A program made the translations under genes and the position numbers. Positions 1-64,000 of a stretch of 64,000 nt of DNA are shown piece after piece; within the stretch, counting starts at the first letter, position 1, and every line of letters begins with the position of its first letter. The stretch is from Aureispira sp. CCB-QB1 (GTDB lineage: Bacteria; Bacteroidota; Bacteroidia; Chitinophagales; Saprospiraceae), in the NCBI RefSeq assembly GCF_000724545.1, contig NZ_JHBV01000030.1, positions 1-64,000 of the forward strand, written 5' to 3'. The notes under the pieces are model-generated. The model saw only the letters and a list, made by a program, of their open reading frames with translations, made no database searches and was not told the DNA's origin.

Positions 1-552
1 CCACCGCCACCAGCTCAAATCGAGGAAGTGGAGGAAGAAGTAGAAGAAGTGGAACAGGAAGATCAAGAAATAGAAGAGGATACAGAAATTAATGATACTC
101 CTACCGACTATGATGGTCCTTATGGAGATGGTCCAGCTCCAGAACCGGAGCCAGAACCAGAGCCGGAACCAGAGCCAGAGCCAGAAATCTTTACAATTGT
201 AGAGCAAATGCCTCGCTTCCCTGGTTGTGAAGATCAAGCAGGTGACAATAATGCAAAAAAAGCTTGTGCGGATCAGAAATTATTGAAGTTCATCTACGAA
301 AACATCAGCTATCCTACTATGGCTCGTGAAAACGGAATTGAAGGAATGTCTGTTGTAAGTTTTACCGTTATGGAAGATGGTTCTATCAAAGATGCTAAGA
401 TTTTGCGTGATCCAGGAGGAGGATGTGGAAAAGAAGCATTAAGAATCATTAACATGATGAATAGAATGCCTCAAAAATGGACTCCTGGAAAACAACGTGG
501 TAAAGCTGTACGTGTAAAATACAACTTGCCTGTTCGATTCAAATTAAACTAA
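1..552 (+). CDS. TonB-family energy-transducer protein, C-terminal part (5' end outside window)
   Basis: The frame is open from the first base of the window (P-P-P-P-A-Q-I-E-E), so this is the 3' part of a longer gene. A very acidic Glu/Val/Asp stretch is followed by about eight Glu-Pro repeats (nt 140-187), the kind of extended linker that spans the periplasm in TonB proteins. From about nt 190 the C-terminal TonB domain follows (MPRFPGCED, then SYPTMARENGIEG, and a VKYNLPVRFKLN end). Such domains contact TonB-dependent receptors to pass on energy from ExbBD; Bacteroidota have many paralogs, so the partner is unknown. The N-terminal membrane anchor cannot be seen. A strong terminator follows. 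Confidence 0.85.
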   Translation, partial: PPPPAQIEEVEEEVEEVEQEDQEIEEDTEINDTPTDYDGPYGDGPAPEPEPEPEPEPEPEPEIFTIVEQMPRFPGCEDQAGDNNAKKACADQKLLKFIYENISYPTMARENGIEGMSVVSFTVMEDGSIKDAKILRDPGGGCGKEALRIINMMNRMPQKWTPGKQRGKAVRVKYNLPVRFKLN

Positions 553-580
553 ACTATTTTTATAATAGTAACGATATAAA

Positions 581-617
581 AAGTGCTTCTCAATTAATGG
601 GAAGCACTTTTTTTTTT
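581..617 (+). terminator. Rho-independent terminator after the TonB-family gene
   Basis: A nine-base perfect stem, AAGTGCTTC (581-589) with GAAGCACTT (601-609), closes an 11-base loop and is followed by a run of T. It lies 29 nt after the stop codon. Confidence 0.9.
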
Positions 618-724
618 ACCTTCTTGCCAACAAGAAAACAATTTATAAAGACAAATTTTAGGGGATTAAAAAAACAGCAAACGACTTTAGGTAAACAAAT
701 TCTTTTATCTAAACTGTTTTAATT

Positions 725-1090
725 ATGATGAATCAGCAAATTCTTATTTTTTTTATAGGCTTGTCTTTCGTCCTTCTTTCCCTCTCCTCTTGTCAAACCG
801 AAGCCATTACCTATGATTGTACGGCTGTTGCTCCTACCTATACCAATCATATAAAATCTATTATGGATGCTAACTGTGCTTATAGTGGTTGTCATGATGC
901 TACAACAAAAGCCGATGGGATTAACCTTAGTAACTATGGTGCTGTTGTTTCAGAATCTTCTAGAGCAAGATTTATGGGAAGTATGCAGCACGAAGGCAGT
1001 TATAGTAGAATGCCAGAAGGAAAAGCTCAATTAAGCACTTCTGACTTGCAAAAAATCTACTGTTGGATTCAAAATGGCACTCCAGAATAA
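725..1090 (+). CDS. Cytochrome c-like lipoprotein with CX4CH haem motif
   Basis: A 121-residue lipoprotein. Residues 1-22 form a hydrophobic signal with lipobox LSSC (Cys23 lipidated). One putative haem-attachment site, CAYSGCH (51-57), has four residues between the cysteines instead of two, a spacing known from some c-type cytochromes. Met96 in SRMPEGK is a good candidate for the distal axial ligand, and the C-terminal helix (LQKIYCWIQNG) resembles the last helix of class I cytochromes c. Cys32 and Cys113 could form a disulfide. Haem binding is inferred, not proven. The role is probably electron transfer in the periplasm or at the outer membrane; the neighbours give no further clue. Confidence 0.6.
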   Translation: MMNQQILIFFIGLSFVLLSLSSCQTEAITYDCTAVAPTYTNHIKSIMDANCAYSGCHDATTKADGINLSNYGAVVSESSRARFMGSMQHEGSYSRMPEGKAQLSTSDLQKIYCWIQNGTPE

Positions 1091-1123
1091 ACTTTTCATA
1101 TTTCTAGAATTAACAATGCTATC

Positions 1124-1204
1124 TTGTTAGCAGTTAGCTTAGTTACTCCCTGCGGTCATCAGCCAGCAAGCTGGGTTTGCTGCTACTTCGTGGTCGTTGA
1201 TTCG
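1124..1204. repeat. Dispersed intergenic repeat family A, copy 1
   Basis: The segment 1179-1202 is the exact reverse complement of 45331-45354 (24 nt), and the part at 1141-1160 resembles the block at 45258-45285 (GGGAGTAAC...AAGCTAA). It lies in the 294-nt gap between the cytochrome-like gene and nadD; no gene is visible there. Confidence 0.7.
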
Positions 1205-1358
1205 TCTATTCGTAATATCAAAAAAGTGGTCTCTGTCAAAAGAAAACTGCTCTTTCATTGAATCAAAAGACCCTATCTAAAAGAATAGAGCCAATTATAA
1301 TACCAATCCATGCTTAGAATATGGATTGGTATTAGACCATAAACTCACCTTTTTTTCG

Positions 1359-1366
1359 TATTTTTG
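1359..1366 (+). promoter_or_regulatory. -7 promoter element for nadD
   Basis: TATTTTTG fits the Bacteroidota -7 consensus TAnnTTTG and lies 19 nt before the nadD ATG, giving a very short leader. It overlaps the upstream in-frame TTG at 1364, which argues against that codon as the start. Confidence 0.5.
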
Positions 1367-1384
1367 AAAAAACGAATAGAATAC

Positions 1385-1957
1385 ATGAAAATAGGACTTT
1401 TTTTTGGCTCTTTTAATCCCATTCATACAGGACATTTAATCATTGCTAATCACATTGTAGAAAATACTCCTTTGGAAGAACTTTGGCTGGTAGTTACCCC
1501 ACACAATCCACATAAAAAACGGGCTACTTTGGCGAATGATTATGATCGATTGCATTTGGTCAACCTAAGTATTGAGGGACATTTGAAGTTACGATCTTGT
1601 AATATTGAATTTGAGTTACCCAAACCTTCTTTTACCATTGATACTCTAACCTATCTCAAAGAAAAACACCCAGAGCATGATTTTGTATTGATTATGGGTG
1701 GAGATAATTTAGGGTCTTTCCATAAATGGAAAAATTACGAAGTCATTTTAGCTAACTACGAAATTTATGTCTATAGTCGTCCTAATTATGATTTAGGTGC
1801 CCTACAAGAACATCCTAGTATTCATATGGTGGAAGCCCCTTTGATGGAAATCTCTTCCTCTGTTATTAGAAAATTAATTAAAGAGCGTAAGTCTATTCGA
1901 TATTGGGTTCCTGATAAAGTTTTGGAAGAAATAGAACAATCGGGAATGTACTTGTAA
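1385..1957 (+). CDS. nadD: Nicotinate-nucleotide adenylyltransferase
   Basis: A 190-residue enzyme that adenylates nicotinate mononucleotide to nicotinate adenine dinucleotide in NAD biosynthesis (cytoplasm). The nucleotidyltransferase signature GSFNPIHTGH sits at residues 8-17, and the C-terminal SSxxIR motif appears as ISSSVIRKL. Length and overall pattern are those of NadD. I chose ATG 1385 rather than TTG 1364: it places the GSFNP motif at the usual distance from the N-terminus and clears the -7 promoter element. The next gene starts 54 nt downstream on the same strand, but no functional link to it is evident. Confidence 0.95.
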   Translation: MKIGLFFGSFNPIHTGHLIIANHIVENTPLEELWLVVTPHNPHKKRATLANDYDRLHLVNLSIEGHLKLRSCNIEFELPKPSFTIDTLTYLKEKHPEHDFVLIMGGDNLGSFHKWKNYEVILANYEIYVYSRPNYDLGALQEHPSIHMVEAPLMEISSSVIRKLIKERKSIRYWVPDKVLEEIEQSGMYL

Positions 1958-2011
1958 CATTTTTATATCGTGATGGCTCTTGTTAACTTTTCAACTTCTA
2001 GAAATTACTCC

Positions 2012-3094
2012 ATGCACTATTTTTTTATCTTTTGGCTATACTATTGTTGCTGCTCTTGCCAATCGGCAGAATCGACATCAACGGTTGTGGAGGTTCCTAG
2101 TCCATCTATCACAGATAGCTTAACAGCATGGGAACAAAATTTATTAGCAATTCCTGAAATCATACAAGATACCATTGCTCAAGAGCTTTATATTAAGTCA
2201 TTGCCCAAGCTTCCTGACACAAAGAATTTTTTTGGAAATTTGCAACTGAATGCCTTACAACATGGCAGTAGAAAGTCATTGAGAAAGGTCTATCAAAATA
2301 TTGCAACCCCTTATCAAAATAATGCTTACGAACGCACCAAACATTTAGACTTATCCTATCAAAACATCTACTACATCCCCAATAAAGTTGCCAACTATCC
2401 CAACCTAAGGTATCTATCATTGAGCAACAATAGGGTTCAAGCCCTCAACCCTAATTTGGCTTCTTGCAAACAACTTAGAAAGCTTGACCTTTCGTCCAAT
2501 GGCATGTTACAACTCCCTATGGGTTTATCATTGCTTACACAGATTGACGAATTGGTATTGGCTGATAATCGCTTAAATTCGCTACCCAATTACTTTTCAA
2601 ATTTAACCAATTTAAAAACAGTTGACATCAGCAATCTACACACAGGAATGTCTGAGTTTTACAATAACTTTACTAAATTTCCTATGGTATTAACTCGAAT
2701 GTCAAACGTTGAAAAATTGTTTTTGGAGAAACTCCCCATACGAAGCTTGCCTAAAAGCATTCAAAATATGACAAAGCTTCAAGTTTTGAGTTTGAATGGG
2801 AATCGTGTCATCAACCTAAATCAAGCATTTAATGCTTTGGCGAATGTTCCCGATCTTATTGCCTTAGACCTTTCATTTATTGGTCGTAAAACGCTCCCAC
2901 AAAGCATTCAAAAATTAAAAAATCTAAAAATATTGGTGTGGCACGAAGAAAAACAAAGGAACCGTGCTTTTGTAGAAGAAACATTGCAAAAATGGCTGCC
3001 CAATACCAAAATATATTATGGAAAAAAAGGAATGGCAACGCTCTTTCTTAGAGGCAATACCGTAACTACTATTCGTACTATTGGAAATGAATGA
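2012..3094 (+). CDS. Leucine-rich-repeat lipoprotein
   Basis: A 360-residue exported protein. The N-terminus (MHYFFIFWLYYCCCSCQS) is a short hydrophobic signal with a cysteine cluster; Cys16 before Gln-Ser-Ala is the most likely lipidated residue. After a linker, about eight leucine-rich repeats follow (roughly residues 105-310), with units such as LRKLDLSSNGMLQLP and LVLADNRLNSLPNYFSNLTNL. LRR surfaces usually bind proteins; no enzyme domain is present. Upstream in-frame GTG 1970 and ATG 1973 exist, but they would put 14 polar residues before the signal, so ATG 2012 is preferred. It converges with the WG-repeat gene, sharing a terminator hairpin. Confidence 0.8.
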   Translation: MHYFFIFWLYYCCCSCQSAESTSTVVEVPSPSITDSLTAWEQNLLAIPEIIQDTIAQELYIKSLPKLPDTKNFFGNLQLNALQHGSRKSLRKVYQNIATPYQNNAYERTKHLDLSYQNIYYIPNKVANYPNLRYLSLSNNRVQALNPNLASCKQLRKLDLSSNGMLQLPMGLSLLTQIDELVLADNRLNSLPNYFSNLTNLKTVDISNLHTGMSEFYNNFTKFPMVLTRMSNVEKLFLEKLPIRSLPKSIQNMTKLQVLSLNGNRVINLNQAFNALANVPDLIALDLSFIGRKTLPQSIQKLKNLKILVWHEEKQRNRAFVEETLQKWLPNTKIYYGKKGMATLFLRGNTVTTIRTIGNE

Positions 3095-3097
3095 ATA

Positions 3098-3131
3098 GTA
3101 TCCGATGCTTCTACCGAAGCGGGTATTTTTT
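3098..3131 (+). terminator. Terminator between convergent genes
   Basis: The hairpin GCTTC-TACC-GAAGC is extended by TATCC/GGGTA with one G-T wobble and followed by T6 in the plus direction. It ends the LRR gene and overlaps the last codons of the opposing WG-repeat gene. Confidence 0.6.
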
Positions 3132-4613
3132 AACATGACCATCTGGGTGTATCAAAACTACTTCTTTATTTTTATATTTGTATTTATAAGAACTATACTC
3201 AGCTGGAACAATGACACGTCCTCCTGCAGCTACAACTCCCCAAAGTCCTTTTACTTTGACCATATAAGTTCTATTCGGAAGCGCATACATATCTTCATAC
3301 TTAGGAGGCAAAATAACTCCTTTGGTAATCGAGACAATCCCCCATTTACCATTTTTTAAGACAAAGAAAAATTTCTTTTTAGGTCGATAATCAAATTGAT
3401 CATAAATAACAGGAATCATTTCCTTTCCCTGCCCATTTAACACTCCCCATTTAGTCCCCTTTTGCACCATAAACTGATTGGCATTCATAACATGAATTTT
3501 AGAATAAGCAATGGGAATAATTTGTTCACCTTCTACCGTTAACATCCCCCATTTAGTGCCTTTTTTGACCATCACACGATTAATATCTTCATAGTATTGC
3601 ACATCGTTATACGCCAAATCAAAAAGCGTTTGATCATTATAATAATAATCGATTTTATCGCCTAATCGAACTTTTAGTTTAAAGTTATTTTCATCAATCC
3701 AAATATCGCTATATTCAATTGGTACCGCAGTATGTACTTGGTCACTAGTATCTATCCTCAACAAGCCTACTTTTTTATCCTTCCCTACCAAGACACTATT
3801 CAAGTATTTCAAGAAAAATGGAGACATAAAATCATATTCAAAAGGCAGAATTTCTTTTGCATTAATATCTAACAAACCAAACTTACCCTGTTCTCTAACC
3901 ACAAAGTAACGAGAGAAATAATCAATATCATCGTATTTTTTTTCTGTCTGACAAGGGTTATCCTTAATCCAGTTATAAACCGACCATTTCTTGCCAATTT
4001 TCACACGAGTGTGGCTAATATATTGGTGATCCCCTATTTGATCAAAACAAGTAGGAATTAACTCCTCTCCTTTGGCATTTTTTAGCCCCCACTTAGCTCC
4101 TTTTTTGACCTTATAACGGTAACCATCAAACAAAATATCATCGTAGATCGCTTCTAAAACAGGGGTTCCATCAGTATTTAGGACACCATATTTATCGCCG
4201 ATTTCAATACTGATATAAGGATGTTGACGTTTAGATATATAGTTTAAAGCATCGTATTGTACAGGCACCCAAACGCTACGATCGTCCCCCAACATTCCCC
4301 ATTTGCCATTTTCTTTGATTCTATAAAAACCTTTTTTTTCTTGATGCAAGTAACGATAAGTTATAGTATCATACTTAGCCTTGGTTAACTTTTCTTTGGT
4401 TTTATCATCATAAAATCCCCAATTAAATCGCTCTCCATCCCAAACTTTATAAATACCATCTACATACAAAAACTCCTGCCCTTTTTCCAAACCTTCTGTT
4501 GGGTCTTTAATTTGAAAGGCATATTTTTTTTGATAATTACTAGAATCCTGCTGTGCGACAGCTATTTGTAACGTAAAAAATAAGGTAAAAAAAATACTGA
4601 TTTTATAATGCAT
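3111..4613 (-). CDS. Exported WG-repeat protein
   Basis: A 500-residue protein with a cleavable signal peptide (MHYKISIFFTLFFTLQIAVA, then QQDSS). The mature part is made almost entirely of about eleven WG repeats, each 35-45 residues with a KWG(L/M/V) core followed by a hydrophobic strand and a P-x-x-Y-D/E turn (GKWGMLG, AKWGLKN, TKWGVLN, GLWGVVA). Repeats in the middle (KFGLLD, KKVGLL) are degenerate. WG repeats are common in Bacteroidota envelope proteins, but their function is poorly known. There is no C-terminal sorting domain or lipobox, so a periplasmic location is the simplest reading. It is monocistronic and followed on its 5' side by a repeat-rich gap. Confidence 0.8.
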   Translation of the reverse strand: MHYKISIFFTLFFTLQIAVAQQDSSNYQKKYAFQIKDPTEGLEKGQEFLYVDGIYKVWDGERFNWGFYDDKTKEKLTKAKYDTITYRYLHQEKKGFYRIKENGKWGMLGDDRSVWVPVQYDALNYISKRQHPYISIEIGDKYGVLNTDGTPVLEAIYDDILFDGYRYKVKKGAKWGLKNAKGEELIPTCFDQIGDHQYISHTRVKIGKKWSVYNWIKDNPCQTEKKYDDIDYFSRYFVVREQGKFGLLDINAKEILPFEYDFMSPFFLKYLNSVLVGKDKKVGLLRIDTSDQVHTAVPIEYSDIWIDENNFKLKVRLGDKIDYYYNDQTLFDLAYNDVQYYEDINRVMVKKGTKWGMLTVEGEQIIPIAYSKIHVMNANQFMVQKGTKWGVLNGQGKEMIPVIYDQFDYRPKKKFFFVLKNGKWGIVSITKGVILPPKYEDMYALPNRTYMVKVKGLWGVVAAGGRVIVPAEYSSYKYKYKNKEVVLIHPDGHVKKYPLR

Positions 4614-4730
4614 ATCGATTTAAAATTATAGTCCTTGATTTTATAAATGTACCAATCCTTGGTAAAATAAAAAACGTCTTAATATTAAAACTAGTATGTG
4701 TTTTGTTTTTTTATGGCGCTTATTAGACAT

Positions 4731-4899
4731 TAAGTAATCGTTCATAAAAATTTATAGGCAAAATAGAATTCTTTTTGCACTGTTCTTCATCAAAAAATCT
4801 CGTTTTAGCCCGCTAAAACTTCAATTCTTTTCTTTGAACAGCACTAAAAACAATTACATTTTTAACTATACTTTTTTCTGTCCACTTACTTATCACGAA
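4731..4899 (+). repeat. 169-nt structured element, family B copy 1
   Basis: This block aligns without gaps to the reverse complement of 39388-39556 (about 134 of 169 positions identical, counted by hand). The ends are complementary (TAAGTAA at the start, TTACTTA near the end). A central perfect hairpin, GTTTTAGC-CC-GCTAAAAC (4802-4819), is flanked by CTGTTC/GAACAG. It has stops in the frames examined, so it is not a gene. It occupies much of the 418-nt gap between the WG-repeat gene and the metallophosphoesterase. Confidence 0.8.
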
Positions 4900-4959
4900 T
4901 TAATTTGTATAGCTAAAAAATAGCATTTTCCAATTTCTCATAAAACCAATTCGTGATAA
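4890..4959. repeat. 12-bp perfect inverted repeat at the edge of element B1
   Basis: TTATCACGAATT (4890-4901) and AATTCGTGATAA (4948-4959) are exact reverse complements separated by 46 nt. The left arm includes the last bases of element B1. The 10-mer TTATCACGAA recurs at 25983, 38624 and, inverted, at 39388, always between genes. Confidence 0.7.
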
Positions 4960-5031
4960 TGTCTTTTTGGGGAGCATTGAGCAGATTTGTAGTAAGTAAG
5001 AACAAGTTCTAAAACTAGATTTAAAGCCTCC

Positions 5032-5781
5032 TTACTTATTCTGAAAAAAAACGTCTTGCTCCTCTATCCAAATACTTAAAACCCCTGTTGTCTTACAGCC
5101 TTGATCTAGATTGATAACATTACCCATTTTTTGTGGAATCGACCAATTATACTTAATCGTTGGCGTATGCCCGATGTAAATTTTCTCAAATTGATCTATT
5201 TTTGTTACTTTTTTATCAACCCAAGCCCCCTCCTGTTCCAAATTCCATAATTGTACCACTTTTCGAAACAAGGTTCTATCCCATAGCAACGACTCTGGAT
5301 AAAATTGCAACGATGCTTCAAAGCCCATTTGATAATCAAAACCAGCATGTACAAATAATTTTTGGTTTTCGATGTGATATAATTTTAACTTATCAAAAAA
5401 TGCCGTTTTATGCCTCAAAATTTCCGCATCACTTCGTTGCGCATAAGATAGATAGGTAGACAAACCACCACTCAGCATCCAGTCTCTGTATTTGGTAGTT
5501 ATAAATCGATCTACTCTAAATTGTTCAAAATTTTGATTCAGTACCTCCAAAAACCATTCTTCATGATTCCCTTTCAAGTAAATATTTTCAAAGGGCGATG
5601 CTGCTTGCAACGCAATCAACTTATCTACCACCTCATAAGAATACTTCCAACCATCAATATAATCTCCCAAACAAATAATTCGATCTTCGCTAGGAGAATA
5701 ATGGGCTGCCTTCAAAGCACTTTCTAGTGCATCAATACTGCCGTGAATATCTCCGATAACTAATGTTCTTTTATATTCCAT
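5032..5781 (-). CDS. Metallophosphoesterase, serine/threonine protein phosphatase type
   Basis: A 249-residue cytoplasmic protein of the calcineurin-like phosphoesterase superfamily. All metal-binding motifs are visible in order: GDIHG (10-14), LGDYIDGW, KGNHEEWF, then FVHAGF and IGHTPT. This set is typical of the PrpA/lambda-phosphatase branch, which removes phosphate from proteins using two metal ions, but diadenosine tetraphosphatases look similar and the substrate cannot be decided here. No signal peptide is present. It stands alone between two repeat-containing gaps. Confidence 0.85.
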   Translation of the reverse strand: MEYKRTLVIGDIHGSIDALESALKAAHYSPSEDRIICLGDYIDGWKYSYEVVDKLIALQAASPFENIYLKGNHEEWFLEVLNQNFEQFRVDRFITTKYRDWMLSGGLSTYLSYAQRSDAEILRHKTAFFDKLKLYHIENQKLFVHAGFDYQMGFEASLQFYPESLLWDRTLFRKVVQLWNLEQEGAWVDKKVTKIDQFEKIYIGHTPTIKYNWSIPQKMGNVINLDQGCKTTGVLSIWIEEQDVFFQNK

Positions 5782-5872
5782 TTTGATGTGTTTAGATATC
5801 AGTTTTTAAATCAATGGCATAAAAAAGTATAGATAAATTCAACGATGCTTGCTACTACATGAAGTTGCTTGC

Positions 5873-5904
5873 CTTAATGAGCTATTATCTTAATGAGCTA
5901 TTAT
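5873..5904. repeat. 16-bp tandem duplication
   Basis: CTTAATGAGCTATTAT occurs twice in direct tandem (5873-5888 and 5889-5904) in the gap between the Hsp70 gene and the phosphatase gene. It looks like a recent slippage duplication. Confidence 0.9.
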
Positions 5905-5906
5905 TA

Positions 5907-5935
5907 AAAGAAAAAGGAAACTGCAAACAGTTCCC
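5907..5935 (-). terminator. Terminator of the Hsp70 gene
   Basis: Read on the minus strand, GGGAACTG-TTTG-CAGTTTCC forms an eight-pair stem with one G-T wobble, followed by a T-rich run (TTTTTCTTTT). It lies just after the stop codon of the Hsp70 gene. Confidence 0.85.
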
Positions 5936-5960
5936 TTCCTTTTCTTAACAACTATTCTGT

Positions 5961-7823
5961 TTATAGTTTTTTTCCCTTCATCGCATTGGCGATATTAGCA
6001 TCCAAAGCTCGATGTGCCAATGGCGTTGTATATTCGTTTAGTTCTTCCATTCGTTGATGAATCAAATCTTTGTCTTCACCCTTAGAAGCTGTTTCAAGAG
6101 CTGTTACCAACTCCATTGTCTTCTCTACCTCTTCTTTGGTCAATATGGTGACATTTTGTTGGATAAATTTACGAGAAGCCAATACGACATTTTGAGCTTC
6201 GGTACGAGCCTCAATCAACGCCCGTACAGCCATATCTCCTTTAGCATTCTGAATTGACTCTAATAGCATACGCCCCATTTCTTCTTCAGAAATCCCATAA
6301 GGAGAACGCATTTCTACTGTTTGCTCTACCCCTGAGCGTAATTCTTTTGCCCGAACTTTTAAAATACCATCCGCATTCAACAGAAAATGAATTTCAATTT
6401 TGGGAATTCCTGCCGCCATTGGAGGTATGCCACGCAAAACAAACTCTCCTAACTTTCTATTATCAGCAACCAAATCACGTTCACCTTGATATACAGCTAC
6501 TTTTAGGTTGGTTTGCCCATCTACCGAAGTAGTATATTGACGACCAGCTTTGATTGGAACTTTTGTATTTCTCGCTATAATGGTATCCATTAGCCCTCCT
6601 ACTGTTTCAATTCCCAACGACAAAGGCGTTACATCTAATAACAATATATCCTGATTATTTCCTGCCAAAATATCCGCTTGCACTGCGGCGCCCAAAGCAA
6701 CAACTTCATCTGGATTAAGCGTATTGTTAAGCTTTTTATCAAAAAACTGTCCTACCCGTTGCTGTATTAAATCCATTCGAGTCGAGCCACCTACCATAAT
6801 AACTTCATCAATATCTCTAATACTTAACTCTGCATCTTTGAGTGCATTTTCGCAAGCTGCCAAAGTTCGTTGTACCAAAGGTTGCACCATTTCTTCAAAT
6901 TGATCTTTGGTCATTTGGCAAGTAATTCCAGCGATAGTTGTTTCAAAAGTAGCTTTCTTTGCAAAAGATTTTTTGGCTGCTTCTGCTGCTAATCGAAGTT
7001 CTTGTGTCAGTGCGGCATTATTATCTGTATCAAATTTGTAGGTATCCATCCAATATTGCTGAATCGCACGATCAAAGTCATCCCCTCCCAAGAAAGTATC
7101 TCCATTTGTAGACAACACCTCAAAGATACCATGTTCTATCTTAAGAATAGAAATATCAAATGTTCCGCCTCCCAAATCATAAACAGCAACCGTTTTAATA
7201 TCATCTGCATCCAACCCAATTCCATATGCCAAACTTGCCGCAGTGGGTTCATTGACAATACGCAAGACATCCAGTCCTGCTAATTTCCCTGCATCCCGTG
7301 TTGCTTGACGTTGGGCATCGTTAAAATAAGCAGGAACTGTAATAACGGCACGAGTCACCTCAGCACCAAGCGTTTTCTCAATACGTCGTTTGAGTTGTGC
7401 CAAAATTTTTGCCGACAATTCAATTGGCGTATAAAATTTATCCTTAATCCTAATTTTAACCAAGCTATCTTCTACCTCATTATCAATAATTTGATAAGAA
7501 AAAAAGCGCTTATAGTCTTCCACATCTTGATACGATTTTCCCATCAATCGCTTAATCGAAAAAATAGTATTCTCTGGATCTGTCACTAATTTTTCAATCG
7601 CATCATGCCCTACCACTACAGAATTTTCATTTTCAAAATGTATAATAGATGGGACTAAGGCATTTTTACCAATATGATCCGTAACAACAGTCGGCGTTCC
7701 ATCTAACATATAAGCAACTAAACTATTTGTTGTTCCTAGGTCTATACCAATAATAACGTTTTCTTTTGGTACTTCTACTTCTTTTAATGTTCCCTTCGTT
7801 AAGTCTATTGGAATTTTTGCCAT
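5961..7823 (-). CDS. hscA: Hsp70-family chaperone, HscA-like
   Basis: A 620-residue Hsp70. The N-terminal ATPase has the phosphate-1 signature GIDLGTTNS (26-34), [10 protein letters not shown] and the MVGGSTRM loop; the substrate-binding domain follows ([14 protein letters not shown]). A 25-residue extension precedes the ATPase core, and the C-terminal lid is short, with no EEVD tail. These points match the Bacteroidota proteins usually named HscA (iron-sulfur cluster assembly chaperone) better than the main DnaK, which is longer. No hscB, iscU or ferredoxin gene is adjacent, so a general DnaK role cannot be excluded. A possible minus-strand -7 box, TACTTTTG, lies at 8031-8038. The 436-nt gap upstream holds nothing else that I can identify. 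Confidence 0.75.
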
Positions 7824-8259
7824 AACGTTTTATTTGTTCTCATTTTGTTGGTTCTTGTACAAATCATGTTTTTACTATTATTATAGTACGTAAAAAATCA
7901 ACGAACTACTTATATATAAATACACATTATTTATCAAAGAACAGTTTTGTTTAAACTAAAAAGTTTGCCTGCTGTATTTCAGACAACATATTATCACACA
8001 AGTTTGTTGATATCTTATATGAATTAGCCACAAAAGTACTAAGAACCAACTATAATTTAAACCTATTGGTCTAAAAACATTTGTTCTTCTTTAACAAAAT
8101 GAAATTCTCCTTCTAGTTTTTATGCTTCATTTTCTTCTTTTAGTTTTTTATTTTTAATATAAGGCAGTGTCCTCTCCAATAGAAAAAGAAAAATGGTTTG
8201 TTTTTTCAGTTTTTTTTTCTTAAATTTACTCGAATTCTTAAAGTCCACCTATTGGAGTA

Positions 8260-9225
8260 TTGGGCTTTGTAGGTAATTGTTTCTATCAATCATTTTTAAC
8301 CCATTTTACTGTGGCATTTAATATTCTAACCAAATTCAAACCGGATCAAATAAAAAGTAGAAATCTTGATACTGGCTTTTTGAGTAAGTATTATAAAGGT
8401 ATACAAAACATACTGATTCAAAAGACGCATGTTGAGCAAACAACAGAGTATTTCTTTTGTGAGAATTATACTGCTGATGAGCATCTACTAGTTTTTGGTA
8501 CACCCACAGCAACGCAAAAAATGCTATTTAAGGCAGCAGGAAAAGGGCAAGAAGGATTTGATAAGACAAAAGTCTCGATGGGAACTTGTTTTATTTTGAA
8601 CGAAAAAGGCAGCAAAGTACTTTGTCTTTATCCCAATTTATCGCTAGCTAAAGGCAAAAAAGCTAGTGTCATGAGGACACTAAAAAAAATGCAACGTACT
8701 TCATTAAAATTAATTGATGAAATTCGTTGGTTAGATGCTCCTCTTATGGTCGATTCTGAAGATCCTTCGAAAATAGAACAGGTTGTTGACCCCAATACTT
8801 CGAATACTGAAAACAATCAAACGGTACTGGTTAGTACAGAGGAAATTGTAGATAAAGCCAAAAACTTAAAACGGGGAATTGAAAAATTGGTAAAGGATGT
8901 CATGCCTCGTTATAAAAAGAGAGAAACCACCAATAACGATGCTGCTTTTGTAAAAGCGCTTCGAAAAGCAGGGCATCTTTTTTTAGCGCAATTAACTCAA
9001 ACCGATGAAAAAACTAGAAATAGTTTTACTTCTCAGAAAAAAGTTTTGGAATCTGGATTACCTCAATGGAAAGAGTTAGAATCAAGAATTCATTCACAAA
9101 AAAGCAAAGCAGAAAGTAGGGCAACATTAAAAAAATCACTACTAGGAGTAGTTGAAAAAATGAATGAACGCCGATCTGAAATAAAAACAATTTTGAAACG
9201 AGTAAACCTTAAAACACTTGGATAA
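8260..9225 (+). CDS. Protein of unknown function, coiled C-terminal half
   Basis: A 321-residue protein I do not recognise. The frame opens after a stop at 8239-8241 and contains no ATG before residue 88, so the start must be TTG 8260 or another non-ATG codon; GGAG lies just upstream (8254-8257). Residues 30-160 look globular (SKYYKGIQNILIQ, LLVFGTPTATQKM, CFILNEKGSKVLCLYP), then an acidic Ser/Asn linker (about 165-195), then a Lys/Arg-rich helical region likely to form coiled coils. No signal peptide or membrane segment is obvious. The next gene, 74 nt downstream, has a similar plan (globular head, acidic linker, helical tail), suggesting the two act together. Confidence 0.6.
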   Translation: MGFVGNCFYQSFLTHFTVAFNILTKFKPDQIKSRNLDTGFLSKYYKGIQNILIQKTHVEQTTEYFFCENYTADEHLLVFGTPTATQKMLFKAAGKGQEGFDKTKVSMGTCFILNEKGSKVLCLYPNLSLAKGKKASVMRTLKKMQRTSLKLIDEIRWLDAPLMVDSEDPSKIEQVVDPNTSNTENNQTVLVSTEEIVDKAKNLKRGIEKLVKDVMPRYKKRETTNNDAAFVKALRKAGHLFLAQLTQTDEKTRNSFTSQKKVLESGLPQWKELESRIHSQKSKAESRATLKKSLLGVVEKMNERRSEIKTILKRVNLKTLG

Positions 9226-9299
9226 AATATAGCATTTTGCTTCATGGATTACTCTTATCTGTAATTTTAACATTCACACTTAAAAAAACATAAAAACCA

Positions 9300-10190
9300 A
9301 TGGCAAAGGAATTATTTGACTTTAAGGCATTTCAAGCATTAAAATATGCAGAATACAAAAAACAACACGCTAAAACAGCTGTTGTAAAAAAAGCAAAAGC
9401 AGGTCTAGTATTTACAAAGTATAACCTTGGTAGCAAAAAGAAAATTGCTGTTTTTATTCCTTTTCTAAAATGGGACGAAGCAGACAAAGCCTATAAAGCA
9501 TTAAAAAAAGACAAGAGTATCCACTTAGTTAAATGGACTTCTTTGGTAAAAGCAACTCAAGGCAAAGGTGAAATCACTTTAGAAATCAAAAAAGGAGGTC
9601 TAACAGCAGATGTCATTGTAGAAGAATTGAACGAGCTATTTGACAAAACAATTAAATTAAAACTAAATGTAACGGGTACATCAGAAGATGCTTCTGAAAT
9701 TGATACCAATACAGAGCTTGAACCTGAAACTAAGACTGAACCCAATAATAACACGGACGATACGCTTGAAGAAGAAACGGAACTAAGTACATTAGGTGAC
9801 TTGAAAAGCGCATTCCAAGAGGCTAAAAAGATTTACGATCAAGTTGCAAAAGTAGACAGTTCTAAAAAGCCTAAGGTAATACTTTCTGCTTGGAATAAAA
9901 TTGAAGAATTGATGCCTCAATTGGAGACTTTCATTTCTAGCTCTGATAAAGACAAACAAGTAGAAGCGGCTAAAAAAATTAATGAAGCGGCTAAAACTAT
10001 TCAGAATAAACTTCAACCTCATATTGACAAAATTAGAGCAAAACAAGGAGAAAAATCTAATAGCAATTTAGATACCTTAACTAGCGGTATTAGCAACAAA
10101 GCAGCTCAGTTATTATCTAAATACAAAGACCAAATTGAATCTATCGAAGGTTTGGCAGAAAAATTACAAAACATCAGTCAAATTGCCTAA
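9300..10190 (+). CDS. Protein of unknown function, acidic linker and helical tail
   Basis: A 296-residue protein I do not recognise. The N-terminal 120 residues are basic with alternating strands and helices (KKIAVFIPFLKWDEADKAYK, IHLVKWTSLVKATQGKGE). A strongly acidic, Thr/Asn/Glu-rich linker spans about 125-165, and the rest (170-296) is predicted by eye to be long amphipathic helices (DLKSAFQEAKKIYDQVAK, KIEELMPQLETFISS). No signal peptide or membrane segment is seen. It follows the preceding unknown gene by 74 nt on the same strand and ends at a good terminator, so the two probably form an operon. Confidence 0.7.
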   Translation: MAKELFDFKAFQALKYAEYKKQHAKTAVVKKAKAGLVFTKYNLGSKKKIAVFIPFLKWDEADKAYKALKKDKSIHLVKWTSLVKATQGKGEITLEIKKGGLTADVIVEELNELFDKTIKLKLNVTGTSEDASEIDTNTELEPETKTEPNNNTDDTLEEETELSTLGDLKSAFQEAKKIYDQVAKVDSSKKPKVILSAWNKIEELMPQLETFISSSDKDKQVEAAKKINEAAKTIQNKLQPHIDKIRAKQGEKSNSNLDTLTSGISNKAAQLLSKYKDQIESIEGLAEKLQNISQIA

Positions 10191-10263
10191 ATTGCTCCGT
10201 AAGCAGCGACTAGGAAAAGCGCTGTTTTAAGACTCGAATTATACAATACATTTAATATAAATC

Positions 10264-10297
10264 AAAGGTTGTGTTCAATGAATGCAACCTTTTTTGT
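10264..10297 (+). terminator. Terminator after the unknown gene pair
   Basis: AAAGGTTG (10264-10271) pairs perfectly with CAACCTTT (10285-10292), followed by T's. The rest of the 328-nt gap up to the adenine deaminase gene shows no gene. Confidence 0.8.
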
Positions 10298-10518
10298 TGA
10301 AGTAGATGAGCATAAAAACTAAGTTTATTTATAGTATTAATCGAAAAGCAAAGAGGAAACAGTTCGATGTTACGATACAGTAGCCCCCAAGATGTTTTTT
10401 GATAAAAAATCGTACAAAAAGAAATGCAGTTTACTTGTATATTTTCTAAACGATTAGTTATTTTAATTAAATTTGGATTTAACTTTTTGTCTCTCAAACT
10501 ACTCAAATTGGACTAAGT

Positions 10519-12141
10519 ATGATAATCAAAACTAATTACGTTGATATAAACAATCGAACCATCTTTGCTGCTAAAATTGAGCTAAAGGACAAAAAAATAG
10601 CTCAAATTACTCCCATTAATGAATCAGTGGAAGGCTATGCTATTCCTGGATTTGTCGATGCACATGTGCACATAGAAAGTTCTATGCTCATTCCTTCTGA
10701 GTTTGCCCGTTTAGCAGTCATTCACGGTTCCGTCGGAACGGTCTCTGATCCTCATGAAATTGCTAATGTAATGGGGCTTGAAGGGGTTTATTATATGATT
10801 GAAAATGGGAAAAAAGTGCCCTTTAAGTTTAATTTTGGGGCTCCTTCTTGTGTTCCTGCTACTAGTTTTGAAACAGCAGGGGCAGAAATTGATGTGGAAG
10901 GAATCAAAACATTGATGGCGGACAACGACATCAAATATATGGCAGAAATGATGAATTACCCTGGGGTAATTTTTGAGGATCCCATGGTTATGGCTAAACT
11001 AGCAGCTGCCAAGGCTGCTAACAAACCTATTGATGGGCATGCTCCAGGTGTTCGAGGGGAACAAATTCAAAAATACATTCAGGCAGGTATTAGTACCGAT
11101 CACGAATGTTTTGAATTGGAAGAAGCCTTGGAAAAACTCAGCTTGGGTATGAAAGTTATCATTCGAGAAGGTTCTGCTGCTAAAAATTTTGACACCTTAA
11201 TTTCTATACTTCCCGAGCATACAGCTAACGTTATGTTTTGTTCGGATGATAAACATCCTGATGACCTTATGTTGGGTCATATCAACCAACTAGCAGCAAG
11301 AGCAGTGGCACAGGGTATTCCCTTATTTGATGTCCTTCAAGTTGCCTGCATCAACCCAGTACAACATTACAATTTAGATATTGGATTATTACAAGTGGGC
11401 GATTGGGCAGACTTTGCCATTGTAAAAGATCTACAGAATTTTGAAGTTGAAGCTACCTATATCAATGGGCAACTTGTTGCTCAAGACGGTAAATCACTTA
11501 TTCATAGAGTGGATGAAGTAGCTATTAATAACTTCAATACCTACCCTAAAGAGGCTAAAGAGTTTGTCTGTGTTCCTCAAACAGAAACCCTTCATGTGAT
11601 CAAAGCAATTGATGGCGCCTTGATTACTGAAAGTTTTGAAGCCCCTGCCAAAATTGAGCAGGGCAATACCATATCTAACACCGAAACAGATGTTCTCAAA
11701 ATGGTCGTTGTGAATCGTTATTCCAATACACCTCCCGCTGTTGCCTTTATCAATGGATTTAATTTAAAAGAAGGGGCATTGGCATCTTGTGTAGGACACG
11801 ATTCTCACAATATTATTGCGGTCGGAACAGATGATGATGCCATTTGTAAAGCAGTTAATTTAATTATAAAAAACAAAGGGGGTATTTCGGCAATTGGTTC
11901 TCAACAAGAACACGTTTTGCCACTTCCTGTCGCTGGTATTATGTCAACCGATGAAGGTGAGCTTGTCGCCAATTTATATTCTACAATTGACCGATTTTCA
12001 AAGGAGCAATTGGGCTGTAGTCTAAGAGCCCCTTTTATGACACTATCTTTTATGGCTTTGTTGGTTATTCCTAGATTAAAATTAAGTGACAAAGGGCTAT
12101 TTGATGGAGGTGATTTCAAATTTACGCCTTTATTTGTATAA
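10519..12141 (+). CDS. ade: Adenine deaminase
   Basis: A 540-residue metal-dependent amidohydrolase that converts adenine to hypoxanthine and ammonia in purine salvage. Motifs in order: [14 protein letters not shown] (metal ligands His-x-His), [34 protein letters not shown], and the C-terminal domain motif [12 protein letters not shown] that marks the Ade subfamily. The length is a little under the approximately 590 residues common in this family. It is cytoplasmic and monocistronic, with the convergent flippase-like gene downstream. Confidence 0.95.
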
Positions 12142-12207
12142 AGCTATCTATAATGGGTACAATAGTTCGTTCCAAAATGAATGGGCTATTGTATTCCTAT
12201 TCCTTTA

Positions 12208-13311
12208 CTAAGGCTGAATAGTGCATTCCCTACTAGAAGTAACAGGCATTTGCTCCTCGCTTTCAGCTTCTTTTTCATTCCATCCCAAGCGAGCAATCAA
12301 AAAAGCCCCAACAACAGATGGCAACACAACATTGATCATCCAAAGACTAAACGTAGCAGACAAGATCGCCATTGATGCATCTTCTTTTACAGTCAAATAT
12401 CCCAAGATTAACACGGCAATATTACCTCTTGCCAATAGACCTGTTGAGGGTGGTAACGGTATTCCTGTTTGCAATAAATAGACGATTATGACCCCCAAAA
12501 AAGCGCTTAAAATGTTCGCATCAAATCCAAAAAAGAAAAGCAGGCAAACATACTGAGAAGAATAAATCCAGTAACGTGTTATTGAATAGCCTAAGGCTTC
12601 TATTAATTCTTTGTTATTGTAATAATCAAAAGAAGAACGTTGCATCTTCATCGCCCAGTTTCTTGTCCATTTAAACTTCATGCTATACGGCACAATTTTT
12701 CGTAGATTAAAATAGATTCCCAACAAACAACTCGATGCGACTCCACCCACTAAGATCAAGCTACTTAACAATGCTTCATGGATAGGAATAAGTCCCCCAT
12801 AAAATGCGCCCATCAATCCCCACCATCCTCCAACAACCAAAACAATCCATTGGCTAGAAATACCAACCATTGTTGCCCAAATAGCCAATAAGCGGTTTTG
12901 GGGAGATACCATCATTACACGTCCTCCATACTCTCCTACTCTATTGGGTGTAAACAAAGAACAACTCAATCCGATTAGCACTACTTTTAGGGCTTGGAAA
13001 AATGAAATAGATTCAATTTTACGCATCAAAGCTAGCCATTTTTGAGTTTCAAAAAACCAATTCAAAGGCATTAATACAAGTACAAGCATCAATAAAGGAA
13101 CTTTTTTCCAAGACAAATGCTGCCAAAATTCTACTCCTAATTTTTGCAAGGTCAAATCTTCTCTGCCAAAAATTTGATGATATAGAATAGCTCCCAAAAC
13201 AATAACCAATGTCAGTTTTAGAATACGTACAAAAAATTTATGTTGTGCTAACGACTTAAAAAGAAAGCCTTTACCTTTAATAGATAGCGATGATGTTGTA
13301 TTTGTATGCAT
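12208..13311 (-). CDS. Lysylphosphatidylglycerol synthase/flippase-type integral membrane protein
   Basis: A 367-residue polytopic membrane protein with about eight hydrophobic segments, of the UPF0104/LPG-synthase transmembrane family. Family-typical features are a cytosolic Lys-rich start, the segment LIGLSCSLFTPNRVGEYGGR (the P-x-R-x-G-E signature) and a late LLQTGIPLPPSTGLLARG loop. In this family the membrane part alone (no acyl-CoA transferase domain) is associated with lipid flipping or with glycosyl-lipid metabolism; the substrate is unknown. It is divergent from ruvC, with 152 nt between the two starts. Confidence 0.75.
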   Translation of the reverse strand: MHTNTTSSLSIKGKGFLFKSLAQHKFFVRILKLTLVIVLGAILYHQIFGREDLTLQKLGVEFWQHLSWKKVPLLMLVLVLMPLNWFFETQKWLALMRKIESISFFQALKVVLIGLSCSLFTPNRVGEYGGRVMMVSPQNRLLAIWATMVGISSQWIVLVVGGWWGLMGAFYGGLIPIHEALLSSLILVGGVASSCLLGIYFNLRKIVPYSMKFKWTRNWAMKMQRSSFDYYNNKELIEALGYSITRYWIYSSQYVCLLFFFGFDANILSAFLGVIIVYLLQTGIPLPPSTGLLARGNIAVLILGYLTVKEDASMAILSATFSLWMINVVLPSVVGAFLIARLGWNEKEAESEEQMPVTSSRECTIQP

Positions 13312-13400
13312 GTTGCAAATTTACAAGAATTTACTAATCTTCTGTAAGATCGTAAGCTTCTAATTTTGTGTCTCAAAAAAAGAAACAATTTGTTTTTCGC

Positions 13401-13429
13401 TTTGTTTTTTAAACTTGTTTGTATCTTTG
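13401..13429 (+). promoter_or_regulatory. Promoter of ruvC
   Basis: TTTG at 13401-13404, 17 nt spacer, then TATCTTTG at 13422-13429 fits the Bacteroidota -33/-7 consensus. It lies 34 nt before the ruvC ATG. Confidence 0.6.
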
Positions 13430-13463
13430 TCTTTTACCAATTAGCAAATAACGAACTAAACGT

Positions 13464-14030
13464 ATGAGCATAAAACCAAAAATCATATTGGGCATAGACC
13501 CTGGTAGCAATGTCTTGGGCTATGCCTTTATACAAGTTATTAACAAAAAAAAGCCGCGCATTATTACAATGGGCACCCTCAGTATGGCTAAATATGACAA
13601 TCATGGTCAAAAGTTAGCACATATTTTTACAGAACTTCAAAAACTTATCCAACTTTACCAACCTACAGATGCAGGCATCGAAGCTCCTTTTTATGGTAAA
13701 AACGTGCAATCTATGCTAAAACTAGGTAGAGCTCAAGGAGTTGCTATGGTAGCCATTGCTCAGAAAGGCATTCCCGTTGAAGAATATTCTCCTCGTAGCA
13801 TAAAAAAAGCTGTTACAGGTAATGGAAATGCCTCCAAAGAACAGATTGCTAGAATGTTGCCACACGTCGTAGATGGAGATATTAAAACAGACCTCTTGGA
13901 TGCTACGGATGCCCTAGGGGTTGCTTTTTGTCATCACATCCAAACTCAAGGAATGGCTTTAGGGCAAAAAAAATACAACGACTGGGGTAGTTTTTTAAAA
14001 GATAACCCTAATAAAAGAGCAAAATTTTAG
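13464..14030 (+). CDS. ruvC: Holliday junction resolvase RuvC
   Basis: A 188-residue endonuclease that cuts Holliday junctions together with RuvAB. The RNase H-like acidic residues are visible: Asp12 in LGIDPGSNVLGYA, Glu in AGIEAPFYGKN, and the pair in LLDATDALGVAFCH. The family motif RAQGVAM is also present. Size is typical. It has its own promoter; the downstream 518-nt gap separates it from dnaB and contains repeats, so the two are probably not co-transcribed. Confidence 0.95.
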   Translation: MSIKPKIILGIDPGSNVLGYAFIQVINKKKPRIITMGTLSMAKYDNHGQKLAHIFTELQKLIQLYQPTDAGIEAPFYGKNVQSMLKLGRAQGVAMVAIAQKGIPVEEYSPRSIKKAVTGNGNASKEQIARMLPHVVDGDIKTDLLDATDALGVAFCHHIQTQGMALGQKKYNDWGSFLKDNPNKRAKF

Positions 14031-14267
14031 TCGTTTTGCCTATTGAATGGCATACCCTCTTCTACTTTTATAACTGCCTATTCATACTGCTTTGAAGAAT
14101 AAAAAGCTTATTATTAACAAGCAAAAATCTCAAAAACAGAAAGATTTTTTTGACACATTATTCACAAAAAAGATAGAATCTATCTAAGCACTTTTTTGTC
14201 CTTGCTAAAAATAAAGCGTATTTTTGTAGGCTTACTCTTAAGAAGTATTTACGAATCATTTCATGTT

Positions 14268-14346
14268 TAAGTAATCGTTCAGAAAAAATTATATAAACCA
14301 CGCTAGCAACGTAGCTAACTAAAAGCAAAACGCTCACGAAGTAAAC
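14268..14346. repeat. Truncated family B element joined to a family A repeat
   Basis: 14268-14297 matches the start of element B2 at 29 of 30 positions (TAAGTAATCGTTCAGAAAAA and onward). It then switches abruptly to a family A sequence (14298-14346: CACGCTAGCAACGTAGCTAA ... CGCTCACGAAGTAAAC). The following bases, AACAACC then a T-run and G, resemble the next part of B2, so A may have inserted into B. Confidence 0.6.
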
Positions 14347-14365
14347 AACCTTTTTTGTAAAGACA

Positions 14366-14433
14366 TCAACTTAGTTTTTCAATTTCTTATAAACTAAAAA
14401 AGGCAACTTGCCTTAAATTAATAACTAAGTTGA
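14366..14433. repeat. Nested inverted repeats upstream of dnaB
   Basis: TCAACTTAGTT (14366-14376) and AACTAAGTTGA (14423-14433) are exact reverse complements. Inside them lies AAGGCAA-C-TTGCCTT (14400-14414), another perfect hairpin. Together they could form a branched structure in the long leader region of dnaB. No gene is visible in the 518-nt gap 14031-14548. Confidence 0.6.
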
Positions 14434-14548
14434 CGGACTCCTTTGGGCAGACTACGATTAAAAAAACATTAGAATTAAAAAAATGATTTTGTAGCATTTA
14501 CAACATCAACTCTAACATCAACTAACCAGTATAGATTACAAGGATATA

Positions 14549-17089
14549 ATGGACGAGAATAAAAATTTCACAAAAAAATTTACTAAAAAGAAAGATGCTT
14601 TCTCTGAGCACGGGAAGGTGCAACCTCAAGCTATTAACTTAGAAGAGGCGGTACTTGGTGCATTAATGCTTGATAAAGATGCCGTTGCTTTGATTATTGA
14701 TATTTTACGTCCTGCTTCTTTTTATAGGGAAGCTCATCAGCATATTTATAAAGCTATCTGTGTACTCTTTGAAAAAAGCCATCCTATTGACTTGTTAACA
14801 GTGACAGAGGAGTTGAAGAAAATGGGGAAACTGGAAATGGTCGGAGGACCTTATCAATTAGTAGAATTGACCAATCGTGTCGCTTCGTCTGCTAACATTG
14901 AATTCCATGCCCGAATCATAGCTCAAAAATTTATTCAGAGAGAACTAATCAGAAGTTCTACCGAAACCATCCGAGCTGCTTATGAAGATACGGTAGATGT
15001 TTTTGACTTGCTCGATAGCGCAGAGCAAAATTTATTCAACATCACAGAACAGAACCTAAGCCGTGGCTCGTTGGGTATGAGTACATTGGTCAATATGGCT
15101 GTTAAACAGCTGGAGGAAATGAGTGGAAAAGAAGAGGGCTTAACAGGGGTTCCTACAGGTTTTGTCAATTTGGATAAATTGACATCGGGTTGGCAGCCTT
15201 CTGATTTAATTATTATTGCAGCTCGACCAGGTATGGGAAAGTGTTTGGGCAAAGGCACGAAAGTGCTCAAATATGATGGACAACTTGAAAAAGTCGAAAA
15301 TATCCAAGTTGGAGATTTATTGATGGGAGATGATTCCACGCCTCGAACAGTTGCGTCTATTGCTCGTGGCAAAGAAAAAATGTACTGGATTTATCAAAAT
15401 GAAGGCATTCCTTACAGAGTCAATGAAAGTCATGTCTTGTCACTAAAATCTAGTGCTACTTATGATTCTTATGCCAAAGGAGAGGTCTTAAATATTTCTG
15501 TTAAAGACTGGCTTGGCAAATCGGATTCTTTTAAATCTAATTTCAAAGGATATAAAGTTCCTGTTGATTTTCAAGCACAAACAACCTCATTGCCTTCTTA
15601 TTTCATTGGTTTGTGGTTAGGTCTTGGTACAGGTACAGCTAATCATGCATCATATAAAACACAAAACCAAAAAGCGGTTCGTTATATTCGTCAATTTGCG
15701 ACACAACAAAACTTGTCAATTGAAACCAGACAGTTAAGAGAAAATATTTCTCAGTCTACTGTTGAGCACTCTCAAATATCTAGTGGTTATAGTTTGATGA
15801 ATGATTTACAGCAATTGAACTTAATTAAAAACAAACATATTCCGACAGAATATCTTATCAACTCCTCAAACAAGCGTTTGGATTTATTGGCAGGGTTCAT
15901 TGATAGTAGTGGGCGTTATATCGCTGCATCCGATTGCTATGAAATTGCCATAACAGAGCTATCTATCGCTGAACAACTTAAGTTTTTATGTGATTCTCTA
16001 GGATTTAGAACCTCATTGGTAAGCACCGAAAAATCCCAAACCTCATCATCTAGCCTTGCTACTTATACCCTTTCTATTCGTGGTAACATTGCCAATATTC
16101 CTGTAAGGATCAACAACCAAGCCGAAGTTCGTGCTTATCAAAAAGATTGGCGCTTAACGGATATTCGAGTTGAAGAAGACATAGTAGACGATTATTATGG
16201 TTTTACTCTAGATAAAAACCACCTGTTTTTATTAGAGGATATGACTGTGACACACAATACTTCTTTTACAATGGCTGTCGCTAGAAATGCTGCTATTGAG
16301 TTCAACAAAGGAGTTGCCTTTTTCTCTTTAGAGATGTCTTCATTGCAGTTGGTCAATCGTTTAATTTCTATGGAAACAGAAATTGCTTCTGAAAAATTAC
16401 GTAAAGGACAATTGGAAGACTACGAATGGCAACAACTACATGCTCAAGTCGATAAACTAAGTAATGTTCCATTGTATATTGATGATACACCTGGTATTAG
16501 TATCTTTGAACTACGCGCTAAGTGCCGCCGTTTAAAAATGCAACACGACATTCAGATGGTTATTATTGACTACCTACAATTGATGACTGGTGGTGGCGAT
16601 AATAAAGGCAATCGAGAACAAGAGATTTCGATGATTTCTCGTGGTTTAAAAGGATTGGCAAAAGAGTTAAATGTTCCTGTTATTGCACTTTCTCAATTGT
16701 CTCGTGCTGTAGAAACTCGTGGAGGGTCTAAACGTCCTCAATTATCGGATTTGAGGGAGTCTGGAGCCATCGAGCAAGATGCAGATATTGTATCCTTTAT
16801 TTATCGTCCAGAGTATTATCAAATTTTAGAAGATGAAGAAGGGAATTCGCTCAAAGGTATTGGAGAAATTATTGTCGCTAAACACCGTAACGGAGCGTTG
16901 GATTCTGTTCGCCTTAAGTGGGATGGGCAATATGCAAAATTCTCAAATTTAGATGATGATGCCTTTACTGGTTTGGATGATTCAAGTTTCTTTGATCAAG
17001 CTAACAACGAATTAAGCGGAGAAACTTTTTCGTCTAAGATGAATGAAGCTAATGAAAACAATAATGGGATTGATGATGTTCCATTCTAG
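14549..17089 (+). CDS. dnaB: Replicative DNA helicase DnaB containing an intein
   Basis: An 846-codon gene for the replication-fork helicase; removing the intein leaves 507 residues, normal for DnaB. The N-terminal domain (INLEEAVLGALMLDKDAV) begins near residue 28, and the RecA-like ATPase starts near 200 (GLTGVPTGFVNLDKLTSGW). The Walker A motif RPGMGK ends at residue 231 and is interrupted there; extein resumes with TSF at 571. Walker B/H2 (MVIIDYLQLM), SQLSRAVETRG, DLRESGAIEQDADIV and the Arg-finger region (VAKHRNGALD) are all intact. Because the P-loop is split, helicase activity must depend on protein splicing. The C-terminus carries a disordered Asn/Glu tail ending in DDVPF. Confidence 0.95.
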   Translation: MDENKNFTKKFTKKKDAFSEHGKVQPQAINLEEAVLGALMLDKDAVALIIDILRPASFYREAHQHIYKAICVLFEKSHPIDLLTVTEELKKMGKLEMVGGPYQLVELTNRVASSANIEFHARIIAQKFIQRELIRSSTETIRAAYEDTVDVFDLLDSAEQNLFNITEQNLSRGSLGMSTLVNMAVKQLEEMSGKEEGLTGVPTGFVNLDKLTSGWQPSDLIIIAARPGMGKCLGKGTKVLKYDGQLEKVENIQVGDLLMGDDSTPRTVASIARGKEKMYWIYQNEGIPYRVNESHVLSLKSSATYDSYAKGEVLNISVKDWLGKSDSFKSNFKGYKVPVDFQAQTTSLPSYFIGLWLGLGTGTANHASYKTQNQKAVRYIRQFATQQNLSIETRQLRENISQSTVEHSQISSGYSLMNDLQQLNLIKNKHIPTEYLINSSNKRLDLLAGFIDSSGRYIAASDCYEIAITELSIAEQLKFLCDSLGFRTSLVSTEKSQTSSSSLATYTLSIRGNIANIPVRINNQAEVRAYQKDWRLTDIRVEEDIVDDYYGFTLDKNHLFLLEDMTVTHNTSFTMAVARNAAIEFNKGVAFFSLEMSSLQLVNRLISMETEIASEKLRKGQLEDYEWQQLHAQVDKLSNVPLYIDDTPGISIFELRAKCRRLKMQHDIQMVIIDYLQLMTGGGDNKGNREQEISMISRGLKGLAKELNVPVIALSQLSRAVETRGGSKRPQLSDLRESGAIEQDADIVSFIYRPEYYQILEDEEGNSLKGIGEIIVAKHRNGALDSVRLKWDGQYAKFSNLDDDAFTGLDDSSFFDQANNELSGETFSSKMNEANENNNGIDDVPF
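15242..16258 (+). mobile_element. Intein in the DnaB P-loop, degenerate LAGLIDADG endonuclease
   Basis: A 339-residue in-frame insertion between Lys and Thr of the Walker A motif (GMGK/T), a known DnaB intein site. It starts with Cys1 (CLGKGTKV), has block B with NESH (His64), and ends with the splice motif VTHN followed by extein Thr+1, so splicing residues are complete. An endonuclease domain sits between (about 110-290). Its two LAGLIDADG helices are recognisable, FIGLWLGLG (121-129) and LAGFIDSSG (216-224), but the catalytic Asp positions carry Leu128 and Ser223. The endonuclease is therefore probably inactive while splicing is kept. Confidence 0.92.
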
Positions 17090-17313
17090 CCTATACGCAA
17101 GCCTTGGTATTTTTCTCTAAGGAAAATTTATCGTTTTTCTTTTACTTATGAGAACAATAACAAAAAGTTAACATTTTTTTTTGAAAAAAACTTTTTTTTA
17201 CAGTCAACATTAATTTAGATTCCTTGTTAATTATAATACAATCACTTATCCGTATCTATTCCTTCTAATGTAACCTTTAGAACCTTAGCAGATACACCGT
17301 AAGAATATAAAAC

Positions 17314-17406
17314 AAGAGTCTTATGCAAAGACTCTTCATTCGGCAACAACAATAGTTGCACAGCTAGTTGACAGGGAATGAATTATAATTTGTATTATAT
17401 AATTCA
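17314..17406 (+). other. Three consecutive hairpins upstream of the HNH-type gene
   Basis: AAGAGTCTT/AAGACTCTT (17314-17322 with 17328-17336), GCAAC/GTTGC (17343-17347 with 17355-17359) and TGAATTATA/TATAATTCA (17379-17387 with 17398-17406) follow each other within 93 nt, 45 nt before the ATG at 17451. The last is a perfect nine-base inverted repeat and could be an operator. The rest of the 361-nt gap after dnaB shows nothing I can name. Confidence 0.55.
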
Positions 17407-17450
17407 TACCACCTAACTATGCATGTCAATGATTAAAATATTATACACAC

Positions 17451-18050
17451 ATGGAAACTACTAATACTATCAAGAGCTTCTGGAACGAGCGTTGGGCGAA
17501 AGTAAAAACTAGAGTTCCCACCAAACAAAAAGATTACTACTTTTCCGATTATGGTCGAGTTAAAAGTATAGACAAAGTCACAAAAAAGGAGCAACTTTTG
17601 AAAGGTTCAAAAACCGTTCAAGGTTTTATGCTTTTAAATTTAAGGCTAGAAGGTGACTCAACACAAGGGTGCTATATTCACAAACTGGTAGCAGAGGAGT
17701 TTTGTCCTAAAGACAATGAAAATCAAAAATTTGTAGTTCATTTGGACCAAGATAATTTAAACAACCATTACCAAAATTTGAAATGGATGTCGCAGCGAGA
17801 AATGACAGATTTTCAGATTAAAAATGGCGTTTATGATCCTAAGAATAGAAAACCTTCTCCATTGAATAAAATGAACCCGACGAGAGTTCGTCTGCTAAAA
17901 CAACGTCTCAAAGAGGGAAAAACCAAAAAACAAATTTTGGCTAAAAACTTCAATATTACAATGGCTCAACTCAGAAAGATTGAGAAGGGTATTGATTGGG
18001 GCTACATTACTTTAGATGACGATGATAATAAAAGTTCTACTTCCTCCTAA
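17451..18050 (+). CDS. NUMOD4/HNH-type endonuclease-like protein with C-terminal HTH
   Basis: A 199-residue protein. Residues 12-65 match the NUMOD4 pattern (ERWAKV ... YYFSDYGRVKSID ... LLKGSKTVQGFMLLNLR), followed by an HNH_3-like region: YIHKLVAEEF (His77), VVHLDQDNLNNHYQNLKW (His97, Asn104/105, Asn109-Leu110, Trp112). The usual Asn before the central His is Val. The C-terminal part (about 135-185) resembles the helix-turn-helix segments found at the end of homing endonucleases (LKEGKTKKQILAKNFNITMA). Such proteins are typically free-standing homing or phage-type nucleases, or DNA-binding derivatives. It follows the intein-bearing dnaB. Activity is uncertain because of the altered motif. 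Confidence 0.75.
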   Translation: METTNTIKSFWNERWAKVKTRVPTKQKDYYFSDYGRVKSIDKVTKKEQLLKGSKTVQGFMLLNLRLEGDSTQGCYIHKLVAEEFCPKDNENQKFVVHLDQDNLNNHYQNLKWMSQREMTDFQIKNGVYDPKNRKPSPLNKMNPTRVRLLKQRLKEGKTKKQILAKNFNITMAQLRKIEKGIDWGYITLDDDDNKSSTSS

Positions 18051-18334
18051 ACGTGTTCGCCAATATCCTAAAATTAATTAGTGGGATGCTTTGTCTTCAA
18101 CATCATTGATAAACAACTATTAGTAAAGCCTTAACACATTTCACTAATTCTACTATCATTACACTAACCAAAGTTGCCATTTTTTATTTCAAAAAATAGG
18201 TAACATTTAAAATAAAAAATGCATTAAAGTTCAATTACAAAACAAAACACCACTGCCGATGAAGTAAATGAATTTTAATCTTACTTTTAAAGTCACATTA
18301 CCTTTTTAATTATGCTAAGTTTTAAAGGTGTATG

Positions 18335-18372
18335 AAACAAGCTTTCTTTTTTAAGGTAGCTTGTTTTTTTTG
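18335..18372 (+). terminator. Strong terminator far from any annotated gene end
   Basis: AAACAAGCT (18335-18343) pairs with AGCTTGTTT (18358-18366), followed by a long T-run. It is 285 nt after the stop of the HNH-type gene and 290 nt before the next gene, so it ends either a long 3' UTR or an unannotated small RNA. Confidence 0.75.
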
Positions 18373-18470
18373 TACTATCAATACCATCTCCTTCTAACAG
18401 TATTTATAAAATTAGAACTTTAATAAGTTGAATTCACATTTTATCTTATTTTTGTTCTATTCTAGAATAG

Positions 18471-18507
18471 ATTACTCCATTGAAACCGCACAACAACAGC
18501 GCATCTA
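18471..18507. repeat. Family A repeat fragment
   Basis: ATTACTCCATTGAAACCGCA followed by ACAACAGCGCATCTA resembles the CATTACTCCGTTGAAACCAC / AGCAGCGCAGCTAA part of the longer copies at 34738, 42162 and 43432. Apart from this fragment and the terminator at 18335, I see nothing in the 613-nt gap 18051-18663. Confidence 0.55.
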
Positions 18508-18663
18508 AAATATATTTATTTGATTATCAAAAAGATAAACCCTCACTGGTCTATCAACGGAGTATTAAGAATAATAATAGTCTTAAGTAAGAAAGCAGAA
18601 TTAGTTTAAATTATATTTTGTATTGGTGTCTGAGTTCTCACTTAGTATAAATTACACGGTAAC

Positions 18664-19569
18664 ATGGCAAATAGATTAGTAACAGGTGGTACAGGAATGG
18701 TTGGTTCAGCAATTCATGCAGATTTAAAAATTGGTCGTAAAGATTGTAATTTGACAGATTGGAATGCTGTCAATGATTTTTTTGAAATGCATAAGCCGAA
18801 AGAAGTCATTCATTGTGCGGCAAAAGTTGGTGGTGTTTGGGGAAATATGCACTATAAAGGTGATTTTTTTAGAGAAAACATTCTAATGAATACGCATATT
18901 ATTGAGGCAGCTCGTTTACATGGAGTAGAACGTCTTGTCGCATTTTTGTCTACTTGTATATTTCCTGATACCGTAGAATATCCGCTTTCTGAAGAAAAAA
19001 TTCATCAAGGACCACCTCATATTTCCAACGATGCTTATGCCTATGCCAAACGAATGACAGATGTTCAAATTAGGGCATACCGAGAACAATATGGACTAAA
19101 TTACGTTTCAGTCATTCCTACCAATATCTATGGTCCCAAAGATTTATTTGATCTAGAAAATGGTCATGTTGTTCCTTCGCTCATACATCGTTGCTTTTTA
19201 GCTAGAGAACAAGGCAAGGATTTGGAAGTTTGGGGATCAGGCAAACCTCTGAGAGAATTTATCTACTCTGAAGATGTCGCTCAACTATCCGAATGGGCAC
19301 TGGAAAAATACGAAGAATCCGAGCCTATTATCTTTTCTACTTCAGAAGAAGTGAGTATCAAAACGTTGGTAGAAATGATTGCCGAACTTCTGAGATTCAA
19401 AGGCAAACTTATTTGGTTGAGTGACAAACCTGATGGGCAATTTCGCAAACCAAGCGACAATTCTAAATTACGCAGCTATTTACCAGACTTTCAATTCACA
19501 CCCCTCTATGAAGGTTTAAAGAAAACGGTAGAATGGTTTGAAAACAACTATCCAAACGTTCGAAAATAA
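18664..19569 (+). CDS. fcl: GDP-L-fucose synthase-like NAD(P)-dependent epimerase/reductase
   Basis: A 301-residue short-chain dehydrogenase/reductase of the extended type. The Rossmann motif GGTGMVG is at residues 8-14; the catalytic Ser in FLSTCIFP and the Tyr-x3-Lys in AYAYAKRMTD are present, as is the family-typical AAKVGGVWGN. These are the signatures of GDP-4-keto-6-deoxymannose epimerase/reductase (WcaG/Fcl), which makes GDP-L-fucose for surface polysaccharide. It is slightly shorter than the E. coli enzyme (321 residues). No GMD gene is nearby; the convergent gene is a glycosyltransferase, consistent with a role in surface glycan synthesis. Confidence 0.85.
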   Translation: MANRLVTGGTGMVGSAIHADLKIGRKDCNLTDWNAVNDFFEMHKPKEVIHCAAKVGGVWGNMHYKGDFFRENILMNTHIIEAARLHGVERLVAFLSTCIFPDTVEYPLSEEKIHQGPPHISNDAYAYAKRMTDVQIRAYREQYGLNYVSVIPTNIYGPKDLFDLENGHVVPSLIHRCFLAREQGKDLEVWGSGKPLREFIYSEDVAQLSEWALEKYEESEPIIFSTSEEVSIKTLVEMIAELLRFKGKLIWLSDKPDGQFRKPSDNSKLRSYLPDFQFTPLYEGLKKTVEWFENNYPNVRK

Positions 19570-19584
19570 AAGCCCTGTTAGACC

Positions 19585-20337
19585 TTAACGAATAGAACCT
19601 CGTTTTAGAGCTTTGACAACTATCCAAGCGTGTTGCCACAGTGTTGAAACGAGTCCAAAATGTTTTTGAAGAATTGCAAATCGTTCTTTCAAAGATGCAT
19701 TCCTATGTTGAGTGGAGATGCCTCCCTCAGCAAAACGACACCAATAGGTTCCTGTATCCCGAACCGTTTGAGATGCTTTTAAGACTCGTATTAACCAGTC
19801 AAAATCTGCAACATAACGATACTGCAAATCGTACTTCGGAGCAATAGAACGCTTGACAAGCATGGATTGATGGCTGATCGCCATCCCCTGTTTCATCGTT
19901 TTCCACGATAAGTCTTTATCCTTAGGATGGGGCTTTCTAGTCTCCAAACTACGTTCATTTCCTTTCTCATCAATCAATAGAGCTTTGCCATAAATAAAAT
20001 CCTCGTATTGGTGATTTTTCATGATAATACTTAGCGTATCTGGGGCATAAATTTGGTCATCAGCATGCATATACCAAATATAATCCCCTGTTGCCTTTTC
20101 CATGCCTTTATTCATAGCATCATAAATTCCTTTGTCTGGTTCGCTTAGTATAAGTGCAATTTGATCTTTATACTTCGATACGATCTCTAAAGTGTTGTCT
20201 TTGGACTTTCCATCTATGATTAAATATTCTATATTCGGATAATCCTGTGCTACAACGCTTTTAAGCGTTTTTTCGATGGTTTCAGCAGCATTATAACAGA
20301 TTGTAATAATAGAGACTTTGGGAAATGATTGATTCAT
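19585..20337 (-). CDS. Family 2 glycosyltransferase
   Basis: A 250-residue GT-A fold enzyme that transfers a sugar from a nucleotide-sugar donor at the cytoplasmic face, probably in exopolysaccharide or O-antigen-type synthesis. Visible motifs are VSIITICYNAAETIEKTLKS at the N-terminus, IDGKSKDNT, EPDKGIYDAMNKG and the metal-binding region MHADDQI (DD in place of classical DxD). No membrane segment is visible. It is convergent with the fucose synthase-like gene, 15 nt apart. Acceptor and sugar are not predictable. The 335-nt gap upstream (20338-20672) contains nothing I can identify. Confidence 0.85.
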   Translation of the reverse strand: MNQSFPKVSIITICYNAAETIEKTLKSVVAQDYPNIEYLIIDGKSKDNTLEIVSKYKDQIALILSEPDKGIYDAMNKGMEKATGDYIWYMHADDQIYAPDTLSIIMKNHQYEDFIYGKALLIDEKGNERSLETRKPHPKDKDLSWKTMKQGMAISHQSMLVKRSIAPKYDLQYRYVADFDWLIRVLKASQTVRDTGTYWCRFAEGGISTQHRNASLKERFAILQKHFGLVSTLWQHAWIVVKALKRGSIR

Positions 20338-20672
20338 TGGATAGAACTAATATTGTTTAGCGTTTTGTTTCGGTCTAATGACTTCTTTAAGCAAAGGCAA
20401 AACGCAAGTTATGGTAATCTGAAGTATTTGTCAAAAGTAGGACTTTTTTTTATAAAAATTTACTTTTAATAACTTATAGAGCATCTTTAAAGTAGTTCCA
20501 TAAGTATCATTAACAGGTATTATTTTAGGAGAAATTCATTAAACTAATTATAACCTCCTACTTACTCATAGGAATTTTACTATATTTAAGGTTTATTTGT
20601 AACATCGTTTGTTAATTTCTCAAGCAAACAATTAGATAACTATTACTCAGAACAATATATCTAAAACACTAG

Positions 20673-21221
20673 ATGAATATTTTTAATAAGATATTTAATT
20701 CAATGAACGAGGAGCTTCCCACATTCAAATCATTGGATGAAGGAATTGACTTCTTAATGAGATATCTGGCTCGTTTTAGCGAAGATTTGTACGAGCAAGA
20801 ATTTTATGTCAATAGACGTTGGATGGAAGTTCGAGATGACGTGCATTTTCAGGAAGCTATTTTACATATTTTTGAAGATAATGGTAGTTATCTACGCATT
20901 TTAGATGGAGATATTTCTACAGGTAGTTGGGAATATACCTTGGGGGGATTAGTAATTAAATTTGCTGGACGCCACGAATTATACGAACGAGTATTTCTCA
21001 ACGAAAGTTTCTTTATTTTAAAAAAACACGGTGACCACACCTCTAAAGGCAATCGTTCAAAGTACTTTTTTGTTGCAACCGAATCCCTAGCTCGAAGAAT
21101 GGAGTGGACAGATTTGCTTGTCATTATGTATGAAATTTATAAAAGTAATACCAACTATATGGTGCTTGTCGTTGGCTTCTTCGTTTTAGTTGCCTTAATT
21201 ATTTTTCTTTCCATTATCTAA
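20673..21221 (+). CDS. Unknown protein with a single C-terminal membrane anchor
   Basis: A 182-residue protein I do not recognise. It lacks a signal peptide; residues 1-155 look like a soluble alpha/beta domain (KSLDEGIDFLMRYLARF, NRRWMEVRDDVHFQEA, GSWEYTLGGLVIKFAGR), and residues 160-182 form one hydrophobic helix (YMVLVVGFFVLVALIIFLSI) ending the protein. This tail-anchor plan would place the domain in the cytoplasm, attached to the inner membrane. The Crp/Fnr-type gene starts 78 nt downstream on the same strand, so co-transcription is possible. Confidence 0.65.
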   Translation: MNIFNKIFNSMNEELPTFKSLDEGIDFLMRYLARFSEDLYEQEFYVNRRWMEVRDDVHFQEAILHIFEDNGSYLRILDGDISTGSWEYTLGGLVIKFAGRHELYERVFLNESFFILKKHGDHTSKGNRSKYFFVATESLARRMEWTDLLVIMYEIYKSNTNYMVLVVGFFVLVALIIFLSII

Positions 21222-21299
21222 ACATTCTATACAAGTTTGCCTTTTGAGAATTGTTATAAACAATCGTATAGAACAGACATTTATAACTTACACCATACA

Positions 21300-21884
21300 A
21301 TGCTCCCTAGACTACAAAAATTAGTAGCACAATTTGCTCATTTGTCACCCAAAGACTGGGATAGAGCTTTGTCCAATGCCCAAACAATCTCGTTAAAAAA
21401 AGGTGAATATTGGGTACAAGAAGGTGCTATTTGTCAATATATTGGCTTTGTACAGACAGGGGTACTTAGAATTTTTTCTACAGTAAATGGAAAAGAAATG
21501 GTTTCATACTTTTCTTTTGAACGACGCAACCCTGTGCTATCAGCTTATCATAGTTTTATTGATCAAGTTCCTTCTATAGAAACGATACAAGCCTTAGAAG
21601 ATAGCACGCTGTTGGTCTTGCATTATGACCATTTACAAAAGTTATATGAAGAAAAACCTGTTTTTGAACGGCTAGGGCGTTTGCTGATAGAACAAATGTA
21701 CGTGCTCGCTAAAACTCGCATCTATGATTTGCAGCACAAAACTGCTACGGAACGTTACGTAGAGTTATTAGAAAAGTACCCGCAGATTACCAATAGAATT
21801 GCCCATCACCACATAGCATCTTACCTAGGTATTGCCCCTGAATCTTTGAGTCGGTTGCGAAAAAAGCTACAACAAAATAACTAA
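21300..21884 (+). CDS. Crp/Fnr-family transcriptional regulator
   Basis: A 194-residue regulator: cyclic-nucleotide-binding-like beta-roll (about residues 20-110: LKKGEYWVQEGAICQYIGFV, GVLRIF), a dimerisation helix, and a short winged-helix DNA-binding domain at the end (HHHIASYLGIAPESLSRLRK). There are no N-terminal cysteines for an iron-sulfur cluster, and the classic cAMP-contact residues are not evident, so the ligand is unknown. ATG 21300 is preferred over an upstream TTG at 21237. It overlaps the convergent HTCS gene by 4 nt. Confidence 0.85.
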   Translation: MLPRLQKLVAQFAHLSPKDWDRALSNAQTISLKKGEYWVQEGAICQYIGFVQTGVLRIFSTVNGKEMVSYFSFERRNPVLSAYHSFIDQVPSIETIQALEDSTLLVLHYDHLQKLYEEKPVFERLGRLLIEQMYVLAKTRIYDLQHKTATERYVELLEKYPQITNRIAHHHIASYLGIAPESLSRLRKKLQQNN

Positions 21885-24800
21885 TGTTTCAAATATTCAC
21901 TAGGTTTCTTTCCATACTGCTCTTGATAAATTTTAGAAAAATAGTGCACATTCGAAAACCCTATCTTATAAGCAATTTCCGAAACAGTTTCATAATGTCT
22001 ATTCTCTAGGTACTCTCTAGCCTTTTCCAATTTCACAACCCTAAAATATTGATTGGGAGTCAAGCCCGTTTTGGTTTTTATTTTACGACGCAATTGTCGT
22101 TCGCTAAGATTTAAGTCATAGGCTAGACTAGTAATCGTAAACTGTGTATTTCCAACCTCTCTTTTTGCAATGGCTTCTAAGTTTTCCATCCACTTATCTC
22201 CTCCTACTTTAGAATCATTAACTGACAGTTTGGGGCTTGTTTCTTCCTCTTTAGCTGCTTCCAGTTGCCAAGCTTTGCGTTGCGCATAGTTTTGTAATAA
22301 ATTTTGAATACGGATAAGCAACTCTTGACGAGAAAAAGGCTTTTGCAAATAATCATCTACTCCTATTCTAAGTGCAAACAACTTATCTTGCTCGGTTGCT
22401 CTTGCTGTCAACATAATCATAGGTAATTGTTGCCATTCAGTATGTGATTTGACCTTTTGCAATAATTCAAAACCGTCCATTTCTGGCATCATGACATCGG
22501 AAAGAATTAGATCAATTTGATGCGCTTGTTTGGATAAAATATCCCAACCAATACGACCATTCTCGGCAGTTATAATCTGATATTCTTGTAATATATCTGC
22601 CAGAAAACTCCGCATATCGTTGTTATCCTCAACAATCAAAATAGTTGTCGTAGATTTAGAAATAGTCGAAGTAACAATTGGAACAGACGCCTCTTTTTCA
22701 GGCTCTGATACCCATTCTTGTACAGGATGCTCCACTTTAGTAGAAGGGATCGTTACCAAAAAACTAGCACCTTTTGTCCATTCACTATGTACCTCTATCC
22801 TACCTTTTAGCAACTGCACCAATTCTTTGGTCAAAGCCAAGCCTATCCCAGTTCCACCTTGAACAATCGCTTCCTTTTGTTTGGATTGATAAAACCGATC
22901 AAACAAATGAGGCAAATCATCTGGATGAATTCCTGTTCCTGAATCGATAACTTCTATCAAAAGCATCAATGCTTTATTATCCATCCATTTATTAGTTACT
23001 TTAAGCTCAACCTTCCCTCCTCTTGGAGTATGCTTCAACGCATTCGACAATAAGTTATTTAGAATTTTTTCAATTTTACTAGCATCCAATACGACATATA
23101 AATCCTCTGATATAGCACTATTAAAATACCAATCCAATCCTTGTAGATTTGCTTGTGCCTCAAATGCAAAAAACAAACGTTTGAGAAAAGGAATGAGTTG
23201 CAGCTCATTTTCTTCTATTTCAACACTCTGCGCCTCTAGCTTTGATAAAATAAGAATTTCTTCAATGAGTCCTTGCAATTGAATACCATTTCGTTTGACC
23301 AATTCTAGTACCTGTTCAATATCTTCGAACTTTTCTCCATAGTGCTTTTCTAAAATCGCCCCAATTGGTCCCAACATCAATGTTAAAGGCGTTCTCAATT
23401 CATGCGAAATATTGGCAAAAAATCGAGACTTTACATTGTCCAACTCCCTTAGTTCATTTGCCTGTTGCTCTATCTTTTGTGTCCGCTTGGAGACTTCTTG
23501 TTCTAAGTGCATCTTGACACGGTACAAACGCTGCACCCGCCACCTAGAGTATAATAACACCACTACAAAAAGCAAAATAGCAATAAAAAGCAAAAATTGC
23601 CAAGTTAGGTAAAACGGTTGCTTTACAATAATAGGAATTTTTAATGGCTCTGTTGACCACAAACCATTGCTACCCTCTCCTTTTACCAATAAGGTGTAGT
23701 TCCCTGCTGCTAAGCTATTGACTCGAATAGAATTATTAGTTGTAAAATTCCAATCTTTTTCCAACCCCTCTATTTTGTAGGCATATTGTCGTTTGTTGGA
23801 AGCTTTGTAGTCTAGCAATGCTAATTCTACCGTAAAAAAACGATCCGTATAATCCAATACAATCTTTCCCTGTTTTACGACTTCTTCGGTCGCATCAATC
23901 AAGGCTCCCTCTTTGCCATTAAAATATTGAAATTGGACAAGATGAAGTGGTACATCTTGTAGTTTTTCTTCTAAAAAATCAGCAGGATCAAGCCCCATAA
24001 TTCCCGACAAGCCCCCAAAATAAAGCTTTCCCGTAGAAGCTTTGTATGCTGATTTTCGATTAAACTCTGTATGCAAAATACCATCTTCTGTTAGATAGGT
24101 ATTAATGATATCATTTTTAGGGTTTAAACGCATCAAGCCGTAATCGCTACTCATCCAAAAATAGCCATAATCATCTTCTAAAATAGCATTTACGACATTG
24201 TGAGATAGACCATTTTCGGTTGTAAATTGCTTAAACGTTCCTGTTTTTATATGATAACGAATTACTCCGCCTCCTTTGGTCGATAGCCACAAAATCCCCT
24301 TCTTATCTTCATGAATATGATAGATATGGTTGTACGGCAACTTATAAGGCGCCTTCATTTCCTTGCTGTAACGTTGAATTACCTCCATTTTTAAATTCAT
24401 CAAATAGAGTCCTTGAGAAGTCCCCAACCAAACACCATGTTTGTTGCCATGCAGAGAATTAACAATAGCACCTGCTAATTCTGGATAATCGCCATAATTA
24501 TCAAATACAGAAATAGAATCTTCTCCTTGTTGAATATAACTCAATCCATTCACAGTCCCTACCCATACGCGTCCTTTTTCATCCTCATAAATAGACCAAG
24601 CTGCGGACAAACGCATTCCCGTTTGCTGCTCCTTTTTGTTCTGGTCTTTTTTCTTGTAAAAGAAAAATTGTTCCTTAAAAGGAGGCATTCGTTCTAATCG
24701 CTTGACATGCAATCCAGGAGAACTCAACCAAATAAAACGCCCATCTTGACTTTTTTGAGCATCCAAATAAGCCAATGTATCCAATAATTTTTTTTCTTGT

Positions 24801-25960
24801 GTAAACAAATGATACGCATATTGCCCCCCATAACTATTCAACAACAAAACACTATCTTGATATAGTTCAATAACAGAACGTGCAGACGTATCAACCAAAT
24901 ATGGTTCAAATCGATTTTTTTGGTAACTGACCTTTACTAGCCCCTGTGCAAGTACCCCAATCCAAACATTTTCTTGGCGGTCAACATATACGGTTCTTAC
25001 AAAACGTCTTCCTTTGAAAAAGGATTGGCTATAGATCACTTTTTGGTTGGGGGCAAAAATGCACACAGATTTTCTATCTTGATACACCAAACAATTGGTT
25101 TTAGGACGGTGCTCAAATCCGGCATTTACTTCCATAGGAATCGTCTTTCCTAAAAAATCAAAAGGCTTGTTGATTACCAATGAATCTTTTTTTACATTCC
25201 AATAGTAATTATCATAAGCATGAAATTTATCATTCGTCTCTAGACGAATTGTATACGGACTCTCCTCCCCCATAAAACTGCATCGATAAAGAGCATCTAT
25301 TTTTATATCCTTTTGATACACAACCTGCCCCTGTTTGTCTAGTGCCATTAATGTATTTTCACAAACTACCCAATTGTACAACGTTCCCCAAAAAAAAGCA
25401 CGTATTGTAGATGCTTTTGGGTGTTTATAATACAATTCAAATTTTTTGTTGCCCTTATAAATATAAATCGCTCCCTTTTGAGTCGTTATATACAAATTCT
25501 TATTTTCAGAGATACTATAGATCTTATAAATGTCTTGAATTTGGCAAGGCAGTTCATCTGCTAGGTGTTTTTCCAAAGGTTTTATCTCAAAAGTATTGAT
25601 ATCCATGATATCGATAGCTGAAAACCTCTCTGTTGCTCCATCGTTAACAGCATGTCCTATCCAAAGATTACTATCAGCATCCTCAAAGATTTTATCAATA
25701 AAACTGCTTTGTAGATTGGTGTTTTTTTCTGTAAACACATCAAAGGTATAGCCATCGTAACGGTTTAGACCGTTCTTGGTAGCAAACCACATAAACCCCT
25801 TTGTATCTTGAAGAATAGAACGAACAAAACGATTGGACAAACCATCTTCTATTGATAATTGTTCTGTTTGTACCAAATACGACTGCCCCTTTGCAGCAAA
25901 ACCGTTCAAAAAAAGGAGTAGGAATATATAATAAAATAAATGTAGTTTAATGGGATGCAT
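21881..25960 (-). CDS. Hybrid two-component system sensor/response regulator (HTCS) with AraC-type output
   Basis: A 1359-residue one-protein signalling system. Order: signal peptide (1-25); two seven-bladed reg_prop beta-propellers (about 30-720, repeats such as DTKGFMWFATKNGLNRYDG); Y_Y_Y domain (about 725-790); membrane helix (about 800-820); histidine kinase HisKA with FFANISHELRTPLTLMLGP; HATPase (NLLSNALKHTPRGG, DSGTGIHP); receiver domain with phospho-Asp in LILSDVMMPEMDG and the Lys in LQKPFSRQE; AraC HTH at the C-terminus. HTCSs usually sense oligosaccharides in the periplasm and activate nearby polysaccharide-use genes. No SusC/D or glycoside hydrolase is adjacent here, so its target lies elsewhere or is atypical. 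Confidence 0.95.
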   Translation of the reverse strand: MHPIKLHLFYYIFLLLFLNGFAAKGQSYLVQTEQLSIEDGLSNRFVRSILQDTKGFMWFATKNGLNRYDGYTFDVFTEKNTNLQSSFIDKIFEDADSNLWIGHAVNDGATERFSAIDIMDINTFEIKPLEKHLADELPCQIQDIYKIYSISENKNLYITTQKGAIYIYKGNKKFELYYKHPKASTIRAFFWGTLYNWVVCENTLMALDKQGQVVYQKDIKIDALYRCSFMGEESPYTIRLETNDKFHAYDNYYWNVKKDSLVINKPFDFLGKTIPMEVNAGFEHRPKTNCLVYQDRKSVCIFAPNQKVIYSQSFFKGRRFVRTVYVDRQENVWIGVLAQGLVKVSYQKNRFEPYLVDTSARSVIELYQDSVLLLNSYGGQYAYHLFTQEKKLLDTLAYLDAQKSQDGRFIWLSSPGLHVKRLERMPPFKEQFFFYKKKDQNKKEQQTGMRLSAAWSIYEDEKGRVWVGTVNGLSYIQQGEDSISVFDNYGDYPELAGAIVNSLHGNKHGVWLGTSQGLYLMNLKMEVIQRYSKEMKAPYKLPYNHIYHIHEDKKGILWLSTKGGGVIRYHIKTGTFKQFTTENGLSHNVVNAILEDDYGYFWMSSDYGLMRLNPKNDIINTYLTEDGILHTEFNRKSAYKASTGKLYFGGLSGIMGLDPADFLEEKLQDVPLHLVQFQYFNGKEGALIDATEEVVKQGKIVLDYTDRFFTVELALLDYKASNKRQYAYKIEGLEKDWNFTTNNSIRVNSLAAGNYTLLVKGEGSNGLWSTEPLKIPIIVKQPFYLTWQFLLFIAILLFVVVLLYSRWRVQRLYRVKMHLEQEVSKRTQKIEQQANELRELDNVKSRFFANISHELRTPLTLMLGPIGAILEKHYGEKFEDIEQVLELVKRNGIQLQGLIEEILILSKLEAQSVEIEENELQLIPFLKRLFFAFEAQANLQGLDWYFNSAISEDLYVVLDASKIEKILNNLLSNALKHTPRGGKVELKVTNKWMDNKALMLLIEVIDSGTGIHPDDLPHLFDRFYQSKQKEAIVQGGTGIGLALTKELVQLLKGRIEVHSEWTKGASFLVTIPSTKVEHPVQEWVSEPEKEASVPIVTSTISKSTTTILIVEDNNDMRSFLADILQEYQIITAENGRIGWDILSKQAHQIDLILSDVMMPEMDGFELLQKVKSHTEWQQLPMIMLTARATEQDKLFALRIGVDDYLQKPFSRQELLIRIQNLLQNYAQRKAWQLEAAKEEETSPKLSVNDSKVGGDKWMENLEAIAKREVGNTQFTITSLAYDLNLSERQLRRKIKTKTGLTPNQYFRVVKLEKAREYLENRHYETVSEIAYKIGFSNVHYFSKIYQEQYGKKPSEYLKH

Positions 25961-26182
25961 AAATATTTGTTGCTATTAACAATTATCACGAAACGTCGTT
26001 TCTATAATAATAAGGATTGGCTGTAGCCTTTTTCTCTTTATCAGCATCATCAAAAGAGAAACCATCTCTCCTCAGATGCTTGTTTTCACTTCTTGGATAA
26101 AAGAATTAATCAAAATAGCTTACTTCTTATAAAATCATTGGTGATAATCGTTATTTTAAAAGGGGAATTTTTCTGAAATAAG

Positions 26183-26250
26183 TAAGTAATCGTTCAAAAA
26201 ACGGAGCTTTAGTGGACGACTAAAACGAGTATTTTTGAAGCAAAAAAAAC
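26183..26250 (+). repeat. Shortened family B-like element
   Basis: It starts with the family B end TAAGTAATCGTTCA (26183 on) and contains the central hairpin in variant form, GCTTTAGT-GGACG-ACTAAAAC (26206-26226), with one G-T pair, but the segments between are missing. It sits in the 479-nt gap 25961-26439 between the HTCS and CHAT genes; TTATCACGAA at 25983-25992 is also in this gap. No gene is visible there. Confidence 0.55.
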
Positions 26251-26439
26251 TCAACGGACTTATAAACACAATTTAATATAAAACTAGCGATTAAAAAAAA
26301 GAACTGTATCAATTCACACAATATCCTTAGAGACAGGGTAAGACAATACTTAAAAATAAAGAAAATTCAGGAAAAATTCTTCCTAAGAAAAGGATGCAAA
26401 GGCTTTTAGTAAAAAAGATACTTTGGGAAAAGTATGTGC

Positions 26440-29364
26440 TTATTCGGTTATATCTAAAGATTCGTTTTGCTTCTTCTTGTATTGACTGTAACCTAGAACT
26501 AGTATAAGTACACCGACTGTGCCAGCCACCAACCACCAGTACCACTGTTTTTTCGTTTCCAATTTTATCGCATGGCTATCTCCTATTTGTATAAATGCAG
26601 ACCAAAGTGCAGGATGGACTGCCATGCCGTCAAACAACTCTAAATAGTTCAATTTTGCATAACGAAGTGCTTCCGATTTCGTCATTCCTTCTGCTAAATT
26701 CTGATAAAACAAACGCATAATAATAACTGTGGCTTGATCGTTAACCTGCCACAAACTCACGACCAAAGAAGGAGCACCTGCATACATAAACGAACGAGCT
26801 AATGAGATGATTCCTTCCCCTTGTTGAAATTTTCCGTATCCTGTTTCGCAAGCAGATAGAACGACAAGATTGGCATTGAGGGGCAACTGTGCGACTTCAT
26901 ACGCTTGCAAAAAATTATCTTCCGTTGCTTGATAATCCTCTGAAAAGGCCAAAGCTGATAAAATTGGTTCTGCTTCGTTTGATACTCCGTGCATTGCTAA
27001 ATGAATCACACTATACTGAGCTGCTAATTTTTTAAAATTTGTTTCACTTGCCTGTTCTCCCGTCAAAAATTCTCCATAAAACATCTTAGACAAACCTTTG
27101 ACTTCCTTCGTTGCAGCTGGCAAATCTTCTAAAACACTTCGAATAGCACAAACATTTTCTGAACGTAAACTATACAAACTGTGCTGCGGCTTGGGGTAAC
27201 TGGCAGCAAAAGCCAATACTTGTTGTTCAACACCAGCGCGAGCAATACTAGCAGACTGTTTCAAATTTTCGACCCAAAGACTAGCGGAATAACTATAACT
27301 AATATTATAATCCCTTACCAAATATTTCAACGCGCTATAATTGACGCCATTTTGTGGACCAGGCTGAGATAGTAATACCTCAAAAGGAATGTGTCCCAAC
27401 TCCCCATCTGTCACCACAATCAAATCCTTAATATCCTTGTTGTTATCTAATACTTGTTTTAATAACGTTTGATACAGCCATTCTGCCGATTTGATATAAA
27501 GTAGATAAGCCTCCCTAGGTGCTTTATCAAGTAAGTCATAGTCGCTCAAAGACAATCGCAAGCTCCGAATATACTCTGATAATTTGTGTTCTGCACAAGA
27601 GATATTAATCACTTCTATCTTATTTTTAGAAATGGCAAAAAGATAGGTAGAGTCTTCCAAGATGAAATATTCCAATAACAAAGCTTGTGGTTCTAATAGA
27701 GCCTGTATTTCTTCTACACTAGCGGTTAAGCTATTGTATTTTAGTTGGTGGTATTGAGGGTAATGATGCCGTATCTTTGCCACAAAGCGTTCAATTTTTA
27801 TATTCAGTTTATTGAGCTGCTCTGTCAATTTCTGTTTTTCAACCAAAGTTGTCGCCAAGAGCTTTTTTTGAAACAATTGCTCCCGTTGTCGTTGTAAACT
27901 AGACTCTAACCAGACCAAAGAATCGGGCAAATTTCCCAAAACACGAGTTTGCTGACCTTTTAAGGCTTCCATTAATAAAATGGATTTGTTTTGTTCTGCA
28001 AATGCAAACGCTTTTTTATAATACGAATTGCCGCCTAAAAAAACAGCCGCATGAATTCCACATCCTAGACTTTTTACATTGCTTTCTAAAATTCTTAGTT
28101 TATTCGCATTACTAGTAAAATCGTTTCTAATTCGTTCATTCAGATGCATAACAACCATACTAATGGTAAAAAATTCTTCCCACTTCTTTTGGAGTATTGT
28201 TTCCTTGCAGATTTGCTCAAATATTTCTAACAAAGTCAACAAAGATGTTCTTGCACGCTCGTTACTAAAATAAGTTATGGTATCCAATTGTTGCCAATCT
28301 GTAAATTCCGCATCTTCCAAATTAGGAATATTCGCTAGAATCGCTTTTCTGCAATATATTAAAGCCTTTTCTTCACTTCCCTGCTCTAAATACAACCTAG
28401 CTAGTTGGTCCCAATATTGAGCCGTAGAAGGGTGCTTTTCTCCTAGTCCCTTTTGGCTACTTGTTAATGCTTGTTGCCACAACGATGCTGCTTTTTCATA
28501 GTTTTTTTGTTTAAAGTGCAATTGGGCGGAAGCATTTAGATTATAAATATAATAAGGACTATGGGCATCTAATATCTTCCGAGCTTGTTGATAATAGGTT
28601 TCGGCTTGAAAAAACTGATTCATAGCAGCATATAAATTACCTATATTATTTAATCCTAAAGCGTAATTTACATGATTCGTTCCGTATATTTTTTCTCTAA
28701 GTTTTTGTGACTCCAAGTATAGTTTTTCAGCTTTTTCATAATGCCCCATATCCTGATACAAAACCGCCAAATTATTGAGACTTGTTGCATAATAATGCGT
28801 ACTATTACTTTTTTTATCAATTTCTAGAACTTCCAAATAGAGTTGTTCCGCCTCTTCATATTTTCCTAGCGTATTGTATAATAATGCCAAGTTATTGAGT
28901 AGACTCGAATAGGTAGGTGCCTCGTCTTCCAATATAGAACGAGCGATTTTTAATGCTTCTAAATAAGATACTTCTGCCGCTTCATAACGCCCCATTCCAT
29001 AGTAACAATACCCTAACTGACCGATACATTGAATATAAAAGAGATGTTCAACCTGATTGGAAGCCTTTTGCAATTCAAGCAACTTTAAATACAAGCGTTC
29101 TGCGGAGGTATATTGCTCGGTTTCTAAATACAACGCAGCAAGATATTGGAGTTCTCCTAAATATGCTTCCTCTAAGCCATGCGTTTCTATAGTTGTTTTC
29201 ATTTGTTCCCAAAAATGAGTGGCTTGCCTAAAATCTTCTTGATAATAAGCTAATACACCGAGACTATCTAGCTTGGCTATAGCTAGTTTGGGGTTTTCTT
29301 GTGCCAACAAAAAAGAGGGAAGTAATCCAATAAAAAAGCAGAAGTATAAAAAATAGTTCATCAT
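26440..29364 (-). CDS. TPR-CHAT protein with C-terminal membrane helix
   Basis: A 974-residue exported protein. ATG 29364 starts a good signal peptide (MMNYFLYFCFFIGLLPSFLL, then AQEN); an upstream in-frame ATG would add 25 polar residues. About eight tetratricopeptide repeats follow (roughly 60-380, e.g. LNNLALLYNTLGKYEEAEQL). The C-terminal third is a CHAT domain, a caspase-like protease fold, with the catalytic His in VIHLAMHGVS and Cys in VVLSACETGYGKFQQGEG. A single membrane helix follows (WWLVAGTVGVLILVLGY) and a short basic tail. With a signal at one end and an anchor at the other, the TPR and CHAT parts should lie in the periplasm. The substrate is unknown. Confidence 0.9.
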   Translation of the reverse strand: MMNYFLYFCFFIGLLPSFLLAQENPKLAIAKLDSLGVLAYYQEDFRQATHFWEQMKTTIETHGLEEAYLGELQYLAALYLETEQYTSAERLYLKLLELQKASNQVEHLFYIQCIGQLGYCYYGMGRYEAAEVSYLEALKIARSILEDEAPTYSSLLNNLALLYNTLGKYEEAEQLYLEVLEIDKKSNSTHYYATSLNNLAVLYQDMGHYEKAEKLYLESQKLREKIYGTNHVNYALGLNNIGNLYAAMNQFFQAETYYQQARKILDAHSPYYIYNLNASAQLHFKQKNYEKAASLWQQALTSSQKGLGEKHPSTAQYWDQLARLYLEQGSEEKALIYCRKAILANIPNLEDAEFTDWQQLDTITYFSNERARTSLLTLLEIFEQICKETILQKKWEEFFTISMVVMHLNERIRNDFTSNANKLRILESNVKSLGCGIHAAVFLGGNSYYKKAFAFAEQNKSILLMEALKGQQTRVLGNLPDSLVWLESSLQRQREQLFQKKLLATTLVEKQKLTEQLNKLNIKIERFVAKIRHHYPQYHQLKYNSLTASVEEIQALLEPQALLLEYFILEDSTYLFAISKNKIEVINISCAEHKLSEYIRSLRLSLSDYDLLDKAPREAYLLYIKSAEWLYQTLLKQVLDNNKDIKDLIVVTDGELGHIPFEVLLSQPGPQNGVNYSALKYLVRDYNISYSYSASLWVENLKQSASIARAGVEQQVLAFAASYPKPQHSLYSLRSENVCAIRSVLEDLPAATKEVKGLSKMFYGEFLTGEQASETNFKKLAAQYSVIHLAMHGVSNEAEPILSALAFSEDYQATEDNFLQAYEVAQLPLNANLVVLSACETGYGKFQQGEGIISLARSFMYAGAPSLVVSLWQVNDQATVIIMRLFYQNLAEGMTKSEALRYAKLNYLELFDGMAVHPALWSAFIQIGDSHAIKLETKKQWYWWLVAGTVGVLILVLGYSQYKKKQNESLDITE

Positions 29365-29521
29365 ACAAAAGGTGTTACAAATGCGGTACCAATAATTTGA
29401 TCCATAGAATTTGATATTGGTGTATGTTATCATAATCAAACGAACGACAAGTGCTCACCACTATCCTCACTTCCCTATTTCTTTTCAATATCAGCGTATC
29501 AAACCCAAATACTCCCTATAA

Positions 29522-29555
29522 AAATAAAAAGAGTCTAACCAATATGGCTAGACTC
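29522..29555 (-). terminator. Terminator of the efp-accB-accC operon
   Basis: On the minus strand GAGTCTA and TAGACTC (29549-29555 and 29531-29537) form a perfect seven-pair stem followed by TTTTTATTTT. It lies 25 nt after the accC stop codon. Confidence 0.85.
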
Positions 29556-29579
29556 CACTATATTTTCAAAAAAAAGCAC

Positions 29580-30938
29580 TTAACTTTCTTTTGGTTTTAA
29601 CTTATCTAAATCCATCGAGTCAATGAATTTGGTTGTAAAGTTACCAGAGATAAAGTTCTCATTATCCATCAACATACGATGGAAAGGAACTGTCGTTTTA
29701 ATTCCCTCTACAATAAATTCATCCAAGGCACGACGCATTTTGCTAATACATTCCTCTCTTGTTCTAGCTTTACAAATCAACTTTGCAATCATAGAATCAT
29801 AATAAGGAGAAATCGTATATCCTGCATATACGTGTGTATCTACACGAATCCCGTGTCCTTTAGAACTGTGGAAAGATGTAATTTTTCCTGGACAAGGACG
29901 GAAGTTCATGAAAGGATCTTCTGCATTGATACGGCACTCAATTGCGTGCATCGTTGGATAATAATTTTCACCTGAAATTTTCTCACCAGCAGCAATTTTA
30001 ATTTGCTCACGGATCAAATCATAATCAATCACTTCTTCCGTTACAGTATGTTCTACCTGAATACGAGTATTCATTTCCATAAAGTAGAAGTTGTGATGTT
30101 TGTCCACCAAGAATTCTACAGTACCTACTCCCTCATAGTTGATTGCTTTACCAGCAGCAACCGCAGCAGCTCCCATTTTTTCACGCAATTCATCTGTCAA
30201 ATAAGGAGAAGGTGATTCTTCCAATAATTTTTGGTGGCGACGTTGGATAGAACATTCACGCTCTGAAAGGTGACAAACTTCACCATATTGATCACCAGCA
30301 ATTTGCACTTCAATGTGACGTGGCTCTTCTACAAACTTCTCGATATACATACCGTCGTTACCAAAAGAAGCTCTAGCCTCATTTTGAGCAGCAGTCAAAT
30401 TAGACTCTAACTCGTCTTCATTCCAAACCAAACGCATTCCTTTACCACCACCACCAGCGGTAGCTTTAAGCATGATTGGGTACCCAACTTCTTGAGCAAT
30501 GGTTTTGGCATCATCCAGATTTTTTACCAAGCCATCAGAACCAGGAATAACAGGCACGCCTGCTTTTACCATTGTCTCCTTAGCGGTAATTTTATCTCCC
30601 ATTTTGCGAATATGGTCAGGATCTGGACCGATAAATTTCACTTCACTTTGCGCACAAATTTCAGCAAACTCAGCATTCTCTGCCAAGAATCCATATCCAG
30701 GATGCACGGCATCGGCATTGGTAATTTCTACCGCAGCCATAATATTAGGAATGTTTAAGTACGACAAATTACTTGCTGGAGGTCCTACACAAACTGCTTC
30801 ATCAGCGAAGCGCACATGTAGACTGTCAGCATCTGCTGTTGAATAAATAGCAACAGTTTTGATGCCCATTTCTTTACATGTTCTAATAACACGCAAAGCT
30901 ATCTCGCCTCGATTGGCAATTAATATTTTCTTGAACAT
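29580..30938 (-). CDS. accC: Biotin carboxylase subunit of acetyl-CoA carboxylase
   Basis: A 452-residue ATP-grasp enzyme that carboxylates the biotin on AccB, the first step of fatty-acid synthesis. Visible motifs: N-terminal [16 protein letters not shown], the Gly-rich ATP loop [12 protein letters not shown], the active-site stretch [15 protein letters not shown], and RINAEDP near the end. The length matches AccC. It is the last gene of a minus-strand operon efp-accB-accC (120 nt after accB). In many bacteria accB-accC are paired, and the efp association is known in other genomes. Confidence 0.97.
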
Positions 30939-31058
30939 ATTATTTGTTTTTGATTAGGACTTTAATAGAATTCATCCCTTGTAGATAGCACTTATTTATC
31001 TTTATTGCTTATACAATAAAGCTTACAAAACAGTCCATCTACACGACGTTATCTAATA

Positions 31059-31568
31059 TTAAGCTGGCTCAACTAAGAACAATACTTGTCCATATTCAAC
31101 AGGGCTAGCATCCTCTACCATTACTTTCACAATACGACCTTCAACTTCTGCTTTAACCTCATTAAACAATTTCATAGCCTCAATCAAACAAACCGTATCA
31201 TCACCACCAATAGAATCTCCAACTTTTACAAACGCTGGTTTTTCTGGTGATGCAGAGCGGTAGAAAGTACCTACCATTGGCGATTTAATTTCAATATAAT
31301 TATTTGATTCTTCTGCTGCTGGTGCACTTTCTTTGGTAGCGGCAGGAGTGGCAGCATTATCATTGTTAGCAGCAGGAGCTACAGGCGTAGCAGCAACACT
31401 TGGTACTTGCATTCCTGGCATAACAGAAGGCTGTACAATAACCTCTTTCTGAGCAGAATAGTTTTTAGTACGAATACTAATTTTAGAAGCCTCGTCTTCA
31501 TATTTAAATTCGCTGATTTTACTTTTCTGAATCAACTTAATGAGTTCTTTGATTTTCTCAAACTCCAT
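31059..31568 (-). CDS. accB: Biotin carboxyl carrier protein of acetyl-CoA carboxylase
   Basis: A 169-residue BCCP. A helical N-terminal part (KIKELIKLIQKSKISEFKYE) is followed by an Ala/Pro/Thr-rich flexible linker (about 45-85) and the biotinyl domain. The biotin site is EAMKLFNEV with Lys133; the residue after Lys is Leu rather than the more common Met, a variant also known in plastid and Bacteroidota BCCPs. It is co-transcribed with efp upstream and accC downstream. Confidence 0.95.
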   Translation of the reverse strand: MEFEKIKELIKLIQKSKISEFKYEDEASKISIRTKNYSAQKEVIVQPSVMPGMQVPSVAATPVAPAANNDNAATPAATKESAPAAEESNNYIEIKSPMVGTFYRSASPEKPAFVKVGDSIGGDDTVCLIEAMKLFNEVKAEVEGRIVKVMVEDASPVEYGQVLFLVEPA

Positions 31569-31637
31569 AATAAGTTCGTTTTTATTAGGTATAAAATATT
31601 AAGTTTCTATAGTCTTTTAAGTCTTTTAACCACAAGG

Positions 31638-32204
31638 TTATTTTTTCATACGCTCCATATAAGCGCCTGTTTCAGACTCAATACGAATCAAATCTCCTTG
31701 CTTAATAAATAAAGGAACACGTACTTCCGCTCCAGTTTCAACAATAGCAGGTGTTAAGGTATTGGTTGCTGTATTCCCTTTTGCTCCTGGTTCTACCTCT
31801 GTTACCTCTAAGATAATATATTGTGGCAAACTACAAGCCAATGGAATTTCTTTTTCTGCATGGAACAATACTTCTACGTCCATACCTTCCTTCAAAAATT
31901 GAAGATTGTCTACCATTTCTTTCATGACATCAATCTGGTTGAATGTTTCGTTGTTCATGAAGTACAGACGCTCCTCATCATCATACAAATATTGATATTG
32001 ACGACGCTCCACGCGCACATCTTCAATCTTGTGTCCTGCAGGAAAAGTGTGATCTACTACTTTTCCATTTGTTAAGTTCTTTAGTTTCGTGCGTACAAAT
32101 GCGTTTCCTTTACCAGGTTTCACATGTTGAAACTCCACGATGATATATGTCTGCCCGTTGTGTTCAAGACACATTCCTTTGCGAATATCTGATGTTGTAG
32201 CCAC
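31638..32204 (-). CDS. efp: Translation elongation factor P
   Basis: A 188-residue EF-P that binds the ribosome between P and E sites and relieves stalling at polyproline. The three beta-barrel domains are of normal length. The modification loop KPGKGNAFVRTKLKNL carries Lys32 at the tip, the residue that is beta-lysylated in enterobacteria; the modifying enzyme is not in this window. It is first in the operon with accB and accC, with a promoter matching the Bacteroidota consensus. Confidence 0.97.
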   Translation of the reverse strand: MATTSDIRKGMCLEHNGQTYIIVEFQHVKPGKGNAFVRTKLKNLTNGKVVDHTFPAGHKIEDVRVERRQYQYLYDDEERLYFMNNETFNQIDVMKEMVDNLQFLKEGMDVEVLFHAEKEIPLACSLPQYIILEVTEVEPGAKGNTATNTLTPAIVETGAEVRVPLFIKQGDLIRIESETGAYMERMKK

Positions 32205-32296
32205 TAGTATTTTTTTTGTATTAAATTTTGTAATTTGGACTTAAAAAAGTCAATTTTACCCATTTCTAATACCAGAAAGATAAAAGAAATTTGAAA

Positions 32297-32327
32297 CAAA
32301 TATAAGGCTTCTATTACAAAAAGCAAT
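32297..32327 (-). promoter_or_regulatory. Promoter of the efp-accB-accC operon
   Basis: Minus-strand TATATTTG (32304-32297) is an exact -7 element, and TTGC about 18 nt upstream is a fair -33 element. The start codon is 93 nt downstream. Confidence 0.6.
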
Positions 32328-32430
32328 TATTTGGTACGCATATCTAAGGTAGAATTACCTCCCTCCTTACAACAAAAACACATAAACAACTAAATAACAA
32401 CTACTTAAACACAAATATCAAATCCAAAAA

Positions 32431-33768
32431 ATGAATGAAATTTTCATCTATACCCCTACTCTAAACCCTAGGATTTCTTATATTTTTGACTTAATATTCA
32501 ATCAAATTTTAGGTATTCCTAAGGTAAGCCTTAGCACTGATCTTTATGCTTTTAACCAAACAAAAGAAGTCGCCAAAATCAATTATAGCAATCACTTTAT
32601 TGAAGATGTGTTGCAGTTTTCTCCACATTCTTTTTTATTTGAAACGGGAATACGAGCTATTCATCTTGATTTTAAAGAGCATAAAAACTTAATGGCTGCA
32701 TTTTTTCACCCTTCTACCCTTCATAATCAACAGGCTATTTTTCCTTTTGACCCATTTGCCCTTAGTTTTTATCTTGTCAGTCGTTACGAAGAGTACCTAC
32801 CTTTTGATGCCGATCAGTTTGGGCGTTTTTCAGCCAATAACAGCCAAGCTTATAAACATGGATTTTTGCAACAACCCTTGGTCAATCTTTGGGCTCAAAG
32901 AATTAAAAGATTGTTACAACAACACTATCCTTACCTCGAATACCATTCCCCTTCTTATCAATACACGCCTACTTACGATATTGATTATGCCTATGCTTTT
33001 TTAAACAAAGGTTGGCTTCGACAAGGAGCAGCTTTTGCCAAAAACCTCTTGCGTTTAGACCGCACGACTCTTCTAGCACAAATCAAGACTTGGTTACGAT
33101 TGCAAAAGGACCCTTATTATACATTTGATTATTTAGACAGTTTAGATTCAACCTATCAAATCCATCCCATCTATTTTTGGTTGGTAGGGGATTATGGGAC
33201 TTATGATAAAAACATTCATCATAGTAATAAACATTTTCGAGAGCTGATTCAGACCAAAAGCCAAACACATCCAATAGGAATACACCCCTCTTTTGGATCT
33301 AATCGAAATCAAGCCATTACGAAAAAAGAGCTTTATCGTTTACGAGACATTACGCAACAATCCATACAAAAAAGTAGGCAGCATTTTTTAATGTTGCAAT
33401 TCCCTAAAACATATTCTGAACTTGCCCAATTAGGAATTCAGGAAGATTATACCATGGGTTATGCCCAACAGCTAGGTTTTAGAGCTAGTATAGCCCATCC
33501 ATTTTATTGGTATAATTTGGAAACAGAAGAATGTACCGAGCTCCAAGTTTTTCCATTTCAGTTGATGGATGTTACCTTAAATACGTATCTAAACCTTACT
33601 CCCAAAGAAGCTATTAAACAAGCTCATCAGATTATTGAGCAAACCAAGCAAGTAGAAGGGCATTTAATTAGTATTTGGCACAATAACTCTTTCTGTGAAC
33701 AAGCTCAATGGAAAGGATGGCGAGCTGTTTATGAAGCAATTTTGCAAGAAGCAGTCACTAAGCTTTAA
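32431..33768 (+). CDS. Polysaccharide deacetylase-like protein (DUF7033 N-terminus)
   Basis: A 445-residue cytoplasmic protein. The first 170 residues resemble the DUF7033 region found before deacetylase domains in Bacteroidota (FPFDPFALSFYLVSRYEEYL). The second part looks like a NodB-type carbohydrate esterase: PTYDIDYAYAF supplies the Asp-Asp pair, GIHPSFGSN the His-x-x-Ser/Ser metal region, and ISIWHNNSF the final His. No signal peptide is seen. Such genes usually accompany surface polysaccharide synthesis. It overlaps the convergent TerB-like gene by 11 nt. Activity is inferred from motifs only. Confidence 0.7.
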   Translation: MNEIFIYTPTLNPRISYIFDLIFNQILGIPKVSLSTDLYAFNQTKEVAKINYSNHFIEDVLQFSPHSFLFETGIRAIHLDFKEHKNLMAAFFHPSTLHNQQAIFPFDPFALSFYLVSRYEEYLPFDADQFGRFSANNSQAYKHGFLQQPLVNLWAQRIKRLLQQHYPYLEYHSPSYQYTPTYDIDYAYAFLNKGWLRQGAAFAKNLLRLDRTTLLAQIKTWLRLQKDPYYTFDYLDSLDSTYQIHPIYFWLVGDYGTYDKNIHHSNKHFRELIQTKSQTHPIGIHPSFGSNRNQAITKKELYRLRDITQQSIQKSRQHFLMLQFPKTYSELAQLGIQEDYTMGYAQQLGFRASIAHPFYWYNLETEECTELQVFPFQLMDVTLNTYLNLTPKEAIKQAHQIIEQTKQVEGHLISIWHNNSFCEQAQWKGWRAVYEAILQEAVTKL

Positions 33769-34621
33769 ATTTGGCTTGTATTTGTTCGGCACGCTGGCAT
33801 TCCATAGCTATTTTGTCTGCAAATTCGTGCAAAGCTTCTATACTAAGAGCTTTGCCCGTTACCTTTAACTTAATTTCTAAGGTATAATCCTGTGCCATCC
33901 GAAACAACTCCTTTTCTTGCTCAGCAGTCAATTCAAATATTTCTGCAAAACGACTTAACTTCTCTTGCTCCTCTATTTGAAATTGGTTGTCAGTCAAAGC
34001 GACCGCAGCTACAATAACAAAAATCGTCAAACGACCATGCAAGCTTACTTTTTGGCAATCCGACTTTGTTAAATAAGGAGCAGTAATTAAATCACTTAGT
34101 TTTCCCATTTCATTATTCAAAAAATGGCTAAAAAACAAGCGTTCTTCTTGCTCTATCCGACCATCCGCACGAGCCATCTCGACCAACATTCGAGACATAA
34201 TTTTTTTATCATAATTCTCTGTCAATGGGTGTTGTCGAATATAGACTTCAAATTCTGAAAAATGAGTTGCCAAACGCCATTTTCCTGTTGTTTCAATATA
34301 AACAATCTCATCTAAAATAGATTCAAAAGCACGAACGACAGCCGCTTCCAATTCCTTTTTGGCAAAATAAACTGGTGGCGTATTTTCTGTAGCCGTTTCT
34401 TTTCGTCTAACCCCTTTGTTTAGAGCCCTCAACAACATGGAGCGCATCTTATTGGGATTCTTAACAATAATCCCTAAGCCACTAGCATCCTCTATTTTTT
34501 CTATCGTTGCATCGGCTTCAAACTCTCGCTCCTCTATTAAAAATCGACAGTACATCATTTCTCCCTGTTGTACTTCTGCGACAATATAAGGCTGAATAGC
34601 TTTGTAGGTTAGTTCTATCAT
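33758..34621 (-). CDS. TerB-like domain protein
   Basis: A 287-residue soluble protein. The N-terminal 120 residues are mixed alpha/beta of unknown type. Residues about 135-265 look like a TerB-type all-helical domain, with the family-like acidic turn MLVEMARADGRIEQEERLFF and a second similar turn AVALTDNQFQIEEQEKLSRF. TerB domains bind metals and occur in stress and envelope-associated proteins; the role here is unknown. It is monocistronic, and its 3' end overlaps the deacetylase-like gene. Confidence 0.55.
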   Translation of the reverse strand: MIELTYKAIQPYIVAEVQQGEMMYCRFLIEEREFEADATIEKIEDASGLGIIVKNPNKMRSMLLRALNKGVRRKETATENTPPVYFAKKELEAAVVRAFESILDEIVYIETTGKWRLATHFSEFEVYIRQHPLTENYDKKIMSRMLVEMARADGRIEQEERLFFSHFLNNEMGKLSDLITAPYLTKSDCQKVSLHGRLTIFVIVAAVALTDNQFQIEEQEKLSRFAEIFELTAEQEKELFRMAQDYTLEIKLKVTGKALSIEALHEFADKIAMECQRAEQIQAKFKA

Positions 34622-34737
34622 GAACTCTATGAATTTTTAATCGTTAAGAAGCTGTATTGATATTATTAATACTCCGTTGATTTTTCAGCTTGATTATCAG
34701 CCTTTTATTGCAAAGATCAACAAAAAGTTCATTTTAC

Positions 34738-34853
34738 TGATAATCAACTGCGAAGCACTCATGTAATAAACTAATACGATTTACTGCGTGAGCGCTTTGC
34801 TTTTAGTTAGCTGCGCTGCTACTGCGTGGTTTCAATGGAGTAATGATTATAGG
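34738..34853. repeat. Family A repeat, near-complete copy
   Basis: It contains GCACTCATGTAATAAACTAA (from 34756) and, in inverse orientation, TTTACTGCGTGAGCGCT (34780-34796), which together form an imperfect hairpin, followed by the inverted form of the AGCAGCGCAGCTAACTAAAA and CATTACTCCATTGAAACCAC blocks. It fills most of the gap between the TerB-like and channel genes. Confidence 0.75.
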
Positions 34854-34893
34854 AATTGCAAGGACAAATTCAATTTTCTATTTGAAGTTGAAT

Positions 34894-35817
34894 CTAAACC
34901 TTAGGTCTCTTAATAGGACGTCTACTATCATCATCGGGGCGATCACCGTCACCACTCGCTAAAGGTTTTCCTTTGGAATTTACTAATTTATCTTCGGCTT
35001 CTTTTTGTGATTCCAAAACAATTTGGAAATTGTTTACAATAGCGCCAATTACCAAGTTAATAAGCAAATAAGCTGCTATAATCATCCAAGAAACATGATA
35101 AAAAGTAATCACCGTATTCGATGCGACAGGTACACTTCCAGTCACTTCTTTCCCTGATAATAAGTTGTATCTCAAATCGGTCCAGTCCTCCCCCGTTAAA
35201 ATTCTAAACAACGTAAAAAATGCTTCTCCTAAATCACCGTAAGGGTCAGGATTACTAGATGTCAATTTGATATGCTCCGAATTAGCATAATCGGGATTTT
35301 TAAATAAAGTAACTCCTATGATCGCATAAATATACATGATTAGCAAGAAAAGAACAGCGATATACGATAAGGATCGTATCGACTTTATCAAGACACCAAT
35401 TAGCAACTGAAGTTCTCCAATAGCGCGAATAGAGCGTGTCAATTGGACAACCCTTAGTATTCGCAGTGTCGACATGATATTTTGTTGCTCTGCACTACTG
35501 TTTTCGAGTAAAATATCGGCTACTTCAGGAATAACGCCCAACATTAATATAAAGATATCAAACCAGTTCCACCAATCTCCAATATACTCCTCTGTTGTTC
35601 TTCGTCCAGTCCAACGAATAATGATTTCCAAAAAGAAAACAAATAAAATGGACAACTGAATCACTCGAATAGAATCGGGGGCATTGTCATAAGTTTGAAC
35701 TCCAATCAATAATCCGTTTAGGATAATGAGAAACATAATTCCTAATGTAAACCATTTGCTGTCTACAATCCGCCGCGCTATAAGCCTATATTTTGATCTA
35801 TTTTTTCTCATTTTCAA
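34894..35817 (-). CDS. Voltage-gated cation channel (single-domain, six TM) with a Cav-like filter
   Basis: A 307-residue channel subunit of the bacterial NaChBac superfamily, active as a tetramer in the inner membrane. S1-S3 are hydrophobic, S4 is TLRILRVVQLTRSIRAIGEL (regular positive charges), then S5, a pore helix and S6 (YLLINLVIGAIVNNFQIV). The filter reads LTGEDWTDLRYN, not the TLESW of NaChBac-type sodium channels; TGEDW is like eukaryotic Cav repeats. An unusual acidic insertion (YANSEHIKLTSSNPDPYGD) precedes the pore helix. The C-terminus is a short coiled segment and a Lys/Arg/Asp-rich tail. Ion preference (Ca or Na) cannot be fixed from sequence alone. Confidence 0.88.
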   Translation of the reverse strand: MKMRKNRSKYRLIARRIVDSKWFTLGIMFLIILNGLLIGVQTYDNAPDSIRVIQLSILFVFFLEIIIRWTGRRTTEEYIGDWWNWFDIFILMLGVIPEVADILLENSSAEQQNIMSTLRILRVVQLTRSIRAIGELQLLIGVLIKSIRSLSYIAVLFLLIMYIYAIIGVTLFKNPDYANSEHIKLTSSNPDPYGDLGEAFFTLFRILTGEDWTDLRYNLLSGKEVTGSVPVASNTVITFYHVSWMIIAAYLLINLVIGAIVNNFQIVLESQKEAEDKLVNSKGKPLASGDGDRPDDDSRRPIKRPKV

Positions 35818-36066
35818 TCTTCACCCCGTTTTTTAGAAGGCATTCTGCCTAATAAAAATTTAGTCACACATGCATCAAAATATCTATATAACTAAAATTG
35901 GGCTATCTAAAATGTTGAATTGGTCTATTTTCATTATTTTGCTCACAAGTATAGGTATAAACATCCTTTTAAGCAAGAAGAAAGGAGATAAAATCTAAGT
36001 AAAAAGACGAGTTTCTTTAAAAGAGAAAAATCCCACAAACTTTTAAGTTTGCAGGATTTTTAGTAG

Positions 36067-36137
36067 AGGTCGGAAGCGGATTCGAACCGCTGTAGGAGCT
36101 TTTGCAGAGCCCAGCCTAGCCGCTCGGCCACCCGACC
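36067..36137 (-). tRNA. tRNA-Cys (anticodon GCA)
   Basis: On the minus strand the cloverleaf is complete: acceptor GGTCGGG with TCCGACC (one G-T pair), D-arm GCCGAGCGGCTAGGC, anticodon stem GGGCT/AGCTC with loop CTGCAAA, T-arm GCGG-TTCGAAT-CCGC. Discriminator is U, as in tRNA-Cys. CCA is not encoded and must be added. Confidence 0.95.
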
Positions 36138-36156
36138 ATCGTTCCTTGATGGAATG

Positions 36157-36187
36157 CAAATATACCTTCTTTTTATAAAAGTACAAG
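36157..36187 (-). promoter_or_regulatory. Promoter of tRNA-Cys
   Basis: Minus-strand TATATTTG (36164-36157), an exact -7 element, with CTTG about 19 nt upstream, 20 nt before the tRNA 5' end. Confidence 0.65.
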
Positions 36188-36285
36188 TTTTTTGATGACT
36201 TTTTTTAAAGTAATTTTGCATTTATTTTTTATACAACTCATTTCCAGAGCTTTAAAAAAAATATTTTTTTTTTAGTAGAATGTTT

Positions 36286-36750
36286 CTATTTATAATCCTC
36301 TACTTTTGTCCATTCTATTTCTTCGATCAATTCATCAAAGAAGTCTTGGTATTCAACCAATCTTTGTGGAGAATCGTTCCGATTATAAATCATTTTTTTC
36401 TGATCGCCATCACGAACACTTGTTATACATACAGGGAAGTCAATAATTCCAAGCCCTTTGATAGGATATTTATTTTCCAAATGAATGTACCCTATAGATT
36501 TTGCTTTGTCTAACAATTGACGAATTTGTTTGGCAGAAATTCTTCCCTGATACAGTCCAATATTCGCTACATTTTTTCGCCCTTTATACGTGACAATACC
36601 ATTAGAATATACCTTTGCCTCATAATAAGGGCACTTTCCATAACAAGTTGTTCTTTCTAAAGAAGCTATCAACAACGATTCATCTACATTTTGAGCAATA
36701 GCAGTTAACGTCATTAATAGAAAAAAAGATAAAAAAAATACGATTCTCAT
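36286..36750 (-). CDS. Exported DUF6438-family protein
   Basis: A 154-residue protein with signal peptide (MRIVFFLSFFLLMTLTAIA, then QNVDES). The remainder matches the DUF6438 pattern seen in Bacteroidota: LERTTCYGKCPYYEAKVYSN with two cysteines four apart, GIVTYKGRKNV, a helix QIRQLLDKAKSIGYI, and a late IDFPVCITSVRDG. The function of the family is unknown; the two cysteines may form a disulfide in the periplasm. It is preceded by the tRNA-Cys gene on the same strand side and is monocistronic. Confidence 0.75.
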   Translation of the reverse strand: MRIVFFLSFFLLMTLTAIAQNVDESLLIASLERTTCYGKCPYYEAKVYSNGIVTYKGRKNVANIGLYQGRISAKQIRQLLDKAKSIGYIHLENKYPIKGLGIIDFPVCITSVRDGDQKKMIYNRNDSPQRLVEYQDFFDELIEEIEWTKVEDYK

Positions 36751-36848
36751 ATATCAGATATACTTTATTTTTTAACAAAAACTCATTCATACAACCATCG
36801 AGCCTCCTATTACTCTGTTAAGACTTCGACTCATAGCTATGTTAAAAA

Positions 36849-37136
36849 TTACGCCTTAATAACCTCTAACTCTTTGCTTGTCATACTTGGCACAAATTCA
36901 ACAATTGTATACGTTGCTACATTGTTTATTTTAAAAGGATCTTTATCCAAAATTTCTTCCAATTCTTTTTGGATAGTAAGGTTGCTAAGAATAATTCCTC
37001 CTGTTCTAGGCACCTTGCGTCCTGATACAATAAAATTACCATTGGCATATTGCTCCTTCAAATATTCGATGTGAGCCTCTAAATGTTCGTCTACTTGGTT
37101 AAGTTCTACTTTATAGGTTATATCTATTATAAACAT
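36849..37136 (-). CDS. YciI-family protein
   Basis: A 95-residue ferredoxin-fold protein of the YciI type (small dimeric alpha/beta-barrel). Typical points are the first strand FIIDITYKVEL, the helix with His (EHLEAHIEYLKEQYANGNF), SGRKVPRTGGIIL and DPFKINNVATYTIVEF. The family has a conserved His-Asp pair with possible catalytic use; functions are mostly unknown. It lies 98 nt before the DUF6438 gene on the same strand, and after a terminator of the preceding gene. Confidence 0.85.
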   Translation of the reverse strand: MFIIDITYKVELNQVDEHLEAHIEYLKEQYANGNFIVSGRKVPRTGGIILSNLTIQKELEEILDKDPFKINNVATYTIVEFVPSMTSKELEVIKA

Positions 37137-37174
37137 CGTTTTGTTTTTTTTTGAAAATACTAATCCACAATTAT

Positions 37175-37224
37175 TAAAAAGAAAAATCGTATGTATTGAA
37201 TTTTAGAAAACAACACATACGATT
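37175..37224 (-). terminator. Terminator of the 444-residue membrane protein gene
   Basis: On the minus strand AATCGTATGT and ACATACGATT (37224-37215 and 37194-37185) are perfect ten-base arms around a 20-nt loop, followed by TTTCTTTTT. Confidence 0.8.
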
Positions 37225-37261
37225 CATAATTGTTGTGCCCTTAGTTAGAGGCAAGCAAACC

Positions 37262-38596
37262 TTAAACCTTTAAGTTAGGATCATTGGGATCAAAATCATC
37301 TTTGATATCTCCAGGCATTGGAAAATCAGGATTATCTAAATCGTCTGGAAAATCAGGAATATCAATTGTATCCACATCCTTTATTTCCACCACTTCGCCT
37401 TTATCATTAACAATAGGCTCATCAAAATTATCGACTACCTCTGGTTGGTAATTATCCTCTACAATAGGCACATCCCCCTTACTTGTTGTAGGTTGGACAG
37501 GTTGGTGTGTTTTAGTAAAATCAATATCAACACCACCTACAGGCTTCATGTATTCATTCATAATTTGATTTAGCCTAAAGGCAATATCATCTTTATTAGC
37601 CCCATAATTCAACTCCTCTTTTAATTGCATCAATTTGATCGTAGATTTCATACGTTCAGCACCTTCTATTTGAGCTGTTTTTAGTTTAATGCTATCAATT
37701 TGTTGTTGCATTTTTAATTTAGCCGCCTCTTCTCTTGCCACCACCATATCACGAGCAGAACCACTGATAAAGGTTTCTATTGCCTCTACCATAGAATTTA
37801 ATATCTTGTGTACTACCCTAGCAGAAAAACCACCCAAAAAAGCTAAGACTGGCTTGTAAGTCATAAAACCGCCTAACTCTCTAGATCTAGTAACATTATC
37901 TGCTACATCTCCGACATCTTCTCCTAAAATCTCTGGAGATACGAAAATAAATTGTGCCAAGATAACCCCCGAAACAATCCCCAATACAAATCGAATCCAA
38001 TAAATAGAATCATATTTAGGATCGTAAGAGTTTTTGGTAATGTATTTATAAACTTCAAACAAAGCGTAAAAAGAAGCACCTAGTGCTGCTATACACAAAA
38101 TCACCAACTCATTGTAAACAAAAGCCATCCCTTCATAAGACAAAATATCGCCATTCACGGTCAAGGAATCTACTTCTGGCAAAAAGAACAAACCTAAGAA
38201 AGTCAACAAACAAAGCATGGTAATTACATTGAGTCGACGCACCAATGGTACTGGTCCCAAAAGTCCAAACATCCCACCGTGCTTATTCTCTTCCATCAAT
38301 AATACCGTCGCAGGAGTTGCTGGAGCAATTACTTTTGCCATTTCACGATGCAGTTGACCAATCAAAGCCATATTTAAAGAACGTGGGTCTAAGTTCTCTA
38401 TATTTCCTGCTTTTAACTCATCATTTAGCTCATGAGCAATGGCTTTTAAATCAGACATCTGTTTAAGAACATGCGAAGGAACTTTTTTGCCTTGCGACTG
38501 TGCATAGCGCACCATTGTTTCACACTCGTCTAATGTTCTAATTTGATTCTTAAAAGTTACAATATCTTTTAAGGCCTTAATTTCTTGTTTTGCCAT
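37262..38596 (-). CDS. Unknown membrane protein with acidic C-terminal tail
   Basis: A 444-residue protein I do not recognise. The N-terminal 115 residues are helical and soluble. Four likely membrane helices follow (LNVITMLCLLTFLGLFFLP; LVILCIAALGASFYALF; YWIRFVLGIVSGVILAQFIF; YKPVLAFLGGFSARVV). Then comes a coiled-coil segment rich in Lys/Gln (about 275-335), and a tail of about 90 residues with repeated Asp/Pro (IPDFPDDLDNPDFP, DDFDPNDPN). No signal peptide. The design suggests an inner-membrane scaffold with a cytoplasmic tail. It is monocistronic with a terminator. A -7-like box TAGATTTG lies at 38660-38667 on the minus strand. Confidence 0.65.
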   Translation of the reverse strand: MAKQEIKALKDIVTFKNQIRTLDECETMVRYAQSQGKKVPSHVLKQMSDLKAIAHELNDELKAGNIENLDPRSLNMALIGQLHREMAKVIAPATPATVLLMEENKHGGMFGLLGPVPLVRRLNVITMLCLLTFLGLFFLPEVDSLTVNGDILSYEGMAFVYNELVILCIAALGASFYALFEVYKYITKNSYDPKYDSIYWIRFVLGIVSGVILAQFIFVSPEILGEDVGDVADNVTRSRELGGFMTYKPVLAFLGGFSARVVHKILNSMVEAIETFISGSARDMVVAREEAAKLKMQQQIDSIKLKTAQIEGAERMKSTIKLMQLKEELNYGANKDDIAFRLNQIMNEYMKPVGGVDIDFTKTHQPVQPTTSKGDVPIVEDNYQPEVVDNFDEPIVNDKGEVVEIKDVDTIDIPDFPDDLDNPDFPMPGDIKDDFDPNDPNLKV

Positions 38597-38869
38597 CTTA
38601 GTTTATCTTTGGTCTATTAGATATTATCACGAAATGATTTTTGGGTAAGAATACATTGGCAAATCTAATGCATCAATTTTCTATTCTTGTTCTCTAGTTA
38701 TTTCTGATAATTTTTAGTGAATGTTATATAGGTTGGGTATTTCCTCCCTTCTTCATATAGAGGAGATTCCCTCATATTTTCAAAGGTTGCCTTACCTCGG
38801 TATAAGGTAAATATATCATAAAATTTGTACTTTTCTTAAAGTAAAAGTTTTTTTTATCAAAAAATACCG

Positions 38870-38877
38870 TACTTTTG
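38870..38877 (+). promoter_or_regulatory. -7 promoter element for rpsO
   Basis: TACTTTTG is an exact TAnnTTTG element 60 nt before the rpsO ATG. The leader contains the hairpin TTGATT-AGT-AATCAA (38905-38919), in a position where S15 often controls its own translation. Otherwise the 341-nt gap 38597-38937 shows only a loose palindrome TTACCT...AGGTAA near 38790-38810. Confidence 0.55.
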
Positions 38878-38937
38878 CAGAGCTAAAATATGATTTAGAA
38901 TATCTTGATTAGTAATCAATACAAAAAAATTCAAAAA

Positions 38938-39231
38938 ATGGGTATTTACCTAACAAAAGAAAAAACTGCTGAAATTTTTAAAAAATTTGGTGGTTCAGAA
39001 AAGAACACAGGTTCTACAGAAGGTCAAATTGCATTGTTAAGCTTTCGTATTCAAAACCTTTCTGAGCATTTAAAAGCAAACCACAAAGATCACTCTACTA
39101 GACGTTCTTTGTTGAAAATGGTTGGACATAGACGCTCTTTATTGGGTTACTTAGCTGACAAAGATGTTATCAAATATCGTGAGCTTATCAAAGAACTTGG
39201 AATAAGAGACGTTCTTGGTAAAAACAAATAA
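38938..39231 (+). CDS. rpsO: 30S ribosomal protein S15
   Basis: A 97-residue primary 16S rRNA-binding protein of the small subunit. The family core is clear: GSTEGQIALLSFRIQNLSEHL, KDHSTRRSLLKMVGHRRSLL and the C-terminal YLADKDVIKYRELIKELGIR. ATG 38938 (MGIYLTKEK) gives the standard length; an earlier non-ATG in-frame start would add 11 residues that fall in the leader hairpin. A terminator follows 20 nt after the stop; pnp lies downstream, as in many bacteria, but separated here by 524 nt with repeats. Confidence 0.97.
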   Translation: MGIYLTKEKTAEIFKKFGGSEKNTGSTEGQIALLSFRIQNLSEHLKANHKDHSTRRSLLKMVGHRRSLLGYLADKDVIKYRELIKELGIRDVLGKNK

Positions 39232-39251
39232 TGATACATACAAATACGTTT

Positions 39252-39288
39252 GAAAGTGCTTCCTGTCGGAGCACTTTCTTGCTTTTTA
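39252..39288 (+). terminator. Terminator of rpsO
   Basis: GAAAGTGCT (39252-39260) pairs with AGCACTTTC (39270-39278), followed by TTGCTTTTT. Confidence 0.85.
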
Positions 39289-39387
39289 CAGGTAGGCTTT
39301 TAAAGGTCTATTCTATACCTAGAATAGTATTTTTGAAGCTGCTGCTGCAACTATAACTTACTAATAAAAGATCTTCTCAAAGATTTT

Positions 39388-39556
39388 TTCGTGATAAGTA
39401 AGTGGGCAGAAAAAAATATAGCTAAAAATAGGCTTATTTTTAGTGCTAATCGAAGAGGAACAGTGCAGCTTTAGCGGGCTAAAGCAAGATGTTTCGATGA
39501 AGAGTAGCGCAAAAAGAAGGTTGTTTTTTATATAGTTTTTTCTGAACGATTACTTA
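39388..39556 (-). repeat. 169-nt structured element, family B copy 2 (inverted)
   Basis: On the minus strand it aligns without gaps to 4731-4899. The ends pair over a long panhandle: TAAGTAA, five unpaired, CAGAAAAAA, then TATA, against TATA, TTTTTTCTG, CCCAC, TTACTTA. The central hairpin is GCTTTAGC-CC-GCTAAAGC, where copy 1 has T-A in place of C-G at the second pair. It lies between rpsO and pnp. Confidence 0.8.
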
Positions 39557-39621
39557 TTAGTAAATTATCATATATTTTGACGCTAACAAAAGACAATGCG
39601 ATGTTGTCTATGTTGCAAACT

Positions 39622-39715
39622 AAGGAACCTGTGGATATTTAGTTATACCTTGGTTCCGATTGCAGTTTTCAAGGCTGCAATTTTTTGGATGACGTGATAT
39701 GTAAATGGCATATCA
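39622..39715 (+). promoter_or_regulatory. Structured leader of pnp with terminator-like hairpin
   Basis: Three hairpins follow each other: GGAACC/GGTTCC (39624-39629 with 39652-39657), ATTGCAG/CTGCAAT (39659-39665 with 39675-39681) directly followed by T6, and TGATATG/CATATCA (39695-39701 with 39709-39715). The middle one looks like a rho-independent terminator 70 nt before the pnp ATG, so it may be an attenuator, or end a small upstream transcript. Confidence 0.55.
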
Positions 39716-39755
39716 TGATGGATAATATTATTTAAAACTTAAAATTTTTACCAAC

Positions 39756-41981
39756 ATGGGTAAACAAATTCCAACAACTGTTTCTAAAGTAATTTCTGGA
39801 CAAGAAATTACGCTAGAAAGTGGCAAATTAGCTGCTCTAGCAGATGGTTCAGTTGTATTGCGCCACGGAGACATGTGGCTATTAGCAACCGCAGTATCAG
39901 TATTAGAAGCCAAACCAGATCAGAGCTTTTTTCCTCTAACGGTTGAGTTTCGCGAAAAATTTTCTGCTGCGGGACGTATTCCTGGCAACTTCTTCAAACG
40001 TGAAGCTCGTCTTTCAGATAGCGAAATTTTAGTTTGTCGTCTGATTGACCGTGTTATCCGTCCTATGTTTCCTGACGGATACATGAACGAAACTCAAATC
40101 TTTGTTTCGTTGATTTCTGGTGATACTGAAATCATGGCAGACGCTTACGCTGCTTTTGCTGCTTCTGCAGCTTTAATTGCTTCCGAAATTCCTTTCGAAA
40201 ATCCTATCTCTGAAGTGCGTGTAGCACGTATTGACGGTGAATTTGTCATCAACCCAACTCGATCTGCATTAGAAACTGCCGATATGACTTTTATCGTTGG
40301 TGGTACAATGGATAATATTGCAATGGTAGAAGGTGAAGCGGACCAATGCTCTGAAGCAGAATTGATTGATGCTATTAAATTTGGTCACGAAGCGATCAAA
40401 GAGCAATGTCAATTGCAATTAGATTTGCGTGAGGCTTTGGGGATTACAGAAAATAGACCTACCGAAGAACCAGAAACCAATCCTGAATTAGAAGCTGAAG
40501 TAAACGAAGCTACTACGGATAAAATTTATGCCATTGCCAAAGGAGCACTTAGCAAACAACAACGCAAAGAAGGTTTCTCTCAAATAAAAGAGGAACTAAA
40601 AGAAAGCTTGCTAGAAAAATATGGCGAAGAATATATGGAAGAAAATGGTCACTTTGTTAGTGAGTATTTTTATAACAATATGAAAAACACCATTCGTGAA
40701 ATGGTGATGGCTGAAAAAATTCGTTTGGACGGTCGTAAACCAGACGAGATTCGTCCGATTTGGTGTGAGGTAGATTCTCTTCCTTCTCCACACGGTTCTT
40801 CTATTTTTAATAGAGGAGAAACTCAAGCCTTGGCAACAGTTACATTGGGTTCTAAGCTAGATCAACCTATGGTAGACACAGCTATGGATCAACGTTACGA
40901 TCAATTCTTTTTGCACTATAGCTTCCCTCCTTTCTGTACCAATGAGGTCAAACGTGTCGGAGGTGTCTCTCGTAGAGAAGTTGGTCATGGTAATTTGGCT
41001 CGTCGTTCCTTAGAAATGGTTTTCCCTTCGGATTATCCGTATACGGTTCGTGTTACTTCTGATGTATTAGAATCTAATGGTTCTTCTTCTATGGCTTCTG
41101 TTTGTTCGGGCTCTATGGCTCTAATGGATGCTGGTGTGCCTATCAAAGCTGCTGTTTCAGGAATTGCAATGGGACTAATTTCAGATGGAAATCGTGCTGT
41201 TGTATTGTCGGATATCTTAGGTGATGAAGATCACTTAGGAGACATGGATTTTAAAGTAACTGGTACTGCTGAAGGTATTTGTGCTTGTCAGATGGACATC
41301 AAAATTGATGGTTTGGATTACGATCTTTTGGCAACCGCTTTGCAACAAGCTCGCGAAGGTCGTCTACACATCCTAAACTTGATGAACGAAACCATTCCTG
41401 CACACAATGAGGATTTAAAACCTCATGCTCCTCGTATCATTCGTTACGAGATTCCTGGCGACAAAATTGGCGCTGTTATTGGACCTGGTGGTAAAATTAT
41501 CCAAGGTATTCAATCAGATACTGGATCAACAATTACAATCGAAGAAGAAGATAACAAAGGAATTGTATTCATCTCTGGTGTTGGTAAAGATACTGTAGAT
41601 GCTGCCTTGAAAATTATCAAAGGAATTGCTGCGGAAGCAGAAGTTGGCGAAGAATACGATGCAAAAGTTGTTAGCATCATGCCTTATGGAGCTTTTGTTG
41701 AATTCATGCCTGGCAAAGAAGGTTTGCTACACGTGTCTGAGATTTCTTGGGCTAGAATTGAGAATGTAGAAGACGCTGTAGCAGTTGGAGATGTTCTTAA
41801 AGTTAAATTATTGGCTATTGATGAGCGTACTGGCAAATACAAACTTTCTCGCAAAGTATTGATGGACAAACCAGAAGGCTATGTTGAACGTCCTCGCAAA
41901 CCTCGTGAAGATAGAGGTAATAACAGGAATAGAAACAACAAAAGCAATGATAGAAATAGAAACAACAGAAATAACAAGTAA
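39756..41981 (+). CDS. pnp: Polyribonucleotide nucleotidyltransferase (PNPase)
   Basis: A 741-residue 3'-to-5' phosphorolytic exoribonuclease, trimer, part of RNA decay. Two RNase PH-like cores are present (first: REKFSAAGRIPGNFFKREAR; second: FNRGETQALATVTLG, with the Asp pair in GDEDHLGDMDFKV), an alpha-helical linker, the KH domain (IGAVIGPGGKIIQGI) and an S1 domain (YDAKVVSIMPYGAFVEF). The last 30 residues are a low-complexity Arg/Asn tail (NNRNRNNKSNDRNRNN), probably unstructured and RNA-binding. The leader is structured (see separate entry), consistent with the autoregulation known in other bacteria. Confidence 0.97.
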   Translation: MGKQIPTTVSKVISGQEITLESGKLAALADGSVVLRHGDMWLLATAVSVLEAKPDQSFFPLTVEFREKFSAAGRIPGNFFKREARLSDSEILVCRLIDRVIRPMFPDGYMNETQIFVSLISGDTEIMADAYAAFAASAALIASEIPFENPISEVRVARIDGEFVINPTRSALETADMTFIVGGTMDNIAMVEGEADQCSEAELIDAIKFGHEAIKEQCQLQLDLREALGITENRPTEEPETNPELEAEVNEATTDKIYAIAKGALSKQQRKEGFSQIKEELKESLLEKYGEEYMEENGHFVSEYFYNNMKNTIREMVMAEKIRLDGRKPDEIRPIWCEVDSLPSPHGSSIFNRGETQALATVTLGSKLDQPMVDTAMDQRYDQFFLHYSFPPFCTNEVKRVGGVSRREVGHGNLARRSLEMVFPSDYPYTVRVTSDVLESNGSSSMASVCSGSMALMDAGVPIKAAVSGIAMGLISDGNRAVVLSDILGDEDHLGDMDFKVTGTAEGICACQMDIKIDGLDYDLLATALQQAREGRLHILNLMNETIPAHNEDLKPHAPRIIRYEIPGDKIGAVIGPGGKIIQGIQSDTGSTITIEEEDNKGIVFISGVGKDTVDAALKIIKGIAAEAEVGEEYDAKVVSIMPYGAFVEFMPGKEGLLHVSEISWARIENVEDAVAVGDVLKVKLLAIDERTGKYKLSRKVLMDKPEGYVERPRKPREDRGNNRNRNNKSNDRNRNNRNNK

Positions 41982-42027
41982 TTTTTACAGAACAATTACT
42001 TCATAAATAATCGTTGTTCAATTTTGT

Positions 42028-42067
42028 AGCGAGTCATTTTCAATTAATGAAAATGGCTCGCTTTTTT
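42028..42067 (+). terminator. Terminator of pnp
   Basis: A 14-pair stem, AGCGAGTCATTTTC with GAAAATGGCTCGCT (one T-G pair), seven-base loop, followed by T's; 46 nt after the stop. Confidence 0.92.
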
Positions 42068-42126
42068 ATTGATGATTATCTTTTAAACGATTACTTATAC
42101 TAGTCGTTCGTTGCTTTTTTACTTTT

Positions 42127-42318
42127 TTACCAAAAAGATAAAAAAGCACATTTATATTAGCTTGATAATCAAAATTTTAACACAAAACGCAACGAAGGTG
42201 CAACTTACTGATTATCAACTGCGCAGCACTCACGAAGTAAACTAATAAAGTTTTTCAACGAACTATTGTTATACATTACTCCGTTGAAACCACGCAGTAG
42301 CAGCGCAGCTAACTATTG
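42127..42318. repeat. Family A repeat copy between pnp and imelysin
   Basis: The first part (42127-42161) is almost the exact reverse complement of 45208-45240. Then GATTATCAACTGCGCAGCAC (from 42210) with TCACGAAGTAAACTAATA, about 30 unrelated bases, and CATTACTCCGTTGAAACCAC (from 42273) followed by the GCAGTAGCAGCGCAGCTAAC block. Confidence 0.75.
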
Positions 42319-42336
42319 ATTATAATAGTAAACATT

Positions 42337-43419
42337 TTAGTCTCCATCATCTGGATTTGCTAAGATTGTAATAGAAAAGTATGTTGAAATATTATTGCTA
42401 ATATCGGTATACAAAGCTCTCATCTCTTGATAAATCTCTTCTACAGCCGCCGTATCTCCTGTGAGATCATCCAGCATAGTTAATTGCCTTGCTTTGATAA
42501 GTATTTCTACTTTTTTTGCTTGCTCTACAATACGGTTGGTTGGCGTTTCATCATTGATCAAGTAAGTCAAATAACTTCCTAAACCTCGCTCGGTAGTTCC
42601 AAACATTTGCTGAATTCCTTGTAGATTGTACAAAATAATATCCCAAGAAAAGTGTGCGTAGGGGCTTTCTAAGTATTCGGGGTGCACCAATTGATCCACA
42701 CTTTCCTTTCCTAGTGGCTTGGCTAGTTTTTTGGCTGCCAATGTTTGGCTCATATGTACAACAGCATTGCTAAAACTTGCAATACCTTCCTGACTTGTAT
42801 TTCCTGTTCCTTCGCTTAAAGTTTTCCCATAAGCGTTTCGCCATTCTGACTCAATAGTGCGAATCAAAGCATTTGTATTTTTTATACAGTTCAACAAATA
42901 GGCAAAACGCCTATCTTTATTGATATCTGTCTGATAAAGTCCCAATAAAGCGACCTGATCATTATTCTCATCAAAAAGCAGGTATTCAATGCTCGCTAAT
43001 CCTTTGGTATAAGAACTTCTACCAGCAATATAAATCGAATCTATTGTTGTTGTATCACTAATCGAATTTTCTATAGAAATGGATTTAATGGGCGTATTAT
43101 CCAATTGAGTATAGCGATAGTTTGTTCTTCCTGGTCCAAATACCAACATTTCTACCCTACTCCACGATTGCATGCTTTTCTTCCAAGCATTTTGCATTAT
43201 TTCTAATTGTGCCATTGTCCGTGTATTTCCAAAGGAAATACAGGCAGCCTCTAACGCTTGATTATCCACTTGTAATTCTTGATAACTAGGCAATACATAA
43301 TCGTTGATAATCCCCGTTAACATAGATTTTTTATCAAAATCAGCTTGCTTTTTACAAGCGACTATATTTAACAAACCAACACTTATTAAGAGCATCAGTG
43401 CTTTTAAAACTATTCGCAT
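42337..43419 (-). CDS. Imelysin-family lipoprotein (altered GxHxxE motif)
   Basis: A 360-residue helical lipoprotein (signal MRIVLKALMLLISVGLLNIVAC; Cys22). It fits the imelysin/IrpA-EfeO-like fold: the first repeat has WKKSMQSWSRVEMLVFGPGR, the second the GLASIEYLLF region. In the partner at 45466 this region reads GYHAIEFLLWG; here the metal-associated His is replaced by Ala, while the Glu remains. Imelysins are outer-membrane or periplasmic proteins of iron uptake systems. It is last in a run imelysin, di-haem oxidoreductase, imelysin on the minus strand, each separated by a family A repeat. Confidence 0.8.
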   Translation of the reverse strand: MRIVLKALMLLISVGLLNIVACKKQADFDKKSMLTGIINDYVLPSYQELQVDNQALEAACISFGNTRTMAQLEIMQNAWKKSMQSWSRVEMLVFGPGRTNYRYTQLDNTPIKSISIENSISDTTTIDSIYIAGRSSYTKGLASIEYLLFDENNDQVALLGLYQTDINKDRRFAYLLNCIKNTNALIRTIESEWRNAYGKTLSEGTGNTSQEGIASFSNAVVHMSQTLAAKKLAKPLGKESVDQLVHPEYLESPYAHFSWDIILYNLQGIQQMFGTTERGLGSYLTYLINDETPTNRIVEQAKKVEILIKARQLTMLDDLTGDTAAVEEIYQEMRALYTDISNNISTYFSITILANPDDGD

Positions 43420-43431
43420 ACCAATTATTTT

Positions 43432-43520
43432 TCATTACTCCGTTGAAACCACGCAGTACCAGCACAGCTAACTAAAAGCAAAGCGCTTACACAGTAAATC
43501 ATATTAGTTTAATTATCAAC
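43432..43520. repeat. Family A repeat copy between imelysin and oxidoreductase genes
   Basis: CATTACTCCGTTGAAACCAC (from 43433) followed by GCAGTACCAGCACAGCTAAC, TAAAAGCAAAGCGCTTACAC and AGTAAATCATATTAGTTTAA. It matches the reverse complement of the copy at 34738 with one internal deletion. Confidence 0.75.
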
Positions 43521-43644
43521 AAAATGCACTTCTACTAGTCTTTACACTAAAAGATTAACAATCAAACTAAAAAATCAACAGAGTATTAATTTTTATAACT
43601 CAGTGTTTATTAATTTTACTAGTCTAAGCAAATTACTTGAGTAG

Positions 43645-45048
43645 CTATAAAGACTTCACAAATAAAATAAGTTGTTCCCGCTCTTCAGCAGACATGGTTC
43701 TAAATGCTTCTTTAGACGCTTCACCTTCTCCTCCATGCCACAGGATTGCTTCTGCCAAATTTCGAGCACGTCCATCGTGCAAAAACTCTGTGTGCCCATT
43801 AACATTCTCAATCAATCCAATACCCCAAAGAGGAGCCGTTCTCCACTCTTGCCCATCTGCTAAATATTCAGGACGGTTGTCTGCCAAACCTTCTCCCATA
43901 TCATGTAACAATAAATCCGTATAAGGATAAATGGTTTGGTTGGATAAAGCATCAAATTTAGGATGCGTTCCTGTCTTATATTTTTGAACATGGCACTTTT
44001 GGCAATTAGCTTTCAAAAATAGTTCTTTTCCTTTCAAAACAGCTTGATCGTTCCAATCTCTACGCCCAGGTACTGCTAGCGTGCTAGAATAAAGCTCTAC
44101 TCGATCCAATACTTGATCATCCAGTTCATACCCATTGTTATTATTACCATTTGGAACAGTTTGACAATCTGTTTGCAGATTAGTGTGATTTTCATCTAAG
44201 AACAAACTAGAGGTAATACCTATATCACCAACAAAGGCTCCTGCCACCTGTTGACGGACAGTAGGCTCTCCTGCTTTCCATCCAAATCGCCCTAAATCCA
44301 TTGTATTGGTTGCACGATTGTAGACCAAGTTTGCTTTTCCTGAGATCCCATCGCCATCCGCATCAGACTCATCAACATATGCTTTTATGGCACTAATTTC
44401 TATTGCATCTAGCAGCCCCATCCCGACCATTTGGTTGGCAACTCTTGGCGAAAAAAGGATGCTGTTATCCATATTCCCATAAGCAAGATTTTGAAAAACA
44501 TAGGTAGGCTTCCGCAACGAATAACTGGTTCCATCGCCATAGGTTCCTGCAATTTCTGTGTAGTGAATTTCGAAAGTACCTTCTCCTTGAATCCCGTTAA
44601 TTCCTCCAGGACTCAACTGTCCACCATACATAGGCGCTGCCAACGGACCACCATGTGCATTGACACCTGGCACACTCAATCGAATCAACATTCCATGACC
44701 AAACTTTTCATTAAACATCGGGGTTCTTCCTCTGCCGTCTTTAAAGTGGCAGCCAGAACAAGCCGTTTCGTTAAACAAGGGTCCTAAGCCATCTCGTCCA
44801 GTAGTTGAAGCAACGGCACTCACCCAACTTTGATTAAAAAAAGAATTTCCAGTAGTAAACTGCAAGGCTTCCAAACCTTTGAGATTCGGTGCAGCAAAAC
44901 TAAACGCATTTCTGGAGGTATTAAAAAAAGTGGTTGCTCCTCCTGCATATTCCTCGCCTTTTTCAGCATAAAGTACTTGTTCTTTCTGGCAAGCACTCAA
45001 ACTAATCCCAACAATTAGTAACCAACAATAATAAAGTTGAGTTTTCAT
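43645..45048 (-). CDS. Di-haem oxidoreductase (DHOR/DUF1111) lipoprotein
   Basis: A 467-residue lipoprotein with two c-type haem sites: CSGCHFKDGRG in the N-terminal half and CQKCHVQKYKTGTHP in the C-terminal half. ATG 45048 gives a lipoprotein signal (MKTQLYYCWLLIVGISLSAC, Cys20); the longer in-frame start would add 15 residues before it. Family features include NETACSGCHF, LLDAIE, FGWKAGEPTVRQQVAGAF and LWGIGL with HDGRARNLAEAILWHGGEG near the end. DUF1111 proteins co-occur with imelysins in marine and other bacteria, where iron-uptake roles (for example ferric reduction) have been proposed. The partners on both sides here are imelysins. Confidence 0.88.
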   Translation of the reverse strand: MKTQLYYCWLLIVGISLSACQKEQVLYAEKGEEYAGGATTFFNTSRNAFSFAAPNLKGLEALQFTTGNSFFNQSWVSAVASTTGRDGLGPLFNETACSGCHFKDGRGRTPMFNEKFGHGMLIRLSVPGVNAHGGPLAAPMYGGQLSPGGINGIQGEGTFEIHYTEIAGTYGDGTSYSLRKPTYVFQNLAYGNMDNSILFSPRVANQMVGMGLLDAIEISAIKAYVDESDADGDGISGKANLVYNRATNTMDLGRFGWKAGEPTVRQQVAGAFVGDIGITSSLFLDENHTNLQTDCQTVPNGNNNNGYELDDQVLDRVELYSSTLAVPGRRDWNDQAVLKGKELFLKANCQKCHVQKYKTGTHPKFDALSNQTIYPYTDLLLHDMGEGLADNRPEYLADGQEWRTAPLWGIGLIENVNGHTEFLHDGRARNLAEAILWHGGEGEASKEAFRTMSAEEREQLILFVKSL

Positions 45049-45104
45049 ATTCAATAGTTCGTTAAAAAACTTTATTAATTTGATAATCAACAAGTTACAA
45101 ACTC

Positions 45105-45366
45105 GCTGTATTTTATGTTAAAATTTTGATTATCAACTGCGCAGCACTCACGAAGTACCACGAAGTAGCAGCGCAGCTAACTAAAAGCGCAGCGCTCACG
45201 AAGTAAACTAATATAAATGTGCTTTTTTATCTTTTGGTAACTAAGCTTGCGAGCTCACGACCGAAGGGAGTAACAAACCAAGCTAAAAAAGTAAAAAACT
45301 AAGCTTGCGCCCTCATGAGCGTAGCGAACTAATCAACGACCACGAAGTAGCAGCGTAGCTAACTAC
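45105..45366. repeat. Family A repeat cluster, longest copy
   Basis: About 260 nt made of family A modules: GATTATCAACTGCGCAGCAC (from 45127), two CACGAAGTA-type units in direct order, AGCAGCGCAGCTAACTAAAA, AGCGCTCACGAAGTAAACTA, an ATAAATGTGCTTTTTTATCT stretch, and two ACTAAGCTTGCG units, ending AATCAACGACCACGAAGTAG (from 45331). It separates the second imelysin from the di-haem oxidoreductase; no gene is visible in this gap. Confidence 0.8.
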
Positions 45367-45465
45367 TAATATTATAATGATAAAACAAATTTAACTATAA
45401 AAATGCAAAAGCTCAGCAACCAAAATGATTGCTGAGTCCATAAATTAAATAACAAATAACGCTAA

Positions 45466-46680
45466 TTATTCAGGTAGTTCGGTACTAATTGTCAATCCTA
45501 GTGCTGTTGCAGCTTCTGCAATAGCATCACCTTGATTTTGCAACGCTGTTACTGCTTGCAATACAGGTCCATTATCAGTTACATTTTCTTCTGTTACCGT
45601 TTTATCAAATGGTGTCGGAATAGCCAAAACTTTTGCCGTAGCAGCTACATTTTTTGCTGTCAAGTCAGCTCCTTTAGTTGCATCAATTTTAGCGACCAAA
45701 GTAAGAATAGAATATTGGGCATCTCCTACTGTTGTTCCAGATACACGTGTATACGTTCCTTTTAATACATTGGTAATTCCTGCTGCATTAGTGATAATAT
45801 CACGGTGTGTGTTATCCGAAAAACAGGAGTGTTCATCTTCTTGCGGATTATCAACAGCATTGGCTTCTAATGCTGTAAACATACGCTCCCCTGCTAATTC
45901 AGATTTACTCAAAACGCCAATACCTGTAAGAATTTTTGATAAAGCCACATCTGTAGACAAACCTTCAAAGTATGTTCTATACGTACCTCCTGGCGCCCAC
46001 TCTGCTTTCAATGTTGCTAGGTCATCTACCAACAATTGAGCACAAGCTTTGATGTATTCACCACGTCTAACATGATTGGTGGCTATATTGGTGTAATCTG
46101 TGTGCAAACGGTTTCCTCCTTGACCTGCATTGGTATTAACATCAATATAATCTTGTCCCCACAACAAAAATTCAATTGCATGGTACCCAATGCTAATATT
46201 TTTCTCGCCGCCTACCTCATTCGCTCCTGACAATACAGATGCTGTAATATTTGGATAATTGGTCACATCATAGATGATTCCTGTATTGGCAGTACCTCCT
46301 GCATTGTCTCTCGTATAATCAATGTAGTTTTCATCCAAAGGCCAAGCATTCAAAGCTCCCTCTGGTCCATCCGCATCGTCAATTGGTCCATCATAAAAAC
46401 GATACGCTTCTGTTTGCCCATAAGGTTCTCTAGCAACAAACCAAGCATTTCTAGCAGCATCAAAAGTAGTTTGTGTTGGTGTAGCTACTAGTGCATTAAT
46501 TGCTGTTTGCAAATCAACCGCTTTATTGTAAGAATCTTCGTAAGAAGCATATACTATTTCACAGTAATTGTTAACAACATTGGTTTTTAAATCCGCATTA
46601 GGATCTGTTGTTTCGGGGGTACAAGAAGTCCAGAACAATAATCCAGCTCCTAGCAACAAAGTGTGTTTAAGATTTTTCAT
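45466..46680 (-). CDS. Imelysin-family (IrpA-like) lipoprotein
   Basis: A 404-residue lipoprotein (MKNLKHTLLLGAGLLFWTSC, Cys20) with two imelysin repeats. The GxHxxE signature is intact as GYHAIEFLLWGQD, and the first repeat contains NAWFVAREPYGQTEAYRFYDG with the acidic DDADGPEG loop. The protein resembles iron-regulated IrpA. The promoter region is nearly the same as that of hmuY, with two inverted-repeat operators, which supports control by iron or haem. It follows the hmu operon methyltransferase by 146 nt on the same strand but has its own promoter. Confidence 0.9.
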   Translation of the reverse strand: MKNLKHTLLLGAGLLFWTSCTPETTDPNADLKTNVVNNYCEIVYASYEDSYNKAVDLQTAINALVATPTQTTFDAARNAWFVAREPYGQTEAYRFYDGPIDDADGPEGALNAWPLDENYIDYTRDNAGGTANTGIIYDVTNYPNITASVLSGANEVGGEKNISIGYHAIEFLLWGQDYIDVNTNAGQGGNRLHTDYTNIATNHVRRGEYIKACAQLLVDDLATLKAEWAPGGTYRTYFEGLSTDVALSKILTGIGVLSKSELAGERMFTALEANAVDNPQEDEHSCFSDNTHRDIITNAAGITNVLKGTYTRVSGTTVGDAQYSILTLVAKIDATKGADLTAKNVAATAKVLAIPTPFDKTVTEENVTDNGPVLQAVTALQNQGDAIAEAATALGLTISTELPE

Positions 46681-46692
46681 TTTTTATAATTA

Positions 46693-46774
46693 TTAAGATT
46701 AAGTCTAAATAAAACCGCAGGCAAATCTAGGGTTTCAAATTGCAAAAACAAAATTTAAGTAGACTTAATCTAAA
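46693..46774 (-). promoter_or_regulatory. Promoter of the imelysin gene flanked by two inverted-repeat operators
   Basis: Minus-strand -7 box TAGATTTG (46729-46722) with TTTG 19 nt upstream. Operator 1 (46693-46709, plus strand) reads TTAAGA-TTAAG-TCTAAA, operator 2 (46758-46774) reads AGTAGA-CTTAA-TCTAAA. The half-site is TTTAGA, spacer 5. Operator 1 lies just downstream of the predicted transcription start, operator 2 next to the -33 box. Confidence 0.65.
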
Positions 46775-46826
46775 TAAATTTAACTGGCATAAATTTATAG
46801 TTCTTCTAAGAATCTAGCTTCCAATA

Positions 46827-47498
46827 TTATAAGCACTTTTCCAAACATGCGATCGAATAATTTCGAATGACTTCTGCTCCTGTCTTACTTTTAACTTGTT
46901 CTGTTTTATTGCTAATATTTGTTATCTGAAAAGCGGTCTGGGAAATTAAAGCTTGCAGTTTAGTCGTATCATACAACCGAAATCGCTCATTAACAAATGG
47001 CAATTCTTGCATAAAGTCTTGATGAGCAAATGTAATATACAAGCGCCCTTTTTCCTTTAAAACTCGATGCATTTCATTTAATAATGCGACAGGATTTTCC
47101 CAAAAATAAAGTGTATTAACTGTAAAAATAGCATCAAACATCTCTGCTGTAAAAGGCAATTGTAATCCATCGTATAAAGAGAAATTAGCAAGTCTTTCTT
47201 CTACCAAGATACTATTCTCCTTTATGGCTTCTTGCTGCATCAATTCAGAAATTTCTATTCCCCAATAACGAAGCCCTTTAGCTTGCTTTAGGAGGTCAAC
47301 CAAATGTCCCGCTTTTCCATGCCCTAACTCTAAGAGCCATTGATTGTCCTTAACCTCCATCGTTCGAATAGTTTCTAGACTCATACTTCTATTCGATTGA
47401 TCCATGTTATCGGCAACAGCCAGTCCTTGTATGCCACTTGGGCAATTCAATTGTTTTGCCAGCTCTTGCAATTCGTCTTCTGAAAATTCTTTTTCCAT
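46827..47498 (-). CDS. Class I SAM-dependent methyltransferase in the hmu operon
   Basis: A 223-residue cytoplasmic methyltransferase. SAM-binding motif I is LLELGHGKAGHLVDLL, the acidic end of strand 2 is GIEIS, and MFDAIFTVNTLYFWENP with EMHRVLKEKGRLYITF are motifs IV-VI of UbiE/Methyltransf_11-like enzymes. The substrate is unknown. It starts 42 nt after hmuR and is transcribed with the hmu operon, which suggests a job in haem or siderophore-related metabolism, or simply a hitchhiking gene. Confidence 0.8.
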   Translation of the reverse strand: MEKEFSEDELQELAKQLNCPSGIQGLAVADNMDQSNRSMSLETIRTMEVKDNQWLLELGHGKAGHLVDLLKQAKGLRYWGIEISELMQQEAIKENSILVEERLANFSLYDGLQLPFTAEMFDAIFTVNTLYFWENPVALLNEMHRVLKEKGRLYITFAHQDFMQELPFVNERFRLYDTTKLQALISQTAFQITNISNKTEQVKSKTGAEVIRNYSIACLEKCL

Positions 47499-47540
47499 GT
47501 TTGAATTTTTCTGGTTATATTGTCAATATCCCAACCCAAT

Positions 47541-49628
47541 CTAATCGTTCCATTTATTTGCTGCAATTTGAAAAGGCTCGCAAATTAAACGTACAAAAAA
47601 GATGCGTCCCATTGCTACAGAAGCAGAACCACTTCCTCCTCCTCCATGCGCAACAGCTGTTCCCAATCGATTAACTTGTTGTACATCCAATACGTTTTTC
47701 ACACCAGCACTAATAGACAAACCTTTGTTAAAAAAGTGCTTCGTTACCACCACATCCATCAAACCATAGCCTTGCAATTCATTTCGTACAATTTCTTTCT
47801 CTTGAGTCATAGGATTTGTTACAGCCACATAATTAATCTGTTTATCATAATCTCTGCGAAAGAGCGCTAATGTCAAGCCCAATTTTTGGAACGTATAACT
47901 TAGTTCTTGTGTAAACTCCAAAGTATACTGAAAAGGTTGAATGCTCTCTTCTGATTGACTCAATTGATTGTAATGCCCAATTAAGGTTGCTCCAAATCGA
48001 ACTTTCAATCCTTTGTATTGATATTTAAGATGGCTGTTGATTCCCCAATTCTGGTACTCTTCCAAATTAAAATAAGCATACTGGTTGGACTGGTCGTTGA
48101 TAACAAAATTTCCCAAACTATCTTTCTCATAACTATAAAGGGTTATTTGTTGCTGAATATAGTTGTAAAAGCCATTTACTGCAATATTCGCCATATGTCC
48201 TCCCTTATAAACCTTGTTGTACGCCCATCCTAAACTCAAGGTATGCGCATACTCTGGCTTTAAATTAGGGTTTCCTTGAATGTTGTGATTGACATCTACA
48301 AAATTGAGGTAAAGTTCTTTTAAGGAGGGCGTTCGAATAGCTCTAGCATACGAAAAACGAACATTCATCCCATCTATAACTTTCCATTTCAGTCCTAACG
48401 AATAAGTGATGGGAACCAAACCTGTTGTATTATAAGCTGCCCTCACGCCTCCTTCAAGATATAATTGTTGGATGGGTTCGTAACGAAGGTTGATAAAAGC
48501 TGCAAAGTCGCCTAATGCTGCACGTTTATTCTGAAGCCTTTGTCCTGTTGTATAATCATATCGAATATCAACTCCTACCTTAAAATCTAACCGTTGGCGA
48601 TACTGACTCGCTAAAGTTGCTCGAAGGTTCCAAGCTTGAAAAGCAGTTGTATCTGAATCCAGTTGATCTAAAGTGTCTTCGCTTATGTTCTCTTTCATAG
48701 AACGGAAATAAGCATTTTTGGATCGTTGGTAATCATTAAAAGCCAATAAAGCATCTAAATAATACCGCTGCTTTTGATCCAAGTATCCTGTAGCAGCAAC
48801 GGTATGATCTTGTGTAATCGTTACAAAATCATAATCTTTTGCATAAGCTAAGGCAGGAAAAGCGGCTAGCTTAATGTTTCCTCTATCTTGGATAACTTCG
48901 TTTAAATAATTGTATTGATATGATAAATTAATTCTACTCGAAGGAATTGTATAAAATAACCTTCCTCCTACAAAATGTTGTTGCTTGGGGTTCCAAGTTT
49001 GACTACGTAATGTATCTGTAGAAAAGCCATTAAAATGACTAAAATTGTAGTTAAAATCCAAAGCAATATGTTTCCATTTTTTGCCTAAGGCAAGACTAGC
49101 ATTATATTGTTCATTGCTTTGTAATTGTCCTGTCAATCGAGCTGTCCAGTCACCTGAAGGACTCTTTTTTGTAATGATATTAATAATCCCACCTAACGCA
49201 TTGGTTCCATAAGCTACGGACATTGCATTTTCAATAATTTCTATGCGTTCTATATCTTGCACTTGAATCCGATCCAAATCCAAATTTCCATCGCTTCGCC
49301 CAATCATAGGTACGCCATCTATCAAAATTTTGATATGTTGTCCCTCCAAACCGTTCATTGTCATAATGGTTCCTAAAACAGGATCCTGTGCAATTCGAAT
49401 GTTGGCTTCTTGCTGAAAAACTTCCGTTAAATTGGTTGCTGCCCGCTGGGTAATCATCTCTTTGGTAATCACTCGAACTGGTAGTGTGGAGGCTTGCATT
49501 TCTGTTGGACTATATTGTCCTGTCACGACGATTTCTTCATCAAAAGAAACAGAAAGCGGTATGCTATCCAACATTTCTTGAGCAACAAGTTGATGGCTCC
49601 ACAATAAAATCCAAAAAAAATGTTTCAT
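47541..49628 (-). CDS. hmuR: TonB-dependent haem receptor HmuR-like
   Basis: A 695-residue outer-membrane receptor. Signal peptide (about 1-16), plug domain (IVVTGQYSPTEMQASTLPVR, IKILIDGVPMIGRSDGNLDL, YGTNALGGIINIITK) and a 22-strand barrel ending in the usual aromatic residue region. The NPNL motif of haem receptors is seen in GNPNLKPEYAH, preceded by RAIRTPSLKELYLNF, the equivalent of the FRAP box. It imports haem with TonB energy. It lies 25 nt downstream of hmuS in the operon hmuY-T-U-V-S-R. Confidence 0.88.
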   Translation of the reverse strand: MKHFFWILLWSHQLVAQEMLDSIPLSVSFDEEIVVTGQYSPTEMQASTLPVRVITKEMITQRAATNLTEVFQQEANIRIAQDPVLGTIMTMNGLEGQHIKILIDGVPMIGRSDGNLDLDRIQVQDIERIEIIENAMSVAYGTNALGGIINIITKKSPSGDWTARLTGQLQSNEQYNASLALGKKWKHIALDFNYNFSHFNGFSTDTLRSQTWNPKQQHFVGGRLFYTIPSSRINLSYQYNYLNEVIQDRGNIKLAAFPALAYAKDYDFVTITQDHTVAATGYLDQKQRYYLDALLAFNDYQRSKNAYFRSMKENISEDTLDQLDSDTTAFQAWNLRATLASQYRQRLDFKVGVDIRYDYTTGQRLQNKRAALGDFAAFINLRYEPIQQLYLEGGVRAAYNTTGLVPITYSLGLKWKVIDGMNVRFSYARAIRTPSLKELYLNFVDVNHNIQGNPNLKPEYAHTLSLGWAYNKVYKGGHMANIAVNGFYNYIQQQITLYSYEKDSLGNFVINDQSNQYAYFNLEEYQNWGINSHLKYQYKGLKVRFGATLIGHYNQLSQSEESIQPFQYTLEFTQELSYTFQKLGLTLALFRRDYDKQINYVAVTNPMTQEKEIVRNELQGYGLMDVVVTKHFFNKGLSISAGVKNVLDVQQVNRLGTAVAHGGGGSGSASVAMGRIFFVRLICEPFQIAANKWND

Positions 49629-49653
49629 GATTACGCTGATCTATTCGTGAAGA

Positions 49654-50697
49654 TTATGTTGTTAATGGAGTTAATTTAGCAACAATTTTGCGCCACATAT
49701 CTAACTCAGGAATGCCAGGTTTGCGTTGTCCAAAACAATACAAAATTTGATTGCCTTCTTTATCAAACAACTCCAAACTTGTTACAATCCCATCTGTCGT
49801 ATATTTTTTTACCACCCAAGCTTCATCAATAGCATCCAATTTTAAGTGCAAATTGAAGTCTTTGTCTAAAACATTATACCAGCCATTCATTTCCACTACT
49901 TTGTGTATGTTTCCAGAAAAAATCTGTAGACAAGATTTGTTCCCCAAGAAAACCATAATAGGAGTTCCTGTTGCGACAGCCATTTCCAACATATCAACAA
50001 TTGCATTTTTTTGTACTCGATAGGTTGTTCCTTCTGGTGCAATACAAAAAGCGGCTTGTCTAGTCAAATTGTATTTTCTCAACAAACCAAAAAAGTCATG
50101 CGTATCTTTCATATTCAACCATGCCGTTTGGAAAGCACCAATATCTAAAGCCGTATCTGTTTTGGCAGAAGGTTCTACTTTTTCGACTTCCATCGGAACT
50201 TGCATTCGATTCCCTGTCGTATATTTTTCAACCAATGCATGATAAGCATCTAAATTTGATTTAGGAGTAGCATAAATTTTATGAACGGCATTTCCATATT
50301 TGTCAAAGAACTGAAGACTATGCATAACACGTTTGCCTGATTGAAAAACAGCAGCGTAAACATGTGCCCAATTACTCAAAAAATAACGCAAGTCAATAAT
50401 AGGGTTGTGTGCAATCCCCATTGGTGCTTTTTCCATAAAACTAACATTTTCATACACCCCCTTGGTTTCGTGGACACCATGCTCGTTTCTAGTTAGTGCC
50501 ATCACATGCCCCATTGCATGCACTTCCTTCAAAACTGCTTTAAAATTATTCCCCAAATAAGTCAATTGCTCTACTTCTGCTACTTCTAACAATTCCATTT
50601 CTGAAACTCCTAATGCAATAGAAATATCTCTGATTCGTGCTTTCGGATGTGCTTCTTTATACAATGTATATTGTTCTTTTAATGTGATTGTTTTCAT
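49654..50697 (-). CDS. hmuS: Hemin-degrading/haem-trafficking factor HmuS-like
   Basis: A 347-residue cytoplasmic protein of the HemS/ChuS/HmuS family, which binds haem after import and hands it on or breaks it down. Family features are the N-terminal helix LKEQYTLYKEAHPKARIRDI with IALGVSEMELL, and two homologous halves (VMALTRNEHGVHETKGVYEN in the first, IMVFLGNKSCLQIFSGNIHK in the second) each with a FFDKYGNAVHKIYA- or FDKEGNQILY-type end. It lies between hmuV and hmuR on the minus strand. Confidence 0.9.
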   Translation of the reverse strand: MKTITLKEQYTLYKEAHPKARIRDISIALGVSEMELLEVAEVEQLTYLGNNFKAVLKEVHAMGHVMALTRNEHGVHETKGVYENVSFMEKAPMGIAHNPIIDLRYFLSNWAHVYAAVFQSGKRVMHSLQFFDKYGNAVHKIYATPKSNLDAYHALVEKYTTGNRMQVPMEVEKVEPSAKTDTALDIGAFQTAWLNMKDTHDFFGLLRKYNLTRQAAFCIAPEGTTYRVQKNAIVDMLEMAVATGTPIMVFLGNKSCLQIFSGNIHKVVEMNGWYNVLDKDFNLHLKLDAIDEAWVVKKYTTDGIVTSLELFDKEGNQILYCFGQRKPGIPELDMWRKIVAKLTPLTT

Positions 50698-50718
50698 CGT
50701 TGTAATTTTTATTCGTAG

Positions 50719-50788
50719 TTAGCGTTGTTACTTCCTATGGTTGTGAGCTCACACAACTCGGTTTGCAGCTACTACTTGGTCATTGATT
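50719..50788. repeat. Diverged family A repeat inside the hmu operon
   Basis: In the 94-nt gap between hmuV and hmuS, the reverse strand reads AATCAATGACCAAGTAGTAG, CTGCAAACCGAG and GGAAGTAACAACGCTAACTA, a diverged version of the copy at 1124-1204. Confidence 0.5.
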
Positions 50789-50791
50789 TTG

Positions 50792-51577
50792 TTAATAAGT
50801 TGACACTTGCAAGCAATCAAAAATTGGATGCGTTTGTATGATAGAAGAAACGCCAAAAGTTTGCTTTATCCAATCGGTTGTCAAAACTTCTAAAGGTGTT
50901 CCTACGGTTAATAATTCGCCCTTTTTTAGTAAGGCAATTTTTGTAGCATATCGAGCTGCTAAATTCATATCGTGCAAAACAGCTAGAACCGTTAAGCCAT
51001 GCTGTTGTACCCTATCTTGTAATAGTTCTAATAAAATATGTTGATAAGCAATATCTAGATTAGAAGTAGGCTCATCCAAAAACAGTAATTTAGATTGTTC
51101 GGCATTGCTCTCCCACACTTGCGCCAAAACACGGGCAATGTGTACTCGTTGCTGTTCGCCCCCCGATAGACAAGTAATATCTTCTTCGGCATATTGAGCA
51201 ACTCCCATTAAATCTAACAATTCATAGGCTATTGCCACATCTTTTGTATTAGGCTTAGCTCCTTGGGTATAAGGATAACGTCCCAGCAAAACAACATCTA
51301 GTACATTCATTGGAAAAACTAGAAAGGTATGTTGAGATAAAACGGCTCGTTGTTGAGACAAGGCTATTTGTGTCCAATAATTCAAATCTTCTCCTTTAAA
51401 CGAAATTTGACCTTTGTGATATGGCAAACTTCTAGCTAATGTCTTTAGTAAGGTTGACTTACCAGCTCCATTCCCTCCCAAAAGCACCATAAAGTCACCA
51501 TGATCCAAATCAAAGTTAATCCCTTTTAACAACTGTTTTCTATTTAAACAGACACTTATGTTATTAACATTCAACAT
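50792..51577 (-). CDS. hmuV: Haem ABC transporter ATP-binding protein
   Basis: A 261-residue ABC ATPase that powers haem import through HmuU. Walker A GGNGAGKST, signature LSGGEQQRVHIARVLAQ, Walker B KLLFLDEPTSNLD and the switch His in AVLHDMNLAARY are all present. ATG 51577 (MLNVNNISVCLNRKQLL) starts the ABC domain normally; the longer in-frame reading adds 15 unlikely residues. It follows hmuU. Confidence 0.93.
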   Translation of the reverse strand: MLNVNNISVCLNRKQLLKGINFDLDHGDFMVLLGGNGAGKSTLLKTLARSLPYHKGQISFKGEDLNYWTQIALSQQRAVLSQHTFLVFPMNVLDVVLLGRYPYTQGAKPNTKDVAIAYELLDLMGVAQYAEEDITCLSGGEQQRVHIARVLAQVWESNAEQSKLLFLDEPTSNLDIAYQHILLELLQDRVQQHGLTVLAVLHDMNLAARYATKIALLKKGELLTVGTPLEVLTTDWIKQTFGVSSIIQTHPIFDCLQVSTY

Positions 51578-51658
51578 AGTTTTACATTTTATATTAACTG
51601 TATAGTACACACTGGACAACACGCAATAGCACCATAGCCAAGCAATGGACGATTGATT

Positions 51659-52723
51659 TTAATAACCGACAGACTTTTGCTTGATTAATAACCAAAGAAA
51701 AAAAGGAGCGCCTAGTAGTGCTGTTAAAATACCTATCGGTAGTTCAGCTGGAGCAACGACTGTTCGAGCAACTGTATCAGCCAAACTCAATAGTACGGCT
51801 CCCAACAGACCTGTATACAGGACATTTTTTGCAAATGAGGTTTCTTTGAAATAAATCCGCACCAAATGAGGAACCATTAAACCAACAAAACCAATTAATC
51901 CTGTAAAGGCAACACAAACACCAACCATCAAAACCACCCAAATCACAACCCTTCTTTTTATCTTTTCTACTTCTACTCCAAGATAACTTGCCTCTTGATC
52001 TCCCAATTGCATAATTTCCAATTGTTTGGCCGACCGAATAATGCCGATCATTGAAAGCAAAATTATAAAGGCTAATAAACTAACAATTCCCCAATTAGCA
52101 CCGCTCAAAGAGCCAAAACTCCAGAAAGTAATATCTCTCAATTGTGCTTCTGTAGCATAAAAAATCAAAATACCTGTTAAACCTCCTCCTAATGCGGTCA
52201 TCGCTACTCCTGCTAGTAACATAACACTAACAGCTGTACGACCATTCTGAGTTGATAAGTTATAAACAAAGGCAGTTGCCAATAAACCGCCCAAAAAAGA
52301 GGCACAAGACAAACCTATATAATGCCCCAAAATTCCTAAATCAATTGGCAAATAGTCTTTTAGTACAATAAAGGCGGCAGCTAAAAACATCGCCCCACTC
52401 GAAATACCAATCAAACCTGGTTCTGCTAAGGGGTTTCTAAAAACAACTTGTATCGCTGCCCCTGATATAGCCAATGCTGCTCCAACTAGTAAACCAAGCA
52501 TAATGCGAGGCAGCCGAATCTGGCCAATCAAAAACACACTGCTTTCATCCACCTCCTTGGCAGTTAACCAACTTCCTAAAATATGTATCATCTCTTGAAA
52601 TGAAATAGAGTAAGCTCCCACGCAAAGGGAAAAAAAGACAGTGCATAAAAGTAGCAAACTTAACTTTACAACAATGGAAATAGGTGCTTTGGTGGAAGCC
52701 ATAAATACTCTATTCAACTTCAT
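51659..52723 (-). CDS. hmuU: Haem ABC transporter permease (FecCD family)
   Basis: A 354-residue inner-membrane permease with about ten hydrophobic helices. FecCD family motifs: IRLPRIMLGLLVGAALAISG near the start, FRNPLAEPGLIGISSGA, and the coupling helix region GFVGLMVPHLVRI. It forms the channel for haem with HmuV and receives it from HmuT. It overlaps hmuT by 14 nt, typical of translational coupling. Confidence 0.93.
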   Translation of the reverse strand: MKLNRVFMASTKAPISIVVKLSLLLLCTVFFSLCVGAYSISFQEMIHILGSWLTAKEVDESSVFLIGQIRLPRIMLGLLVGAALAISGAAIQVVFRNPLAEPGLIGISSGAMFLAAAFIVLKDYLPIDLGILGHYIGLSCASFLGGLLATAFVYNLSTQNGRTAVSVMLLAGVAMTALGGGLTGILIFYATEAQLRDITFWSFGSLSGANWGIVSLLAFIILLSMIGIIRSAKQLEIMQLGDQEASYLGVEVEKIKRRVVIWVVLMVGVCVAFTGLIGFVGLMVPHLVRIYFKETSFAKNVLYTGLLGAVLLSLADTVARTVVAPAELPIGILTALLGAPFFLWLLIKQKSVGY

Positions 52724-53657
52724 TTAACAAACTTAATTCTTTTTGATGTAGTGCTGTTGCCAATTCTAAAATGGCATCGCTAGATCTTGGACCAAACCCT
52801 GATAAGTAAAGGGCTTCCATGGCAATAATCCGACGATTTTGACCAGCAGGTGTTTGCGACACACCAGGTATTCCTAACAATTGTTCTTCTCCTGATTTAT
52901 TATTAGTCGCATCTCTCAAACTCGCCAATCCTGAATCAAACATCAAGATCACTTCTGGTTGATATTGCAACAAAGCTTCTGGTGTTAATGGTTTAAATGC
53001 CTCAAATTCCTGAACAACAGGATTTCCTCCTGCTAAAGTAATAGCTGCTTCTGCAAAGGTATTTTTACCTGCCACCATCATAGCTTGTGCCCCACGAGCA
53101 TAAATAAACAGCACCTTAGGTCGCTCTGTTGTTTGGCTCAAAATGCGTTCTAGTTGCTGCTTGTTTTTTGAGATTTTAGCCTTTAAAGCATCTGTTTCAA
53201 TGCTTTTTTCTAATACTGTCTCTAACTGCTCTGCAACTTCCAATGATCCTTCCAAGGTATGAGGAACTTTTATTGTTTTAATTTTAATTCCTGAAGCTTC
53301 CAAACCACTCAAAGCTTTATTGCCTTGCATTTTTTCGTCCATCAAGATAAGGTTAGGCTTTAATGCTAAAATTGCCTCGGTGTTGAGTTGACTACTATGC
53401 CCTAAATTAGGAATGGACTTAGTTCCTTCAGGATAATTACTCGTTACATCTACCCCTACAATACTCTCTTCCAAACCAAATTCATAAAGTAACTCCGTAA
53501 TCGTTCCGTTTAGAGAAACAATGCGCCACTCTTTTTCTTCTGTGACATCCGCAGATGTATCTGCAACTTGACTATCTGTTGACGCTTCGGAACTACAAGA
53601 ACTGACAGTTAATAATAGTCCAGCTATTAAGATCCAATATATTGATATTGATTTCAT
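52710..53657 (-). CDS. hmuT: Haem-binding periplasmic lipoprotein of the ABC importer
   Basis: A 315-residue substrate-binding protein (periplasmic binding fold of the BtuF/HmuT type). Lipobox in ILIAGLLLTVSSCSSEAS, Cys21. Family motifs: RIVSLNGTITELLYEFGLEE, VGVDVTSNYPEG, LALKPNLILMDEK, the long central helix (TDALKAKISKNKQQLERIL) and LTPEALLQYQPEVILMFDSG. It collects haem in the periplasm and delivers it to HmuU. Its product lies second in the operon after hmuY. Confidence 0.9.
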   Translation of the reverse strand: MKSISIYWILIAGLLLTVSSCSSEASTDSQVADTSADVTEEKEWRIVSLNGTITELLYEFGLEESIVGVDVTSNYPEGTKSIPNLGHSSQLNTEAILALKPNLILMDEKMQGNKALSGLEASGIKIKTIKVPHTLEGSLEVAEQLETVLEKSIETDALKAKISKNKQQLERILSQTTERPKVLFIYARGAQAMMVAGKNTFAEAAITLAGGNPVVQEFEAFKPLTPEALLQYQPEVILMFDSGLASLRDATNNKSGEEQLLGIPGVSQTPAGQNRRIIAMEALYLSGFGPRSSDAILELATALHQKELSLLNEVE

Positions 53658-53757
53658 TGTATGTTTATTATATTGCTTTGCGGCAAGACTGTGTCAAACG
53701 AATCCACCATATCACTGGCAAAAATGTTAGTCGTGCCTAAAATTGATTACTAGGCTA

Positions 53758-55029
53758 CTATTTGATCAGGATAGATTGACTTTTTAACACTTGGTCTGAT
53801 TGTAGTGTCAATACATAGTTTCCTGCTTCAAAACTTGATACATTAAGTTCCACTCCATTCAAACCAGATTGAGCATCCACTGTTTTTTCAACCAATAACC
53901 TTCCTAATATGTCTCTTAACTCTATCTTTAAGTTTTCTTCTGCTTGAGCTAAAGTAAATGTGATGTTTACATAATCAGAAGCAGGGTTGGGAAAAGCTTG
54001 GAATTGTTCTAAAAGACGGTATTTTTGAGTTGACTCAATAGAAGTCCACTGCCCTATATGTGTCTTGACAAACGTTCCTTGCCCTGTTGAAGAGCCTTGA
54101 AAATCTACAAATTGGATTTTGTACAAAGTACTATCTGCTGTCTTAACAAAATATACACGATCAGCATCTACTGTCCAACCATTTGAAAAATCATAGGCTT
54201 TCCAATCGTGCCCAATCGCTGTCAAACTATCGGCAGTTGTTGTGTAATTTGCAGGATCGACTGTAGCAGGATTAATACCATCCGCTAAGGCTATTTCTAC
54301 CTTATCATTTGTCAAAATTCCTGTCACTGTATATGGCATTGGTGCTCCAGAGCTATACAAAGTTGTTTCGTAACGGGTAAATACCCAATCCCAACCTGTA
54401 GCAGGTTCTACTGTTACTGTTGTATTTGTTGTAAAAGAAAAATAAGCTAAGGTTTGATCGGGATAAGCACTTTTACTAATTGTTTTTTGCTGCAAATTAG
54501 TGCCATCAAAGTCTGCATATCTAAAGGAATAACTACCTCCAGCTAATTCATCGATAAATAGCTTTTTGTAAGTTCCATTCGGTAATTCAATGGCATATAA
54601 AGCTGTTCCTTCTACTTTGTGGTTGGTCATGTTGTATGTTCCCCAACCATAGTCTGCCCAGTTAGAAGCCACTTTAATGCTGTTCAAAGCGCCTTCTTTC
54701 CAAGACTGTTCTGTGTTCTTTAGCTCGTCTCCCAAATCAGCAGTTACGATATTATCTCCAAATGTTTTATTGGGGATATGATATACCTTGGGTGCTGTTC
54801 CCGAAAAAGAAGCTCCTTCGTTGATAAATATTCCTGCATCTGTTCCACCTATTACACTAAAAGCAATATCCCAAGTAGTATGTGCCACATCTGTTGTAAC
54901 ATCGGTAGCTAGATTGTAATACTGACTATTGGCATAAGCTGCGCCAGCTGAAAAATTGTGGGTGGTCTGACCATAAAGGCAACTACTGCCCAAACACAAA
55001 AATAGAGTTAGTTGAAGTAGTGTTTTCAT
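53758..55029 (-). CDS. hmuY: HmuY-like haem-binding protein, tandem domains, with T9SS sorting domain
   Basis: A 423-residue exported protein. ATG 55029 begins a signal peptide (MKTLLQLTLFLCLGSSCLYG, then QTTHN). Two HmuY-like beta domains follow: the first contains QYYNLATDVTTD, TTWDIAFSVIGG and ALYAIELPNGTYKKLFID; the second YFSFTTNTTVTVEPATGWDW, VFTRYET and RVYFVKTADSTLYKIQFVDF. The last 75 residues are a T9SS type A sorting domain (FPNPASDYVNITF, GNYVLTLQSDQ). Classical HmuY is a single-domain lipoprotein; this one should be secreted or attached by type IX secretion. It heads the hmu operon; the promoter carries two operators. Confidence 0.8.
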   Translation of the reverse strand: MKTLLQLTLFLCLGSSCLYGQTTHNFSAGAAYANSQYYNLATDVTTDVAHTTWDIAFSVIGGTDAGIFINEGASFSGTAPKVYHIPNKTFGDNIVTADLGDELKNTEQSWKEGALNSIKVASNWADYGWGTYNMTNHKVEGTALYAIELPNGTYKKLFIDELAGGSYSFRYADFDGTNLQQKTISKSAYPDQTLAYFSFTTNTTVTVEPATGWDWVFTRYETTLYSSGAPMPYTVTGILTNDKVEIALADGINPATVDPANYTTTADSLTAIGHDWKAYDFSNGWTVDADRVYFVKTADSTLYKIQFVDFQGSSTGQGTFVKTHIGQWTSIESTQKYRLLEQFQAFPNPASDYVNITFTLAQAEENLKIELRDILGRLLVEKTVDAQSGLNGVELNVSSFEAGNYVLTLQSDQVLKSQSILIK

Positions 55030-55042
55030 TTTTATATAATTA

Positions 55043-55129
55043 TTAAGATTAAGTCTAAATAAAAGTAACACACCGCAAATGTAGTTCTGAATTTCTAAAA
55101 AACCAATTTTTATTTAGACTTATTATAAA
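55043..55129 (-). promoter_or_regulatory. Promoter of the hmu operon flanked by two inverted-repeat operators
   Basis: Minus-strand -7 box TACATTTG (55083-55076) with TTGG 19 nt upstream. Operator 1 (55043-55059) reads TTAAGA-TTAAG-TCTAAA, operator 2 (55113-55129) TTTAGA-CTTAT-TATAAA. The block around operator 1, from TAATTATTAAGATTAAGTCT to AAATAAAA, is identical to that before the imelysin gene and at the same distance from the ATG (13-14 nt). Confidence 0.7.
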
Positions 55130-55561
55130 CAATAAAAAACAAAAACCATCTAAATGGTTATAAATAAATCATTTAAGCTAACAAAAGTATCTGGACTTTA
55201 ACATATGAAGCAATTTAGATTTATTTACCTCCAAAATCACTTATTGGATTAGTTTTATTACTTCCTTTAATAAACTCAGTTTGCTGCGACTATGTGATAC
55301 TTCTTGAGGATTGCGTTGTTGATAAACAGCCTAATGATTTTGATTATCTCTTTTTTATGCGTAAATTGAAGTAGGTATCTATTTTATACTAGTTTGTATC
55401 GTCAATACAAACTATGAATATAAGCTTGCTTATAACTGCTTGAAAGAAAACTCTATTAACTCCTCCCTGAGTAATCTTGATAGTTTGGAGTAGTTGTATT
55501 TGAGATATGGACTAGTATTTTATGGGGAGAATATGCACAACGCATGGGCAAAAATATTTTT

Positions 55562-55612
55562 AATAAAAATAAAAAAGTCACCTTGAAGATATTGATATCT
55601 TCATAGGTGACT
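55562..55612 (-). terminator. Terminator of the interrupted T9SS gene
   Basis: A long hairpin: AGTCACCT + TGAAGATAT, two-base loop, ATATCTTCA + AGGTGACT with one unpaired T. T-rich sequence follows on the minus strand. The rest of the 55130-55693 gap contains nothing else identifiable. Confidence 0.85.
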
Positions 55613-55693
55613 CTTCATGTTATAGCAAGGCAATACAAGACCTTCTATAACATTACAAACGGAACTATTAGCCTAAGTAACTTACAATTGATA

Positions 55694-56410
55694 TTACTGT
55701 ACGACAATACGTTTTGTCAGCCAACCACGATCGGTTTTAACTCTTAAACTAAAGATTCCTGTGCCAAAATCCATAGGGATTCTTTTTCTTGGTTCGTGCC
55801 ATTGTCGCGCATGTTTTCCATAGCGATTAATGACTTCAATATGCTCAATTCCCTCTATATTCATCAGTACCAGCGTTTGATTTTCATATACAGGATTAGG
55901 AGCAACAACAAATGCTTCTTTATCTCTTTCTGTAGAAACAACAACAGATTCTGAATACGAATGATCCTTATTAAATCCTACTTGTTTGATTCTATAATGG
56001 TTATACCCTACCAATGGTCGCTTGTCAATAAATTGATAGTTTTGAATAACATCTGCACTTCCATTGCTTTCTACAACGCCTATTGTTTCCCAATAAACGC
56101 CCGTTTCAGAATGTTGTATTTCAAAATAATTATTATTCATTTCTAGTGCTGTTGACCAAGTTACCCTTATTTCGTAAGGACGTACTAGCTCAGCATCTAC
56201 ACTTTCAAATTTCACCAAAGAAGCATTTTCACAATACAAGCGTTCCAAATCCCAAACACTGATTTCTGGTGTATAATTGACGATTGCTGCATTAAAGTTT
56301 GTTCATGTAGGCTGCTGAATCAAATTATTGTTTTCTAAAACTTGACTACTCGCTGAAAAAAAGCTGGTCATCAAAAATAAAGTGGTATATAATGTTGATA
56401 TAATTTTCAT
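55694..56410 (-). pseudogene. Secreted T9SS-sorted protein interrupted by an in-frame TGA
   Basis: Minus-strand ATG 56410 begins a clear signal peptide (MKIISTLYTTLFLMTSFFSA, then SSQV). The frame runs to codon 36, which is TGA (56305-56303, in QQPT-stop-TNFNAAIVNYTP), and continues open to 55694. The part after the stop encodes a fibronectin-like beta domain (EIRVTWSTALEMNNNYFEIQ) and a T9SS type A sorting domain (VVAPNPVYENQTLVL, GIFSLRVKTDRGWLTKRIVV). Without the stop it would be 238 residues. A single TGG-to-TGA (Trp) or CGA change or a sequencing error would explain it. A second start (TTG 56248) would lack the signal. The 325-nt gap upstream holds nothing identifiable. Confidence 0.7.
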
Positions 56411-56735
56411 AATTCATTTTCTTTTAAAGAGACTAGAACACTTTTTATTCAAAGTCACAAAACTTTACAAAAAAAAACAAAAATTACAACTTCAAAAAGC
56501 ATCCTTATAATACATTTATACTATTATAACAAGCAAAACAGGATAATTGTTTAATTAAAATAAAAAAAATATTTTACATATAAAAAACACTACACTTCAT
56601 TTCATTTACTAACAAAATAACCTAACTCTATGTTAACTAATTTTATTAAACTCAATAGTTCATTACACTTACCCAATAAGCTTGTCATATGTAATACAAA
56701 ACCCAGAGTTACAAATGTAGTGAATAAAGCTATCG

Positions 56736-59135
56736 CTATCTCCTAGCAATCCAATTGGTCAAAATAGTTGTAAAAATAATAATAGAAATAGAACTTAACG
56801 GCATGAGTATCGCCGCAATAACAGGCGTTAACAATCCTTGCACAGCAAAGAATAAACCAACACTATTATATAGTAAAGAGAGTATAAAGCTAGCTTTGAC
56901 AACTGACAAGGTACGTTGAGCAACAGTAGTATAGTGGTTTAAATTACTAATTTTGGAAGCTTCTAAGATGCCATCACTGGCAGGCGAAAAACTATGCACG
57001 TCGTTGGCGACAGCTATACCTACATCTGCCTGTTGCAAGGCTCCTGCATCATTTAACCCATCACCTATCATTAATACTTTTTTTCCAGTTTGTTGCAATA
57101 TCTTTACATAGTTTAATTTATCAACAGGAGTTTGTTGAAAATGCAAACTCTCATGCGCAGGAAAAAGATGCTGTAAATAAGCTCGATCTGCATCATTATC
57201 TCCAGATAGAAGGTGCAGCGTAAAATCTTTACTCAAATTTTCTAGCACCGTCTCTATGTTTTTTCGATATTCTTTTTTTATGATAAAATACCCCAAACAA
57301 TAATGGTCAATTGCTACATACACTGCCGTTGTTAAGCCTTCCATTTGATAGGCTGACTTTCCTACAAACTTAGAAGATCCTACTTCTATGAAATGGTCGT
57401 CAATCCAAGCTTCGATCCCTTGACCACTTGTTTCCACAAATGCTTTTATTGGAAAATCTTTTTGGGTATCTACAAAATCTAGCCCCTGAATGTATTTTGC
57501 CAACATTTGACTCAACGGATGAGTTGAGTTCTGCACCAAAGCATAAATTTGTTGATAATGAATTTCGGATAATGTCTCGCCAACAAATTGAACATTGGCA
57601 ACATCATTGGTGGTCAAGGTGCCTGTTTTATCAAAAATAACATCCGTCACTTCTGCCAACTGTTCTACAGCCAAAGCATTTTTAAGAAACAATCCTTTTT
57701 GACCAAACAGCCGCAATATATTTCCAAAAGCAAATGGGGCTGACAGTGCCAAGGCACAAGGACAAGCAATAATTAATACTGCGCTAAAAGAGAGCAATGC
57801 AATGGATGCATCCACCCACAACCAATACAATAATGTTAGCATTGCTATACTCAATATACTAATGGTAAAATAGCGGCTAATGGCATCTACTGTTTTGGAC
57901 AATACCGCTGTTTTTTCTTCCTGAAAAATAGGTTGGTTCCATAGTTGTGTAAAATAGCTTTGGTTAACTTCTTGGAGTACTTCTAGTGTAATAACGTGTC
58001 CAATTTGTCGACCTCCTGCATATAATTTATCTCCTTCTTTTTTGGAAATGGCAATCGACTCCCCTGACACAAAGCTATAATCTATCGAAGCCTCTTTGCT
58101 TTTTAGGATGCTATCAGTTGGAATAATTTCTTGATTTCTAATTTTAATAACATCCCCTACTTTCAACTGTTCTATCAACACCTGCTTTTCGCTTCCATCT
58201 GAATTTACTTTGGTAGTTGCAATTGGGAAGTAGGCAGTATAATCTCGTTCAAAAGATAAGGATTCATACGTTCTATTTTGATACCATTTTCCAATTAACA
58301 AAAAGAAAATGAGCCCCGCAAAGGAGTCCATATACCCCGCCCCCGTTTGAGTAAATATTTCATAACTACTCCGCGCAAACAAGGCAATTATTCCCAAAGC
58401 AATGGGCACATCAATCCCAATCATTTTTTGTTGCAAACTAGCAAGAGCAGACTTTAAATAATCTTGTGCACAGTACAACAAAACAGGCAATGCCAACAAG
58501 AAATTCAGCCAACCAAAAAAGGTTTTGTAGTTGACCAAATCATTCTCATTGACAATAAAATATTCGGGAAAACTTAGCAGCATGATATTTCCAAAACAAA
58601 ACCCTGCTAAGCCTATTTTTAGATAAAGCTTTCTATTGATAGACTTCTTTTTTGACGTTTTGTTTGGTGTCAAATCAGGCGTATATCCTATTTTAACCAA
58701 CAGCTCTACCAAAGCTCTCAGCGAAAGCCTTCTATCATCAAATGTTATGGCTGCTTCTCGACGAACAAAGTCTACTAAAACCTGTTCAATGGCAGGATTT
58801 ATACGAGGCAAATTTTCAAGCAAATACACACAAGAACTACAATGAATACTAGGGATTGTAATTGTAATTTTAGAACAGCCCTCTTCTCTAAAATTAAGCA
58901 AAGCTTCTTGGACTTCAGGCAAATCTAAATAAGCGTATTGCTCCTTAGAGTTTTCTTGTCGAACGGCATTCCCAGGACGGGATTCAAGTTGGTAATAAGC
59001 ATCTAAATTATTCTCACTTAGCAACTCATACACCATTTTGCAACCATCACAACAAAAATGCTTTTCTTGAACTTTTATTGCTTCTGTTTCGCAATCTTCT
59101 CCACAGTGATAACATTGAATTTCGCAGGCAACCAT
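56736..59135 (-). CDS. ccoI: Copper-translocating P-type ATPase, CcoI type
   Basis: A 799-residue P1B-type ATPase. N-terminal metal-binding region of the cation-ATPase type (CYHCGEDCETEAIKV, HFCCDGCKMVYELL), then a heavy-metal-associated domain with CSSC (PSIHCSSCVYLLENL). Eight helices with the transport motif CPCALALSAPFAFGN, phosphorylation site DKTGTLTTNDV, and the hinge MIGDGLNDAGALQQADVGIA follow. CcoI provides copper for the binuclear centre of cbb3 oxidase, whose genes start 2 kb away on the other strand. It follows a small membrane-protein gene by 10 nt on the same strand. Confidence 0.93.
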   Translation of the reverse strand: MVACEIQCYHCGEDCETEAIKVQEKHFCCDGCKMVYELLSENNLDAYYQLESRPGNAVRQENSKEQYAYLDLPEVQEALLNFREEGCSKITITIPSIHCSSCVYLLENLPRINPAIEQVLVDFVRREAAITFDDRRLSLRALVELLVKIGYTPDLTPNKTSKKKSINRKLYLKIGLAGFCFGNIMLLSFPEYFIVNENDLVNYKTFFGWLNFLLALPVLLYCAQDYLKSALASLQQKMIGIDVPIALGIIALFARSSYEIFTQTGAGYMDSFAGLIFFLLIGKWYQNRTYESLSFERDYTAYFPIATTKVNSDGSEKQVLIEQLKVGDVIKIRNQEIIPTDSILKSKEASIDYSFVSGESIAISKKEGDKLYAGGRQIGHVITLEVLQEVNQSYFTQLWNQPIFQEEKTAVLSKTVDAISRYFTISILSIAMLTLLYWLWVDASIALLSFSAVLIIACPCALALSAPFAFGNILRLFGQKGLFLKNALAVEQLAEVTDVIFDKTGTLTTNDVANVQFVGETLSEIHYQQIYALVQNSTHPLSQMLAKYIQGLDFVDTQKDFPIKAFVETSGQGIEAWIDDHFIEVGSSKFVGKSAYQMEGLTTAVYVAIDHYCLGYFIIKKEYRKNIETVLENLSKDFTLHLLSGDNDADRAYLQHLFPAHESLHFQQTPVDKLNYVKILQQTGKKVLMIGDGLNDAGALQQADVGIAVANDVHSFSPASDGILEASKISNLNHYTTVAQRTLSVVKASFILSLLYNSVGLFFAVQGLLTPVIAAILMPLSSISIIIFTTILTNWIARR

Positions 59136-59145
59136 AACATTTATT

Positions 59146-59361
59146 TTATCCTTTTAAGCCAGGAATTTTTTGAGTCGCAAACCCTAATACTACTAAGAAA
59201 ACAACTAGTACTAAAACAGGCACTAATGTAATCGCTGTCATTCCTACTGCTTCTCTTGTTGCGTTGGCATCAATTGTATTCATCATTTCTGTATTGGCAG
59301 CTGTAGCTAGCTCTGCTATCGCCATAAAAGCAACTACCATAAGACCTTTTGTATTTTTCAT
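59146..59361 (-). CDS. Small membrane protein upstream of ccoI
   Basis: A 71-residue protein. The N-terminus MKNTKGLMVVAFMAIAELATA is a signal peptide or first membrane helix; the C-terminal half has one strong helix (AITLVPVLVLVVFLVVLGFA) and ends in TQKIPGLKG. I do not recognise it. It is only 10 nt upstream of ccoI on the same strand, so it is probably co-expressed and may take part in oxidase assembly or copper handling. Confidence 0.65.
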   Translation of the reverse strand: MKNTKGLMVVAFMAIAELATAANTEMMNTIDANATREAVGMTAITLVPVLVLVVFLVVLGFATQKIPGLKG

Positions 59362-59398
59362 GAGACGTTATTTTTTGTATTACAAAATCTTTATGATA

Positions 59399-59444
59399 CA
59401 AATATAGCTGCTCTCTACTACATTGGAAATGATGTAAAACATCA
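59399..59444 (-). promoter_or_regulatory. Promoter and palindrome upstream of the ccoI operon
   Basis: Minus-strand TATATTTG (59406-59399) is an exact -7 box. A perfect palindrome TGATGT-AAA-ACATCA (59430-59444) is centred about 30 nt further upstream, near position -40 of the predicted transcript, where Crp/Fnr-type activators bind. The remainder of the 306-nt gap up to hemN shows nothing clear. Confidence 0.55.
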
Positions 59445-59667
59445 CTCAAAATGATTTTCCTTAGCATTTAAATTCCAATTCTTCTCGTCCTTTGTACAAC
59501 TTAATTGATTCTTTTATTCTTGAACAGGTTCTCTGAAAATTGTGTCACCAACTTCCACCTCATTAACAGAACCAACACCCAAATACTTGAAGTAGTTTAT
59601 AGTCTTCCTACTAATTAACTGGAATATCTTGCACACAATTTAGCACGGAACAAAATGAAATATTGTT

Positions 59668-61053
59668 ATGACAAACAACGCATCTAATTTAGACCCATCG
59701 GCTACACTAGTTAGCAAATACAATGTTCCTGGTCCGAGATATACCAGCTATCCAACCGTACCTTTTTGGTACAATAGTCCTAGTGAAACCAATTGGAAAA
59801 ACCTTGTCAAAGCATCTTTTGAGGCTAGCAATACCACGGATGGTATTAGTTTATACATTCATTTACCATTTTGTAGTAGTCTGTGTACCTATTGTGGATG
59901 TACCACAAGAATCACCGTCAATCATGAGGTCGAATCACCTTATATTCGCACTTTGCTAAAAGAATGGCAATTGTATTTAGATACATTTGAAGAAAAACCC
60001 AACATCAAGGAAATCCATCTAGGAGGCGGAACACCTACGTTTTTTAGTCCTAAAAATTTACGCGTATTACTAGAAGGCATTCGAAAAACATCAGTCATTG
60101 CACCCAATGCCGTTTTGGGTTTTGAAGGACATCCCAAAAATACCACTAAAGAACATCTGCAAACACTATACGACCTTGGTTTCAGACGTGTTAGTTTGGG
60201 CATTCAAGATTTTGATCCAAGAGTTCAGTTAATTATCAATAGAATTCAGCCTTATGAAATGGTTGAGGAAGTGACTAAAAATGCTCGAGAAATAGGTTAC
60301 ACCTCTATCAATTTTGACCTAGTATTTGGGCTTCCACTTCAAACATTGGCATCTGTTGATGAAACCATTCGACAAGTCAACCAATTGCGACCAGACCGAA
60401 TTGCATTTTATAGTTATGCCCATATACCTTGGTTAAAACCTAGTCAACGCAGCTTTGCACCAGAAACATTACCTTCTGATGCAGAGAAACGTGCTTTGTA
60501 CGAATTAGGAAAAATGCGTTTTGAAGAAATGGGCTATCACGAGATCGGCATGGATCATTTTGCTCTATCGACAGATCCTCTGTATCTAGCTAGCCAAGAC
60601 AAACAGTTGCATCGCAACTTTATGGGCTACTCCCCTTTCCATACTCGCTTGATGGTAGGTTTAGGTGCTTCATCCATTAGCGACTCATGGACAGGCTTTG
60701 TTCAAAATGTCAAAAAGGTAGAAGAGTATGCAGACTTAGTAGACCAAGGGCTTTTTCCTTTCTCTAAAGGACATCAACTTAGCGAACAAGATTTAATCAT
60801 TAGGCAACACATTTTAAATCTAATGTGCCAACTCTCTACTCAATGGTCGCATGACGATTTAAACAATCCTGCTATTTACAAAGGGCTTCGAAAATTGGAA
60901 GAAATGGAAAAAGACGGTTTAGTTGAACGCCTTCCCAATCAATTGTTGATTACAGAAAAAGGTCGACCATATGTACGCAATGTTTGTATGTGCTTTGACG
61001 AGTATTTGTGGCAAAAACGCCCCAACACTCCCATTTTCAGTCAAACAGTATAG
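59668..61053 (+). CDS. hemN: Oxygen-independent coproporphyrinogen III dehydrogenase
   Basis: A 461-residue radical-SAM enzyme that oxidatively decarboxylates coproporphyrinogen III to protoporphyrinogen IX without oxygen. The [4Fe-4S] motif CSSLCTYCGC (C-x3-C-x2-C plus C) sits near residue 75, and the N-terminal YNVPGPRYTSYPTVPFW, the GGGTPTFF loop and SLGIQDFDPRVQ are family-typical. It lies between the ccoI and cco operons; HemN use under low oxygen fits cbb3 oxidase function. Confidence 0.95.
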   Translation: MTNNASNLDPSATLVSKYNVPGPRYTSYPTVPFWYNSPSETNWKNLVKASFEASNTTDGISLYIHLPFCSSLCTYCGCTTRITVNHEVESPYIRTLLKEWQLYLDTFEEKPNIKEIHLGGGTPTFFSPKNLRVLLEGIRKTSVIAPNAVLGFEGHPKNTTKEHLQTLYDLGFRRVSLGIQDFDPRVQLIINRIQPYEMVEEVTKNAREIGYTSINFDLVFGLPLQTLASVDETIRQVNQLRPDRIAFYSYAHIPWLKPSQRSFAPETLPSDAEKRALYELGKMRFEEMGYHEIGMDHFALSTDPLYLASQDKQLHRNFMGYSPFHTRLMVGLGASSISDSWTGFVQNVKKVEEYADLVDQGLFPFSKGHQLSEQDLIIRQHILNLMCQLSTQWSHDDLNNPAIYKGLRKLEEMEKDGLVERLPNQLLITEKGRPYVRNVCMCFDEYLWQKRPNTPIFSQTV

Positions 61054-61079
61054 GTCAGCACACATAGAAATAAAGCACA

Positions 61080-61145
61080 TTGATTAGAATCATTTTTAAG
61101 GCTCAAATGCATCATTTCAAAGCAAACTATAGCTCCGTACATTTG
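61080..61145 (+). promoter_or_regulatory. Promoter of the cco genes with an FNR-like box
   Basis: TTGAT-TAGA-ATCAT (61080-61093) differs from the FNR consensus TTGAT-N4-ATCAA by one base. An exact -7 box TACATTTG (61138-61145) lies 17 nt before the ccoS ATG. A second short palindrome, AAATG-CAT-CATTT (61105-61117), lies between them. Confidence 0.6.
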
Positions 61146-61161
61146 TAAAAACAACAAAATT

Positions 61162-61320
61162 ATGAGCGCAATCTATTTATTAATTGCTGTCAGTTTTTTG
61201 ATTGCTTTAGGCTTTTTAATGGCTTTCTTTTTTGCAATCAAAACAGGACAGTACGACGATACACATACTCCTTCTATTCGAATTTTGTTTGACGATGAAC
61301 AAAGCGAATCCAGAAATTAA
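61162..61320 (+). CDS. ccoS: Cbb3 oxidase assembly protein CcoS
   Basis: A 52-residue protein, MSAIYLLIAVSFLIALGFLM and on, with one membrane helix and a charged tail (KTGQYDDTHTPSIRILFDDE). The GQYDD-like motif after the helix is the hallmark of CcoS (FixS), needed for insertion of haem and copper cofactors into cbb3 oxidase. It starts 17 nt after the -7 box and precedes ccoNO by 94 nt. Confidence 0.9.
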   Translation: MSAIYLLIAVSFLIALGFLMAFFFAIKTGQYDDTHTPSIRILFDDEQSESRN

Positions 61321-61414
61321 AAAGAACGACCCCGACAACATACAAGTGGGGTGCTTTTAATCTTACAAATCCGATCGAATAACTATTTATCATCATAGAA
61401 CTAACCATTACGCG

Positions 61415-63547
61415 ATGAATACACAAAATTTAGAAACCTTTCATTATGATAACACCACGGTTAGAAACTTCTCTATTGCCGTCATATTTTGGGGTGTTAT
61501 AGGGATGTTGGTAGGCTTAATCATAGCCTTTCAACTAGTTTTTCCGAGTTTAAACCTCGCCAGCTTTTTATCCTTTGGGCGCTTGCGTCCTTTGCATACC
61601 AATGCTGTTATTTTTGCTTTTGTTGGAAACGGAACTTTTGCAGGAGTCTATTATTCCTTGCAACGGCTTTGTAAAACTAGAATGTATAGTGATTTGCTCA
61701 GTAAAATTAACTTTTGGGGTTGGCAATTAATCATTGTTTCGGCTGCCCTAACCTTGCCCTTTGGGATTACCACAGGAAAGGAATATGCCGAATTGGAATG
61801 GCCGATAGACGTTGCGATTGCCTTAGTTTGGGTTAGTTTTGGATTGAATATGATGTTAACCATCCTACACCGTAGAGTAAAACATCTATACGTAGCTATT
61901 TGGTTTTACATTGCTACCTTTGTAGCCGTTACCTTATTGCACCTTGTCAACTCTTTTGAGCTGCCAGTAAGTATGCTAAAATCATACTCTGTTTATGCAG
62001 GGGTACAAGATGCCTTGGTACAATGGTGGTATGGTCATAATGCCGTAGCATTTTTCTTGACCACCTCTTATTTGGGACTAATGTACTACTTTGTTCCCAA
62101 AGCAGCTAACCGCCCTGTCTACTCTTACCGATTGTCTATCGTACATTTTTGGGCTTTGATTTTCCTCTATATCTGGGCAGGACCACATCATTTGTTATAT
62201 ACCGCCTTACCCGACTGGGCTCAGTCATTAGGAGTTGCTTTTTCTGTCATGCTAATTGCTCCTTCTTGGGGAGGTATGTTGAACGGTTTATTGACGCTTC
62301 GAGGAGCTTGGGATAAAGTACGAGAGGAACCCGTTTTAAAATTCATGGTGGTCGCCTTGACTTGTTATGGAATGGCAACGTTCGAGGGACCTTTATTATC
62401 TTTAAAAAACGTCAATGCCATTAGTCACTATACCGACTGGACAATTGCTCATGTGCATATTGGTGCATTAGGATGGAATGGATTTTTAACTTTTGGAATG
62501 TTGTACTGGTTGTTCCCTGTTCTATACAAAACAGAATTGTTCTCTAAAAAATTAGCCAATTATCATTTCTGGATAGGAACGTTAGGGATTATTTTGTATG
62601 CGATTCCATTGTACTGGGCTGGATTTACACAGAGTTTGATGTGGAAAGAATTTGACGAAGAAGGTATGTTAGTTTATCAGAACTTTTTGGATACCGTTAC
62701 TCAAATTATTCCCATGTATGGCTTAAGAGCAATTGGAGGTTTGTTATTCTTTATTGGTACGTTGATGATGGTATACAACCTCTACAAAACAGCCAGAAAA
62801 GGAACCTTTGCTCCAGACACAGAAGCCAAAGCACCTGCTTTAATGCCTTCTCATGAAGATGGTTATTGGCATAGAGCCGTTGAAAGTCGCCCTGTGCAAC
62901 TATTGTTCTTAAGTACAGTTGCCATTGTTATTGGTACTGCCTTAGAATTAGTACCCACCTTTTTGATCAAAAGCAACGTCCCTACAATTGCTAGTGTAAA
63001 ACCACTTACACCACTAGAACTAGAAGGAAGGGATTTATATATCAAGGAAGGTTGTAACAACTGTCATAGTCAGATGATTCGTCCTTTCCGTTCAGAGACG
63101 GAACGTTATGGCGAATACTCTAAAGCTGGAGAATTTGTCTACGATCACCCATTTTTGTGGGGATCAAAACGTACAGGACCTGATTTGGCTAGAGAAGGCG
63201 TTGTTAGCGGTCGAAATTATAAAAGTAATGATTGGCATTATAAACACTTTAGAAATCCACAAGAAATTTCTCCAGGAAGTATCATGCCTAAATACAGTTG
63301 GCTGCTAGAAAATCAATTAGATGTAAGTCAAACCAAAGCAAAAATTAAAGCGATGCGTACCCTTGGAGTGCCTTATCCTGAAGGATATGAAAAAGAACAA
63401 GCCATGGAAGATTTACACCAACAAGCCAATGAAATAGCTGCGACCATTGATGGTGCAGAAAGTGACCGAGAAGTAATTGCAATTATTGCTTACTTACAAC
63501 GTCTCGGAACGGATATTATGCAAAAAGAAACTGTTGAGGAGGAATAG
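61415..63547 (+). CDS. ccoNO: Cbb3-type cytochrome c oxidase, fused CcoN-CcoO subunit
   Basis: A 710-residue fusion. CcoN part (about 1-480): twelve membrane helices with haem and copper ligands in LHTNAVIFAF, WWYGHNAVAFFL (Cu-B His), WAGPHHLLYTALPDW (His-His) and AHVHIGALGWNGF. CcoO part (about 495-710): one membrane helix (LLFLSTVAIVIGTALELVPT) and a c-type haem site CNNCHSQMIRPF with Met ligand in GSIMPKYSWLL. Such fusions occur in Bacteroidota. The enzyme reduces oxygen at the inner membrane with high affinity. It is followed by ccoQ and ccoP. Confidence 0.95.
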   Translation: MNTQNLETFHYDNTTVRNFSIAVIFWGVIGMLVGLIIAFQLVFPSLNLASFLSFGRLRPLHTNAVIFAFVGNGTFAGVYYSLQRLCKTRMYSDLLSKINFWGWQLIIVSAALTLPFGITTGKEYAELEWPIDVAIALVWVSFGLNMMLTILHRRVKHLYVAIWFYIATFVAVTLLHLVNSFELPVSMLKSYSVYAGVQDALVQWWYGHNAVAFFLTTSYLGLMYYFVPKAANRPVYSYRLSIVHFWALIFLYIWAGPHHLLYTALPDWAQSLGVAFSVMLIAPSWGGMLNGLLTLRGAWDKVREEPVLKFMVVALTCYGMATFEGPLLSLKNVNAISHYTDWTIAHVHIGALGWNGFLTFGMLYWLFPVLYKTELFSKKLANYHFWIGTLGIILYAIPLYWAGFTQSLMWKEFDEEGMLVYQNFLDTVTQIIPMYGLRAIGGLLFFIGTLMMVYNLYKTARKGTFAPDTEAKAPALMPSHEDGYWHRAVESRPVQLLFLSTVAIVIGTALELVPTFLIKSNVPTIASVKPLTPLELEGRDLYIKEGCNNCHSQMIRPFRSETERYGEYSKAGEFVYDHPFLWGSKRTGPDLAREGVVSGRNYKSNDWHYKHFRNPQEISPGSIMPKYSWLLENQLDVSQTKAKIKAMRTLGVPYPEGYEKEQAMEDLHQQANEIAATIDGAESDREVIAIIAYLQRLGTDIMQKETVEEE

Positions 63548-63669
63548 CTCAAAGGCTATTAGAGGGGAAATTGCAGAGGTAGACATTTGCATTCCCCTCA
63601 CTTTATGCGCTTATCTACTCCCTAAACACTACTAAACAGTTTATCATTATTATTAATACCATAGGAATC

Positions 63670-63837
63670 ATGCTTAAATTCATCAAACATCATATGACGA
63701 GTATTGGGAACATCGAAATCTACCCTATTATCTCGTTCCTAATTTTCTTTTTTGTCTTTCTATTCGCCTGCTGGATAGCTGTTAGAGCCAGCAAAGCACA
63801 TATTACAACGATGGGAAACATCCCTTTAGAGGATTAG
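63670..63837 (+). CDS. ccoQ: Cbb3 oxidase subunit CcoQ-like
   Basis: A 55-residue protein (MLKFIKHHMTSIGNIEIYPI and on) with one membrane helix (SFLIFFFVFLFACWIAVRA), ending MGNIPLED. Size, position between ccoNO and ccoP, and the polar end fit CcoQ (FixQ), which stabilises the complex. Sequence conservation of CcoQ is low, so the assignment rests on context. Confidence 0.8.
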   Translation: MLKFIKHHMTSIGNIEIYPIISFLIFFFVFLFACWIAVRASKAHITTMGNIPLED

Positions 63838-63868
63838 TATTATTATCCAAAATATAAACCAAAATATC

Positions 63869-64000
63869 ATGGCAAAGGACTTTATTTCAAATATAAACAA
63901 TGCAGTTCCCGTTGAGGAAGAAGAAAAAATTTTATTAGAAGGAGAACACGATGGCATCCAAGAACTGGACAATGCCTTGCCTCCTTGGTGGACGTATTTT
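63869..64000 (+). CDS. ccoP: Cbb3 oxidase subunit CcoP, N-terminal part (runs past window end)
   Basis: The first 44 codons are present: MAKDFISNINNAVPVEEEEK, then HDGIQELDNALPPWWTYF. The HDGIQELDN-PPWW motif just before the first membrane helix is characteristic of CcoP (FixP), the diheme c subunit. The two haem domains lie outside this window. Confidence 0.9.
   Translation, partial: MAKDFISNINNAVPVEEEEKILLEGEHDGIQELDNALPPWWTYF

Follow-up and report, generated by a model that had tools for sequence, protein, structure and literature searches.

The first 64,000 nucleotides of contig C30 of Aureispira sp. CCB-QB1 (own genome G000, 7.37 Mb; C30:1-64000, hereafter the window) hold two similar sequences with complementary ends and a central hairpin, and the question raised by this locus is whether they are, as an earlier note on this DNA had proposed, structurally constrained, either as an RNA that folds or as a mobile element that forms hairpins. 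We found that both are copies of one small DNA element, which has moved recently and is dispersed over the genome, and that its core looks, from a strand asymmetry in the sequence, as if it were selected as RNA.

Extent, copies and relatives of the element

When positions 4731-4899 were aligned with the reverse complement of 39388-39556 by MAFFT, the two sequences filled 169 columns with zero gaps, and BLAST gave 79% identity over 169, which bears out the equal length, the gapless match and the hand count of 134/169 (about 79%) in the earlier note. The end pairing TAAGTAA/TTACTTA was present in both copies, and the central hairpin was as claimed, GTTTTAGC-CC-GCTAAAAC in one copy and GCTTTAGC-CC-GCTAAAGC in the other. 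The proposed 169-nt unit stood only in part: the match is gapless over 169, but the repeated unit measures 162 bp, as judged from the full-length blastn matches, most of which stop at query 162-166, and the last seven shared bases (4893-4899 at copy 1 and 39388-39394 at copy 2, from the blastn match ends) are flank outside the element. Only the window copies and C26:28534 gave blastn matches reaching 169. At copy 1 these seven bases are part of another palindromic repeat (about 4890-4960), and stretches of that repeat recur elsewhere in G044, a closed genome of the same species.

By alignment, blastn and model R1, copy 1 occupies 4731-4892 with the strand carrying the folded core (S strand) on the minus strand, and copy 2 occupies 39395-39556 with the S strand on the plus strand. 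Model R1, of which each copy is itself a member, scored copy 1 at 125.9 bits on the minus strand and 44.6 bits on the plus strand, and copy 2 at 130.5 bits on the plus strand and 55.2 bits on the minus strand. The alignment places the terminal inverted repeats at 4731-4737 (plus; TA + AGTAA, the TA being the duplicated target where an empty site is known) and 4886-4892 (minus) in copy 1 and at 39395-39401 (plus) and 39550-39556 (minus) in copy 2, and the apical hairpin at 4802-4819 (GTTTTAGCCCGCTAAAAC) in copy 1 and 39468-39485 in copy 2. Some related copies are 184 bp long, with 22 bp more in this hairpin. Copy 1 lies between the ORFs 3111-4613 and 5032-5781, and copy 2 between ORF 38905-39231 and ORF 39756-41981, which we take to be rpsO-like and pnp-like, respectively; these flanking ORFs confirm the intergenic position of both copies, and no coding capacity was seen in the 162-bp element.

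By blastn, G000 gave at least 41 matches, with scores for 40 of 200 first-look candidates; 19 of the matches, among them copy 1, are full-length at 99-100% identity, and copy 2 falls in a looser set at 75-80% identity. The terminal-repeat pattern had 205+218 matches against 73+74 for the reversed control, and therefore the family sharing the terminal repeats is larger than the 162-bp class. Frequent indels, which the earlier note had named as contrary evidence, are few in the 162-bp class, but internal length variants of 61-63, 74-76, 97-99, 130-140, 181-184 and 206 bp exist. Such internal length variants are normal for a MITE. Among the same-genus genomes, related copies were found by blastn in G001, G003 and G006, and none in G002, G004, G005 and G007. 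A wider contig scan gave minimum counts, with a length clustering that is partly by design since the pattern admits only 148-178 bp, and its isolated matches outside Bacteroidota may be chance.

Strand-specific fold and inner loop

Four RNA folds of the window copies all beat 200 dinucleotide shuffles (z -4.3 to -6.2). The two window copies alone were insufficient to show covariation, for which distant relatives were needed. Alignment A3 comprised 18 elements, 5 of them from this genus; compared with alignment A2, L070 (whose middle the aligner had misplaced), L068 and L154 were taken out and three congener copies were added, and L094 was never in. The consensus fold of A3 on the S strand had -24.8 kcal/mol and 49 pairs, 35 of them with double changes, against -2.0 kcal/mol and 12 pairs for the same 18 elements realigned on the other strand. 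Paired cells made up 89.4% against 69.9% when shuffled, and covariation was 0.524 against 0.183 for the shuffles, which do not keep relatedness, and at most 0.178 for slid partners, which do. Structural constraint, as proposed, is supported by this strand-specific covariation above shuffled and slid controls, and further copies do covary.

The paired cells of A3 contained 82 G-U and 18 A-C, a count that uses the structure predicted on that strand, and a strand-neutral count is safer. For the latter, one arm was aligned with the complement of the other arm in 19 clusters (<80% identity) that were oriented by an inner sequence motif and not by pairing, and G-T outnumbered A-C by 75 to 19 (p 5e-9). 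This count drew on 100 elements, namely 98 loci of the scan plus both window copies, and used 66 of them; L074, L086, L108, L141 and L156 were removed by name, and both window copies (oriented by a weak motif score), L094, L106, L107, L113 and L154 were added by name. The core has the marks of a structured RNA, namely covariation above controls and strand-specific wobble.

The inner loop was located with A3. Its left and right halves lie at 4832-4836 (CAAAG, a variant of CRAGG) and 4785-4789 (TGAAG, a variant of CGMAG) on the minus strand of copy 1, and at 39451-39455 (CGAAG) and 39498-39502 (TGAAG) on the plus strand of copy 2. When 210 elements were merged into 56 clusters, both halves (CRAGG / CGMAG) were found on one strand in 21 clusters, one half in 11 and none in 24, with 0.00045 per element expected by shuffling; the window copies carry a loop variant (CRAAG / TGAAG) and are outside the 21. 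The 21 are the oriented clusters, so the wobble count covers these: G-T exceeded A-C in all 21 (75 vs 12), and purine-purine mismatches numbered 153 vs 43 pyrimidine-pyrimidine. Among strong-motif elements (n=38), [AG]AGGC starts 56-58 nt from the left end, and ACGnAG starts 59-62 nt from the right end in 37. The loop sequence and its distance to both ends are kept while the surrounding stems change.

Model R1 at E 1e-5 matched in 9 of 60 genomes of the order, with at least 48 matches in G000, 47 in G025, 37 in G199, 33 in G125 and one or two in five others; it scores TAAGTAA ends too, and weak or both-strand-equal matches need not have the core. Those retrieved were 20 from G025, 16 from G199, 20 from G125 and 4 from other genomes. 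The termini found with the core differ, being TACGAATTACATT in G125, TAAGTACCTGGACA in G199, TAGGAATG or TAAGTAATGCGG in G025, and others again in L303, L363 and L306. In G125 the same triplet, mostly TTA or TAA, flanks 14 of the 19 sites read (out of 20), which suggests a 3-bp target duplication with moderate force, as about half would agree by chance. Conversely, other interiors also occur between TAAGTAA ends, as the loopless clusters with such ends show. The 21 loop clusters include Massilia (L158), and R1, built without it, matches its locus L070 at E 5e-9; Sulfurimonas and Lachnoclostridium loci gave weaker R1 matches, on both strands, which shared ends may explain. As judged from sequence, then, the predicted folded core recurs in other mobile elements with different ends. 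The sum over the 20 copies of G125, with A-C 41 > G-T 15, counts against the strand reading.

With respect to genes, 1 of 155 deduplicated sites was inside a reading frame (one more had been set aside earlier), and the first TAA of the element serves as stop codon at 15 of 138 neighbouring gene ends and the second TAA at 3 more. The deduplicated orientations were 46 sense, 36 antisense tandem (p 0.32), 28 convergent and 41 divergent, and the downstream gene was codirectional in 87/151 (p 0.07). A gene-orientation bias in the first count (41 vs 22, p 0.02), which omitted 33 of 150 elements (23 unoriented, 9 without neighbour, 1 in a reading frame) and on whose remainder the later count builds, was gone at 46 vs 36 without G044 and duplicate sites and with new sites. 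Since there is no clear orientation preference, selection has no evident source in read-through RNA.

These data allow a reading as a plain palindromic MITE with no RNA role, in which the covariation of the arms would come from DNA palindrome correction (template switching) or from shared ancestry. It would accommodate the spread of short derivatives (61-63 bp and up), the missing orientation bias and the disregard of relatedness in the A3 shuffle control, and also the site C30:127885, where 162 bp in G000 stand against 61 bp with a different arm in G044, so that arms are at times exchanged or deleted; at L022/L207 a 22-bp tip differs between the strains. DNA correction is strand-symmetric, yet G-T exceeded A-C in 21/21 clusters and purine mismatches prevailed by 153 to 43, and the inner loop keeps its sequence and end distances while stems change. 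We therefore regard the plain MITE as unlikely.

Insertion sites and the mobilising enzyme

The same-species genome G044 was used for presence/absence comparison. Contig C30 aligned with 380 kb of G044 in blocks 99.2-99.6% identical (about 99.4%), both window copies were present in G044, and of 30 own loci compared with 30 loci of G044, 14 had a counterpart at the same site. G044 lacks the 184-bp copy at C30:233376, with one TA at the empty site and two at the filled site; another seven sites could be placed by synteny, and in G044 each of them was empty and had a single TA, which gives a single TA at the empty site in 8/8 placed sites (L021; L002, L004, L006, L011, L014, L020 and L030; those of L014 and L020 were read by eye and have one neighbouring substitution each). 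Since all eight have a single TA when empty, the TA is duplicated on insertion, and we infer that the direction of change was insertion, not precise excision. The elements are short, non-coding and dispersed, with terminal inverted repeats and TA duplication, as is a bacterial MITE, and the hairpin-forming mobile element of the earlier note is supported by the at least 41 copies and by the 8 single-TA empty sites in a strain of the same species.

A host non-coding RNA or cis-regulator that is incidentally multi-copy would also be structured, covarying and nearly always between genes. We consider it very improbable in view of 8 presence/absence differences between strains about 99.4% alike over the compared contig, of the spacer of copy 2 (rpsO-pnp), where the element is absent in the four congeners G001, G003, G004 and G005, and of the Rfam search, which gave no match over the elements searched.

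The position of the S strand relative to replication was counted by hand. It opposes the leading direction at 30/46 sites in G044 and is even, 24/48, in G003, where 3 of 51 were left out (presumed terminus, contig C2, second-strand match); a replichore bias was rejected as inconsistent between the two genomes. Movement as single-stranded DNA by a Y1 transposase, as for a REPIN or an IS200/IS605-like element, would explain the strand asymmetry, the one favoured strand and the 30/46 of G044, and is the least probable of the readings, given the even count in G003, the TA duplication, the true inverted ends and a search for PF01797 (Y1, RAYT) that gave no match in G000 or G044.

The ends and the TA target fit the IS630 family. 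PF13358 (DDE_3) had 0 matches in G000 and G044; the mobiliser is missing from this species, as no IS630 (DDE_3) or Y1 transposase is detectable in either strain. Three PF13358 matches were found in the same-genus Aureispira MAG G006. One of these, locus L194 (223-1331), is a 1109-bp insertion sequence with TAAGTAGATGGACAAAA at both ends and overlapping HTH and DDE ORFs (PF13358 2.4e-34, NF033545 1.8e-38); it starts TAAGTAG, closely similar, not identical, to the ends of the element, and the other two loci (L272, L277) have different ends. With the L194 DDE frame as query, 16 of 150 family genomes were matched at 21 loci, 7 of which had paired TAAGT-type ends, 1 a single such end (contig edge), 3 distant loci different ends, and 10 none detected, some being cut by contig ends. 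The L194 DDE protein had no match at E 1e-10 in the own species (G000, G044). In MAG.64, where terminal-repeat matches numbered 158 vs 11 in the control, a 167-bp element lies directly next to an IS630 end with the sequence TAAGTAAGTAATCA.

An autonomous copy in the own genome was sought in 20 regions around partnerless ends; 15 gave a short partner (61-206 bp), and no partner end was found in the other five (L169, L174, L176, L182, L183). Two candidates were rejected, one 1613-bp end pair, which encloses an HtrA-like gene, and the pair L104/L128, two elements flanking 1.7 kb with no transposase inside and with genes which we take to be toxin-antitoxin-like. By eye, no end pairs of IS length were seen among the matches listed for four other genomes.

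Proposed mechanism and known systems

We think it likely that each copy is a MITE of about 162 bp, moved by an IS630/Tc1-mariner-type enzyme, with a conserved, strand-specific, RNA-like core. In this mechanism, a DDE transposase of the IS630/Tc1-mariner type would bind the ends in trans and excise the element, as the similar IS630 ends and published biochemistry suggest, and the element would be pasted into a TA that becomes duplicated, as was shown at 8 sites. By comparison of the copies, the S strand is predicted to form a rod of 49 pairs with a conserved internal loop about 57/60 nt from the ends and an apical hairpin. An S-strand transcript would arise when an insertion sits in a transcribed spacer, and may be recognised as RNA, e.g. 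by RNase III or another double-strand RNA-binding protein in analogy with the Correia element, and such recognition would process or stabilise the message. The mobilising transposase would now be non-resident, either lost or supplied by a visiting element. Recognition of the S strand as RNA would be the most likely reason for the core, with a double-strand RNA processing or stability site as its putative role. Counted against the explanation were the 24 of 56 clusters without loop halves and the 11 with one, the spread of short end-only derivatives too, and the DDE enzyme, undetected in G000/G044 although the insertions are recent.

According to excerpts of PMC2229807, RUP is thought to be mobilised by IS630-Spn1 because of similar ends, and it is like the present element in being non-autonomous, <200 bp, targeted to TA and equipped with ends resembling an IS630-family element. 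RUP differs in that it has other hosts, whereas here no IS630 was detected in the species and the core is common to elements with other ends. ERIC, YPAL and other enterobacterial repeats are alike by description, being small and mobile and giving transcripts with long stem-loops (PMC2229807, in excerpts). ISY100, of the IS630/Tc1 family, takes TA almost exclusively as its target and duplicates it (PMC2170065, in excerpts). Unlike the non-coding element here, ISY100 and the IS630/Tc1-mariner elements are autonomous and code for a transposase.

The ends of Correia elements, which we take to be TATAGTGGATTAAATTTAAA and which are present in the retrieved contigs, differ from the TAAGTAA ends of this element. 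The words CAAGGCG and CAACG of the S strand also occur in Correia copies retrieved with this presumed end, whose right half has CGCCG, vs CGMAG of the core. R1 against the Correia copies gave E 0.21, and of 16 pairwise comparisons scored against 500 shuffles, 2 reached the 5% level or better. In the excerpts of the published accounts, Correia elements (CREE/NEMIS, Neisseria) are alike in inverted ends, TA termini, a directional core and two main length classes (PMC2649163, PMC2229807), and the Correia hairpin binds RNase III in mRNA (PMC2649163). The Correia element is the best analogy, with short shared words and no significant overall similarity.

No earlier report of the element was found in titles and abstract openings of the open literature, ISfinder being outside this scope, and a 2024 MITE review (PMC10969869) gave no text match for Bacteroid, IS630, Massilia or Saprospir. 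As far as the literature searched shows, the element is ordinary as a MITE, and the strand-specific core shared across ends is apparently undescribed. Bacterial MITEs tend to be regarded as a pair of ends with filler between them. In this one the filler has a strand-specific conserved fold that occurs with several different ends in different genera, so that it can be tested directly whether MITE hairpins are functional RNA, and the species offers a MITE with 8 strain position differences and no detectable IS630 transposase. Further, we tentatively entertain, while leaning somewhat against it, that the core could be a modular RNA passenger on MITEs, exchanged between different ends, perhaps between different target duplications, and in at least two bacterial phyla; the lasting unit would then be the RNA and not the ends. 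If true, such a modular RNA passenger would correspond, in bacteria, to the SINE-type parasites that bear an RNA.

Further repeats and the rpsO-pnp spacer

Two short stretches of the window, a terminal repeat at 14268-14288 for which no short partner was seen and a 61-bp match at 18584-18644 (E 0.05) to R1, the search model that scores the TAAGTAA ends of the element as well as its folded core, are probably short or decayed members of the element family. Next to the first element copy, the stretch at about 4890-4960 is a palindromic repeat of a second family, TTATCACGAATT...AATTCGTGATAA, which occurs whole or in part at three further places in G044, the closed genome of the same species. A copy of this second repeat seems to have been the insertion site of the TAAGTAA element in locus L023.

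Directly upstream of pnp, a hairpin-like stretch (about 39690-39730) is conserved in Aureispira sp. CCB-QB1 (G000) and the same-genus genomes G001, G003, G004, and G005, and much of the rpsO-pnp spacer preceding it is not common to these five genomes.

Gene-bearing features

We read the frame at 14549-17089 as a DnaB-like replicative helicase, and its interruption looks like an intein. In Porphyromonadaceae MAGs, a 1.7-kb unit (L104 5818-7525 and L128 855-2563) is located between two elements, which possibly form a composite unit together with it; the genes inside are, by our reading, toxin-antitoxin-like.

Insertions in G044 compared with G000

A repeat of about 250 bp (CAGCGGTTCTAACGATAAACGG...), at whose edges about 10-13 bp are repeated, is present in G044 at the sites corresponding to C30:72145 and C30:351601 of G000, which is without it at both, and is another small mobile family. 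The same comparison revealed a 1467-bp insertion sequence with ends CATGAGTCATCCCGAA at two sites in G044 (C1, about 6394985 and 6437593), whose exact positions in G000 are the terminator-like hairpins C30:168852-168883 and 210018-210043, as if this insertion sequence replaced or targeted terminators.
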